Of a stretch of 41,285 nt of DNA, positions 1 through 41,285 are shown piece by piece. The DNA is from Bacteroidales bacterium (GTDB taxonomy: Bacteria > Bacteroidota > Bacteroidia > Bacteroidales > UBA3824), in NCBI GenBank assembly GCA_016286055.1, contig JAEERW010000022.1, positions 1-41,285 on the forward strand, in the 5' to 3' direction. The notes under the pieces were generated by a model, which did not search any database, was not told the DNA's origin, and saw nothing but the letters and a program-made list of their open reading frames with translations. The first letter of the stretch is position 1; every line of letters starts with the position of its first letter. The translations under genes and the position numbers were made by a program.

Positions 1-630
1 TACCAGAAAAGACTGTCTGTGCTGGAGGGGGAAATTAGCAGACTTTCATTGCAACTCTCTAACATCGATCGTGTTACAACTTTGACAGAAAAGAGTGATG
101 AATTGAATCTGAAGCTTCAGCAGGTTTGTAAAGAAGTCGTGAATAGTGTGAAAAATCAGACAAATGCAGATACTTTGATGCTAAAAAAATTGTTCAATGA
201 TGTATTTCGCTCTGTTTTTGCAGTAAATGCTTTGTTATATGTTAAGCCAAACAAGTCAAGCAATGTTGAGTTTTATGCAGATGTTGCACCTGACGAAAAT
301 GCTGCAGCAACAGCTGAAGGATTAGGTAATTCGTACAAAAAGATGCTTTGTGCATCATTTGATATTGCAGTTTTGGCAACGTATAGCCAACGCTCCTATT
401 TTCATTTTGTATATCATGATGGGATATTTGAGGGACTGGATAACCGTAAGAAAACGTTGTTCTTGCAAGTTGTAAGGGATTACTGCAATCGTTATGCTAT
501 TCAATACATATTTTCAACAATTGAAGATGATGTACCCGCAGATTTGATGCAAACCTTCAATGAGTCAGAAATATGTTTGACACTTAGCGACCAGAATGAT
601 TCTGGGAAACTTTTCGGTTTTAGTTTCTAA
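1..630 (+). CDS. DUF2326 (ABC-three-component ATPase) C-terminal part, truncated by window edge
   Basis: The frame is open to base 1, so this is the C-terminal 209 residues of a longer protein; the GTG at 19 is not a real start. The first ~70 residues are heptad-like and coiled-coil in character. The end of the protein carries the HDG-x-FEGLDNRKK pattern followed by a beta strand and YIFSTIEDD, which matches the C-terminal ATPase part of DUF2326 proteins. In that family these are SMC/RecN-like ATPases of ABC-three-component conflict systems, working with a middle component and a nuclease or other effector. The partner genes would lie upstream of the window. It is convergent with the nuclease/helicase cassette, so this looks like the edge of a defence island. 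The family call rests on remembered motif similarity and is moderately firm. Confidence 0.7.
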   Translation, partial: YQKRLSVLEGEISRLSLQLSNIDRVTTLTEKSDELNLKLQQVCKEVVNSVKNQTNADTLMLKKLFNDVFRSVFAVNALLYVKPNKSSNVEFYADVAPDENAAATAEGLGNSYKKMLCASFDIAVLATYSQRSYFHFVYHDGIFEGLDNRKKTLFLQVVRDYCNRYAIQYIFSTIEDDVPADLMQTFNESEICLTLSDQNDSGKLFGFSF

Positions 631-982
631 AACCGAAAATAACTATACAATTGCCACAAAACTACAATACAAGATATTTTATTTGAAAAACTTATATATA
701 GTAGATCATCTCTAATATAATAAGGTAACAACCTCGCCCTAAAAGTGAAACTCAACGACCTACAAAACAATATGGACATCTCCCGCATCCCCTCTCCCAC
801 TCAATGCGACTACGAGAGGCATAAAAGATACAAAAAAAGAATATCGGGAACTTGCAGATGTTTTGTGGCAACAATACACATAAAAAATCCTAAGTGCTAA
901 AAATGTGTAAAAATACACAAAAATAGGTGCCAAAAATGTGTAAATTTACACATTTTTGGCACTTTGGCTCAAAATCTTGTTC
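631..982. other. Intergenic region with possible coding remnant and operator-like repeats
   Basis: This 350-bp gap separates two convergent genes. The first 100 bp are AT-rich with nothing recognisable. About 750-882 is visibly richer in GC and one frame reads ...TRGIKDTKKEYRELAD... to a stop at 882, which looks like the tail of a lost gene. Bases 894-962 hold two direct repeats and a 36-bp palindrome, listed separately. Confidence 0.4.
894..962. repeat. Tandem gtgcYaaaaatgtgta repeats ending in a 36-bp perfect palindrome
   Basis: Two direct copies of gtgc(t/c)aaaaatgtgtaaa start at 894 and 927. The second copy is the left arm of an uninterrupted palindrome, 927-944 (gtgccaaaaatgtgtaaa) against 945-962. 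It sits between the stop codons of two convergent genes, so a bidirectional terminator is possible. There is no T-run outside the stem, the dyad has no loop, and a degenerate copy lies beside it, so a protein-binding site is at least as likely. Confidence 0.75.
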
Positions 983-1348
983 TCACTGTATTTTATCCTC
1001 TGCAAATTCCAAAGCGTTCAATCCCTTATACGTATCGTAAATATTGTAGATTTGCATAAACTCATCTATCGTAATTGCGTGGTTGCCAATCGGTTTGATG
1101 ATTTCCACACCCGGCATTCCGTAGGCATACAATTTATTAGTAATATTGATAAAAACCCAAGGACAACTATCATAATGCCCCTTATGCCAGGCGTGTTGAA
1201 AATGGTTATTATCTAACCATTTATAGAATGGAGCATCCATATCCGATAGCGAAGGGTCTTTAACCAAAAACGCTTCGGGCTTTATTCGGCTGATGATGGG
1301 CTTGCTGTATTCCTTGTCGTAATAGTATGGGTGTTTGGATTTGGGCAT
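983..1348 (-). CDS. Conserved-looking hypothetical protein, last gene of the EVE/Z1 cassette
   Basis: A 121-aa soluble protein with no signal peptide or membrane segment. I do not recognise the family. The N-terminus is basic and Tyr-rich (MPKSKHPYYYDKEY), the middle has several Trp and His residues (FQHAWHKGHYDSCPWVF), and the C-terminal half (YAYGMPGVEI...IGNHAITIDEFMQIYNIY) looks like a compact alpha/beta fold. The ATG lies 12 bp after the stop of the EVE-nuclease gene on the same strand, so it is almost certainly co-transcribed with it. Position suggests an accessory, sensor or immunity role in that defence cassette, but this is inference from context only. Confidence 0.75.
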   Translation of the reverse strand: MPKSKHPYYYDKEYSKPIISRIKPEAFLVKDPSLSDMDAPFYKWLDNNHFQHAWHKGHYDSCPWVFINITNKLYAYGMPGVEIIKPIGNHAITIDEFMQIYNIYDTYKGLNALEFAEDKIQ

Positions 1349-1360
1349 AATGGGAGATGA

Positions 1361-2899
1361 TTATTTGATAAGTGTTTCTTTGCCAATCAACTGTTTGAGT
1401 TTTGCGCCAATTTGTTCGTTGGTGTATATGTTCGTCCAATGTTGCTCAAATACAGGGTTGTTGCGGTCGGCAGAACCGTTGGTATCCACGTCAAAGACAA
1501 CGAGGCGTTCTTTGTCGCAAATAGCCATAAGTTTAGAGCGAAGCATACGCGCATACGACAGACATTGTGAAAAAGCATTGATGCGTTCTGCCATCGGAGA
1601 CATATCTAATTTTGCTTCAATCACCAACGGTGCCGATGCAAAGTGTTTTTCGCCTTGCGGCAAAAATACGAAATCAGGAATCGCTTTCAATCCGCGCCCT
1701 GCTTTTTGCGACAATTGTCGTGTGTAGTCGCTATCGCTGTAACCAAGGCGGTTGAGAATAGGAATGAGTATTTTCTCCTCAACGTCTTTTTCTAATTTGA
1801 TTTCTCCAAAATCCATTGCATCGGTTTCAAACAACTTTGGAAACATATCCACATTGTCGCCGCGATCCTTTACATAACGGATTATTTCAGAATAGTCTTT
1901 GGGTGAGAGTTCCACACCATTTACACCTTGCAGGTTTTTCCTGACAATTGGAATTTGCGACAGGTAAGCATCTTCTCGCAGTTCTTTGATTGTTATTGGT
2001 GGAATTTTGACACCTTCGCATACTGTTGTGCGGCATTGGTAGTAGTCGAAGGGATTGAAAATGCCGTCTGTATTGGCTCTCCACACAGAGTGAATATAAC
2101 TTCGTGGAGAACGGCAGTAGATAACGATTAAATCTCCGCGTTTGGTTTTTTCGTTGCATTGCCATATATGTTCAGGATTATCATCGGTTTCTGCGCCGAG
2201 AGTGTCAATAAACTTGAAATCTCCGGGTGCTGCCCCCACAAGCCACACATTTGTCGGATTTGGCAGTTCGGTAGGTTTTGGGGAATTAATAAGCATTGGC
2301 GCAAAATCGTAGAGACAAGCGCAAAATTCGGCATCGGATAGGTTGTTTTCTTTTTGGAACTCGTTCCAAACTTGACAAATATCCCAGTAATACATCATAT
2401 ACTGTTTGTAGTCTTTTGTGCGTGGTATTGGTGGCAACTCTATTCCTAAAACGTCACAGTTGCGCATTAAGTTTGGAAATCGGGTTTGGTAGAATATTGG
2501 CTTGTATAGTGACGGATTTTGGATGTACAAAGCCATTGATAATAATTGCATCCACGCGTTTTTTTCGCGATAACGGTTATTTGGCAAAACAATTTGGTCT
2601 TCGTGAAATTGAAGTTCGCCTTTTTCGTCAACAGAGAAATTAACTAAGTCGAAATTGGTAACATATTTTTCAAATTCTTCACGAGTTGCAGGTGTTTCCA
2701 TACAACTAACGTTAACTTCCCATAAGACGAACCATTCACTATTGAAATCAGATGGAAAATCGCCGTGTTTTGTTTCCATACAATCGGCAATTTTCTGAAT
2801 TTCCTCATATTGGGGATGTTCGCCCAAATCAAATAGAGCGATTGCCTTTTTGCCATCTTCTGAGGTCTTATAAAGATTCCATATTTGTGGGTTTAGCAT
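1361..2899 (-). CDS. EVE domain - PD-(D/E)XK nuclease fusion (modification-dependent restriction candidate)
   Basis: 512 aa in three parts. Residues 1-215 are an uncharacterised mostly helical N-terminal region. Residues ~217-345 look like an EVE (PUA-superfamily) domain: a strand NVWLVGAAPG, then HIWQCNEKTKRGDLIVIYCRSP. EVE domains recognise modified bases in DNA. Residues ~370-470 resemble the HsdR N-terminal nuclease fold: EEKILIPILNRLGY, then PDF with Asp409, then VIEAKLD with Glu428 and Lys430, giving the D...ExK catalytic set. The expected role is cleavage of DNA carrying modified bases. It is downstream of the Z1 helicase gene with a 71-bp gap that contains a hairpin, and upstream of a 121-aa gene. 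No methyltransferase accompanies it, which fits a type IV-like mode rather than classical restriction-modification. The nuclease is clear; the EVE call is good but from memory of the fold pattern. Confidence 0.8.
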   Translation of the reverse strand: MLNPQIWNLYKTSEDGKKAIALFDLGEHPQYEEIQKIADCMETKHGDFPSDFNSEWFVLWEVNVSCMETPATREEFEKYVTNFDLVNFSVDEKGELQFHEDQIVLPNNRYREKNAWMQLLSMALYIQNPSLYKPIFYQTRFPNLMRNCDVLGIELPPIPRTKDYKQYMMYYWDICQVWNEFQKENNLSDAEFCACLYDFAPMLINSPKPTELPNPTNVWLVGAAPGDFKFIDTLGAETDDNPEHIWQCNEKTKRGDLIVIYCRSPRSYIHSVWRANTDGIFNPFDYYQCRTTVCEGVKIPPITIKELREDAYLSQIPIVRKNLQGVNGVELSPKDYSEIIRYVKDRGDNVDMFPKLFETDAMDFGEIKLEKDVEEKILIPILNRLGYSDSDYTRQLSQKAGRGLKAIPDFVFLPQGEKHFASAPLVIEAKLDMSPMAERINAFSQCLSYARMLRSKLMAICDKERLVVFDVDTNGSADRNNPVFEQHWTNIYTNEQIGAKLKQLIGKETLIK

Positions 2900-2920
2900 A
2901 GTTGTGTTGTTTTTATATAA

Positions 2921-2952
2921 TTTTCCGCAAGATTATCTCATCTTGCGGAAAA
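2921..2952 (-). terminator. Perfect 13-bp stem hairpin between helicase and nuclease genes
   Basis: Arms 2921-2933 (ttttccgcaagat) and 2940-2952 are perfect complements around a 6-nt loop. It lies in the 71-bp gap between two same-strand genes. The A/T runs at the base make it terminator-like, but no long T-tract follows on the minus strand, so partial termination or an mRNA processing/stability element is equally possible. Confidence 0.6.
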
Positions 2953-2970
2953 ATGTAAGTTTATTATTAG

Positions 2971-5900
2971 TTATTCTGCAATCAAATTTTCCACGCCGTC
3001 CAATTCTCCTTTCTTGATGCCGGAGACGAGGATGCCGAGTCTGTCACCCGGTGTGGCGATTGAGGCGTTGTTGTCGAAATCCTCGGCGCGGCATTGGAGG
3101 CCGTTGCTGAGGAAGATGATGTCGCCAAGTTCGATGCTGCCGGTCTCCACTGTGCCGCTCAGGAGATAGCCATTACGACCTTCTATCCAATAAATACCAT
3201 CGATTGGCATACGGAAAGGCATTTCATCTGGGTTGATAGTTTCGGGAATGTCAAAGACTGTTATCTTGTTGTTGTGAGTGATGATTTCGTCCACAGAGTA
3301 GCCATCCAATGTTTCTGAGGTAGCACTCGATTCGTTGTTATCATCGGAAGATTGCATAACTTCTTCGTCCCACTTCATTCCGTAGTTGAGTTCGCCCGGG
3401 TCATCGAAAGGCTTGGGCGCTAAGAATTGTAGGTTTTCGCCGTAGCGGTGTATGCGTATTGGGCGGATGTGGAAAATCAGCCACCATCTAACAAAAGTGT
3501 CGTCGGTGAAACCTTTGATTTCGTGGTTCTTTTTGAGTACGTCGGAAATGACAGCCCTTTTTGGACGCGAATAACCGTAACTTACGGGCATTTCGGGGTT
3601 GATTTCCACAAGCATCTGATTGGCTTTACCGTCGTGAGATGTGCGGAAGTGCAGATACTTGTATTTTTTTGCTACAAACGGGAAAATGCCGTCGTTCAAG
3701 GAGTTGAAGCCCGCCGTGATAGCCTCAAAGTCGGTGTCAGGACTGAGGATAAATTCGCCTTGTTTGGATTTTTCTAAGAATGTTGATGCCGTTGTGTCTC
3801 TGATTTCGCGATACTCTTCTGTCTTCTCGCCTGATTCAATTGCGTCAAACACATCTTGAAAAAGTGTCAGGCTGAGCATTTCTTCGGGGTTGATATCGGC
3901 GATTATGCTGTGGTCGAGTGGGATGTATTCTTTTTTCTTCTTGTTGTTGTCGAGGGTAAAATATGAACTTTGGATGTTTTGTTGAGCCACAAGTACAGGC
4001 CAATAGAATGGTGTGCCGCGCCAACCTTGTTCCGTTGTACCTTCCTCGCGCAGGAGTATTATGACGGGCTTGTCGATTGCGCTTTCGCGGGCAAGTTTTA
4101 AGTCTGTACGACCTGTATCAGGAGCGGTCATAAATTTTGTCGGGTCGTCTTTGCGGAAACGCGAAGCGTTGAGTCCTGTGTGGTGTAGGCAGAGCATTGT
4201 GCCGCCAGTTTTACGTGTACACCAAGCCAAGGTGGAAATCATATCGTTTTCGTTCCAATCAAGACCAAAATTTTGCCATTGACGGTCGGGTTCTTCGTCA
4301 TATACGTATGTACTTCGGATTTTGTGAATGATATCCACAACGGCTTCTGTTTCTATTTCGAAAATGTCGTTGTGCTTGTAGCCGGGGGTTGATGTGATTA
4401 TGTCGTCAATGTCGGCTATTGTTTTGGCAATCTGTGTTTTTGGTCCAGTCTGGAAACCTGAAACTGTGCAACGAGAGCCTGGTTTTACGGTCAACGTATT
4501 AGATATTGCAATCTTTGTGCGGCTGCATGGCACTATGCGTCCGCCTACATAGTCTAGATAGCGCAGTGTCGGGTCGCTGTGGTTGACAATGCCGTCGATG
4601 ATCTGTTGTCGGAGGCTTTCGTCCAGGTCGTTCATCTTCTGCATCACGTCGTAGATTTCTGGCGTTGTGAAAAGTCTTGTCACCGACATATCCTCCTTGC
4701 TTCGGCTACCGTACATACGGGCGTGTTGAAGCACGGTGTCCTGTTGGAATTTTTGCGGAACGCGGCCGTAAAAGAAACAGAGCATATTTTCGATTGTGAT
4801 GCCACGGTCGAGTATGCTGCCGCCGATGAATACGTTCATCAGGGTTTTGAGTTTCAACTGTCCGTTGTCGTTTAAGAGGTTTTCGACGCTTTGGTTGGAG
4901 TTAACTAAGTTGATTATATATTTCTCGTCGTTGAGAGCCTGACGCAGTTCTTTGATTACGGTGGTGTAGTCAGGGAATCGGAGACTGATAATACCTTGGC
5001 TGTTGCCCGCCTCGTTAGACTGTTTGAAATCCTCGTATATCGACTGCATCATCTCGCTTATTTCGACCATAGGTTCACTATTGAGTTGCTCCTTTATTTT
5101 CTCGAAAAACTCGTTTGTGAGGGTGTATTGCCAATCGTGCTTGTCTATTGTTACGTCCAAATGGAGTATGCAACTCGAACGGTAGTTGAGCACGCCTTCC
5201 GATTGGATTTTGCGTATCACTGCCGCCATCATATAAGTTAGCAATGCACGGCGGAATCCTTCTATTTTGTGTAATGTAAGGATTTTGTTCTTGTATGCCA
5301 AGTGCTTAGTTTTCAGTTTTGTTATGCAGTCATTTGAAACTGGATAATAAAGATGGCTATACATAGATTCTGGGTCTAATGCCTCTGTGAAATATTGCTG
5401 CCCGCCGATGTATTTGTCGTGTGTCGGGACAATCGTTGTGAATCTCGGGCGAAACGCCTTTACAATACCATTTTCGAGATTGAGGACATCGTTTGGCTGC
5501 AAAAACAGCGCATATGGCGTGGCTGTTACTTGCAAGTAGCGGCAATATTCGGGGATGTCGATGAAGTCTTGAATCTGTTGCGTAACTACGGCAGAATGCC
5601 AATGTCCCTCTTTTTTGAAAAAATTGATTGATGCAAAGTCGGCCTCGTCGTCGATTATAATAGTCTTTTTGGTGCGGAAAATCGGATTGTCTTTTGTAAA
5701 TCGCTCCATAAGCCATTTGAGATTATCATCCTCTTTTTTGCAGACTATTATGGTGTGTTGCGTGTTTATTTCATCTGTGGTGAGTTTTACACCTTTCAAA
5801 TCTTTGATGTCGTATACTTCAACAACAGGTAGTTCAGTAATTTTTTCAGTGCGGGCAAACACTGCAAATTCTTTTTTGAGCCTTGCTGTTGTCTGTGTTG

Positions 5901-6279
5901 CCAATGCATTGGTTCCTTTGGTGAATACAACTGCAATATCAATGCCTTTGTCGAATGCGTAACCGATGATATTTACAAACGTGTTGGTTTTGCCGCACTG
6001 TATTTTGCCGAGGAGCAATCCGGGTTGTTTTGCATTTTCAGAATCTTCCAATAATTGCTCTACCGTGTCGTTTACGCATTTTTTGAAATCAGGTGAATAG
6101 GGTTTGAATTTTGAAATATCCTCCAACTTGCTGTAAATTGGAGTTTTTGATTTTTCTTTCTCTAATTCTTTCAATCGCTGTTCTTGTGCAGCAACTTCGG
6201 GTGGAATTGGTATTCCGTTGGCTTTCAATTCATTTGTGAATTGTGTCCATTCTGCCAATGTGTTATAAATCTTTGCCAT
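2971..6279 (-). CDS. Z1-domain SF2-like helicase/ATPase with C-terminal EF-Tu domain-II-like barrel
   Basis: 1102 aa. Residues 91-98 GKIQCGKT form a Walker A, 207-214 IIIDDEAD a DEAD-like Walker B, and 252-255 TATP an SF2 motif III equivalent. Residues ~484-540 match the Z1 domain: IGGSILDRGITIE, then QDTVLQHARMYGSR. Z1 proteins are helicase-like ATPases of restriction and conflict loci. A further block around GWRGTPFYWPVLV is also usual for the family. The last 81 residues (1022-1102) are unexpected: FRMPIDGIYWIEGRNG, then SGTVETGSIELGD, then GDRLGILVSGIKKGEL follows the beta-strand pattern of translation-factor domain II (compare EF-Tu FxxPVEDVFSIxGRG, GRVERGxIKVGE, GENVGVLLRGIKREE). No GTPase domain is attached. 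It is the first gene of the cassette with the EVE-nuclease, for which it would supply translocation or remodelling. Confidence 0.85.
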   Translation of the reverse strand: MAKIYNTLAEWTQFTNELKANGIPIPPEVAAQEQRLKELEKEKSKTPIYSKLEDISKFKPYSPDFKKCVNDTVEQLLEDSENAKQPGLLLGKIQCGKTNTFVNIIGYAFDKGIDIAVVFTKGTNALATQTTARLKKEFAVFARTEKITELPVVEVYDIKDLKGVKLTTDEINTQHTIIVCKKEDDNLKWLMERFTKDNPIFRTKKTIIIDDEADFASINFFKKEGHWHSAVVTQQIQDFIDIPEYCRYLQVTATPYALFLQPNDVLNLENGIVKAFRPRFTTIVPTHDKYIGGQQYFTEALDPESMYSHLYYPVSNDCITKLKTKHLAYKNKILTLHKIEGFRRALLTYMMAAVIRKIQSEGVLNYRSSCILHLDVTIDKHDWQYTLTNEFFEKIKEQLNSEPMVEISEMMQSIYEDFKQSNEAGNSQGIISLRFPDYTTVIKELRQALNDEKYIINLVNSNQSVENLLNDNGQLKLKTLMNVFIGGSILDRGITIENMLCFFYGRVPQKFQQDTVLQHARMYGSRSKEDMSVTRLFTTPEIYDVMQKMNDLDESLRQQIIDGIVNHSDPTLRYLDYVGGRIVPCSRTKIAISNTLTVKPGSRCTVSGFQTGPKTQIAKTIADIDDIITSTPGYKHNDIFEIETEAVVDIIHKIRSTYVYDEEPDRQWQNFGLDWNENDMISTLAWCTRKTGGTMLCLHHTGLNASRFRKDDPTKFMTAPDTGRTDLKLARESAIDKPVIILLREEGTTEQGWRGTPFYWPVLVAQQNIQSSYFTLDNNKKKKEYIPLDHSIIADINPEEMLSLTLFQDVFDAIESGEKTEEYREIRDTTASTFLEKSKQGEFILSPDTDFEAITAGFNSLNDGIFPFVAKKYKYLHFRTSHDGKANQMLVEINPEMPVSYGYSRPKRAVISDVLKKNHEIKGFTDDTFVRWWLIFHIRPIRIHRYGENLQFLAPKPFDDPGELNYGMKWDEEVMQSSDDNNESSATSETLDGYSVDEIITHNNKITVFDIPETINPDEMPFRMPIDGIYWIEGRNGYLLSGTVETGSIELGDIIFLSNGLQCRAEDFDNNASIATPGDRLGILVSGIKKGELDGVENLIAE

Positions 6280-6625
6280 AATATTAGGTGTTTACTTTAT
6301 TAATTCATTCTTCTGCAAAACCCCAATCAGAACCCTTGTTATATAAAAACAGATTGCGCGGGTTTTAGACTAATTGCCCGTCCCGCTCATTGTGGCTTTG
6401 GCCTTGCCCTGTAATGCTGAACGAGCAACGCCTTAGCCCACGCAAAATATGTATACAGCACACCGTATGTATGCCTATAATACATAATCCGAGGGCATCA
6501 CCGTTGCCTTGTCTCGCATTACTTTTTTGAAATGGCCAAATTTCAATGAGCCGAGAACAAAGCGTTTAGTAACGCCTATATGTCTGCCTTCGTTTTTACA
6601 CGTCGGCAAGGCAAATATACGGATT
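6280..6625. other. Intergenic region, no gene recognised
   Basis: 346 bp between the Z1 helicase start and the stop of the next minus-strand gene. It contains a GC-richer patch (about 6355-6445) in AT-rich surroundings and a short dyad atgtatac...gtatgtat around 6448-6474. No tRNA, convincing ORF or TAnnTTTG promoter for the helicase was seen. The GC-rich patch could be an interspersed non-coding repeat, but there is no second copy in the window. Confidence 0.4.
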
Positions 6626-7225
6626 TTATAATAATGCTGTATACAATTTGCGAGGTTTTTTGTAATTTTTTTCGTAGGTTTCGGCTCGTCCTCCCCAATC
6701 AAATCCGAATTTTATCATAAACGAATTGGCTACTAAGTGGCAGGTGGTTGCATCTGTGAGTTTTGCGCCTTTGCAGTACTCCATCGCCGAACCTTCCCAG
6801 CCGAGTGAAATGTTGCTGTGGTTGAAGCGGAATCCTGCCGAAAAAGCGAGATAGCCGCCGTCAAAATCAAGACTTTCAACAAAATCGCCAAAACTGTGTC
6901 CGCCTCGGAAATCTATAAACGGGGTTTTTGATTTGTCCAAAAAATCAACCCTAACGTTGGCAAACAACGATATAGAATAATACCCTTCGGTGTAAATGTG
7001 GTTTACCAATCCTCCGCCGAGATAAAACCGAGGGTTGAACTGATAACCGTGCACCGTTGAGATATTCAGCCGGTTGGCATTCATCGGACCTAAAACATTG
7101 GCGTCGGGAAGTGAACCTCTGCAAATTCCAGCCTCTGCAAATCCACGGTAGCCCGATTCAAGATTCTGCGAAAACGATGTTAATGCCGCTAACATCAATA
7201 CGATAGATAAAATTACTTTTTTCAT
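6626..7225 (-). CDS. Outer-membrane beta-barrel protein (small, OmpA/OprF-like fold)
   Basis: 199 aa with a signal peptide (MKKVILSIVLMLAALTSFSQ, cleavage near residue 19-20). The mature part alternates aromatic and glycine-rich strands (GYRGFAEAGI, YYSISLFANVRVDF, GGYLAFSAGFRF, ANSFMIKFGFDWGG), as in 8-stranded barrels annotated 'outer membrane beta-barrel protein' or 'DUF3575-like'. The final 20 residues (YEKNYKKPRKLYTALL) extend past the likely last strand and are basic, so the natural stop may have shifted. It is divergent from the WYL regulator gene 7352-8254, and the shared 126-bp region has a dyad between its -7 element and the regulator's promoter, which suggests regulation by that protein. 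Confidence 0.75.
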   Translation of the reverse strand: MKKVILSIVLMLAALTSFSQNLESGYRGFAEAGICRGSLPDANVLGPMNANRLNISTVHGYQFNPRFYLGGGLVNHIYTEGYYSISLFANVRVDFLDKSKTPFIDFRGGHSFGDFVESLDFDGGYLAFSAGFRFNHSNISLGWEGSAMEYCKGAKLTDATTCHLVANSFMIKFGFDWGGRAETYEKNYKKPRKLYTALL

Positions 7226-7265
7226 TTTTTTATTAATTTAAGTGTTGATTATAAAATTGTGGCAG

Positions 7266-7335
7266 CAAAGGTAGGAGGGGGGTGTACCATTTTGCGGTAC
7301 AACCTTGTTTTTTTTCAAAATTTTTTGTAATATTG
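7266..7335. promoter_or_regulatory. Divergent promoters with TGTACC-N7-GGTACA dyad
   Basis: On the plus strand TTG (7305-7307), 20 bp, TAATATTG (7328-7335) precedes the WYL gene. On the minus strand TACCTTTG (7273-7266) is a perfect Bacteroidota -7 box for the barrel gene. Between them lies TGTACC (7283-7288) / GGTACA (7296-7301), placed upstream of both -7 boxes in the usual operator position. Confidence 0.65.
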
Positions 7336-7351
7336 CAAAAAACATTGCATT

Positions 7352-8254
7352 ATGGCTACCACAACTCAATATCGCGAATTTATTTGGCTGATTGAAACCA
7401 TCAAACGCGCTCGCCGTATCACCTTTGCCGAACTCAGTCAAAAATGGGCGGAGAGCGATTTTGGCGGCGGAATTCCTCTCAGCCGCACCACTTTCAACCG
7501 TCACCGCGACGCTGTTTTGGATATGTTTGGCATTATTATCGATTGCGACAGGCGCAATGGTTATACTTATTACATTGCTAATCCTGAGGCTCTTGAAGAA
7601 AACACTGTTCAGAATTGGATGTTTTCTACAATAAGTGTGGGCAATATTCTTAGCGAGGGTTTGAGTGTTCAAAACCGTATTTTGCTCGAAAACGTTCCGT
7701 CGGGCGGGTCGCATTTGCAAACGGTTATCAAGGCAATGAAAGAGAGTGTGATGATTTCTGCCGAATACCGCCGTTATGGTGCTGCTGAGCCCAAAAAGTT
7801 TTTGATGATGCCATATTGCGTAAAACTTTTCCGTCAACGTTGGTATGCGCTTTGCCGACATAGAAACGGTTTTTTCGGCGTGTTTTCGTTGGATAGGTTT
7901 GTGCGCGTGGAGGTTTCAGAACAACATTTTGACATCGATCCCGATTTCGACGCGGCGGAATATTTCAGCGAATGTTTCGGCATTGTGAGCGAGGTGAATG
8001 CGCCGGCTGAAAGGATTGTTTTGAGGGCATACGACAGCGAGCGTTATTTTTTGCGCGACCTTCCGCTGCACCATACGCAAAGGGAGATTGCCACCGAGGA
8101 TGATTATTCTGATTTTGAAATCTTTATGCGTCCCACCTTCGACTTTTCGTCGCACTTGCTTTCGCGTGGCATTATGCTCAAAGTGATTGAACCTCAATGG
8201 CTCGCCGATGAGGTAAGAGATATGCACTTGCAGGCGATGGAGATGTATGAGTGA
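7352..8254 (+). CDS. WYL-domain transcriptional regulator
   Basis: 300 aa. An N-terminal winged helix-turn-helix (about 10-60, ITFAELSQKW then PLSRTTFNRHRDAVLDMFG) is followed by a WYL domain with RWYALCRHRNGFFGVFSLDRF (residues 162-183; the W-Y-A-L and the SLDR are the hallmark) and a C-terminal WCX-like extension. WYL domains sense small ligands or nucleic acids and often control defence, DNA-repair or membrane genes. ATG at 7352 is supported by a TTG-N20-TAATATTG promoter just upstream. It is divergent from a beta-barrel gene and upstream of the SMR gene; the dyads in both flanking regions make it a candidate autoregulator and local regulator. Confidence 0.9.
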   Translation: MATTTQYREFIWLIETIKRARRITFAELSQKWAESDFGGGIPLSRTTFNRHRDAVLDMFGIIIDCDRRNGYTYYIANPEALEENTVQNWMFSTISVGNILSEGLSVQNRILLENVPSGGSHLQTVIKAMKESVMISAEYRRYGAAEPKKFLMMPYCVKLFRQRWYALCRHRNGFFGVFSLDRFVRVEVSEQHFDIDPDFDAAEYFSECFGIVSEVNAPAERIVLRAYDSERYFLRDLPLHHTQREIATEDDYSDFEIFMRPTFDFSSHLLSRGIMLKVIEPQWLADEVRDMHLQAMEMYE

Positions 8255-8309
8255 TTTTTACGGAAAGTAATTTAGTGATTATCCTGATTTATACCATTTT
8301 TGACAACCA

Positions 8310-8375
8310 GTGCAAAAATTGCACAAGTTGAATTATGCAAAATTTGCATTTTACAACGTGTAAAAAATGCACGTT
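8310..8375. promoter_or_regulatory. Three tandem dyads upstream of SMR gene
   Basis: Three inverted repeats are spaced about 23-25 bp centre to centre: GTGCAA-aaa-TTGCAC (8310-8324), ATGCAAA-a-TTTGCAT (8335-8349) and AACGTG-N9-CACGTT (8355-8375, containing gtgtaaaaaatgcac). The last ends 10 bp before the -33 TTG (8385) of the SMR promoter. The spacing of roughly two helical turns fits cooperative binding of an activator on one face of the helix. Confidence 0.65.
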
Positions 8376-8384
8376 AATTAAAAC

Positions 8385-8416
8385 TTGTATTTTTCCCATC
8401 CTTTTCCTTACCTTTG
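8385..8416 (+). promoter_or_regulatory. Bacteroidota promoter for SMR gene
   Basis: TTG at 8385-8387, 21-bp spacer, TACCTTTG at 8409-8416. The predicted start leaves a leader of about 50 nt before ATG 8477. That leader has cgctt...aagcg pairing ends but does not match the guanidine riboswitch classes I know. Confidence 0.6.
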
Positions 8417-8476
8417 TCCTCGCTTAGGAAGGAGTCGCCGTGATATTTATGCAGCCCTCGGAAAGCGTTTTTTGTT

Positions 8477-8803
8477 ATGAGTTGGATTTTTCTTATTGCC
8501 GCTGGGCTGTGCGAAACGGCCTTTACATTTTGCCTCGGCAAGGCTAAAATTTCTACCGATGATGCCCAATGGTGGGCGTGGATTTCAGCGTTTGGAGTGT
8601 TGTATGTTTTGAGCGCGGTGCTTTTGGCAAAGGCGGTGCAGGGCATTTCTGTTGGCATTGCTTACCCCGTTTGGACGGGAATCGGAGCAGTGGGCGCAGT
8701 GCTGATTTCGTTTTTGGTCTTCAAAGAGCCCGTGTCGTTTTGGAAAATCTTTTTCCTCACCACGCTTATTGCCTCGGTGGTAGGGCTCAAAAGTGTGGAA
8801 TAA
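8477..8803 (+). CDS. SMR-family transporter, guanidinium exporter (Gdx/SugE) type
   Basis: 108 aa, four transmembrane helices, the normal SMR length. The essential glutamate of TM1 is Glu13 (AAGLCETAF). The segment PVWTGIGAVGAVLISF in TM3 is the Gdx-type signature rather than the EmrE type. Such dual-topology homodimers exchange guanidinium for protons. The cluster differs from textbook Gdx loci in having no guanidine riboswitch that I can recognise; instead a protein-operator-like array precedes it. Residues 14-20 (TAFTFCL) differ from common Gdx proteins, so substrate preference is not certain. Confidence 0.85.
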   Translation: MSWIFLIAAGLCETAFTFCLGKAKISTDDAQWWAWISAFGVLYVLSAVLLAKAVQGISVGIAYPVWTGIGAVGAVLISFLVFKEPVSFWKIFFLTTLIASVVGLKSVE

Positions 8804-8846
8804 GAAAAAATCTTTCCTCATTTTCACCGTTATCACAAAAAAATCT

Positions 8847-8854
8847 TATATTTG
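8847..8854 (+). promoter_or_regulatory. -7 element for lipoprotein gene
   Basis: TATATTTG matches TAnnTTTG. The -33 region is weak (no TTG at 20 bp). It lies 73 bp before ATG 8928. Confidence 0.5.
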
Positions 8855-8927
8855 TACGGTTGTTCTTGGGAATGTTTAAGACCCGCGAAACCGCAACATA
8901 TATTTATTTACCCAAAACCTAATTGAT

Positions 8928-9866
8928 ATGAAAAAACTTATTTTACTAACATTGCTGCCGTTGACAATTGCTTCGTGCGGCGCTCAAAACCAAGGAGATA
9001 TGAATATTTTTAAACGCATATTCAACGGTCGTACCGAATGTGGCGGCACTATAAGCAAAGACTTGGATCCCAAGCCGTTGGAAAATGTCAAGGGCTATGT
9101 AACTTATATCAGTTGCAATTACAACGACGCTGATGTAAACTATAAGAGTGTAATGCCCCGTGCGCTCGAATTATTTATTTTTGAGGGTAAGTTGAAGGGA
9201 AGCGTTTCGCGGCAAAACGACTCTAAAAGGTACGATAGTTACGAATACGAAATGCCTTTTAATGAGCAACTTGGCACTCAAATTGCCGACGCTATCCGCA
9301 ATAGTGGTATGTTGGCTTTCAACGAATACAGTTGGGTAGTGGCTGGACTTCCTCCGTGCTACGATTTTGATATCAGCGCCACTTTTTCGTCGGGCGAAAA
9401 ACTTTATATCAAGTTTAATGGCGACCGTTGTCCCGCTGGTTTCCGCGATGTTACCAACAGTTTTGTAACGGCTATCTGCAAGATGGTGGACTACTCTCCC
9501 GAAAAATGTCCTGAGGAAAAACCTTACGTGAGTCCTTTTATTGGCGAACACCATTTTGTTTATAATGGCGATGGTAAAACGCAGTCTTTCACTTTTATAA
9601 TGCGTCAAAAAGTAGAAGACGGTTGCAATGCCGAGGTGATTTCTGATGGCGATTTTGGCTACATTCATTTAAAATGTTCCACCTCGAATGTCAGCGGAGG
9701 ACTATTTTTTGACGTCGTCAGCCACTACGAAGATTCCAAGATTCAGAGTGTTGCAAAAAATTCTCTTGCAGGTATCTTGTCTATTCAAGACGGCGTAATC
9801 TACCTTAAACCATTGCAAGCAGCACCCGATTTGCAAGACCGATCACTATTAAAAGAGCAACAATAA
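8928..9866 (+). CDS. Lipoprotein of unknown function
   Basis: 312 aa with a lipoprotein signal (MKKLILLTLLPLTIASC, lipobox IASC, Cys17). The mature N-terminus GAQNQGD lacks an acidic export stretch, so it probably faces the periplasm. I do not recognise a domain. It is mainly beta, with internal cysteines (CGGT, SCN, PPCYDF, DRCP, ICK, KCP, GCN, KCS) that may form disulfides; the middle (EYEMPFNEQLGTQIADAIRNSGM) resembles short segments of DUF-type periplasmic proteins. It has its own promoter and is followed after 54 bp by a TetR gene, so it may be in one transcript with it. Confidence 0.75.
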   Translation: MKKLILLTLLPLTIASCGAQNQGDMNIFKRIFNGRTECGGTISKDLDPKPLENVKGYVTYISCNYNDADVNYKSVMPRALELFIFEGKLKGSVSRQNDSKRYDSYEYEMPFNEQLGTQIADAIRNSGMLAFNEYSWVVAGLPPCYDFDISATFSSGEKLYIKFNGDRCPAGFRDVTNSFVTAICKMVDYSPEKCPEEKPYVSPFIGEHHFVYNGDGKTQSFTFIMRQKVEDGCNAEVISDGDFGYIHLKCSTSNVSGGLFFDVVSHYEDSKIQSVAKNSLAGILSIQDGVIYLKPLQAAPDLQDRSLLKEQQ

Positions 9867-9920
9867 TCAAACATTGTTCGTTATACACCTTATATTATTT
9901 AGTAAAAAGAGCAATCAATT

Positions 9921-10538
9921 ATGCAAATATTAAAAGACAACATACGATTAGCGATATTAAATGAGGCAAAAAAGGAGTTTCTTGCCAATGGTTTTAATGC
10001 TACGTCGATGCGCACTATTGCATCGCAAGTGGGCATAAGTGTCAGTACTATATATACTTACTACAAAAATAAGGACGAACTTATGACGGCTGTTTGTCAA
10101 CCGTTTGTAAATGAGGTTAACACTCTTACCGTTACCCGACACTCTGCCGACACTAATATGGACGAAATGCTTAACCCTGAGGCTCAACTTGATACTGCGA
10201 AAGTTCTTATTTTGGTAGTGAAAAAGTATCGCGACATTATCCGTTTGATTCTTTTCCGTTCGGAGGGTTCTACAATGAATCATTTTCGCGATGAGTATAC
10301 CGACAAAACTACCGCCCACATGCTTTGGTTTTTTGGTAAGATGAAGATGAAATATCCGCAGATTAATACAGACGTTTCGTCTTTCTTTATCCATGCTAAT
10401 TGCGCTTGGATGATTACCATTATCGGCGAAATTGTTTCTCACGACCTTTCAGAAGATGAACTCAATAAGTTTGCCCACGATTATGTTCAGTATTCTACTA
10501 CTGGTTGGGCTTCGATATTTGGTATCCCGGTAAAATAA
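9921..10538 (+). CDS. TetR/AcrR-family regulator
   Basis: 205 aa. Residues ~8-55 are the TetR helix-turn-helix: ILNEAKKEFLANGFNATSMRTIA, then QVGISVSTIYTYYKNKDEL. The rest is the helical ligand and dimerisation domain. It precedes the WG-repeat gene and the RND/ABC operon, each of which has a GAACAGTGTTC dyad in its leader (10703 and 12815), a typical TetR-family operator form. A repressor of the downstream export operon is the natural reading. Confidence 0.9.
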   Translation: MQILKDNIRLAILNEAKKEFLANGFNATSMRTIASQVGISVSTIYTYYKNKDELMTAVCQPFVNEVNTLTVTRHSADTNMDEMLNPEAQLDTAKVLILVVKKYRDIIRLILFRSEGSTMNHFRDEYTDKTTAHMLWFFGKMKMKYPQINTDVSSFFIHANCAWMITIIGEIVSHDLSEDELNKFAHDYVQYSTTGWASIFGIPVK

Positions 10539-10565
10539 TGTTTTCGATTGTTTTTTATCCCTAAT

Positions 10566-10613
10566 ATCCCCATTTTTAGGTATTGCACCAATCTTTCTAT
10601 CCCACTACCTTTG
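10566..10613 (+). promoter_or_regulatory. Shared-regulon promoter 1 (WG-repeat gene)
   Basis: The 18-bp dyad ATCCCCATTTTTAGGTAT (10566-10583) shares its last T with the -33 TTG (10583-10585); a 20-bp spacer leads to TACCTTTG (10606-10613). The same 48-bp layout occurs five more times in the window. Confidence 0.75.
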
Positions 10614-10627
10614 CATTGAATTTTTTA

Positions 10628-10713
10628 AAGCAAAACACTAATAGTGATAGTGACTAATTTAGGGCGTGTTTAAGCACACGTCCTTGTTTAAGAAAACTTA
10701 ATGAACAGTGTTC
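10628..10713 (+). promoter_or_regulatory. Leader copy A: conserved hairpins and TetR-type operator
   Basis: After the promoter come cacta-N7-tagtg, then the hairpin agggcgtg (10661-10668) / cacgtcct (10677-10684) with loop tttaagca, then the dyad GAACA-g-TGTTC (10703-10713). The whole block recurs at 12737-12825 with a compensating stem change (agggcgtg versus aggacgtg opposite cacgtcct). A further hairpin CGGCAC (10725-10730) / GTGCCG (10742-10747) follows only in this copy. Confidence 0.65.
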
Positions 10714-10872
10714 GGTATTTAATCCGGCACATCACGCTAACGTGCCGCGTTGTTCGGGGTTATTGTTCGGTTTTTAAATATAATCATCGTGGCGCCAAAG
10801 ACAGCTTTCTCTGCCGCTCTCTTTGGTACAATTTTTGCAACTTTTCTCTTTAAACTATAAACCCAAGACTAA
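10714..10872 (+). other. Unique part of the WG-gene 5' leader
   Basis: It holds the CGGCAC/GTGCCG hairpin, two gttcgg direct repeats (10752-10770 area), and a ccaaag...ctttgg inverted repeat around 10796-10826. No ORF is seen. The mRNA leader from the 10606 promoter would be about 250 nt. Confidence 0.4.
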
Positions 10873-12597
10873 ATGAAAGAACATACGATATATCTCAAAA
10901 TAAATAACCAATACTTTGCTTTCCTTATATCAGCTTTGCTATTTTTAGTAAGTACCGAAGGTCTTGCCCAAAGTGCCACTGACCTGTTGAACCAAATGTC
11001 TGGATACTCGGATTTAAATGTTCCTCCCCCAAGCGAGCCTGTGTGTGCCATTTGCCGTATTCCTATGCGTGGTGTTGTCCGTCCTTGGGATCACCGTAGT
11101 TGGTGCGACTGCTATCGACCCGCACCAGAAACGCAGACACGGCCGCAAAGCGACAGCCGCACAGTGGATTACAATGCTGATGAAAGAAGCAATTATGCTC
11201 GAGTTACTTACCCGCCGCAACAGGTGGAAGTCTATGTGCCTCCGACCCCCATCCGCGACACGCCGGAAGGTCAGGCACTTCTATCGGTTGCAGAGCAATT
11301 AGGTTATGCGGTGGGGAATATGGTGTTCGAGGGTTTTAGAAACCTGTTCGCAAGGAAATTCGAAAAGACTTACGAAACAGCGCACCGCGAGTATCATTCC
11401 TCCGCTCCTGAAAAAGGTTGGGGGTCCACTCAGGTTGTGAAGGAAAACGGAAAAGAAGGCGTGTGGGACAATGCGACACACAAATGGTTGGTCAATCCAG
11501 GTAAATTCGACGAATTCCTGCTTTTGGACGGCTACTGCTGCGCAGCAAGGAAAAACGGCAAGTGGGGAGTGATCGATGCTACGGACAAAGGCCGTGAGTT
11601 GGTATCATGTACGTTTGATGAGGTTTTGTTCTATACCCGCGGCGGAACAGGCTCTCCCATTGGACTCGCTGTCAGAGACCAGGGCGGCAATATGCACTGG
11701 ATAATTGGCCGTATAGTACTTCAGAACGGCACTTTTTCATTCGTCCCCTACGAAGGGGAATGGTGCAGCGTGGACTTTTCTTTCAAACCAATACCTGACG
11801 ACGATGAGATTATGGTAATCGTGGCCAAAGATGCCAAAACAGGCAAGACAAAGGTTTTGGACTACTCCACAAAAACTATTTTCGGTCGCTTCGATGAGCA
11901 ATATGAAAACGTGTTTCTTACCAATATGGTGGAGTCAAAGTCCGTTGGAAACGTCGACACTTGGTATGACTTTTATCGCGTAGAAAACAACGGAAAGATG
12001 GGGTTTGTTGTATCGCAGAGTGCGGCAGATTATAAAAGGCGTTACGATTCTTACGAACTTCTCCCCTGTGAGTACGACGAGATTACTCCTATGACCAATG
12101 TCATCGGATGGAAGGAGGCCGCGCGCTGGGGAAGTTCAGTCTTTTCATATAAAGGTAAAGAATTGGTCATAGCAGAGAAAGACGGGCACTTCGGAGTCGG
12201 TACACCGTCTAGTTTCAAGAATGAACAGAAACTACCCTACAAAGAAGCTTCTGTGATGAGAATACCTTTTGGCACCACCAAATTTCCTGTAATTATGTGC
12301 GTAAAACTCGACGGGTGCTATGTTCCGACGCATCCGGACGGCAGCAAATTATGGTGGCACAAGCCCGACGGCTACACCGAGGACGGACGGCAGAAATTGT
12401 TGTACACCATAGTGGAAGGCTATGACCTCGCTGAAGTGATGGATGAAATTCAACAGCAGTTCCGCGCCAACCCTAAGAATTGGAATCTCACCGACGATGA
12501 GATCAAAATTTTATTGAGTACACCCCAAAAAGACAGTTTTTCGGATGGCGAAACCCGTAGTCCACAAACCGATAGTAGTCCTCGCAAAAGGCGGTAA
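10873..12597 (+). CDS. Secreted WG-repeat protein with Cys cluster
   Basis: 574 aa. A signal peptide (hydrophobic 13-32, cleavage near LAQ-SA) makes it exported. Residues 58-80 have CAIC...CDC, a C-x2-C-x16-C-x-C set that could bind a metal or form disulfides. The body has WG-type repeats (ENGKEGVWD, KNGKWGVIDATDKG, NNGKMGFV, KDGHFGVG), which form a beta-propeller-like surface in other proteins. The C-terminus is polar and basic (SPRKRR). Base composition is visibly richer in GC than its neighbours, and the gene is bracketed by two ~155-bp related leader/promoter segments, so it looks inserted between the TetR gene and the RND operon. Function is unknown; the promoter suggests it belongs to the same starvation response. 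Confidence 0.8.
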   Translation: MKEHTIYLKINNQYFAFLISALLFLVSTEGLAQSATDLLNQMSGYSDLNVPPPSEPVCAICRIPMRGVVRPWDHRSWCDCYRPAPETQTRPQSDSRTVDYNADERSNYARVTYPPQQVEVYVPPTPIRDTPEGQALLSVAEQLGYAVGNMVFEGFRNLFARKFEKTYETAHREYHSSAPEKGWGSTQVVKENGKEGVWDNATHKWLVNPGKFDEFLLLDGYCCAARKNGKWGVIDATDKGRELVSCTFDEVLFYTRGGTGSPIGLAVRDQGGNMHWIIGRIVLQNGTFSFVPYEGEWCSVDFSFKPIPDDDEIMVIVAKDAKTGKTKVLDYSTKTIFGRFDEQYENVFLTNMVESKSVGNVDTWYDFYRVENNGKMGFVVSQSAADYKRRYDSYELLPCEYDEITPMTNVIGWKEAARWGSSVFSYKGKELVIAEKDGHFGVGTPSSFKNEQKLPYKEASVMRIPFGTTKFPVIMCVKLDGCYVPTHPDGSKLWWHKPDGYTEDGRQKLLYTIVEGYDLAEVMDEIQQQFRANPKNWNLTDDEIKILLSTPQKDSFSDGETRSPQTDSSPRKRR

Positions 12598-12676
12598 TTT
12601 TTTATATTTTCGGTATTTTGTCGGTGGCAAACTTATAACACGCAATCCCTAAAAAATGTAAATAGACCGAAGAAAA

Positions 12677-12724
12677 ATCCCTATTTTTCGGTATTGCACC
12701 TTTATTCTTATAGCCCTACCTTTG
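12677..12724 (+). promoter_or_regulatory. Shared-regulon promoter 2 (RND/ABC operon)
   Basis: ATCCCTATTTTTCGGTAT (12677-12694), -33 TTG (12694-12696), 20 bp, TACCTTTG (12717-12724). Confidence 0.75.
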
Positions 12725-12736
12725 CAGCGGATTTTT

Positions 12737-12825
12737 TAAAAGCAAAACACTAATAGTGATAGTGACTATTTTAGGACGTGTTTAAGCGCACGTCCTTTTT
12801 AAAAACAAGTTGCCGAACAGTGTTC
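12737..12825 (+). promoter_or_regulatory. Leader copy B: hairpin with T-run and TetR-type operator
   Basis: aggacgtg (12773-12780) / cacgtcct (12789-12796) is a perfect 8-bp stem with loop tttaagcg and is followed by T5, so it resembles an attenuator. The dyad cGAACA-g-TGTTCg (12815-12825 core) follows. The unchanged gcaaaacactaatagtgata stretch is shared with copy A. Confidence 0.65.
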
Positions 12826-12885
12826 GTTATTATAAAGAAAATCTGATAAACTGATTAGTAATAAACAAAAAAAACTTAAAATAAT

Positions 12886-15240
12886 ATGAACATCGAAAAG
12901 ATAAATTCTAAGTTCCGTTTGTTCGGACAATTTGTTGTTAATCACCGCTTAATGGTGTTGATTATCTTTGCCGCTTTACTCGTGTTTTCTGTTGCAGGAT
13001 TAAAGCGTATCTATTTTGAAACATCGTTCGACACCTATTTTGTTAAGGACGACCCGATGCTTTTAAAAACCGACGAGTTTAAGAGCATTTTTGGCAACGA
13101 CTATTATGTGGCTGTGCTTGTGGAAAATAAGGACGGCCTTTTTAACAAGCCTACTCTCGAACTTGTGCGCGAACTAAGCAACGAACTTATGGACAGTCTT
13201 GCTTATTCCGAAAAAATCACCTCGCTCACCGACCTTGAATTTATGGTGGGTACCGACGAAGGTATGGAACTCCAACAGATTGTGCCTGAGGAAATTCCCG
13301 ACACAAAAGAGGGACTCGATTCTATCCGCGCCAAGGCATACAGCAAGGAGTATGTGTCGAAAAAACTTGTGAGCAAAGACGGCACAATGTCGTGGATTTT
13401 GGTAAAACTCCGCCCTTATCCTGCCGACAGTGTTTGGCGAGCGGAGGGTCTTGAAGCACCTGAAAACCAAACAGGTCGCGAGGCTATAAATATCTGTTTT
13501 AAAGATAAATACAAGCCGCTCAACCCTAAAATTGCAGGTATGCCGTATATGAATTACGCCAAGGCGCAGTATATCAAGCAAGAGATGTCGCGACTGATGA
13601 TGATTGCAATTATTGTTGCGCTGATAGTTATGGCGTTGGTTACAAGGTCGTTGCGTGGCGTTGTGATTCCGATTTTAACTTCGATTTTTGCTTTGATAAT
13701 TGCGATGGGCATAATCGGTTGGCTGGGTCTCTACCTTGATATGAGCACCACAATGATAACTGTAATGTTGGCTTTTGCCGTGGCAATTGCTTATAATATA
13801 CACGTTTACAGTTTCTTCCGGGCGCAATTGCTCAAACTTCACGACCGCAAGCAAGCCGCCATCGACGCTATTGCAGAAACCGCCTGGCCTGTGATTTTTT
13901 CGGGAATCACCACAATTGCCGCTATGATGACTTTCCTTGCTATGAACATTGTTCCGATGAAGGCAATGGGCATAAATTCCGCATTAGCAATCACTTCGGT
14001 GTTGGTTTCTATTCTTGTGATTTCGCCTGTGCTGCTTTCGCTTGGACACCGCACTGCTGCCGACAAGGAGTTCAACACTTCGTTTGAGGGGCGTTCGGCT
14101 AATTTCTTTGAACGTTTTGGCGAATTTGTCCTTTCACATTCTAAGAAAATTATTGTTATATCTTCCATAGTTACAGTATTTTGCGCTGTTGGCGTAAGTT
14201 GGATCGAACCTGCTTTTGATGTGGAACGCTCTATGGGCAGAAAGGTAGAATATGTGCGCAATTTTCTTGAACTTTGCGATACCGAACTTGGCACTATGTA
14301 TTCGTATGATTTAATGGTGGTTTTGCCCGATGAAGGTGATGCCAAAAATCCTGAAAACCTCATTAAACTTGAAACTCTTGAACACGAGGTAGAAAACTAT
14401 CCGCTTACAAAACGACATTCGTCGGTTTTGGATATTATTAAGGATATGAATTGCACTTTAAACAGCAATGATACAGCATTTTATCACGTTCCCAACAACA
14501 ACGAGGCTGTGGCTCAGTTGCTTCTTCTTTACGAAAACGCAGGTGGCTCAGAATCAGAATATTGGATGGATTATGAATACCGCCGTCTGAGGTTGCAAAT
14601 CGAAATCTCAAACTATAATTCTAATGAAATTGAAATTGAGATGAACCGTCTTCAAGACCGAGCCAAAGAGTTGTTCCCTAATGCTGCCGTTTCTGTGGTA
14701 GGCAACTTGCCGCAATTCACTGTTATGCAGCAATATCTAACACGCGGACAGATGATGTCGATGATTCTTTCGGCTTTGATTATCGGTGTGCTTTTGATGA
14801 TAGTTTTTGGTAATATCCGCCTTGGATTGATAGGTATGATTCCAAACCTTGCGCCCGCCGTATTTGTCGGTGGATTAATGGGTTGGCTCGGTTATCCGCT
14901 CGATATGATGACCGCTTGTATCATTCCTATGATTCTTGGTCTTGCAGTTGACGACACTATTCATTTTGTCAACCACGCTCATCTTGAATTTTCGCGTCAA
15001 CGAAATTATACACACTGTGTAAAAGCCACTTTCCGTGTGGCAGGATTGGCTATTGTGATGACCACAGTGATAATTTGCGCCACATTCCTCGGTTTTTCTA
15101 TTTCAGATGCTATTCAGTTTGCTCACTTCGGCACTCTCGCCGTGTCGGGTCTCTTGTCGGCTCTTTTGGCTGATTTGTTTATCACTCCGTCTTTATTTAA
15201 GTTGCTGAAAGTGTTTGGAAAAGAGGAAGTTGAAAATTGA
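12886..15240 (+). CDS. RND-superfamily exporter (MMPL/COG1033 type)
   Basis: 784 aa with the two-fold RND layout: TM1 (~22-39), a large periplasmic loop, TM2-6 (~236-385), TM7 (~417-437), a second loop, then TM8-12. This is the shorter MMPL/COG1033 class, not the ~1050-residue AcrB class. The TM4-equivalent of the second half has GLAVDDTIHFVNH, with the acidic pair expected for proton coupling; the first half has AVAIAYNIHVYSFF and lacks the acids. Such exporters move lipids, hopanoids or other hydrophobic compounds and are often encoded with DUF1329/LolA-like and DUF1302-type partners, exactly as here. It is the first gene of an operon reaching 21233. Confidence 0.9.
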   Translation: MNIEKINSKFRLFGQFVVNHRLMVLIIFAALLVFSVAGLKRIYFETSFDTYFVKDDPMLLKTDEFKSIFGNDYYVAVLVENKDGLFNKPTLELVRELSNELMDSLAYSEKITSLTDLEFMVGTDEGMELQQIVPEEIPDTKEGLDSIRAKAYSKEYVSKKLVSKDGTMSWILVKLRPYPADSVWRAEGLEAPENQTGREAINICFKDKYKPLNPKIAGMPYMNYAKAQYIKQEMSRLMMIAIIVALIVMALVTRSLRGVVIPILTSIFALIIAMGIIGWLGLYLDMSTTMITVMLAFAVAIAYNIHVYSFFRAQLLKLHDRKQAAIDAIAETAWPVIFSGITTIAAMMTFLAMNIVPMKAMGINSALAITSVLVSILVISPVLLSLGHRTAADKEFNTSFEGRSANFFERFGEFVLSHSKKIIVISSIVTVFCAVGVSWIEPAFDVERSMGRKVEYVRNFLELCDTELGTMYSYDLMVVLPDEGDAKNPENLIKLETLEHEVENYPLTKRHSSVLDIIKDMNCTLNSNDTAFYHVPNNNEAVAQLLLLYENAGGSESEYWMDYEYRRLRLQIEISNYNSNEIEIEMNRLQDRAKELFPNAAVSVVGNLPQFTVMQQYLTRGQMMSMILSALIIGVLLMIVFGNIRLGLIGMIPNLAPAVFVGGLMGWLGYPLDMMTACIIPMILGLAVDDTIHFVNHAHLEFSRQRNYTHCVKATFRVAGLAIVMTTVIICATFLGFSISDAIQFAHFGTLAVSGLLSALLADLFITPSLFKLLKVFGKEEVEN

Positions 15241-15300
15241 AAATTGACAATTCACAATTGATAATTCATAATTCATAATTTGTAATTCATTAAAACAAAA
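15228..15300. repeat. AT-rich taattcataattc-type microrepeats
   Basis: Serial near-copies of aattgacaatt / aattcataattc fill the gap after the RND gene. Similar tracts occur at 19484-19590 and 35080-35135. Such tracts are common between Bacteroidota genes. Confidence 0.6.
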
Positions 15301-15304
15301 TACT

Positions 15305-16078
15305 ATGAAAAAAATATTATTAGCAATTGCAGTTTTGATGGCTGCGTATTCGGTTGATGCTCAAAGCCTTTCTGGTAGAGACATTATTAAAAAAGTAAAG
15401 GATAATCCTGATGGTGATACTCGCTATTCAAAGTTGGATTTGGTTTTGGAAAAGTCCAACGGTTCAAAACGTGAACGCAAGGTGGAATCTTGGGCTATGG
15501 ACATAGGCGAGGATACCAAGACGATGATGTTTTTCACCTATCCCGGCGATGTTAAGGGTACGGGTTTTCTCACTTGGAACTACGACGAAATTGGCAAGGA
15601 CGACGACAAATGGCTCTATATGCCCGCCCTCAAAAAGACCCGCCGTATCAGCGGAAGTTCCTCTAAAACAGACTATTTTATGGGTACTGACTTCACTTAC
15701 GACGATATGGGAGACCGCAACATCGATGAAGACGATCACAAGTTTTTAATAATGGAAACAATCGATGGTAAAGAATGTTATGTGGTTGAATCTGTTCCCA
15801 AGGATAAACGAGAAATATATTCAAAACGCATTTCGTGGATTCGCAAAGATTGTTTTATGGGCGTAAAAGTGGAGTATTATGATAAACTTGGCAAACTTCA
15901 CAGAGTATTGAACATCAGCGATATAAAACAAGTTCAAGGTTTTTGGACTCGCGGCAAAATGGTGATGGAAAACGTTCAGACCAAGCATAAAACAGTTCTT
16001 ACTTTTTCTGATATTAAATACAATTTGAAGATTGATGCAGATTTGTTTACAGTTTCTAAATTAGAAAAAGGTTTGTAA
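15305..16078 (+). CDS. LolA-like outer-membrane lipoprotein-sorting family protein (DUF1329 type)
   Basis: 257 aa with a signal peptide (cleavage near VDAQ-S, residue ~19-20). The mature protein follows the LolA_like pattern of RND-linked periplasmic proteins: [13 protein letters not shown] at the start, [21 protein letters not shown], then [34 protein letters not shown], a segment strongly conserved in this family. The fold is a half-barrel with a hydrophobic cavity. It probably receives a hydrophobic substrate from the RND exporter and carries it to the outer membrane. It lies between the RND gene and the DUF1302-type barrel, with only a 1-base gap to the latter. Confidence 0.85.
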
Positions 16079-16079
16079 A

Positions 16080-17306
16080 ATGAAAGTACTTTTTTTCTGT
16101 CTTTCAATGATATTCTCCGTCGCAGCGTTTGCACAAGACGGCGACGGAGATTTCAAAGTAAAAGTCAAGGGTTTTGCCGACACTTACCACGCCGTAAGGT
16201 GCGATAAACCAAATGATTGGATGTCGTCACGTACAAGGCTTAGAGGCGAACTTTCTTTGGCTAAAAACCATACTGAACTTTTCTTTTCGGCGAACGCTGT
16301 TTACAATACCTTAATTAGTGATTATTCTGGTTTTAAAATCCGTGAACTGTTTGTTTCTCAGACTTTTGGAGGTTTTGAACTCCGTGCTGGGCGACAGATT
16401 ATCACTTGGGGGGTAGCAGATGCTTTGCGCCTTACCGATTTGGTGTCGCCGATGGATTACAGCGAGTTTCTTGCGCAAGATTACGACGATATTCGCATTC
16501 CCGAAAATGCTTTGCGTTTGAAGTTTTCAAAAAATTCGTTTTCGGCTGAGGCATTGGCAGTTCCTGTAATTGAAACATTTGATTTGCCAATAGATGTCCG
16601 CAATCCGTGGGCAATCTCAATCACTGGCAACGATTCAATTATTGCTGACGAAAAACCCGATTTCAAAATCGAAAATATGGAGTTTGGCGGTCGCCTATCG
16701 TGGTTTCTAAGTGGAGTAGATTTTTCGTTATCGGCATTGCGGACTTACAACAAAATGCCGGTTTATTCAATTCTCTATCTCTCACCAAATGAGAAACTTA
16801 TTGCAATTCCGCAGCACGAGCGGATGACAATGACGGGTTTTGATTTTTCTGTTCCTCTTGGCAAGTTTGTGTTCCGTGGTGAATTTGCAGAATATTTCAA
16901 TGAGGCTCAGCAACCTGTGGTTAATGTTGCTCCCGTATCAAAAAACACTTCCAATGCCCTTCTCGGCATCGACGTTTATCCCGGAGGTGATTGGAATCTC
17001 AGTTTTCAGTATGCCCACAAGTACATCGCAAGTTACGATGCGGCAGTCATCAACGGTTATCGCAACTCAGGAACGGCAACGGTCAGAGTTTCAAAAGATT
17101 TGTTCCGTTCCACCCTCAATATCAACACCTTTGCCTATATCGACGTAACCAACGGCGGAGTTTACGACCGAACAACGTTCGACTATGCCGTCAACGATAT
17201 GATGCACATCTCGCTCGGTTTTGATTATTTCAACGCCGATAAAGGAACATTTAAAATGTACGACAAAAATACCGAGATTTGGGCTAAGGTCAAAGTTAGT
17301 TTCTGA
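16080..17306 (+). CDS. DUF1302-type outer-membrane beta-barrel protein
   Basis: 408 aa, signal peptide to about FAQ-D (residue 19). The mature protein is a string of beta strands, with LRAGRQIITWGVADALRLTDLVSPMDYSEF as the DUF1302-like signature, and ends in a strand closing with Phe (IWAKVKVSF), the usual outer-membrane barrel end. RND + LolA-like/DUF1329 + DUF1302 genes recur together in many Gram-negatives, and this barrel is likely the outer-membrane station of that path. The start codon comes 1 base after the stop of the LolA-like gene. Confidence 0.8.
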   Translation: MKVLFFCLSMIFSVAAFAQDGDGDFKVKVKGFADTYHAVRCDKPNDWMSSRTRLRGELSLAKNHTELFFSANAVYNTLISDYSGFKIRELFVSQTFGGFELRAGRQIITWGVADALRLTDLVSPMDYSEFLAQDYDDIRIPENALRLKFSKNSFSAEALAVPVIETFDLPIDVRNPWAISITGNDSIIADEKPDFKIENMEFGGRLSWFLSGVDFSLSALRTYNKMPVYSILYLSPNEKLIAIPQHERMTMTGFDFSVPLGKFVFRGEFAEYFNEAQQPVVNVAPVSKNTSNALLGIDVYPGGDWNLSFQYAHKYIASYDAAVINGYRNSGTATVRVSKDLFRSTLNINTFAYIDVTNGGVYDRTTFDYAVNDMMHISLGFDYFNADKGTFKMYDKNTEIWAKVKVSF

Positions 17307-17333
17307 TAGTTAATCAATTAAATATCATAAAAA

Positions 17334-17714
17334 ATGGACAGAAAAATTAAAATTATTGTATTTTGGATTCTCACAATTGGAGGATTTCTAACTCACACAT
17401 TAACAGACGCAATGCCCGCTTTTTGGGGAGAAAGTATTGCCGCTATGCAACCACCTGCATCTACGGGTATGATTTCATTTATGATGATTTTTACCTATTT
17501 ACTACCCACAATTGCCATTCTGTTAGTTATTTATGGAGGAAAAACTTGTAAAACAATTAATGCTGTTTTGGCTTGCATAATGGCACTTTTTACAGTTTTT
17601 CATATGTCTGAACTCATTGAAGAGTTCAATGCTGCTCAACTTGTAATTATGCCTATGATGGCTGTAATTGCTATGATTATGGCAAAAGAATCTTTTAAAC
17701 TCAGAAAAGAATAA
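17334..17714 (+). CDS. Small four-helix membrane protein
   Basis: 126 aa, four predicted membrane helices (8-25, ~46-66, ~74-92, ~100-117), no signal peptide. I do not recognise the family. Its stop overlaps the start of the first ABC gene (TAATG), so it is translationally coupled to it and may be a small subunit or modulator of the ABC transporter. Confidence 0.75.
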   Translation: MDRKIKIIVFWILTIGGFLTHTLTDAMPAFWGESIAAMQPPASTGMISFMMIFTYLLPTIAILLVIYGGKTCKTINAVLACIMALFTVFHMSELIEEFNAAQLVIMPMMAVIAMIMAKESFKLRKE

Positions 17715-19483
17715 TGAAAAATAAATCAAATCTTCTAAGATTGATGGATTTTGCAGGTGGTTATAAATTTTTTACCATCGGCTCCATCGTTTTGGCTGCG
17801 GTGAGCGCGTGTCTTGCGCTTGTTCCATTCGTTTATGTTTGGAAAATTGTGGACGAAGTGCTTACTGTAATGCCCGATTTTAGCAAGGCGCAACACATTG
17901 AAGATTACGGTATTACAGCCGTTAAATATTCAGTAAACGCAATGTGCATCTACTTTATGGCGTTGGCGTGTTCGCATTTGGGAGGATTCCGAACTGTGGC
18001 AAATATCCGCAAAAAATGCGTTGCCAAAGTGCTCCGTATGCCCTTGGGACACGTTGAAAATGAGGGTAGTGGCAAAATTCGTAAAATCATCGTTGATTCA
18101 ACCGCGGCTATGGACAATTATCTCGAACATATTTTGCCCGACCGCACGGTGGCTATTACCACGCCAATTGCAATGATTACACTTTTGATGTATTTTGATT
18201 GGAAAATTGGCCTTATGTGCCTTGCAACCACTATTTTAGGTTTTATAATTATGTATGCCTTTATGGTGGGTCCGCAACTAAAAAAAGATATGGAGGCTTA
18301 TAATATCGCTCTCGAAAATATGACCAAGGAAGCCGTTGAATATGTGCGCGGTATGCCGGTTGTAAAGACCTTTGGACAGTCGGTTTTTTCATTTAAAAAA
18401 CTCAAAAAGGCTATCGACGATTATGCCAAGTTTACAATTAGTTACACCGAGCGTTTCAGGGTTTCGATGACCTCGTTTACGGTTGTAATCAACTCTGCGT
18501 TTGCAATTTTGATTGCCGTTGCGCTCTATTATGGTTCTTCTTCCGCCGATCACGAATTTTTCTCTAACCTGATGTTCTATATAATTTTTACGCCAATTAT
18601 CGGTGTAACTCTCCACAAAGTGATGTACTCGTCGGAGGCGGATATGATTGTGGGAAACGCATTTGCAAGGATTGACACAGTTCTTGATGTTCCCGAAACC
18701 AAAGAATCCAATAATCCAAAAATTCCTAATGATTTTTCAGTGGAGTTTAGCAATGTAACATTCCGTTACCAAGATTCAACCAAAAATGCTGTTGATGGAA
18801 TTTCTGTGAAAATACCCGCAGGTTCGCAAGTTGCATTTGTTGGACCTTCGGGAGGCGGAAAAACCACCTCAGCAAGTCTTGTATCTCGGTTTTGGGATGT
18901 TACTGATGGCAAAATTTTAATAGGTGGAGTTGATGTAAAAGATATTCCGCAAGCAAAACTTTCCGAAATTGTCTCGTTTGTTTTTCAGGATAGCAAATTA
19001 TTGAAAACAAGCATTTTAGACAATGTAAGAATGGCAAAACCCGATGCCACAGAGCAAGAGGTAATGGATGTTTTGAACCGTGCTCAATGTGCCGACATTA
19101 TTGCCAAATTGCCTGACGGAATCAACACAATTATCGGCAGCAAAGGCACTTATCTCAGCGGTGGCGAACAGCAACGCATTGCTATTGCGCGAGTTATGCT
19201 ACGCAACACTCCAATTCTTATCCTCGACGAGGCTACTGCATTTGCCGACCCCGAAAACGAGGAAAAAGTGTTGAAGGCTTTTGACGAAATATCTAAGGAT
19301 AAGACAGTTATCAAAATTGCACACCGTCTTTCTACTGTTGTTGACTGCAATCAAATTTTCGTCCTCAACGAAGGCAAAATCATAGAAAATGGTACACATC
19401 AGCAACTTATATCGCAAAACGGAATGTATTCAAAGATGTTTGGCGATTATCAGAAATCGGTGGAATGGAAAATTATCAATTGA
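17714..19483 (+). CDS. ABC transporter, fused permease-ATPase, first subunit
   Basis: 589 aa: six-helix type IV exporter-fold membrane domain (~20-310) and C-terminal nucleotide-binding domain. Walker A GPSGGGKTT (377-385), signature LSGGE (481-485), Walker B ILILDE (501-506) and the switch His in KIAHRLST are all intact. The D-loop reads AFADPE (509-514) in place of SALDxE, a feature I associate with the siderophore-type pairs (IrtAB/YbtPQ class). With the next gene it should form a heterodimer. The regulon promoter and position suggest import or export of an iron-related or hydrophobic small molecule. Confidence 0.85.
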   Translation: MKNKSNLLRLMDFAGGYKFFTIGSIVLAAVSACLALVPFVYVWKIVDEVLTVMPDFSKAQHIEDYGITAVKYSVNAMCIYFMALACSHLGGFRTVANIRKKCVAKVLRMPLGHVENEGSGKIRKIIVDSTAAMDNYLEHILPDRTVAITTPIAMITLLMYFDWKIGLMCLATTILGFIIMYAFMVGPQLKKDMEAYNIALENMTKEAVEYVRGMPVVKTFGQSVFSFKKLKKAIDDYAKFTISYTERFRVSMTSFTVVINSAFAILIAVALYYGSSSADHEFFSNLMFYIIFTPIIGVTLHKVMYSSEADMIVGNAFARIDTVLDVPETKESNNPKIPNDFSVEFSNVTFRYQDSTKNAVDGISVKIPAGSQVAFVGPSGGGKTTSASLVSRFWDVTDGKILIGGVDVKDIPQAKLSEIVSFVFQDSKLLKTSILDNVRMAKPDATEQEVMDVLNRAQCADIIAKLPDGINTIIGSKGTYLSGGEQQRIAIARVMLRNTPILILDEATAFADPENEEKVLKAFDEISKDKTVIKIAHRLSTVVDCNQIFVLNEGKIIENGTHQQLISQNGMYSKMFGDYQKSVEWKIIN

Positions 19484-19590
19484 CAATGGACAATTGATAA
19501 TTGACAATGAAAAATAAATAAACACAGACAATTAACAATAACCATTGGCAATTGAATAATAATTGTCAATTGTCAACTGTCAATTATAAA
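19484..19590. repeat. AT-rich foldback of aattgaca units between ABC genes
   Basis: The left side has aattgacaatggacaattga and the right side runs tcaattgtcaactgtcaatt, so the tract can fold into a long imperfect hairpin between two co-transcribed genes. It may set the expression ratio of the two subunits; nothing in the sequence proves this. Confidence 0.6.
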
Positions 19591-19595
19591 TTATT

Positions 19596-21233
19596 ATGAA
19601 AAACTTTAAACAAAAATATGCCCTTTCAGACGAGGGTGCACGGTCGATGGTGATTGCATCTGTTGCAAATATTTTTTACAATCTGATGCTTTTTTCACCA
19701 GTTTTGTTGCTCTATTTTTTGGTTCAGGACATTATGAACGGAACTATTGAAGGCAGAGCAACATTCTATATCACAGGTATTTGCATTTGGATTGTGCTGA
19801 TGGCTGTTACCACTGTTATTCAGTACGACACATCTTATTTTTCTACCTACAAAGAGAGCGGCGTAAGGCGTATCTCGTTGGCAGAAAAACTCCGTCGGTT
19901 GCCGTTGTCGTTTTTTGCAAAAAAAGACAGCGCAGATCTTACCTCCACAATTATGGACGACGCGGCGCAGATTGAACAGGCTTCGTCGCACTTTATTCCG
20001 CAGTTTATTGGCTCAATAGCAAGTACTTGCGTGTTGGCAATATGTCTCTTTTTTGTTAATTGGAAAATGGCTTTGGCGGCGGTTTGGGTGCTTCCTGTCT
20101 GCCTTACAATTGTGGCTTTTTCGCGAAAAGTTCAGTACCGTTTGGGCAAAAAAACAAGCGGTGCAACCGTAGAAATGACCGAAAAAATTCAGGAATGTTT
20201 GGAAACTGTTCGAGACCTTCGTCAAAACAATGCCCAAGATAGTTATTATCAAGAAGTTGAATCTAAAATTAAAAACGTTGAAAAACGCAAAATTTGGAGT
20301 GAACTTGGCACAGGCATTTTTGTTACCAATGCCGAAATGATTCTTAAATTTGGAATCGCCACTACCGCTCTTGTAGGTGCAATGCTCTTAAAATCAGGTG
20401 AATTGGGAGTGTTGGAATTTTTCTTGTTCTTGATTATTGCATCGCGACTTTACAATCCGCTCACCACTTCGCTCGAACATTTTGCCGCCATAATCGCGCT
20501 TGATGTCAGCTGCGAACGTCTCAACGACATTCTTCAACATAAAGAGCAAACCGGCACCGAGGAACTTAAAGTAAATGGCGGAGATATTGTGTTTGAGGAT
20601 GTTAAGTTCTCGTATCAAGATGGCAAAAAGATTCTAGACGGCGTTTCGTTCACTGCAAAACAGGGCGAAGTTACGGCATTGATTGGTCCTTCGGGCAGCG
20701 GCAAAACCACTGTTTCGCGACTTGCTGCAAGGTTTTGGGATATTGATTCGGGCAAAATAACTGTTGGCGGTCAGGATATTTCAAAAGTTGACACTGAAAC
20801 ACTTATGAGTCTTTACTCTATTGTTTTTCAAGATGTTACATTGTTTAACAACACTGTTTTGGAAAACATTCGTATTGGCGACAAAAACGCCACCGACGAA
20901 CAGGTAAAAGCCGCAGCCGAACTTGCCAACTGCACCGAATTTGTTGAAAATCTGCCTGATAAGTGGAATACAATAATTGGTGAAAACGGCAAAAAACTCT
21001 CCGGCGGCGAACGTCAGCGAATTTCCATTGCCCGTGCATTTCTCAAAAACGCTCCAATAATTCTTCTCGACGAAGCATCCGCCTCATTAGACGTAGAAAA
21101 CGAGACACTTATCCAACAATCGCTTTCAAAACTAATCAAAGGCAAAACCGTCCTCGTAATCGCTCATCGTATGCGCACCGTACAAGGCGCAAACAAGATT
21201 ATCACTATCAAGGATGGAAAAGCAATTGCATAG
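19596..21233 (+). CDS. ABC transporter, fused permease-ATPase, second subunit
   Basis: 545 aa with the same layout as its partner but a shorter N-terminus. Walker A GPSGSGKTT (364-372), LSGGERQR, Walker B IILLDEAS followed by a normal D-loop ASLDVE, and switch His in VIAHRMRT. Both sites keep their glutamate, so neither subunit is obviously ATPase-dead, but the D-loops differ between the two. It is the last gene of the 12886-21233 operon and is closed by a strong terminator. Confidence 0.85.
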   Translation: MKNFKQKYALSDEGARSMVIASVANIFYNLMLFSPVLLLYFLVQDIMNGTIEGRATFYITGICIWIVLMAVTTVIQYDTSYFSTYKESGVRRISLAEKLRRLPLSFFAKKDSADLTSTIMDDAAQIEQASSHFIPQFIGSIASTCVLAICLFFVNWKMALAAVWVLPVCLTIVAFSRKVQYRLGKKTSGATVEMTEKIQECLETVRDLRQNNAQDSYYQEVESKIKNVEKRKIWSELGTGIFVTNAEMILKFGIATTALVGAMLLKSGELGVLEFFLFLIIASRLYNPLTTSLEHFAAIIALDVSCERLNDILQHKEQTGTEELKVNGGDIVFEDVKFSYQDGKKILDGVSFTAKQGEVTALIGPSGSGKTTVSRLAARFWDIDSGKITVGGQDISKVDTETLMSLYSIVFQDVTLFNNTVLENIRIGDKNATDEQVKAAAELANCTEFVENLPDKWNTIIGENGKKLSGGERQRISIARAFLKNAPIILLDEASASLDVENETLIQQSLSKLIKGKTVLVIAHRMRTVQGANKIITIKDGKAIA

Positions 21234-21256
21234 TAGTAGTTTTTTTGAGTTTATAA

Positions 21257-21290
21257 AAAAAAATCGGCGTGATTTCGCGCCGATTTTTTT
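21257..21290. terminator. Bidirectional intrinsic terminator
   Basis: A 13-bp perfect stem: 21257-21269 (aaaaaaatcggcg) and 21278-21290, with an 8-nt loop. The A and T runs give a U-tract on both strands. It sits between two convergent operons ending at 21233 and 21304. Confidence 0.9.
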
Positions 21291-21303
21291 ATGCTTTTCT
21301 TTT

Positions 21304-21678
21304 TTATCTTTTGCTATTGTAATAATCCACAGCCACTTGTACATTCTTTGTTAATGCCTTGCTTGTGTATGTGGCACCAGATACTGCGTCTATTGAGTTG
21401 ATTTGGTTTATGTTGATGCCGTTGAATTTGGGCAGCATCTGATTTTCTACACGCTCTAAATATGACGGTGTTTCTTGGTTTTGAAGTATTTTAACCGATT
21501 GAATTTCATCACCTTTGATGATTACGCTTATAGGCAGTCTGCCTGCGTATCCGCGTATCTCTTTGCCTAATTCTAATGTGTTGATTGTGTACGAATTGTC
21601 GTCATTCTTGGTCATATTTTTGTCGCTGCACGATGAAGCAAAGGCGGCAAATGCAAGTAATAAAATTTTGTATTTCAT
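21304..21678 (-). CDS. FMN-binding (flavinylated) lipoprotein
   Basis: 124 aa. The signal ends in ASSC with lipidated Cys17. The mature part is an FMN_bind domain: RLPISVIIKGDEIQSVKIL, then IDAVSGATYTSKALTKNV. D97-A-V-S-G-A-T103 is the ApbE recognition motif, with Thr103 the expected site of covalent FMN attachment. Such domains pass electrons outside the cytoplasm. It is the last gene of the TonB-receptor operon, 12 bp after the DUF6850-like gene, which suggests a reductive step (for example ferric to ferrous) linked to uptake. No ApbE or electron-supply module is present in the window, so these must be encoded elsewhere. Confidence 0.85.
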   Translation of the reverse strand: MKYKILLLAFAAFASSCSDKNMTKNDDNSYTINTLELGKEIRGYAGRLPISVIIKGDEIQSVKILQNQETPSYLERVENQMLPKFNGININQINSIDAVSGATYTSKALTKNVQVAVDYYNSKR

Positions 21679-21690
21679 TATTTTATGTGT

Positions 21691-23298
21691 TTAAAATTTT
21701 ACAAAAACAGACAAATTTATGTATTTTTCGTTGTGCTTGTCGGCTTGTTTGCTAATCATCGGGCAAACAGAATCGTAACCAACTGTTTTGGTATATTCTA
21801 CATCGCTGAGACGATTGCCCGATACAATAAAACCGTTTACCCTTGTTCCAATAGAGAATTTTTGAAAACTATAAACGTATTCAAACTCAGCATTAAAGGC
21901 ATCGTATTCGGCTGAAAAATAGGCGTATGGCGCAAAACACGTTTGAAAATCAACGTGCGGAATCGCATTGTTTTTGATTTCTACATCGTAATTGTTTTTA
22001 ACTGAAATTTGACGGCTGTATTTAAATCCAATGTCAAATCTTTGTTTATGGTTTGGGGTTTTAAAACAAAAATCGGTCTTGAAATCAGGAGTAACATTCA
22101 GATTTTTAATCTTATATGCATACTTTGAATTGGTTTCCTTACGGCAAAGAACAATGGCACCTAATTCAAAACCGATTTCGTTATCACCAATGAAAAGAGC
22201 AAATCTTAAAGAGTTGTTGCTAATTATGTTAGAGAATTTATAATTTTGTTCATCGGCTATTTTTCTATAATCGTAAGTAGAATTTGCTTCGTCGGTGATG
22301 TATTTTTCTAAAATATTTTCATACCCTTTGCGATTCAGAATGTCGGTAAAACTATATAATTTAATATCAAATCCTCTACCGTGATAAGCCACCGACATTG
22401 ATGGTGAAATTGTGTGGGTGTGAGTGTTGTACAACTGCATTATGTCGCTCTCCTCGGTGTACATTTTTTTATAGTCGTAATTGAGGATTCCCTTAATGGT
22501 AAATCGTTTATTTTCAGACGATAGAAATGATATTTCCGCTCCTGCGTTGTTGATATAGTACATTCGAGAAACGCCAAATGCCACTACGCTTTCTTTGGTG
22601 TCGTAGAGTCCAAAACCGTATATCACAAAAAAACGCTGCTGCTCGCCGGGACGCCAATATCGGTCGTGAAGATATTGCTTGTTTCGCATATAGTAACCGC
22701 TGAACATAAGGGCGTTACCATTGTTGAAAACCTTTCCCGAACTTAATTTGAATGTAAGAAAAGTGGTATTGTTGAGCACACGCGGGTCGGTGAGACGGTA
22801 CGCCTGTTCACCAAGAAACGAAAAGTCGAAACCAAAATGCCAATTTCCTGATTTTTTGGCATATCCGCCTTGTGCACAATAAGTTTCAAAACTGCTGTCG
22901 CCGCCTGTGGAGTCGGTGATGATATACGGCAGGTAGAGTTCGGGAAAACGCATAGCGTTCCACGATATTCCGCGGTCTTTGCCGTTGGCGTAGAAACATT
23001 TACCATTGAGAATGCCGTATTTTCCGTAATCCTTAACACCCGAGCCGCTTATTCTACTTTCGTAGTGGTTTTTGCCTTGATACACAAGGAAATCGCCATC
23101 TGTTTTGTCATTGAGGTACGATGCTACAATCTCTGCCGACGAACAATCGGAAGTGTCGTTCAGGTATTGCTTATTGACGGTGTAGAAACTTGCCGTTTGT
23201 GATAATTTATTATAAAGTATATCATCGTCCTTGGTTTGCGAATAGACGGTTGTTGCAATGATAATTGAAGATATAATTATTAAGAATTTGCGAATCAT
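21691..23298 (-). CDS. Outer-membrane barrel protein, DUF6850-like
   Basis: 535 aa with a signal peptide (cleavage near VYSQ-T, residue ~21). The rest is beta-rich with repeated aromatic strands and ends in YINLSVFVKF, a barrel-closing strand. The pairing with a DUF4876 lipoprotein and a TonB receptor is the known context of DUF6850 barrels. The start overlaps the stop of the TonB receptor gene by 4 bp (ATGA), indicating translational coupling. The DUF name is from context and general pattern, not from a search. Confidence 0.7.
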   Translation of the reverse strand: MIRKFLIIISSIIIATTVYSQTKDDDILYNKLSQTASFYTVNKQYLNDTSDCSSAEIVASYLNDKTDGDFLVYQGKNHYESRISGSGVKDYGKYGILNGKCFYANGKDRGISWNAMRFPELYLPYIITDSTGGDSSFETYCAQGGYAKKSGNWHFGFDFSFLGEQAYRLTDPRVLNNTTFLTFKLSSGKVFNNGNALMFSGYYMRNKQYLHDRYWRPGEQQRFFVIYGFGLYDTKESVVAFGVSRMYYINNAGAEISFLSSENKRFTIKGILNYDYKKMYTEESDIMQLYNTHTHTISPSMSVAYHGRGFDIKLYSFTDILNRKGYENILEKYITDEANSTYDYRKIADEQNYKFSNIISNNSLRFALFIGDNEIGFELGAIVLCRKETNSKYAYKIKNLNVTPDFKTDFCFKTPNHKQRFDIGFKYSRQISVKNNYDVEIKNNAIPHVDFQTCFAPYAYFSAEYDAFNAEFEYVYSFQKFSIGTRVNGFIVSGNRLSDVEYTKTVGYDSVCPMISKQADKHNEKYINLSVFVKF

Positions 23299-26093
23299 TT
23301 TTCCCTGTTTTTAGCGATGTTTAAAATAAGTTCCATACCGAAGAAAGGATTGCTCCATTCGCGTTTGGTGCGAGCCGAAGTTTTGCTTGCGTACTGAGGA
23401 TGTATATCGAGAATGCCGTCTACAAAGAACGAAAGTTTTGCATTGTCGCCAAACTCCTTGGTAACCTTAATGTTCCACATCATATATACCGGCTTGGTTT
23501 CTTTGGCATACGACAAAACGGTGCTCTGACGGCGCAACTGACTCCATTGAGTATCGTTTAAATCATTGATACGCTGTGCAATTTCAGGAGTAACTTCGTG
23601 TTTTTGGTTTTCAAAATCGATATATTCGTATGGTATTTTTTTGTATATTCCTTCAAAATTGTCGGAATACTGTTTGGTTTGAATCCAAATAAATTGAAAA
23701 AAGTTGGTAAAAACCATACGAAATTTGGGTATGTGCGTATTAAACCAAAAGTTCGTGTTCAACCTTCCTTGTTTGTTTTTTTCATCAAGATTGTAGATTC
23801 CTACATACGGATACATATTGTTGCCGATGCGTCCGCCCGGATAGAAATAATAAGGCAACGACGAACCGTAAATAGTGTAATAATATGCGCCATTGATTTC
23901 CACGTTGGTTTCTAACACGCTGACTTTTGGCGAGATAATGCGGTATTCTATTCCACGTTTAATCACTTTTTTTGAATTTTGCACTTGCGAATAAGAAGCA
24001 AATTCGCTGAATTTATCCTCCACATAGTCCTCTTTATCAGGTCGTCTGCCCGAAATGTCAACATCAGGTTTCAGTTCTGAAAAATAGGGATATGTTACAG
24101 CCTGATAAAATTTGAAGTAATCGTATCCCGATTCGGATTTTTCGTAAAATGCTGTTAATGAAATCTCAAAATTATTGATATTCAAGTCGTAGCCGACTTC
24201 AAACTTTTGATTCTTGTTTTCGCGAATATCCTTGTTGGTAGCGTCAAAAATCTTTGTGTATGTAATCAGATGCCGGTTTTCGGGATTGTTGGTATATGCG
24301 TTGAGCACCCAAAAATCTTTGTATATTTTTTCGGGATAAAGATAGTCCATAGTGGGCAGTTTGTTTTCTGTGCCGTAACCCAAACGTACTGTGTGATTGA
24401 TAGTTTTGCCGATTGTATAACTTGCGTTTAGGCGAGGTTCGCAAAGTATTTTATGATAAAGCGCATAATCACTTTCGAGATTCATCATCTGTGTAAAACG
24501 GTAACCAAAATCAATTTTAGCCTTTTGATTTTCAGTGGGTTTATATAGCAACGACGATTGAATATACGCCGCACCTGTTTCAATTGCTGGAATTTCATAG
24601 TTTTTTTGCGGACGCATATAAGAATTGTCCGAAGGGAAAGGCGGCAGTTTCTCGTCTTTGATAACCGCACCGCCACCTCTGTTTTTGGATGATGAAAAAT
24701 CGGCTCCGTATTCGAGTGTAAGATTAAGATTTTGAGCAAGTTCTAATCTGCTTTTGATATTTAGTTGTGTATAAAAGTTGATTGGAATATTCTCGATATA
24801 AAAATCGCTGTAATACATTGTGGGTAAATAATATCCTTCGTTTTCGCCCTCGGAGTAGGATAGGGGCATACTTTTGGGATTGCCTGTGATAACGCAGTAA
24901 TGCCTATCAATCAAATCGTTGACCCGGTTGAGTGAACTTATCAAAGATATGTTTTCGATCCACGGAAGGTTGAAATTAAGTTTTGCTTTCAACATCAAAT
25001 CGGTTTTGTTATAATCAGCCTTGTAAGTCTCGTTGTATTCGTAAGTTAACTCATCTTTTTTCATTTTGTTAACCGAGATAGTCTGTGCCAATTTGAAATC
25101 CAAATCCAACGAATATCCCGAATTAAAATTTACTTTATTGTTGTAATATGCCTGAGCGGTAATTCGGGTGAATTTTTCCATCTCCTCGCGTATGTCGTCG
25201 TAAGAGTAGAGATAATCGGTGCCGATGTGAAGATCGCCCGCCTTTTTGCCAAGTGAGAACCCCTTTCCTGCGTATATGAGTTTGTTTTTCAGGTCGATTT
25301 TTGCCCTCACACGAAGCGGCGAAACACCATATTTTGAGTTTACAATTATCTGACCTGCCGACATATTGCCATATTTCGACGACGAAATTCCACGGTTTAC
25401 CTCCACACTTTGAACGTGGTCGGTGCTTATGTAGCGCATATCTGTGCCTGAATTTATACCTGTGCGAGCCTTAATTTGACTGTCGCCACCTCCGCTGTAA
25501 GAATTTTCGGTGATTCCCACCATCTGAATGCGCACTCCGTCAGACGTTTGCGGCACTCCGTCGGACGTTACTGCAATGCCAAGCGATGTGTTTTTGTCGC
25601 TGCCAACCTGACGGCTGCTATTGAGATTAAACTGTGTCATAGGGTTTTCGGAGTATACATTGCCCGGCAGAAGAACCGCCAAATCGGCGAGGCTCACAGG
25701 TTGCAGATATTCAATGGCAGTTTCGCCAATTTCAAGTTTGTCGGCCTTGTGCCTCTTTGCCATCACCTCCACACGTTCGAGTTTGAAAGTGGCTGTCTGC
25801 ATCTCTATTTCGAGATTTAAGTCTTTGTTTATGAGATTGATATCGATGTATTTATCGGTCAATCCCATACGTTTTACCAATAGTTTGTGATTGCCGCAAG
25901 GAATACGGCGGAGTTCAAACCTACCGCCCTCGTCGGCCATTGTGTATATGTTCAAATCTTCGATTCCAACGGTGGCAAATCCTGCAAATCCGTCCTCAGT
26001 TTTGATTACTCCTTTGATATTAAAATTGCAATTTTGCGAAGCACACTCAAAAACAATAAAAACCAATGAAATTAGTATAATTAAATGTCTCAT
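23295..26093 (-). CDS. TonB-dependent receptor with CarboxypepD_reg-like N-terminal domain
   Basis: 932 aa. Signal peptide (~1-19), then a carboxypeptidase-regulatory-like beta domain (NFNIKGVIKTEDGFAGFATVGIEDLN...GRFELRRIPCGNHKLLVKRMG, ~23-78), then a plug (LADLAVLLPGNVY, VQSVEVNRGISSSKYGNMSAGQIIV, ~130-255) and a 22-strand-type barrel ending in GMELILNIAKN. No SusD partner is present. Gene partners (DUF4876 lipoprotein upstream, DUF6850-like barrel and FMN lipoprotein downstream) and the upstream regulon promoter point to uptake of a metal or metal complex rather than a glycan. Confidence 0.9.
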   Translation of the reverse strand: MRHLIILISLVFIVFECASQNCNFNIKGVIKTEDGFAGFATVGIEDLNIYTMADEGGRFELRRIPCGNHKLLVKRMGLTDKYIDINLINKDLNLEIEMQTATFKLERVEVMAKRHKADKLEIGETAIEYLQPVSLADLAVLLPGNVYSENPMTQFNLNSSRQVGSDKNTSLGIAVTSDGVPQTSDGVRIQMVGITENSYSGGGDSQIKARTGINSGTDMRYISTDHVQSVEVNRGISSSKYGNMSAGQIIVNSKYGVSPLRVRAKIDLKNKLIYAGKGFSLGKKAGDLHIGTDYLYSYDDIREEMEKFTRITAQAYYNNKVNFNSGYSLDLDFKLAQTISVNKMKKDELTYEYNETYKADYNKTDLMLKAKLNFNLPWIENISLISSLNRVNDLIDRHYCVITGNPKSMPLSYSEGENEGYYLPTMYYSDFYIENIPINFYTQLNIKSRLELAQNLNLTLEYGADFSSSKNRGGGAVIKDEKLPPFPSDNSYMRPQKNYEIPAIETGAAYIQSSLLYKPTENQKAKIDFGYRFTQMMNLESDYALYHKILCEPRLNASYTIGKTINHTVRLGYGTENKLPTMDYLYPEKIYKDFWVLNAYTNNPENRHLITYTKIFDATNKDIRENKNQKFEVGYDLNINNFEISLTAFYEKSESGYDYFKFYQAVTYPYFSELKPDVDISGRRPDKEDYVEDKFSEFASYSQVQNSKKVIKRGIEYRIISPKVSVLETNVEINGAYYYTIYGSSLPYYFYPGGRIGNNMYPYVGIYNLDEKNKQGRLNTNFWFNTHIPKFRMVFTNFFQFIWIQTKQYSDNFEGIYKKIPYEYIDFENQKHEVTPEIAQRINDLNDTQWSQLRRQSTVLSYAKETKPVYMMWNIKVTKEFGDNAKLSFFVDGILDIHPQYASKTSARTKREWSNPFFGMELILNIAKNREK

Positions 26094-26107
26094 AATCTGT
26101 AAAAAAT

Positions 26108-26129
26108 GCCGGAGAAATAATTCCCCGGC
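26108..26129 (-). terminator. Terminator-like hairpin inside operon, before TonB receptor gene
   Basis: On the minus strand gccgggg (26129-26123) pairs with ctccggc (26114-26108), one mismatch, followed by a run of T (atttttta). It lies in the 78-bp gap between the DUF4876 gene and the TonB receptor gene, so it may lower expression of the downstream genes. Confidence 0.65.
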
Positions 26130-26171
26130 TGTTACATCAGTTATTTAAAGAGCATCGGAACTCTCATTCTA

Positions 26172-27497
26172 TTATTTATTTCTCCATCCAACGGGGAAAG
26201 CATTGTGATATTCAACAATTTCGCAATCGTCAGTAGAATTGTTAGTGTCTTTGTAGCCTTCGGCATCGCTGCCCTTGCGCTGAACCAAAAGACCTGAATG
26301 GCAACCTTTTACAAGTTGTTTGCCACGGTCTACGCTTTGGGGAAGAGGATTTGTAACGATGTCGGAAGGAATGTGTCCTGTGGTGATTCCGTCGAGAATA
26401 AGGTCGGCTTTAACGCTGAGCATTTGTATTTCTACATTGTTGTTTTCCTTATCTTTAACAGTTGCAACCGAAGTGTTGGCAGCAAAAAATTCGTCGAGAG
26501 TAGCCTGTTCGCCGTTTTTGAGTTTGAAGATAAACGGGCAGTAGAATCCGCGGGGATGTTGGTAAAATCCACCTATGCCGCCAAAGTCGTTTTCGGCAGG
26601 GTAAATCTCCTTAACGTTAGGCACTTCGGGATTGTCAACATCGCTTGTATAGAGTTGCGGGTCGTAGATTTCAAAATCGGCACCCGAAAGGTCAACCGCA
26701 TTTTCGTATTTGTATGTAACAGTGCGTTTTTCGCCTGTTGCCTCGTCGGTTTCTTCATACGAACCCTCGGTTTCTTTGTGGTTTTTGGCTGTGAAAGCAA
26801 TCACAAGTTTTTCGTGAGGTTTAACTGGATGCTCGTAGCCCGAACCCGGAATAACAATGATACCGTGTACAGGCACTTTTCCGGCGTTGTAATACTCATC
26901 GTACCAACTCTCTTTTTCGGTGCAAGAAGCCTGCATTGTGCAGCCGATAGCGAGACCGTCGGCATAGAGAATGTTGCTTGTGGGGTTGTAGAGCACCATA
27001 TATTGATCGGGGTGCATCATACGTCCCGCATTACGCTCGCCATTAAAAAATACCTCAGAGAAGATAAACTGATAGTCAGATTGTTGTGCAACAGTTGCAA
27101 TCAGTTTTACATCAATTGTTTGGTTTTCATCCTTGATGGTAACGTTTTCTTTGCGTACAAAGATTGTTTTGCCATCAACAGTTTTTTCAAGACTTACGTC
27201 GTAATTGCCTATTGGAATGTAAATTTTAACCTTTCCGTTGGCGTTTTCGTCCAAAGTCTCTTTTTTGATATCAAAAGTGTAAGTGTCTTTTGACTGAACA
27301 GATGTGAGAGTGATAGTGCAACCGTCTAATTCTGTGCTTGATACAGCACCGTCAACGTCGGAAGCGAGATTTACAAAAGCATCGATTCCGCTGTACGAAT
27401 AACCATTGTTGTCGTCGTCGTCGTCGCACGAAGATAGCGCAATGCTACCGCCTGCCATTGCCAATGCAACGGCATAATTGATAATTCTATGTTTCAT
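26172..27497 (-). CDS. DUF4876 surface lipoprotein
   Basis: 441 aa. The signal ends in LSSC with Cys24, followed by DDDDDNN, the acidic stretch that sends Bacteroidota lipoproteins to the cell surface. Residues ~35-130 look like a beta-sandwich (Ig or prealbumin-like), and the core from ~145 (IFSEVFFNGERNAGR, then DQYMVLYNPTSNILYADGLAIG) matches DUF4876, whose members accompany TonB receptors. A substrate-capturing surface partner of the 23295-26093 receptor is the likely role. The gap of 34 bp to the preceding gene supports one transcript. Confidence 0.8.
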   Translation of the reverse strand: MKHRIINYAVALAMAGGSIALSSCDDDDDNNGYSYSGIDAFVNLASDVDGAVSSTELDGCTITLTSVQSKDTYTFDIKKETLDENANGKVKIYIPIGNYDVSLEKTVDGKTIFVRKENVTIKDENQTIDVKLIATVAQQSDYQFIFSEVFFNGERNAGRMMHPDQYMVLYNPTSNILYADGLAIGCTMQASCTEKESWYDEYYNAGKVPVHGIIVIPGSGYEHPVKPHEKLVIAFTAKNHKETEGSYEETDEATGEKRTVTYKYENAVDLSGADFEIYDPQLYTSDVDNPEVPNVKEIYPAENDFGGIGGFYQHPRGFYCPFIFKLKNGEQATLDEFFAANTSVATVKDKENNNVEIQMLSVKADLILDGITTGHIPSDIVTNPLPQSVDRGKQLVKGCHSGLLVQRKGSDAEGYKDTNNSTDDCEIVEYHNAFPVGWRNK

Positions 27498-27531
27498 TTA
27501 TTATACTGTTTTATAGATACTTAAATACTGA

Positions 27532-28167
27532 TTATTTAAAACATTCGGATTTTCCGTCTTTCATACATTCGTCGGCAGATGCTGTGGCTTCGGGGTCGTT
27601 TTTCTTAACGCAGCAATCGGCAAATTTTACTGATTCTAAATAATATTGAGGATAATAATCCTGATTATGCGATGCCATCCAATCTTTTTTTTCTTGATTT
27701 GCAATCTTGGTGTTTTCGATTTTGGCTTTGATATTTTCGCACATTTTCAAAGATGCCGAATCAGATTTAGCCTCAAATTCGGCAAGACGGTTTTCTAATT
27801 TGATAATTGTGCTGTCTAAATCGGTCTGAGTTATCTTATTGACTCTCAGCACGCCTGTGATATTGGCGTTTTTGTTTAAAAGACATTGGTTAAACTTAGG
27901 AATATCGCCGCCTGCAACCACATAAAGAGTGGCGGTTGTGTCTTGAATATCGGTAAAAGTGATATTACTGCCGCAATGGCAAACACGTGTAACTTTTGCC
28001 TTTACTTTCACTTCCTTGTCAACAAGGTATTCGGCTGAATCTAAGAGAGTTTTGGGCGAATAAACGCCCTTGCAGCAATCTTTGCCGCTCTGATTTTGGT
28101 TTGAAGAACTATTGCAGGCAACAAACAGCGCTGCAATCATCAGGCTTGTAGTAATAATCTTTTTCAT
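27532..28167 (-). CDS. Cys-rich lipoprotein, OB-fold-like, first gene of TonB operon
   Basis: 211 aa. Lipobox FVAC, Cys18. Mature residues include CC (31-32), CHC (63-65) within KVTRVCHCGSNITFTDIQD, C near 95, and further Cys near the C-terminus (ADCCVKK, DECMK, SECFK). The central part (VKVKAKVTRVCHC...ATLYVVAGGD...NITGVLRV) reads like an OB-fold strand series, followed by a helical segment. The many Cys and the CHC motif suggest metal or haem binding, or disulfides. I do not recognise the exact family. Its promoter carries the shared 18-bp dyad. Confidence 0.75.
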   Translation of the reverse strand: MKKIITTSLMIAALFVACNSSSNQNQSGKDCCKGVYSPKTLLDSAEYLVDKEVKVKAKVTRVCHCGSNITFTDIQDTTATLYVVAGGDIPKFNQCLLNKNANITGVLRVNKITQTDLDSTIIKLENRLAEFEAKSDSASLKMCENIKAKIENTKIANQEKKDWMASHNQDYYPQYYLESVKFADCCVKKNDPEATASADECMKDGKSECFK

Positions 28168-28197
28168 TGTGTGTTACATTTGTCATTTTTTACGCTG

Positions 28198-28245
28198 CAA
28201 AATTATGCAGCCGAAACAACCTCTGCAATCACTTAAAATGGGGAT
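28198..28245 (-). promoter_or_regulatory. Shared-regulon promoter 3 (Cys-rich lipoprotein/TonB operon)
   Basis: On the minus strand ATCCCCATTTTAAGTGAT (28245-28228), -33 TTG (28228-28226), 20 bp, TAATTTTG (28205-28198). This is the weakest right half-site of the six (AAGTGAT instead of TAGGTAT). Confidence 0.7.
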
Positions 28246-28351
28246 TTTTTTTGATTGATACTACCTATTATTTGCTAATCTTTATTGATTATTTCGTTTT
28301 TTTCCAATTTATTTTTTTTGAATAATCTATATTGATATATATTTTTTTCCT

Positions 28352-28359
28352 TATCTTTG
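28352..28359 (+). promoter_or_regulatory. -7 element for small membrane protein
   Basis: TATCTTTG fits TAnnTTTG and lies 35 bp before ATG 28395. A TTG is found 17 bp upstream, shorter than usual. Confidence 0.5.
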
Positions 28360-28394
28360 TCGCCAACATTTTAATCTACTAAATATTAACAATT

Positions 28395-28721
28395 ATGGAA
28401 ATTGTATTATACATTCTTGTATACATCGTGTTCTTGCTGTTGCCGGCGGCGGGTATTTTGTCTTATTACAAACATTGGGACATAATGTTTTATATCTCTT
28501 CTATTGTATGCGCAATATTATGGATAATTAGCATACTACATTCATTTTCAATAGTATGGGTTTACGCTCTGGCTATATTATTGATTCCTCTTATTCTTGC
28601 GTTTTTCTTGAAACAGGCGGATGGGTATAATTATTTCTTGTTTGCCTCGTGCTTCGGCGCGTATCTTACGTTTGGGTACATGTATTTATATGGCTCGGCG
28701 TTGGGACATTGGAGTCAATAA
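28395..28721 (+). CDS. Small four-helix membrane protein
   Basis: 108 aa, almost wholly hydrophobic, with four predicted membrane helices (about 3-22, 27-47, 50-70, 78-98). Family not recognised. A TAnnTTTG promoter sits directly upstream, and the gene ends 4 bp before the end of the convergent ZIP gene. Confidence 0.65.
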   Translation: MEIVLYILVYIVFLLLPAAGILSYYKHWDIMFYISSIVCAILWIISILHSFSIVWVYALAILLIPLILAFFLKQADGYNYFLFASCFGAYLTFGYMYLYGSALGHWSQ

Positions 28722-28724
28722 TCC

Positions 28725-29477
28725 TCACCCCATCACCACATCGAGCACCATCATCATTGCAAATCCGATTGCAAATCCGATTGTTGCAACGTTGGAGTGT
28801 TCGCCTTGGGAGGCTTCGGGGATGAGTTCTTCTACAACTACGTAGAGCATTGCGCCGGCGGCAAAGGGTAGGAGATAGGGCATTGTGGCTGTGGCTGCCG
28901 ATGCCAACAAAAGTACCAACGCGCCGCCAATAGGTTCTACAATGCCGCTGAGACTGCCCACCAAAAAGGCTCTTAAACGGCTGTTGCCTGCGCTGCGGAG
29001 TGGCATCGAAATTATTGCGCCTTCTGGAATGTTCTGAATAGCAATGCCTAACGACAATGCCAACGCGCCCGCCGTGCTGAAATCTGACGTTACCGCGCCC
29101 GCAATTGCCACGCCCACAGCCATTCCCTCGGGAAAATTGTGAATCGTTACCGCCAACGCCAACATTGTGGTACGCGAAAGATGGCTCTGCGGACCCTCGT
29201 GTCCGCCTTTTGGGTGAATGTGCGGCGTGATGTAGTCGATGAGCAAGAGGAACGCAAATCCGCCCAAAAATCCAATCACCACGGGCGTGATGTTGCCCAT
29301 ATCAATTGCCGGAATCAGCAACGACCACACCGACGCCGCCACCATTACGCCCGAGGCAAATCCAAGTAAGATTTTTTGGAAAAGTTCGGGCATATCTTTT
29401 TTCATAAAAAACACAAATGCCGACCCCAAAACCGTGCCGGCAAATGGTATCAAAAGTGCTGTTAAAATGGCTTCCAT
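28725..29477 (-). CDS. ZIP-family metal transporter
   Basis: 250 aa, eight helices. The metal-site motifs HNFPEG (113-118) and QNIPEG (148-153) are intact, and a His-rich loop (HIHPKGGHEG) lies between TM3 and TM4. This is the GufA/ZupT-like branch. ZIP proteins bring zinc, iron or manganese into the cytoplasm. The start overlaps the stop of the P-type ATPase gene by 1 base (TAATG), so the two proteins are made together. Paired with a compartment-loading ATPase, it could supply cytoplasmic Fe2+ or Zn2+. Confidence 0.9.
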   Translation of the reverse strand: MEAILTALLIPFAGTVLGSAFVFFMKKDMPELFQKILLGFASGVMVAASVWSLLIPAIDMGNITPVVIGFLGGFAFLLLIDYITPHIHPKGGHEGPQSHLSRTTMLALAVTIHNFPEGMAVGVAIAGAVTSDFSTAGALALSLGIAIQNIPEGAIISMPLRSAGNSRLRAFLVGSLSGIVEPIGGALVLLLASAATATMPYLLPFAAGAMLYVVVEELIPEASQGEHSNVATIGFAIGFAMMMVLDVVMG

Positions 29478-31561
29478 TAATCTATCCTCCTCATTGCGCT
29501 CATACTGATTGCCACGGTTGATGCGTTGTGAAGCAATGCGGCGAGCGACGGTGAAATTATGTTTGCCAATCCGCCGAGTATTAGCATCGAATTTACGCCG
29601 ATAATTGCATCGTTGTTGCCTTTGATTCTGCGTTTTAGATTGCGGCCAATTTTCATAAGTTTGGGTAATGAAGATAGTCCGTCGTCGGGTAGCATAATGT
29701 CGGCTGTCTGACCTGCAATCGACGACGCTTTGCCCATTGCAATGCCAATGTCGGCGGCTGAAAGTGCGGGTGCGTCGTTGATGCCGTCGCCAACCATAGC
29801 CACGGTGCGTCCCTCGGATTTCATTTGTTTTACGTATGCAACTTTCTGATCAGGAAGAGTTTGCGCATAAAATTCGGTAATACCAGCCTCGCGAGCCACA
29901 GCCTGAGCCGTTTTTTCGCCGTCGCCGGTTATCATTACAATATTTTTAACGCCCGCCTGTTTCAAAAGTTTTATCGCCTCTACCGAATCTTGACGGATGA
30001 AATCTTTTATGGCAATAAGTCCCGCAAGTTCCTCGCCCTCAGAAAAATAGAGGATAGAATCGCCTGTTTCGCCAAGTTCGTCGATGTAATGCTGAGCCTC
30101 GTCGGTGAGCGGAATTTTTTCATCATCAAAGATAAAATGTGCCGATCCGATGCGGAGTTTTTTGCCGTTGATTGACGATGCAACTCCGTGAGCCAAAACG
30201 TATTCCACTTTGGTATGTTCCTCCTCGTGAATGAGGTTTCGGTTTTGGGCTTCCAACACCACTGCACGAGCCAAAGAGTGCGGAAAATGTTCTTCCAAAC
30301 AAGCCGCCATTTTTAATACCTCGTTTTCATTGCGTCCGCCCAATGGAATAATGCGCGAAACCTTTGGTGTTGCCTCAGTTAGCGTTCCTGTTTTGTCAAA
30401 AACAAAGGTGTCAACTTCGGATATAAGTTCTAAGAATTTTCCACCTTTTACAATAATGCCGTTTTGTGCGCTGTCTCTCATTGCCGAAAGCACGCAGATT
30501 GGGGCAGAAAGTTTCATTGCGCACGAATAATCCACAAGCAAAGTTGACATCGCTTTTGTGAAATTTCCAGTGGCAAAATAGGTGGCGGCGGCAAGCAAAA
30601 AGTTGTATTTAACCAAGTGATTTGCAATACGTTCGGCGTTTACTTGCGACGCGGCTTTTAATGCTTGCGAATTGTCGATAAGCGACACAATTTGGTTGAT
30701 TCTTGTCTCTTTTCCTGCCGATTTTACGCTTACTACGATTTCGCCGTCTTCCACAATTGTGGATGCAAACACGCCAGAACCTTCCTTTTTTTCCACTGCC
30801 AACGGTTCGCCGGTCATTGATGATTGGTTTACCATTGCCAAACCGCTTACAACAGTGCCGTCGGCAGGTATTACGCCTCCGATTCGGCAAATTACGCGGT
30901 CGCCTTGTTTGAGGTTTTTGGTTTGTACTTGAATCTCTTGTCCGCTGTCGGTGAGCACGTTAACCACTTCCTCGGTGTTGAGGAGCGAGTGCGCAAGGTT
31001 GTCGTAAGATTTGCGTTTGATGTAATCTTCCAAAACTTCGCCGATGCTGAGCAAAAACGAAACCGAACCCGCAGTTTTGATGTCGCCGCTGAAATAGGAG
31101 AATCCCAAGGCTGTTGCATCAAGCACGTCGGCACAGAAAATTTTGCCGCCAATAATGCTCTTTGCTCCGTTGTAAAGTCTTGGTGCAATGTTGATTAACT
31201 GCAACGCCTTGCGAATTGGAAACGGCAGCAACTTTTTTATATAATGTCGCACCACCATTTCCGAAAGTATCGAAAACAACGACGGCTGCGGAATGTCGAG
31301 CGGATTAACGCTGTCAAGAAGTTCCTGATTTTCAAGGTATCGGTGGTCTAACAGTCGGAAATACGCCAAAACTGTTTCTTCGCTAACACCTACGTAATGT
31401 ATTAATACACTGCCCGTTGTGGGATTGATTTCAACAGATGTTATACCCATCTGTTCTTCCACGAGCGACTTTACCAACCCTGCTTGAACAGGCGTAAGCG
31501 AGTGTCTGTCGTAACGGATTCTTACCCGTCCGGGCAGCGAATGTGCTATTTTAAAGTCCAT
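29477..31561 (-). CDS. P1B-type ATPase, ferrosome FezB-like (P1B-6 class)
   Basis: 694 aa. Residues 1-75 form an HMA_2-like domain that lacks the CxxC of copper ATPases and begins HSLPGRVRIRY. Catalytic elements are TGEP (250-253), DKTGT (389-393) and GDGIND near residue 620. The TM metal motif is SCAMKLSAP (346-354) in place of CPC or SPC, and the HP locus reads FPHSLARA. This set, with a small DUF6110-like protein in front, is what I know from FezB ATPases of ferrosome loci, which load iron into a lipid-bounded store. The upstream regulon promoter and the divergent flavodoxin gene also point to iron. A cation exporter for another metal is the alternative. Confidence 0.8.
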   Translation of the reverse strand: MDFKIAHSLPGRVRIRYDRHSLTPVQAGLVKSLVEEQMGITSVEINPTTGSVLIHYVGVSEETVLAYFRLLDHRYLENQELLDSVNPLDIPQPSLFSILSEMVVRHYIKKLLPFPIRKALQLINIAPRLYNGAKSIIGGKIFCADVLDATALGFSYFSGDIKTAGSVSFLLSIGEVLEDYIKRKSYDNLAHSLLNTEEVVNVLTDSGQEIQVQTKNLKQGDRVICRIGGVIPADGTVVSGLAMVNQSSMTGEPLAVEKKEGSGVFASTIVEDGEIVVSVKSAGKETRINQIVSLIDNSQALKAASQVNAERIANHLVKYNFLLAAATYFATGNFTKAMSTLLVDYSCAMKLSAPICVLSAMRDSAQNGIIVKGGKFLELISEVDTFVFDKTGTLTEATPKVSRIIPLGGRNENEVLKMAACLEEHFPHSLARAVVLEAQNRNLIHEEEHTKVEYVLAHGVASSINGKKLRIGSAHFIFDDEKIPLTDEAQHYIDELGETGDSILYFSEGEELAGLIAIKDFIRQDSVEAIKLLKQAGVKNIVMITGDGEKTAQAVAREAGITEFYAQTLPDQKVAYVKQMKSEGRTVAMVGDGINDAPALSAADIGIAMGKASSIAGQTADIMLPDDGLSSLPKLMKIGRNLKRRIKGNNDAIIGVNSMLILGGLANIISPSLAALLHNASTVAISMSAMRRID

Positions 31562-31782
31562 TACGCTTTTTTAGATTCTTGTTTTGCCTCTTCTACCAAA
31601 TCTTCGGCGTCTTCTTTTACGGTTTCTACAAAAGCCTGAGCCTCGTCTTTGAGTTGTTGACCAGCGGCAATAATCTTAGCGCAACCTTTCTGCACTGTTT
31701 TGGTTTTCAAAAGGGCAATAACGGCTATACCTGCCAACGCCCCAAGGAAAAATACACCTGTTTTTGAGATATTGTTGAACAT
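31561..31782 (-). CDS. DUF6110-like small membrane-anchored protein
   Basis: 73 aa: one N-terminal membrane helix rich in Gly and Ala (GVFFLGALAGIAVIALL, ~9-25), then a charged amphipathic helix (LKDEAQAFVETVKEDAEDLVEEAKQESKK). Proteins of this shape (DUF6110) precede HMA_2-type ATPases in many anaerobes. Its TAA overlaps the ATPase ATG by 1 base. By position it could be the FezA-like partner of the ATPase; that equivalence is inference. Confidence 0.75.
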   Translation of the reverse strand: MFNNISKTGVFFLGALAGIAVIALLKTKTVQKGCAKIIAAGQQLKDEAQAFVETVKEDAEDLVEEAKQESKKA

Positions 31783-31808
31783 TGTTATTATGTTTTAAAA
31801 ATTTTACA

Positions 31809-31856
31809 CAAAGTTACGGTGCGGCAATGAAAAACGGAATACCTAAAAGTAATGAT
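31809..31856 (-). promoter_or_regulatory. Shared-regulon promoter 4 (ferrosome-like operon)
   Basis: On the minus strand ATCATTACTTTTAGGTAT (31856-31839), -33 position TTC (31839-31837), 20 bp, TAACTTTG (31816-31809). It is divergent from promoter 5. Confidence 0.7.
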
Positions 31857-31949
31857 TTAACTTCGTTTTCGGCTTTAAGACTAATTATTATTGGGGATAG
31901 TGTATCAAAAACACTCAATCGCAAACTTTTGGTATTACATATTTTTTAA

Positions 31950-31997
31950 ATACCGCTTTTTCGGTATTGTGTGATAATTGTGTTGAATCTAATTTTG
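31950..31997 (+). promoter_or_regulatory. Shared-regulon promoter 5 (flavodoxin)
   Basis: ATACCGCTTTTTCGGTAT (31950-31967) has the most complete dyad, ATACCG-N6-CGGTAT. The -33 TTG (31967-31969), 20 bp and TAATTTTG (31990-31997) follow. A weaker half-matching copy (cttttggtat) occurs at about 31926-31935. Confidence 0.8.
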
Positions 31998-32022
31998 CGC
32001 CAAAATTTAAAACAAAATAACA

Positions 32023-32520
32023 ATGAAAAAAACTGTAATAATTTACGGCTCTACAACGGGCAATGCCGCCAAAGCGGCTGAAACTATCGCAGCAAAACTC
32101 GGCGGTGGTGATGTTAAAGAGGTTTCCTCTGCAAAAAAGTCGGATCTTGCTGATTACGACAACATTATCCTCGGTTCGTCTACTTGGGGCGACGGTGAAT
32201 TGCAAGACGATTGGTTCGGTTTTATTTCCGAAGTTAAATCTGCCAACCTTAGCGGCAAAACTGTGGCTGTATTTGGTGTTGGTGACCAATTTTCTTACTC
32301 AGACACATACGTGAACGCTATGGGCGAACTCTACGAAGCCGCAAAATCTGCCGGTGCAAAAATCGTAGGCGAAACTTCTACCGACGGTTACTCTTTTAGT
32401 GAATCTTCTGCTGTAAAAGACGGAAAATTTGTTGGTTTGGCTCTTGATTACGACAATCAGGATCAACTTTCTGAAAGTCGCATTGAAGCATGGACAGCAC
32501 AGATTATACCTGAACTATAA
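32023..32520 (+). CDS. fldA: Flavodoxin, long-chain type
   Basis: 165 aa. The FMN phosphate loop is GSTTGNAAKAAE (residues ~9-20), and the isoalloxazine loops are SSTWGDGELQDDW and VFGVGDQFSYSDTY. The inserted loop near 120-140 makes it long-chain. Flavodoxin replaces ferredoxin when iron is short, which fits the divergent iron-type operon and the shared promoter module. It is followed after 19 bp by a DUF2023 gene. Confidence 0.95.
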   Translation: MKKTVIIYGSTTGNAAKAAETIAAKLGGGDVKEVSSAKKSDLADYDNIILGSSTWGDGELQDDWFGFISEVKSANLSGKTVAVFGVGDQFSYSDTYVNAMGELYEAAKSAGAKIVGETSTDGYSFSESSAVKDGKFVGLALDYDNQDQLSESRIEAWTAQIIPEL

Positions 32521-32539
32521 TAATTTAACGGTTGCACAA

Positions 32540-32881
32540 ATGAAAGTACTATCGCATCATATTTACGAATACAAAAAAGGACTTAGAAAACTTATTCTCC
32601 ATACTTTACCATCCAAATTTAGGTTTGAAGCCGAGGCAGGATTGAGATTTGCCGGCATCGACTTCCTCACACGACAAGTCTCGCCCGAAAAAATAAATAT
32701 TTTTTTTGGAGCAAAAGAGTGCATTGAGGTTATCAAACATATTGGCGATAAGCCCTTTAACGAGTACACACCCGAAGAAGATTTTATACTCGGCGTACTG
32801 CTCGGCTACGACAAAATTCAGGAGTGCAACCGTTATCTTCATTTATGCAACAAACAAACTATTATGAAAAAATCAGCGTAA
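32540..32881 (+). CDS. DUF2023 family protein
   Basis: 113 aa from ATG 32540; a longer open frame upstream of this ATG overlaps the flavodoxin gene and is not used. The order MKVLSHHIYEYKKGLRKLIL, INIFFGAKECIEVI, then TPEEDFILGVLLGYDKIQECNRYL is the DUF2023 pattern. The family sits next to flavodoxin genes in many Bacteroidota and Epsilonproteobacteria, so a role with flavodoxin or in iron limitation is likely; the biochemical function is unknown. Confidence 0.9.
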   Translation: MKVLSHHIYEYKKGLRKLILHTLPSKFRFEAEAGLRFAGIDFLTRQVSPEKINIFFGAKECIEVIKHIGDKPFNEYTPEEDFILGVLLGYDKIQECNRYLHLCNKQTIMKKSA

Positions 32882-32896
32882 GATTACCACTAATAA

Positions 32897-32944
32897 ATCC
32901 CTATTTTTAGGTATTTCTAATCTGATACAACCTCTCTAATTTTG
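32897..32944 (+). promoter_or_regulatory. Shared-regulon promoter 6 (TonB receptor/XusB-like operon)
   Basis: ATCCCTATTTTTAGGTAT (32897-32914), -33 position TTT (32914-32916), 20 bp, TAATTTTG (32937-32944). The start codon is at 32962. Confidence 0.75.
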
Positions 32945-32961
32945 CGCAAAAATTTAGAGAG

Positions 32962-35079
32962 ATGAAAAGAAAAATTACACTGTTTGTTTTTATGATTTTG
33001 GGCATAGAATCTTTTGCCCAACAACAGGATTCCACATCATTTATTCCTGAAAAAGAGATATCCACTGTTACCGTAACAGCACGCACCGAAATCCGCAAGA
33101 TGCGCGAGGCTACAATGCCGCTTTCGGTGCTGGATACCAGACAGTTGGAGGGTACAACGTCGAGCATCAACGATGCTCTCGCCCGCACTTCGGGTATCAC
33201 TATTAGAAACACCGGCGGCGTGGGCAGTGCGTCGAGAATTTCGGTGCGCGGATTGGAAGGCAAGCGTATGGGCGTTTATATCGACGAGGCGGCTATTGGA
33301 CAAATGTCTGATTATATGTCGCTTAACGATATTCCAACCGATATGATTGAGCGCATCGAGGTATATAAAGGTATTGTGCCGTATCGTTTTGGCGGGTCGG
33401 CTCTCGGCGGCGCAGTCAATGTGGTAACAAAGGAATATCCGCCTGTGTATTTAGATGCAAGTTACGAAATTGCATCGTTTAACACGCACAAATTCAGCAC
33501 TGCATTTAAACAAACCAACAAAAAAACCGGTATTCAGTTTGGCATTGGCGGTATACTCACATACAGCGACAATAATTACAAAATGAAACTCCAAAACCTT
33601 GAAAACCGCGAAGTTACCCGCGACCACGACCAATTTAAAAAGATGATGATTGGCGGCAGTATTAAGGCTACCAAATGGTATTTCGACGAGGCAAAACTCG
33701 AACTTGTTTTCACAGGCACAAAGGCTGAAATTCAGGGCATTGACACCGATATTCGCGAGGCTTACAACCATAGTATGTCGGGTATTGCGGCATTGACTTT
33801 AAAACGCGACAATTTCCTTGTTGACGGTTTGGATTTGGATTGTGATTTTGCATATTCTTACGGCAGCAACGGTCTTTACGATGCCGCTCCTTACCGCTAC
33901 GATTGGGATGGAAACCGCTATAATTCAGTGTCTTCATATGGCGGCGAACAAGCCACTTACGCATCTGATTCCGACAATCGCACCAACGATTTTGTTGGCA
34001 AAATCAATCTCAACTACTTACTCGACGAACACAATTCGTTTAACCTTAATTTTTACGCTACTCACACAAGTCAAAACCCCGAAAACGACTTGATGGATAA
34101 GAGTTTTGGCTATCAAACCACTTTCGACAGCAAGATGGGCAGCATTACCACAGGGCTTTCTTACGACCTCACCCTTTTTGACGGCAAATTTATGAGCGCC
34201 ACAACTGTTAAGAATTTTAACTTTACATCTGAAACCAAAGTGCTTGAACTTGTGTCGATTAACCGTCCAAAAGATGTTGATGTTTCTAAGAATTATTGGG
34301 GTGGAAGCGAAAGTCTGCGTTACAAATTTACCAAAAGATTTTTGGCAAAGGCATCGTTTAGTAGCGAGGTGCGCATACCCACCGCCGAAGAACTTGTAGG
34401 CAATGGATATTCGATTCTTCCTGCCACCGACCTTGCTCCCGAACGCTGCAACGGTCTTAATGCGGGTGTGCTTTATCACCGTGCCAATCAGTTTGGATTT
34501 ATTGAAGTTGAGGCAAATTATTTCTTAAATCAGTTGGAGGATATGATTCGTTATCAGGCAGATATGATTCCGTCGATGGCACGTTACGCAAATTTTGGAA
34601 CAGTGAGAACCAAGGGCGCAGAAATTGAGTTTAAAGGCGATGTGGCACCGTTTTTATATATCTATGGCAATGCCACTTACCAAGACCTTCGCGACCGTCG
34701 CAAAAACGAAACAGGCTCATCTGCCGAAAATCCCACTTACGGCAAACGTATGCCAAATATTCCTTATATTTTGGGTAATTTCGGAGTTGAAATTCATAGA
34801 GAAAATATCTTTGGCGGCAAAAATCAAAACAGCCGTTTACTCTTTGACGCTCAATATGTTCACGAGTATTTTTACGATTTTGAAATGAGTAAGTATCAAG
34901 ACCGCAAAATACCTACTTCGTTTACTATCGACCTTGGTTTTGAACATAGTTTTTTCAATGAATCTATTACACTTACATTCAAAGTTAAAAACCTGACCGA
35001 CAAGACAGTATATTCCGACCTCAACCGTCCTCTCCCCGGCAGAAACTTTGGATTTAAGGTTAGGTATGTGATGAAGTAA
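32962..35079 (+). CDS. TonB-dependent siderophore-type receptor (XusA-like)
   Basis: 705 aa. Signal peptide to about FAQQ (~20), then a TonB-box-like EISTVTVTA, plug (LSVLDTRQLEGTTSSINDALARTSGI, VGSASRISVRGLEGKRMGVYIDE, IERIEVYKGIVPYRFGGSALGGAVNVVTKE) and a 22-strand barrel ending in NFGFKVRYVMK. It has no CarboxypepD_reg domain and is short, like siderophore and haem receptors. Downstream lies a DUF4374 lipoprotein, the XusB class, so the pair resembles XusAB, the xenosiderophore system of Bacteroides thetaiotaomicron. The reductase XusC (PepSY-TM) is absent. Confidence 0.9.
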   Translation: MKRKITLFVFMILGIESFAQQQDSTSFIPEKEISTVTVTARTEIRKMREATMPLSVLDTRQLEGTTSSINDALARTSGITIRNTGGVGSASRISVRGLEGKRMGVYIDEAAIGQMSDYMSLNDIPTDMIERIEVYKGIVPYRFGGSALGGAVNVVTKEYPPVYLDASYEIASFNTHKFSTAFKQTNKKTGIQFGIGGILTYSDNNYKMKLQNLENREVTRDHDQFKKMMIGGSIKATKWYFDEAKLELVFTGTKAEIQGIDTDIREAYNHSMSGIAALTLKRDNFLVDGLDLDCDFAYSYGSNGLYDAAPYRYDWDGNRYNSVSSYGGEQATYASDSDNRTNDFVGKINLNYLLDEHNSFNLNFYATHTSQNPENDLMDKSFGYQTTFDSKMGSITTGLSYDLTLFDGKFMSATTVKNFNFTSETKVLELVSINRPKDVDVSKNYWGGSESLRYKFTKRFLAKASFSSEVRIPTAEELVGNGYSILPATDLAPERCNGLNAGVLYHRANQFGFIEVEANYFLNQLEDMIRYQADMIPSMARYANFGTVRTKGAEIEFKGDVAPFLYIYGNATYQDLRDRRKNETGSSAENPTYGKRMPNIPYILGNFGVEIHRENIFGGKNQNSRLLFDAQYVHEYFYDFEMSKYQDRKIPTSFTIDLGFEHSFFNESITLTFKVKNLTDKTVYSDLNRPLPGRNFGFKVRYVMK

Positions 35080-35135
35080 TGCATAATTCATAATTCACAA
35101 TTCATAATTCGTAATTAATAATTCATAATTATAAA
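35080..35135. repeat. AT-rich taattcataattc microrepeats
   Basis: About six near-copies of aattcataattc fill the gap between the TonB receptor and DUF4374 genes. The same type is found at 15228-15300. Confidence 0.6.
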
Positions 35136-35140
35136 AGGCA

Positions 35141-36364
35141 ATGAAACTAAAACATTTATTATTGATTTCGGCGGTGGCAATGAGTTTTGCCGCTTGCGAC
35201 GATGACGACGATGTGAAAAAAAACGACAATGAAACATCGGGTAAAATCCTGTTTTCCACCACAGTTACCAATCCCGACGGAAGTAGCGGAAGCGGCTATC
35301 TTTTAACTGCGTCCAAATTTGAAGGCGGCGTTAATTACACCAATTCTAATGCAGTTCCGCTTGGTTTTGGCTCGTATCCTTGCGTGTGTCCGAGTGGAAA
35401 TATCTATGTTTTTCCCGACTATATGGGCGGCACAGAATTGAAACTCCGCCGTTTTGTGCTCAACGATGCTAACCAATTGGAACTCAAAGGTTCTATGACT
35501 TTGCCTGCCAATTCGTCGGCGGCTATTGTTGTGGAGGCAAGCAACGAAAAGGCGTATGTTTGCTGCCAGAGTCTCGACCTTTTGATTGTTTTCAATCCGC
35601 AGACTATGACCGAGATTTCGCGTATCGACGTTTCTAACCTCCGCAACGAAGGTGTTTCGGCATATCCGGGTGCAATGTACATCCGCGACGGCATTCTCTA
35701 TGTGGCTTTGGAACAGTTTAATGCTCAATGGATGCCCAACGAAAATTCGCTCGAATTTGCCCTCTACAATGTGTCAGACGATACTTTTATCAAGAAAATT
35801 CGCAACACAACTCTTGGCTATGCCGCACCCACACGACCCATTGATAATCAGTCGATTTTTGAGGACGAAAACGGCGACCTCTATTTCAACTGCGTGGGTT
35901 CGTTCGGCTATATTCCGGGACTTGATTCTGGCATTGCACGCATCAAAAAAGGCTCTACCGAGATTGACGAAACTTACAATTTCAACCTTCAAAAAACTCG
36001 TGTAGAAGAACTTACCGGTGATTATTTACAGTGCATTTTTATGTGTCGCTACATTGGTGGCGGCAAGATGTACGCCTACGGTTATTCGCCTGCGCTTGAC
36101 CCCACTAACACAAATACTTACACCGCCCGCACGGTAATTCCCATTGTGGTTGACATCTACAATAAGTCGATAAAAATCATTGAAGGAATGCCCCTGAGCA
36201 ACGGTCACGGCGTGGCAATGGGAAAGCACGGCAACAAGATGGTTTACGGTTCTGCCAACAACGAATACAACGGTTTCTCGTCGGTAGACCTCACTACCGG
36301 AGAGGTTGAAACTAAGATAGTTACAGTAGAAGGTTTCCCCTCGTTCTTTTACAGTTTTGAATAA
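35141..36364 (+). CDS. DUF4374 surface lipoprotein, XusB-like
   Basis: 407 aa. Lipobox FAAC, Cys19, followed by DDDDDVKK, the surface-export signal. The mature protein has beta-propeller style repeats (GKILFSTTV, YPCVCPSGNIYVFPDY, KAYVCCQSLDLLIVFNPQTM, IVPIVVDIYNKSIKII-type strands), as in DUF4374. XusB of B. thetaiotaomicron, which captures ferric enterobactin and salmochelin at the surface, belongs to this class. It follows the TonB receptor in an operon. The last 52 bases are repeated at 38866, flanking an inserted cassette, so the reading frame ends as in the original gene. Confidence 0.85.
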   Translation: MKLKHLLLISAVAMSFAACDDDDDVKKNDNETSGKILFSTTVTNPDGSSGSGYLLTASKFEGGVNYTNSNAVPLGFGSYPCVCPSGNIYVFPDYMGGTELKLRRFVLNDANQLELKGSMTLPANSSAAIVVEASNEKAYVCCQSLDLLIVFNPQTMTEISRIDVSNLRNEGVSAYPGAMYIRDGILYVALEQFNAQWMPNENSLEFALYNVSDDTFIKKIRNTTLGYAAPTRPIDNQSIFEDENGDLYFNCVGSFGYIPGLDSGIARIKKGSTEIDETYNFNLQKTRVEELTGDYLQCIFMCRYIGGGKMYAYGYSPALDPTNTNTYTARTVIPIVVDIYNKSIKIIEGMPLSNGHGVAMGKHGNKMVYGSANNEYNGFSSVDLTTGEVETKIVTVEGFPSFFYSFE

Positions 36365-36365
36365 T
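36313..36365. repeat. 53-bp direct repeat, left copy
   Basis: It starts taagatagttacagtagaag and covers the final codons of the DUF4374 gene, its stop and the next bases. It matches 38866-38918 at 52 of 53 positions (G at 36343, A at 38896). Confidence 0.9.
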
Positions 36366-36465
36366 AGATATTAGTTAGTAATAGGTGCATAATTAAAGGA
36401 AGTAAGGCGGTTACAGCGGCGTAGTTTTTTGTATTTCTACTAATTAAAGAAATATTGAGAAATAT

Positions 36466-36507
36466 AATGCCTTTGCCAATTTTGAATTATTTGTTGGCAA
36501 AGGCATT
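36466..36507. terminator. Perfect 14-bp stem hairpin
   Basis: Arms 36466-36479 (aatgcctttgccaa) and 36494-36507 with a 14-nt loop. It lies between the stop of the minus-strand barrel gene and the left repeat, so it probably ends transcription of the inserted cassette, although no long T-tract follows. Confidence 0.7.
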
Positions 36508-36529
36508 GTTGTTGATATCGTATTTGTTT

Positions 36530-37156
36530 TTACAGAACTATATTTATTGTTAGAAAAATACCGTTCAAGTTTTCTTTTGATAATGGTTTATCTTCGTTGT
36601 AATAGTCTACTTTCTTAGAATAATCCAATGTTGAAAAAGAATATCCAACACCAAATCCACCATTATCAGATAGTTTGCAAAAAAGGCCTAAGGAGAAGTT
36701 GTAAGATCCATTCTTACTTGTAAACGAATATTCTTTTTTATCAGAAAAGTCTTCGTTCCACGCAGTAATAGTCCTTTTAAACTTTCTATTTAACATCCAT
36801 CCGTTGTCGGTAAAACAATTGATTTTAATTCTATTGGTTTTAATGATATACGGAGTTGAGAGTTTTATCTTTGGCATAATAAACAATCGGAACAGTCCAT
36901 CGTTGTCTTCCCAAAAATCCGATGACAACAATGAGCCTGATTCTATTTCGCACCAAAAACCAACTCCACACCCGATTCCAATATATTTATTAAATAGGTA
37001 GTTATAACCAATTTGCCTTGCGATGATGTCTCCCTTGAAATCCCAATTGAAACAGATTTCGTGATGGTCTAAAAATGTTTCGTCATCGTTGTTATCTTGT
37101 CCTTTTGTGTTTGAAAAAGTGGACAATAACAATATGATAATTAGTATGTATCTCAT
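36530..37156 (-). CDS. Putative outer-membrane beta-barrel protein in inserted cassette
   Basis: 208 aa with a signal peptide (MRYILIIILLLSTFSNTKGQ, cleavage near residue 19-20). The mature part alternates strands (IGYNYLFNKYIGIGCGVGFW, LFRLFIMPKIKLSTPYII, NFSLGLFCKLSDNGGFGVGYSF) and ends LNGIFLTINIVL, a barrel-like end. Codon use is very AT-rich compared with the DUF4374 gene beside it. It starts 1 base after the stop of the 508-aa lipoprotein gene, so the two are co-transcribed. Function is unknown. Confidence 0.7.
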   Translation of the reverse strand: MRYILIIILLLSTFSNTKGQDNNDDETFLDHHEICFNWDFKGDIIARQIGYNYLFNKYIGIGCGVGFWCEIESGSLLSSDFWEDNDGLFRLFIMPKIKLSTPYIIKTNRIKINCFTDNGWMLNRKFKRTITAWNEDFSDKKEYSFTSKNGSYNFSLGLFCKLSDNGGFGVGYSFSTLDYSKKVDYYNEDKPLSKENLNGIFLTINIVL

Positions 37157-37157
37157 T

Positions 37158-38684
37158 TTAGTCCTCGTAATAAAATCTTAGTCCCATCCATTGACCATCA
37201 CAATAGGCTGCCCCAAAAACGTCAATATTTTTGATGTCAAATTTAGTTGGAGTAAAACCTTTGATTATTTTGTTGCTTATTGTTATTCCGTATGATCTGT
37301 CAAAAATAACAGATTTGGACTCGTCATTGTATTCTTCTACTCCTGTTACGTATGGACGTTCTTTGTTGTAAGTAGTGGTTGAATTACCCCAAAACAGGTA
37401 TGCAATCATAGGATCTTTTGGTTTAATCTGTTTCTTAATTGGGTCGAATATATATTGGTTGGTGATTAGTTTTGGCAGATTTGCAATTTCTTTTGTTTCT
37501 GCGGCGTATAGAGAATTTACTAATGATGTTGTGACATTGGTGTTATTGATTGTAATGGCGGGTAAAATACAATAGATAGTATTGTTTATCCAATCTCTCA
37601 GAAAATCAACGTTGGATATTTTTGTGTAAATAAAATTGTACGACATTTTATTGAAAGTAGCGGTAAAACTACCATAATACGAAGAAGTTGTAGGAGATAT
37701 CTTGGAATAATTTCTCGGATTATCGTATTTTAATTCACCCTCTAATCCATTAAAACCAATTGCTATTTTTTCGGCTGATGTTGCTTTCCAATACGGAATA
37801 CCCAAAAACTTTTTGCGTTTTTGAACTTTGACTTTTACACCTGTGCTTGCATAAAAACCGTAATTAACTTCAAATAAAATTAATTGCACACGTTTGCTTT
37901 TGCTGAATTTTTTTTCTCTTGATACTTGTTTGCCCCGTATTAGATCAACAAGTTTTTGAAAAAGACTATGATTTTTCCATTTGTAACTGTCAACATTGTA
38001 ACTTGTGTGAAATGTATTTATTGCAAAGTCTTTGCTGAGTTTTCTTTCTTCTACCAAATCGTCATTATTGTCTGTGTTTTCCTGTTGATTATTAAAAGAC
38101 CTTATAAAGTTAACTCCGTTTGGTAGAGTAATAATGTCTCCAATTTCGCTTTGATATAAAAGAGTGGTATCAAAATTGATAATTGCTTGTTCGATTTTAG
38201 AGGCATCTTTCTCTTGTGCTGAGAATGTACCGTATTGAGTAATCTTATATAAAATTCCGTCTACGCAGACACGAAGAGTTGTATCCATAATGTAAGTCAA
38301 TTTATTGTCAAATAACAAGTCTTCGGCTTTCATTAGATTGAACTCATCTTCTGTCATATTTTCATCTTCGTTTTCCTCGCTATCGATTGATGACTTTTTC
38401 ATTATGGCGTGTCGCGCTGATAATTCATCTTGCAAATTAGCAATTGACTTAAAACCGTTTGTGCATAATTTTTTGGATAGACTTGTCCCTTTGTTAGAAA
38501 TGCTATCCATATATTGTTCCAAAGTTATGGCATTTGCAAATGTTAAATATCCGTTAGATGAAACCTCAACCGTTTCTATATTAGTTAATGTTGTGGGGGT
38601 TGATGGTTCATAGTTGATTTCTTCAACATTGCAACTTGCTAAGATAAAGATAGAGGATGCTGTTAATAGTACTTTGTTTTTCAT
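37158..38684 (-). CDS. Large lipoprotein of unknown function in inserted cassette
   Basis: 508 aa. Lipobox LASC, Cys18, followed by NVEEINYEP, mildly acidic, so surface display is possible. I recognise no domain. Features seen are a helical, acidic segment at ~85-125 (SSIDSEENEDENMTEDEF), a beta-rich middle, a basic stretch (GKQVSREKKFSKSKR, ~250-265) and several Tyr-rich strands near the C-terminus. Base composition is AT-rich, unlike the surrounding genes. It heads the two-gene unit with the 208-aa barrel. A transferred surface-protein module is a fair description; no effector or toxin motif is visible. Confidence 0.7.
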   Translation of the reverse strand: MKNKVLLTASSIFILASCNVEEINYEPSTPTTLTNIETVEVSSNGYLTFANAITLEQYMDSISNKGTSLSKKLCTNGFKSIANLQDELSARHAIMKKSSIDSEENEDENMTEDEFNLMKAEDLLFDNKLTYIMDTTLRVCVDGILYKITQYGTFSAQEKDASKIEQAIINFDTTLLYQSEIGDIITLPNGVNFIRSFNNQQENTDNNDDLVEERKLSKDFAINTFHTSYNVDSYKWKNHSLFQKLVDLIRGKQVSREKKFSKSKRVQLILFEVNYGFYASTGVKVKVQKRKKFLGIPYWKATSAEKIAIGFNGLEGELKYDNPRNYSKISPTTSSYYGSFTATFNKMSYNFIYTKISNVDFLRDWINNTIYCILPAITINNTNVTTSLVNSLYAAETKEIANLPKLITNQYIFDPIKKQIKPKDPMIAYLFWGNSTTTYNKERPYVTGVEEYNDESKSVIFDRSYGITISNKIIKGFTPTKFDIKNIDVFGAAYCDGQWMGLRFYYED

Positions 38685-38865
38685 TTTAACTTAATAAATA
38701 TAGACTTCTGATTAAACTTATTGATGTTTTTTGTGGTTACATATTCTTGCGAAGTCTTTTAAACAAGATTTGTAATTCTACGTTGCAAACGTATTATATA
38801 TTCTTCTTATAATTTTAAATAAATTGTTATTATTTTATTATCAATATATTATTTTACCATTAGGA

Positions 38866-38918
38866 TAAGATAGTTACAGTAGAAGGTTTCCCCTCATTCT
38901 TTTACAGTTTTGAATAAT
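38866..38918. repeat. 53-bp direct repeat, right copy
   Basis: A 52/53 copy of the DUF4374 gene's 3' end, here without a reading frame in front of it. It would be the original downstream junction, now separated from the gene by 2.5 kb. Confidence 0.9.
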
Positions 38919-38950
38919 TGTTCTATAACACACCATTCATAATAATTATT

Positions 38951-38982
38951 AAACAGTTTCGGCGTGAAAGTCGGAACTGTTT
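38951..38982. terminator. Terminator, originally of the DUF4374 operon
   Basis: aaacagtt (38951-38958) pairs with aactgttt (38975-38982); the stem continues inward with two G-U pairs to about 13 bp, loop gtgaaa, then T on the plus strand. No plus-strand gene now reads into it except the DUF4374 operon across the cassette. It also serves the convergent GNAT gene. Confidence 0.8.
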
Positions 38983-38994
38983 TTTTGCTGATGG

Positions 38995-39540
38995 TTACAA
39001 CTCCAATCGCATCATCACCAATTCTTGAAAACCTTTATTTCGCGAATTAAACCCCATCGGATTGCGTCCAAACTCTTTGAACCCAAGGCTACGGTAGAGG
39101 TCGAGTGCAGAGTGATTTTCTGCCACACATTCGAGTTCCAACTGACTATAACCTGCTTTTCGCGCACATTCGATACAGGCGGCAGTGAGAGCCTTGCCGA
39201 CTCCCAAACCCCAATATTTTTGCTCTATGCCGATACCAAATTCGGCGCGGTGCTTTACTTTGGTATGTTTGCCAATTTTTGAAATTCCCGCCGTACCAAC
39301 CACCTTGCCGTCGATTTCTGCGAGGATTTCAATTTCGTCTTGGCTGTCGGATTTTTCTTTAAGATACATCGCCTCGTCGTTGGCAGTAAAAGTGTTTTCG
39401 TCTGGGTACGATAGCAAGTTATCTGTCTGAGCGTGAGTGAGTAAAAACACGTCAAGCACCGCTGCACCATCAGCATAATCAGCATTGCGGAGAGTGCAGG
39501 CAGCGGAGTTTTTTAGGGTGATGGTTTTGTTGTAATGCAT
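38995..39540 (-). CDS. GNAT-family N-acetyltransferase
   Basis: 181 aa. The acetyl-CoA motif is GIGIEQKYWGLGVGKAL, with the (Q/R)xxGxG/A loop seen as YWGLGVGK; upstream EIDGKVVGTAGIS and downstream YRSLGFKEFGR complete the fold (motifs D, A and B). RimJ/RimL-like or small-molecule acetyltransferase; substrate not predictable. It starts 11 bp after the stop of the bcp gene and is co-transcribed with it. Confidence 0.9.
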   Translation of the reverse strand: MHYNKTITLKNSAACTLRNADYADGAAVLDVFLLTHAQTDNLLSYPDENTFTANDEAMYLKEKSDSQDEIEILAEIDGKVVGTAGISKIGKHTKVKHRAEFGIGIEQKYWGLGVGKALTAACIECARKAGYSQLELECVAENHSALDLYRSLGFKEFGRNPMGFNSRNKGFQELVMMRLEL

Positions 39541-39551
39541 AGTTGACGAAT

Positions 39552-40004
39552 TTATATCTCCTCCAACATTTGTCCTGGATTTTCAGCCGCCTTGACGTTT
39601 GAGAAAGCCTTGGTGATAATGCCATTTTCGTCAATCAGATATGTGGTGCGCACAACGCCGAATGTCTTCTTGCCGTACATGTTTTTCTCTTTCCAAACAT
39701 CGTATGCCTGAATAACGGTCTTCTCGGTGTCGGACAGAAGTGTGAACGGCAAGTTGAACTTCTCCTGAAATTTTTTGTGCGATGCCACGCTGTCTTTACT
39801 CACTCCCAATATCTCAACGCCTTTCTCTCTGAAATGCGGAAACAAGTCGCCGAAACTGCATGCCTGTTTGGTGCATCCCGAGGTGTTGTCTTTGGGGTAG
39901 AAGTAGAGTATTACCTTTCTGCCTTTGTAGTCGCTCAGACTGTGCATTTTTCCATCCTGATCGGGCAGTGTGAAATCAGGAGCTTGTGTGTTGATTGTCA
40001 GCAT
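39552..40004 (-). CDS. bcp: Thioredoxin-dependent thiol peroxidase (Bcp/PrxQ)
   Basis: 150 aa, normal length. The active site is SGCTKQAC with peroxidatic Cys44 and resolving Cys49, the PrxQ spacing. The rest (PDFTLPDQDGK, VILYFYPKDN, LSDTEKTVIQAYDVWKEKNMYGKKTFGVVRTTYLID) is textbook Bcp. It reduces peroxides with thioredoxin in the cytoplasm. It is the first gene of a bcp-GNAT transcript. Confidence 0.95.
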   Translation of the reverse strand: MLTINTQAPDFTLPDQDGKMHSLSDYKGRKVILYFYPKDNTSGCTKQACSFGDLFPHFREKGVEILGVSKDSVASHKKFQEKFNLPFTLLSDTEKTVIQAYDVWKEKNMYGKKTFGVVRTTYLIDENGIITKAFSNVKAAENPGQMLEEI

Positions 40005-40157
40005 TGTTGATATTTGTTTTTTTATTCTGTACGTCTGTTCGTGATAGGGCAGTGCTTCGGACTTTCAGTGCGTATGTAATATAACGTAAAATGAGTTCTT
40101 TTATTGCATTGTGCCGCACAGTGACACAGCTCGAAATTTTGATTGTAGGAGGCAGAT

Positions 40158-40709
40158 TTACTGTTTATTAACTTGTTTCTCTAAATCTTTCTTCGATACT
40201 CTATTCAGTAACTTGCCTTCCTTCCAGTTGACTTCAGGATAAGCGGCTTTCAGGTCTTCGCAGGCTTTCTTGATGCTGCTACCACCAGAGGTGGCGAAGG
40301 GAATAACGGTCTTACCCTTGAAGTCGTACGCCTCCATGAAGGTGTTGATAATTGTGGGGTAGGTGTACCACCAGATGGGGAAGCCGACGTAGATGACATC
40401 ATAGGCCTGCATATTTGTGAGTTTGTCCGTGATGGCTGGGCGAGATGACTTATCCTGCATCTCTACGCTGCTACGGCTCTGCTTGTCACGCCAGTCGAGG
40501 TCTGCATCTGTGTAGGGCTGTGCTGGCTTGATTTCGTGCAGTGTTCCACCTGTTACCTCTGCCAACTGCTGGGCCACATCCTTTGTCACACCTGAAGCCG
40601 AGAAATAGGCAACTAATACTTTGTTCATGTTTTTACTCTCCTTCTTTTGTGAGCATACACTCAGACTCATAGCCAAGAGTGCTGTCAATATCATTACTAT
40701 CTTTTTCAT
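40158..40709 (-). CDS. Exported flavodoxin-domain protein
   Basis: 183 aa. A signal-like N-terminus ([19 protein letters not shown]) has a non-ideal lipobox (LSVC, Cys19). Flavodoxin_4-type motifs follow: [21 protein letters not shown] (~31-51), [23 protein letters not shown] and [16 protein letters not shown]. An internal ATG at codon 28 would give a cytoplasmic form of normal length, so the true start is uncertain. Base composition is richer in GC than most of the window. It lies 3 bp after the CMD-cupin gene and is probably co-transcribed, a common pairing for quinone or aldehyde stress genes. Confidence 0.85.
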
Positions 40710-40712
40710 ATC

Positions 40713-41285
40713 TTACTGTAGTTTGTTGTATATCTCATCCGTTACAGGTTCCAGCCACTCATGGCTTGCACCTTCTTTTACGTCTTTATGATACGTCAGA
40801 TGCTGGAACCATGAGTCTTTGGCTGCACCGTGCCAGTGCTTCACCTCGGCGGGAATAGCGATGACGGTGCCAGGAGTCATTTCCACAGGCTCCTTGCCCC
40901 ATTCCTGATACCAGCCGCGACCTGCTACGCAGATCAGTACCTGCACCTGTTTGTGATGGATATGCCAATTGTTGCGGCAGCGTGGCTCGAAGGTGACATT
41001 ATGTACATCACCGCCAACGTTGGACAAATAACTATTGCCGATGAAATACTGCGCATAGCCCGTGTTGGGTTCGCCCTTCGGCCATTTACTCTTCAGCGTG
41101 TACCCTTCTTTATCAAGCCAAGCACAGAGCTCGTCGACGAGTTCTTGCGGGTTGCCCATATTTACGGCGCCCTTCTTGTGGGCAGTCAACTGGGGGGCAA
41201 CACCTTCGAGACCGCTCAGTGCGGCAACGGTCACTATTTCGCGGTCGGCATTTGTGAGGTGGTCGCCGGCGAAAAGGTCGCCAAA
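40713..41285 (-). CDS. Carboxymuconolactone decarboxylase-like + cupin fusion, N-terminus beyond window
   Basis: The frame is open to the window edge, so the N-terminal part is missing; the GTG at 41234 is not a trusted start. The first ~55 visible residues (LTNADREIVTVAALSGLEGV, then PQLTAHKKGAVNMG) are the end of a CMD/AhpD-like domain. The rest is a cupin: CRNNWHIHHKQVQVLICVAGRGWYQEWG, with His-x-His and a later Glu/His set (GTVIAIPAEVKHWHGA) as the metal-binding residues. CMD-cupin fusions are oxidoreductase or stress-linked proteins of uncertain substrate. Confidence 0.85.
   Translation of the reverse strand, partial: FGDLFAGDHLTNADREIVTVAALSGLEGVAPQLTAHKKGAVNMGNPQELVDELCAWLDKEGYTLKSKWPKGEPNTGYAQYFIGNSYLSNVGGDVHNVTFEPRCRNNWHIHHKQVQVLICVAGRGWYQEWGKEPVEMTPGTVIAIPAEVKHWHGAAKDSWFQHLTYHKDVKEGASHEWLEPVTDEIYNKLQ

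Follow-up and report, generated by a model that had tools for sequence, protein, structure and literature searches.

The window, that is the whole stretch of 41,285 nucleotides analysed here, carries six copies of one promoter module, whose 18-bp dyad is the putative operator of a Bacteroidales iron-starvation regulon reaching well beyond this contig. As the best explanation, we consider it fairly probable that the operator is read by a hemerythrin-linked GerE regulator of the CdhR kind, which would activate its targets at low iron.

An earlier reading of the sequence alone had described six modules of a single geometry, and a gap-free alignment over 56 bases bears this out. The fixed spacing that it had reported is also real, as the -33 triplet and TAnnTTTG stand 20 bp apart in all six sites. 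The triplet is TTG in four of them, TTC at 31856(-) and TTT at 32897. The box consensus is the 18-bp dyad AATACCTATTTTTAGGTATT, with the core ATACC-N8-GGTAT. The module thus recurs six times as claimed, but its dyad is imperfect, with 8 to 12 of the 18 positions self-complementary, and at 31856(-) the right half is the only good one. By itself, TTG-N19..21-TAnnTTTG is hardly informative (987 matches; reversed pattern, 307). The promoters at 7305 and 8385, described as lacking the dyad, are both outside the top 15 of the matrix scan. Domain searches agree with the earlier gene calls (flavodoxin, two TonB operons, an MMPL(RND)/LolA/ABC operon, P1B-ATPase plus ZIP). The box promoters and the genes around them are:

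9921-10538, + strand: TetR-family regulator, adjoining promoter 1 (PF00440)
10566-10613, + strand: box promoter 1 (dyad 10566-10583, TTG, N20, TACCTTTG), upstream of the 574-aa gene
10873-12597, + strand: 574-aa protein (no match in Pfam and NCBIfam)
12677-12724, + strand: box promoter 2, upstream of the MMPL/LolA/ABC operon
12886-15240, + strand: MMPL (RND-type) transporter (PF03176)
15305-16078, + strand: LolA-like protein (PF17131)
16080-17306, + strand: DUF1302 protein
17714-19483, + strand: ABC transporter
19596-21233, + strand: ABC transporter
21304-21678, - strand: FMN-binding domain protein
21691-23298, - strand: DUF6850 protein
23295-26093, - strand: TonB-dependent receptor (plug, CarbopepD_reg_2)
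26172-27497, - strand: DUF4876 protein
27532-28167, - strand: 211-aa protein, first gene behind promoter 3 (no match in Pfam)
28198-28245, - strand: box promoter 3, upstream of the 211-aa/DUF4876/TonB/DUF6850/FMN-binding operon
28725-29477, - strand: ZIP metal transporter
29477-31561, - strand: P1B-type metal ATPase
31809-31856, - strand: box promoter 4 (triplet TTC; weakest dyad), upstream of P1B-ATPase and ZIP
31950-31997, + strand: box promoter 5, upstream of flavodoxin FldA
32023-32520, + strand: flavodoxin FldA
32429-32881, + strand: DUF2023 gene (flavodoxin partner)
32897-32944, + strand: box promoter 6 (triplet TTT), upstream of the TonB receptor/DUF4374 pair
32962-35079, + strand: TonB-dependent receptor
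35141-36364, + strand: DUF4374 protein

Promoters 1 and 2 are each followed by a leader with a perfect palindrome, GAACAGTGTTC, which differs from the box (at 10703 and 12815).

The matrix check proposed with the sequence-only reading came out in its favour: leave-one-out matrices placed each held-out site third to sixth among 82,460 positions, with scores that were reached in none of 20 shuffled windows. A matrix of 15 promoters of fusion genes (encoding the hemerythrin-GerE protein described below), located through the protein and independently of the six window sites, gave five of these sites ranks 1-5 (28.0-37.2, shuffle maximum 8.9) and 31856(-) rank 7 (14.8) of 82,460 positions. When the -7 element was removed from this matrix, the five sites scored 16.6-22.0, above all shuffles (≤14.9), and 31856(-) scored 9.1, not above them. 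With a matrix of 19 sites from other families, found through the six-site model, the window sites took ranks 1-6 (35.0-48.9; shuffle maximum 16.6). An earlier 32-site matrix had combined these 19 with 13 of the 15 fusion-gene promoters; the two groups were later scanned apart because the 19 were finds of model R1. Model R2 consists of the six plus 70 sites (d=0 sites scoring at least 29 and fusion-gene promoters, near-duplicates removed).

The regulon had been called local, which it is not, since more sites lie on other contigs of the genome and in relatives. On other contigs of the same genome (G000), the box stands upstream of FeoAB, a porin/imelysin operon, a hemerythrin-GerE gene and a small RNA. 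The scan of this genome gave 29 places at E≤10; we used the six, C24:218561, C36:191539, C36:185114 and C26:205710, and the places left out of the counts include C24:217507 (E=0.023), C26:114793 (0.043), C26:205773 (0.10) and C26:125713 (0.11). Box matches occur in 37 of 147 genomes, own included (model R1, E≤0.001), mostly upstream of iron-type genes. A rescan that took in L012, L013, L018, L030 and L035-L103 yielded 76 distinct sites scoring at least 27, upstream of FeoAB (9), flavodoxin (6), TonB receptors (9), P1B-ATPase (4), porins (14) and others. Targets were named by Pfam on representatives, BLAST to window proteins and clustering, and this classification covers only the retrieved loci of the 147-genome scan.

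The proposal of an iron regulon is strongly supported by these data, as a module defined from sequence recurs elsewhere upstream of feoAB, flavodoxin, TonB receptor, ZIP and P1B-ATPase genes. The spread over housekeeping genes that had been named as counter-evidence is mostly absent, 7 of the 76 sites being without an iron-type gene, shared operon or small RNA. Single box sites are located upstream of a pyruvate-formate-lyase-type gene and an enolase gene, both of which fit an iron regulon poorly. Six named fusion-carrying isolates possess 7-17 box sites each (E≤0.05); among the 30 of 70 listed places that were examined, four of them R2 training sites, the genes behind the box include TonB, TetR, flavodoxin, hemE and SAM-methyltransferase genes.

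The box regulator is probably not the usual repressor Fur but a protein that combines an iron-binding hemerythrin domain and a DNA-binding domain of the LuxR type. The fusion gene of G000 (C36:184131-185087, - strand) encodes, in a single protein, a RIC/YtfE-like hemerythrin di-iron domain (PF01814, E=8.6e-13) and a GerE domain (PF00196, E=2.5e-17). The box is found at many regulator genes, also outside the genus, where it lies upstream of a hemerythrin and GerE gene pair in G137 (E=6.6e-8) and of a fusion gene in G042 (E=1.7e-5). Among the 18 genomes of the genus, six have the fusion, seven a stand-alone GerE protein without hemerythrin domain and none both. Most same-genus species without the fusion thus have a related stand-alone GerE protein; its N-terminus is receiver-like, and in one such protein (G003, L154) no receiver model matched at E≤0.001. 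We propose that a GerE (LuxR/NarL-type) regulator of the CdhR kind reads the dyad, the fusion protein binding the box in G000 and the stand-alone GerE protein substituting for it in most of the fusion-less species.

Many of the fusion genes themselves carry the box or its half-site in their promoters. A perfect 10/10 dyad is present upstream of the fusion in G000 and in four of six other same-genus fusion loci. In 23 of 80 fusion loci, the distance from ATACC to the TAnnTTTG downstream of it is 40 bp, precisely as in the box; the 80 are the best 80 of 553 relatives and, because they are related, do not count as independent events; this form occurred in a mean of 0.01 loci and a maximum of 1 in 200 Markov resamplings. 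The distance is 55-56 bp in 39 of the 80, and in 26 of these 39 the site also fits a promoter of the opposite direction. Other recurring distances are 101 bp (11 loci) and 69 bp (4), and the fusion gene of the own genome has 54, not 40. Three of the loci (L175, L176 and L177) seem to belong to G017 and G007.

It is unlikely, in our estimation, that some other regulator reads the box and that the hemerythrin-GerE gene is merely another target. Such a regulator would account for G012 (92% complete, six box matches), G002 and G005, in which boxes are present and neither regulator form was found. It would also suit a protein family far wider than the detected box: relatives of the fusion, either domain counting, occur in 139 of 147 genomes (E≤1e-6) versus 37 for the box, and the family is no predictor of the box at the sensitivity used (R1, E≤0.001). 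However, the only regulator genes found behind the box more than once are those of the hemerythrin-GerE kind and, in a single type of operon, TetR, the fusion and the stand-alone GerE replace each other in the genus, and box, regulator and RNA are jointly absent in G009 and G011. The dyad, moreover, resembles NarL-type 7-2-7 sites. Within the genus, box and regulator tend to occur together (13/16 versus 0/2, p=0.065), which is suggestive only.

The hemerythrin domain of the fusion displays the RIC/YtfE di-iron ligand pattern H, HxxxE, H, HxxxE. In 16 sequences, H88, H131, E135, H209 and E213 are invariant and H164 nearly so, and H131, E135, H164, H209 and E213 align with YtfE chains (residues 104-219, H88 being outside). 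Foldseek matched the fold to YtfE and S. aureus RIC with probability 1.00 and E no better than 9e-3; YtfE and GerE structures were returned, none with E<0.001. The fusion scores 56.6 bits with TIGR03652 (RIC), far under the cut-off of 204.7, and is therefore related to, but not itself, a RIC protein. The iron-centre repair proteins RIC/YtfE/ScdA share its hemerythrin fold and H...HxxxE...H...HxxxE pattern, whereas the fusion additionally carries a DNA-binding domain. Regulators of the NarL/FixJ type share the GerE domain (PF00196), and the fusion has a di-iron hemerythrin-type domain where their receiver stands. Their class II sites are palindromes with TAC...GTA ends near -41.5; the box has such ends and would probably have the same position.

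The first T of the -33 triplet follows the dyad centre by about 8.5 bp, which would put the centre at about -41/-42, provided that the usual -33/-7 numbering applies. Class II activator sites are classically centred near -41.5, and because of this position the regulator would most likely bind at low iron and recruit the housekeeping RNA polymerase. We favour an activator over a repressor by this position and by the published role of CdhR. The same GerE regulator acting as a repressor, its iron-loaded form covering the -33 region and releasing it at low iron, seems improbable to us. The dyad does cover the -33 triplet, in which T24 and T25 are invariant over the 76 sites, as the site of a repressor would too; a centre near -41.5, however, is where class II activators classically bind, and two of the six window sites are without TTG, as expected of activator-dependent promoters. 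Published statements on CdhR point both ways, a review stating that it negatively regulates mfa1 (PMC7482874) and another report presenting it as an activator of hmu, an iron/heme operon (PMC10101095).

A more far-reaching form of the activator reading is tentative. The hemerythrin di-iron activator may do the work of Fur here and may have replaced it in Fur-less members: with its site empty, it would bind ATACC-N8-GGTAT at -41.5 through the LuxR-type domain and turn on iron uptake and flavodoxin as well as its own gene and an iron-sparing RNA of the RyhB kind. If the hemerythrin domain is the iron gauge, this way of sensing would be new among bacterial iron regulons. FBXL5 is a mammalian hemerythrin iron sensor, and the regulator would be its bacterial counterpart, acting directly on DNA.

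The earlier suggestion of a regulator of ‘Fur/DtxR type or novel’ holds better in its second half. Both Fur and DtxR are poor candidates because neither matched in ten box-bearing genomes, and we regard it as very doubtful that a metalloregulator of either type reads the box. The target genes are those under Fur elsewhere, and a Fur domain matched in 124 of 147 genomes and in 26 of the 37 box-bearing ones. However, PF01475 had no match in the other 11 (G003, G005, G008, G012, G013, G015, G016, G103, G108, G117 and G139), which are 61-99% complete, five of them at least 97%. The DtxR C-domain was found among these 11 only in G103, and PF02742 in none of the 18 same-genus genomes. Fur is absent more often with the box (11/37) than without it (12/110; p=0.016, not corrected for kinship). 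Within the genus, the Fur match is strong in five genomes, weak in five (including G000, E=4.7e-5) and missing in eight. Flavodoxin, feoAB, TonB receptors and a small RNA are common to the Fur and box regulons, but the former represses whereas the latter, present also in the genomes without a Fur match, likely activates. Finally, there is hardly any chance that the TetR of 9921-10538 reads the six dyads as a local repressor: its gene adjoins promoter 1, but other contigs have the box too, at feoAB, porin and small-RNA genes, and it is spread over several families; the separate palindrome of the two leaders (10703 and 12815) suits TetR better.

Related systems are known. CdhR (PG1237) of Porphyromonas gingivalis and its hemerythrin partner PG1236 have counterparts in BT0519-BT0520 of Bacteroides thetaiotaomicron and in the fused PIN17_RS10465 of Prevotella intermedia (PMC10434189). 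Compared by domain make-up, these systems, split or fused, unite a hemerythrin domain and a LuxR-type regulator as G000 does, whereas several same-genus species use GerE without hemerythrin. Low iron raises cdhR and its hemerythrin partner, fldA/DUF2023 and a TetR/MMPL/LolA/ABC locus, and the published iron stimulons contain operon kinds seen here behind the box; the same source describes knowledge of iron-dependent gene regulation in Bacteroidetes as scarce (PMC10434189). CdhR and the iron stimulon were thus already known, and the box and the small RNA are apparently new: box, promoter geometry, regulon or small RNA were not found in the literature searched, and the primary CdhR papers might hold a footprint. 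As operator, promoter geometry and candidate regulator family are now defined, and cultured Prevotella-type strains carry box and regulator, the question is directly testable.

In the genus, the box would also drive a probable small RNA. Wherever the RNA core was found in the genus, in 14 genomes, its conserved gene lies behind the box; the exact core was not found outside the genus among the genomes searched. By analogy, the RNA is perhaps a RyhB counterpart that would spare iron as RyhB does, in this case under a non-Fur regulator. RyhB, IsrR and other iron-sparing RNAs come from short genes with a terminator under the promoter of an iron regulon, as this RNA would, but the regulator differs here and the core has no exact copy beyond the genus in the genomes searched. 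In the window, Rfam returned nothing that exceeded a gathering score; in the seven loci searched, the position of the RNA had no match at E≤1. The search for antisense targets in G000 (≤3 mismatches) gave 21 matches, own locus included, versus 14 for the reversed pattern, which is no clear excess. One antisense match is located 30 nt upstream of an ORF that, read by eye, resembles an Fe-S scaffold protein (L259), and is noted as a lead only.

We propose that the box shared by the six promoters (an 18-bp dyad overlapping the -33 triplet, 20 bp, then TAnnTTTG) is the operator of an iron-starvation regulon of the Bacteroidales, and that it also precedes a probable small RNA. The six modules lie where the sequence-only reading had placed them and align without gaps over 56 bases; each keeps exactly 20 bp between the -33 triplet and TAnnTTTG. 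Four sites have TTG as this triplet, whereas 31856(-) has TTC and 32897 has TTT. The dyad is imperfect, with 8 to 12 of its 18 positions self-complementary. The promoters and the genes behind them are:

Promoter 1, 10566, forward strand: 574-aa protein without family match
Promoter 2, 12677, forward strand: operon of MMPL, LolA-like, DUF1302, a small ORF and two ABC transporters
Promoter 3, 28245, reverse strand: 211-aa protein, DUF4876, TonB receptor, DUF6850, FMN-binding protein
Promoter 4, 31856, reverse strand: P1B-ATPase and ZIP transporter
Promoter 5, 31950, forward strand: flavodoxin FldA and DUF2023 gene
Promoter 6, 32897, forward strand: TonB receptor and DUF4374

In leave-one-out matrices, each held-out site ranked 3rd to 6th among 82,460 positions, with scores matched in none of 20 shuffled windows. 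The cleanest independent matrix comes from 15 promoters of hemerythrin-GerE genes, located via the protein. It places five window sites at ranks 1-5 (scores 28.0-37.2; shuffle maximum 8.9) and 31856(-) 7th (14.8), below the other-strand reading of 32897 (16.1). Scored without the -7 element, the five sites reach 16.6-22.0, above all shuffles (at most 14.9), and 31856(-), at 9.1, fails to beat them. A matrix of 19 sites from other families returned the six at ranks 1-6 (35.0-48.9; shuffle maximum 16.6), and is not independent, since its sites came from a model of the six.

The leaders at 10612-10872 (promoter 1) and 12723-12885 (promoter 2) have in common a strongly conserved stretch of ~100 nt, which also recurs in the leaders at three MMPL genes of relatives (L041, L080, L082). 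It contains an attenuator-like hairpin followed by T's and the palindrome GAACAGTGTTC (window positions 10703 and 12815), of which a near copy, GAACATTGTTC, lies at 13944 within the MMPL gene; the stretch may combine an attenuator with the operator of the adjoining TetR. At the left contig end lie genes for a Z1-domain protein, 2971-6279(-), and a WYL-domain regulator, 7352-8254(+), neither of them related to the iron genes.

The regulon had been thought local, and the genome scan proposed as a check refutes this. Searched with a profile of the six sites, the whole genome (G000) gave 29 places at E<=10, with the six window sites on top (all E<=9.2e-8); four more, on other contigs, were assigned. 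One, C24:218561(-) (E=6.6e-5; spacing 19 bp), precedes a FeoA-FeoB fusion gene (domains FeoA, FeoB_N and FeoB_Cyto). Another, C36:191539(-) (E=0.002), precedes a porin gene, with imelysin (PF09375) and di-haem oxidoreductase (PF06537) genes after it in the same orientation. Acceptance of two further sites rests on the comparison with relatives, not on E-values: C36:185114(-) (E=0.159), with the perfect dyad ATACCTAATTTTAGGTAT and, downstream on its strand, a hemerythrin-GerE gene, and C26:205710(-) (E=1.42), with the right geometry and the small-RNA gene downstream.

At E<=0.001 under stricter search filters, the same profile matched in 37 of 147 genomes (own included), and in 16 of the 18 of the genus. 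The 76 distinct sites scoring 27 or more, G000 included, precede porins (14 sites, all in one cluster with the porin of the G000 imelysin operon), FeoAB (9), TonB receptors (9), the small RNA (9), flavodoxin (6), P1B-ATPase (4) and MMPL (3). Two sites each precede DUF4876-type, LolA-like, ABC and hemerythrin(-GerE) genes and relatives of the 211-aa protein; single sites precede ZIP, DUF2023, DUF4374, OprB and the gene following the regulator. Targets were named by Pfam on representatives, BLAST to window proteins (matched by 30 downstream proteins) and single-linkage clustering. Because the model covers only the 56 bases, it is a separate line of evidence that the targets are of iron type. The iron regulon first suggested is supported at most sites; seven could not be assigned or have an unexpected target, such as a pyruvate-formate-lyase-type gene or a SpoIIE/PAS protein.

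A later model, built on the six plus 70 added sites, fusion-gene promoters included, found sites in six named isolates: Prevotella sp. ne3005 (7), Marseilla massiliensis An819 (9), Prevotella sp. khp7 (10), Prevotella aff. ruminicola Tc2-24 (14), P6B1 (13) and MA2016 (17). Thirty of these 70 isolate sites were inspected; five belong to the fusion gene, four of those being in the training set. Pfam identified a TonB receptor (L277), a SAM-methyltransferase (L279), uroporphyrinogen decarboxylase (L280), an HMA protein (L296), flavodoxin (L298) and a TetR protein (L300); the L301 target is a porin by likeness, without a match in Pfam. The remaining targets were identified by eye, a few sites having no clear gene. 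An unexpected target is enolase, behind a strong box (E=4.6e-8) in Prevotella sp. MA2016 (L288). Published low-iron stimulons include SAM-methyltransferase, TetR/MMPL/LolA/ABC and flavodoxin loci (PMC10434189).

Of the metal regulators put forward by the sequence-only reading (Fur/DtxR type or novel), the Fur/DtxR type is unlikely to read the box. The Fur domain PF01475 was matched in 124 of 147 genomes, and in the same search 11 of the 37 box-bearing genomes gave no match (G003, G005, G008, G012, G013, G015, G016, G103, G108, G117 and G139, the last inferred from a missing row in the match table). Only G103 among these matches DtxR (PF02742), so ten box-bearing genomes match neither; three of the ten are incomplete (G005, 61%; G015, 84%; G108, 74%). 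Within the genus, Fur matches are strong in five genomes, weak in five (G000: E=4.7e-5) and lacking in eight, and DtxR is matched in 0 of 18.

Hemerythrin-GerE became the regulator candidate through sites in two genomes of other genera. The box of G137 (E=6.6e-8) is followed by a hemerythrin gene and then a LuxR-type gene, that of G042 (E=1.7e-5) by the gene for a single protein with both domains. A search with the latter located the fusion of G000 at C36:184131-185081(-). The fusion gene is preceded by a perfect 10/10 dyad in G000, G004, G007, G010 and G017 (contig C202), but not in G015 or on contig C22 of G017. A search of genome contigs yielded 553 relatives. The best 80 were kept; they come from Prevotella, Prevotellaceae, Bacteroidaceae, Bacteroidales and, in one case, Marseilla, and many are ruminant-derived. 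Because these loci are related, counts among the best 80 are not independent events: ATACC stands exactly 40 bp before TAnnTTTG, as at the window sites, in 23 (by chance, mean 0.01 and maximum 1 in 200 Markov resamplings) and 55 or 56 bp before it in 39 more, 26 of which also fit an opposite-facing promoter, and other recurrent distances are 101 bp (11 loci) and 69 bp (4).

Six of the 18 genus genomes carry the fusion, seven others a stand-alone GerE protein of ~200 aa, whose GerE domain is 53-63% identical to that of the fusion, and none both. Neither was found in G002, G005, G009, G011 and G012. Box, regulator and small RNA are absent together from G009 and G011, while in G012, with its six boxes, no regulator was found; this counts against the model unless the 92% complete assembly misses the gene. 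Fur gives a weak match in G009 and none in G011. The stand-alone gene follows an apparent TonB receptor end in G003, G006, G008 and G014, and the G003 copy matches no receiver model. In species with this form, a hemerythrin-type gene without a DNA-binding domain adjoins an arginine decarboxylase-like gene (L134-L138 in G013, G016, G003, G006 and G014; L165 in G001, where the next gene encodes another GerE protein, 43% identical). The hemerythrin-type protein might supply the sensor that the stand-alone form lacks.

AlphaFold2 modelling of the fusion (30 sequences; pLDDT 82.3, pTM 0.64) predicts a helical bundle, a long helix and a four-helix HTH. Foldseek ranked YtfE and DNA-binding domains of LuxR type highest (probability 1.00, with E-values of 9e-3 at best). 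The profile matches VraR, FixJ and NarL in the C-terminal part and, over residues 104-219, YtfE. H88, H131, E135, H209 and E213 are invariant in 16 fusion sequences and H164 nearly so, which is the ligand pattern of RIC. The fusion scores far below the RIC family cut-off, and is therefore RIC-like, not a RIC protein.

The last base of the dyad is the first T of the -33 triplet, and its centre therefore lies ~8.5 bp upstream of that T, presumably near -41/-42 in the numbering customary for Bacteroidetes. Sites of GerE activators such as NarL are palindromes of the form TACYYMT-N2-AKRRGTA, and the box consensus fits this form, by eye, at 15 of 16 positions. CdhR is described as an activator of hmu (PMC10101095). 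Dyad position, palindrome fit and the role of CdhR together favour class II activation under low iron; a repressor is the less likely reading. The hemerythrin di-iron site may act as the iron gauge.

We group the regulator with two known forms, the hemerythrin/CdhR pair found in P. gingivalis and B. thetaiotaomicron and the fusion found in P. intermedia. These systems are described as iron-responsive, with a mechanism that is unclear (PMC10434189). As far as the searched literature shows, the box and its fixed promoter place, the small RNA, the spread of the regulon over several families of the order and the box in genomes without Fur or DtxR matches are new.

Downstream of nine of the 76 sites there is no convincing gene, and instead a conserved unit of ~100 nt with the invariant core TTTGATTGTTTGTTTGATTTTTTT, then a hairpin and a T-run. 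Core and terminator are present at L030, L045, L054, L072, L087, L088, L091, L092, L094 and L316-L329. Among the 18 genus genomes, 12 carry the exact core and two others a version with one mismatch; outside the genus the core was exact in 0 of 129 genomes and matched with one or two mismatches in 11, and a reversed-pattern control matched in 5 of 147. At each of the 14 genus loci the box recurs with its 20-bp spacing and starts 88-100 bp upstream of the core. Seven loci searched in Rfam gave no match at the position of the RNA. The stem of the terminator is conserved: one pair is compensated, and two are broken, each in two sequences; covariation is weak. The small RNA may be an analogue of RyhB; an antisense target search in G000 gave no clear excess. 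At position 1501 of L259 (G000 C26:77369, reverse strand), AAACAAACAAACAAACAAA could pair with the core, 30 nt upstream of an ORF that by eye resembles an Fe-S cluster scaffold protein.
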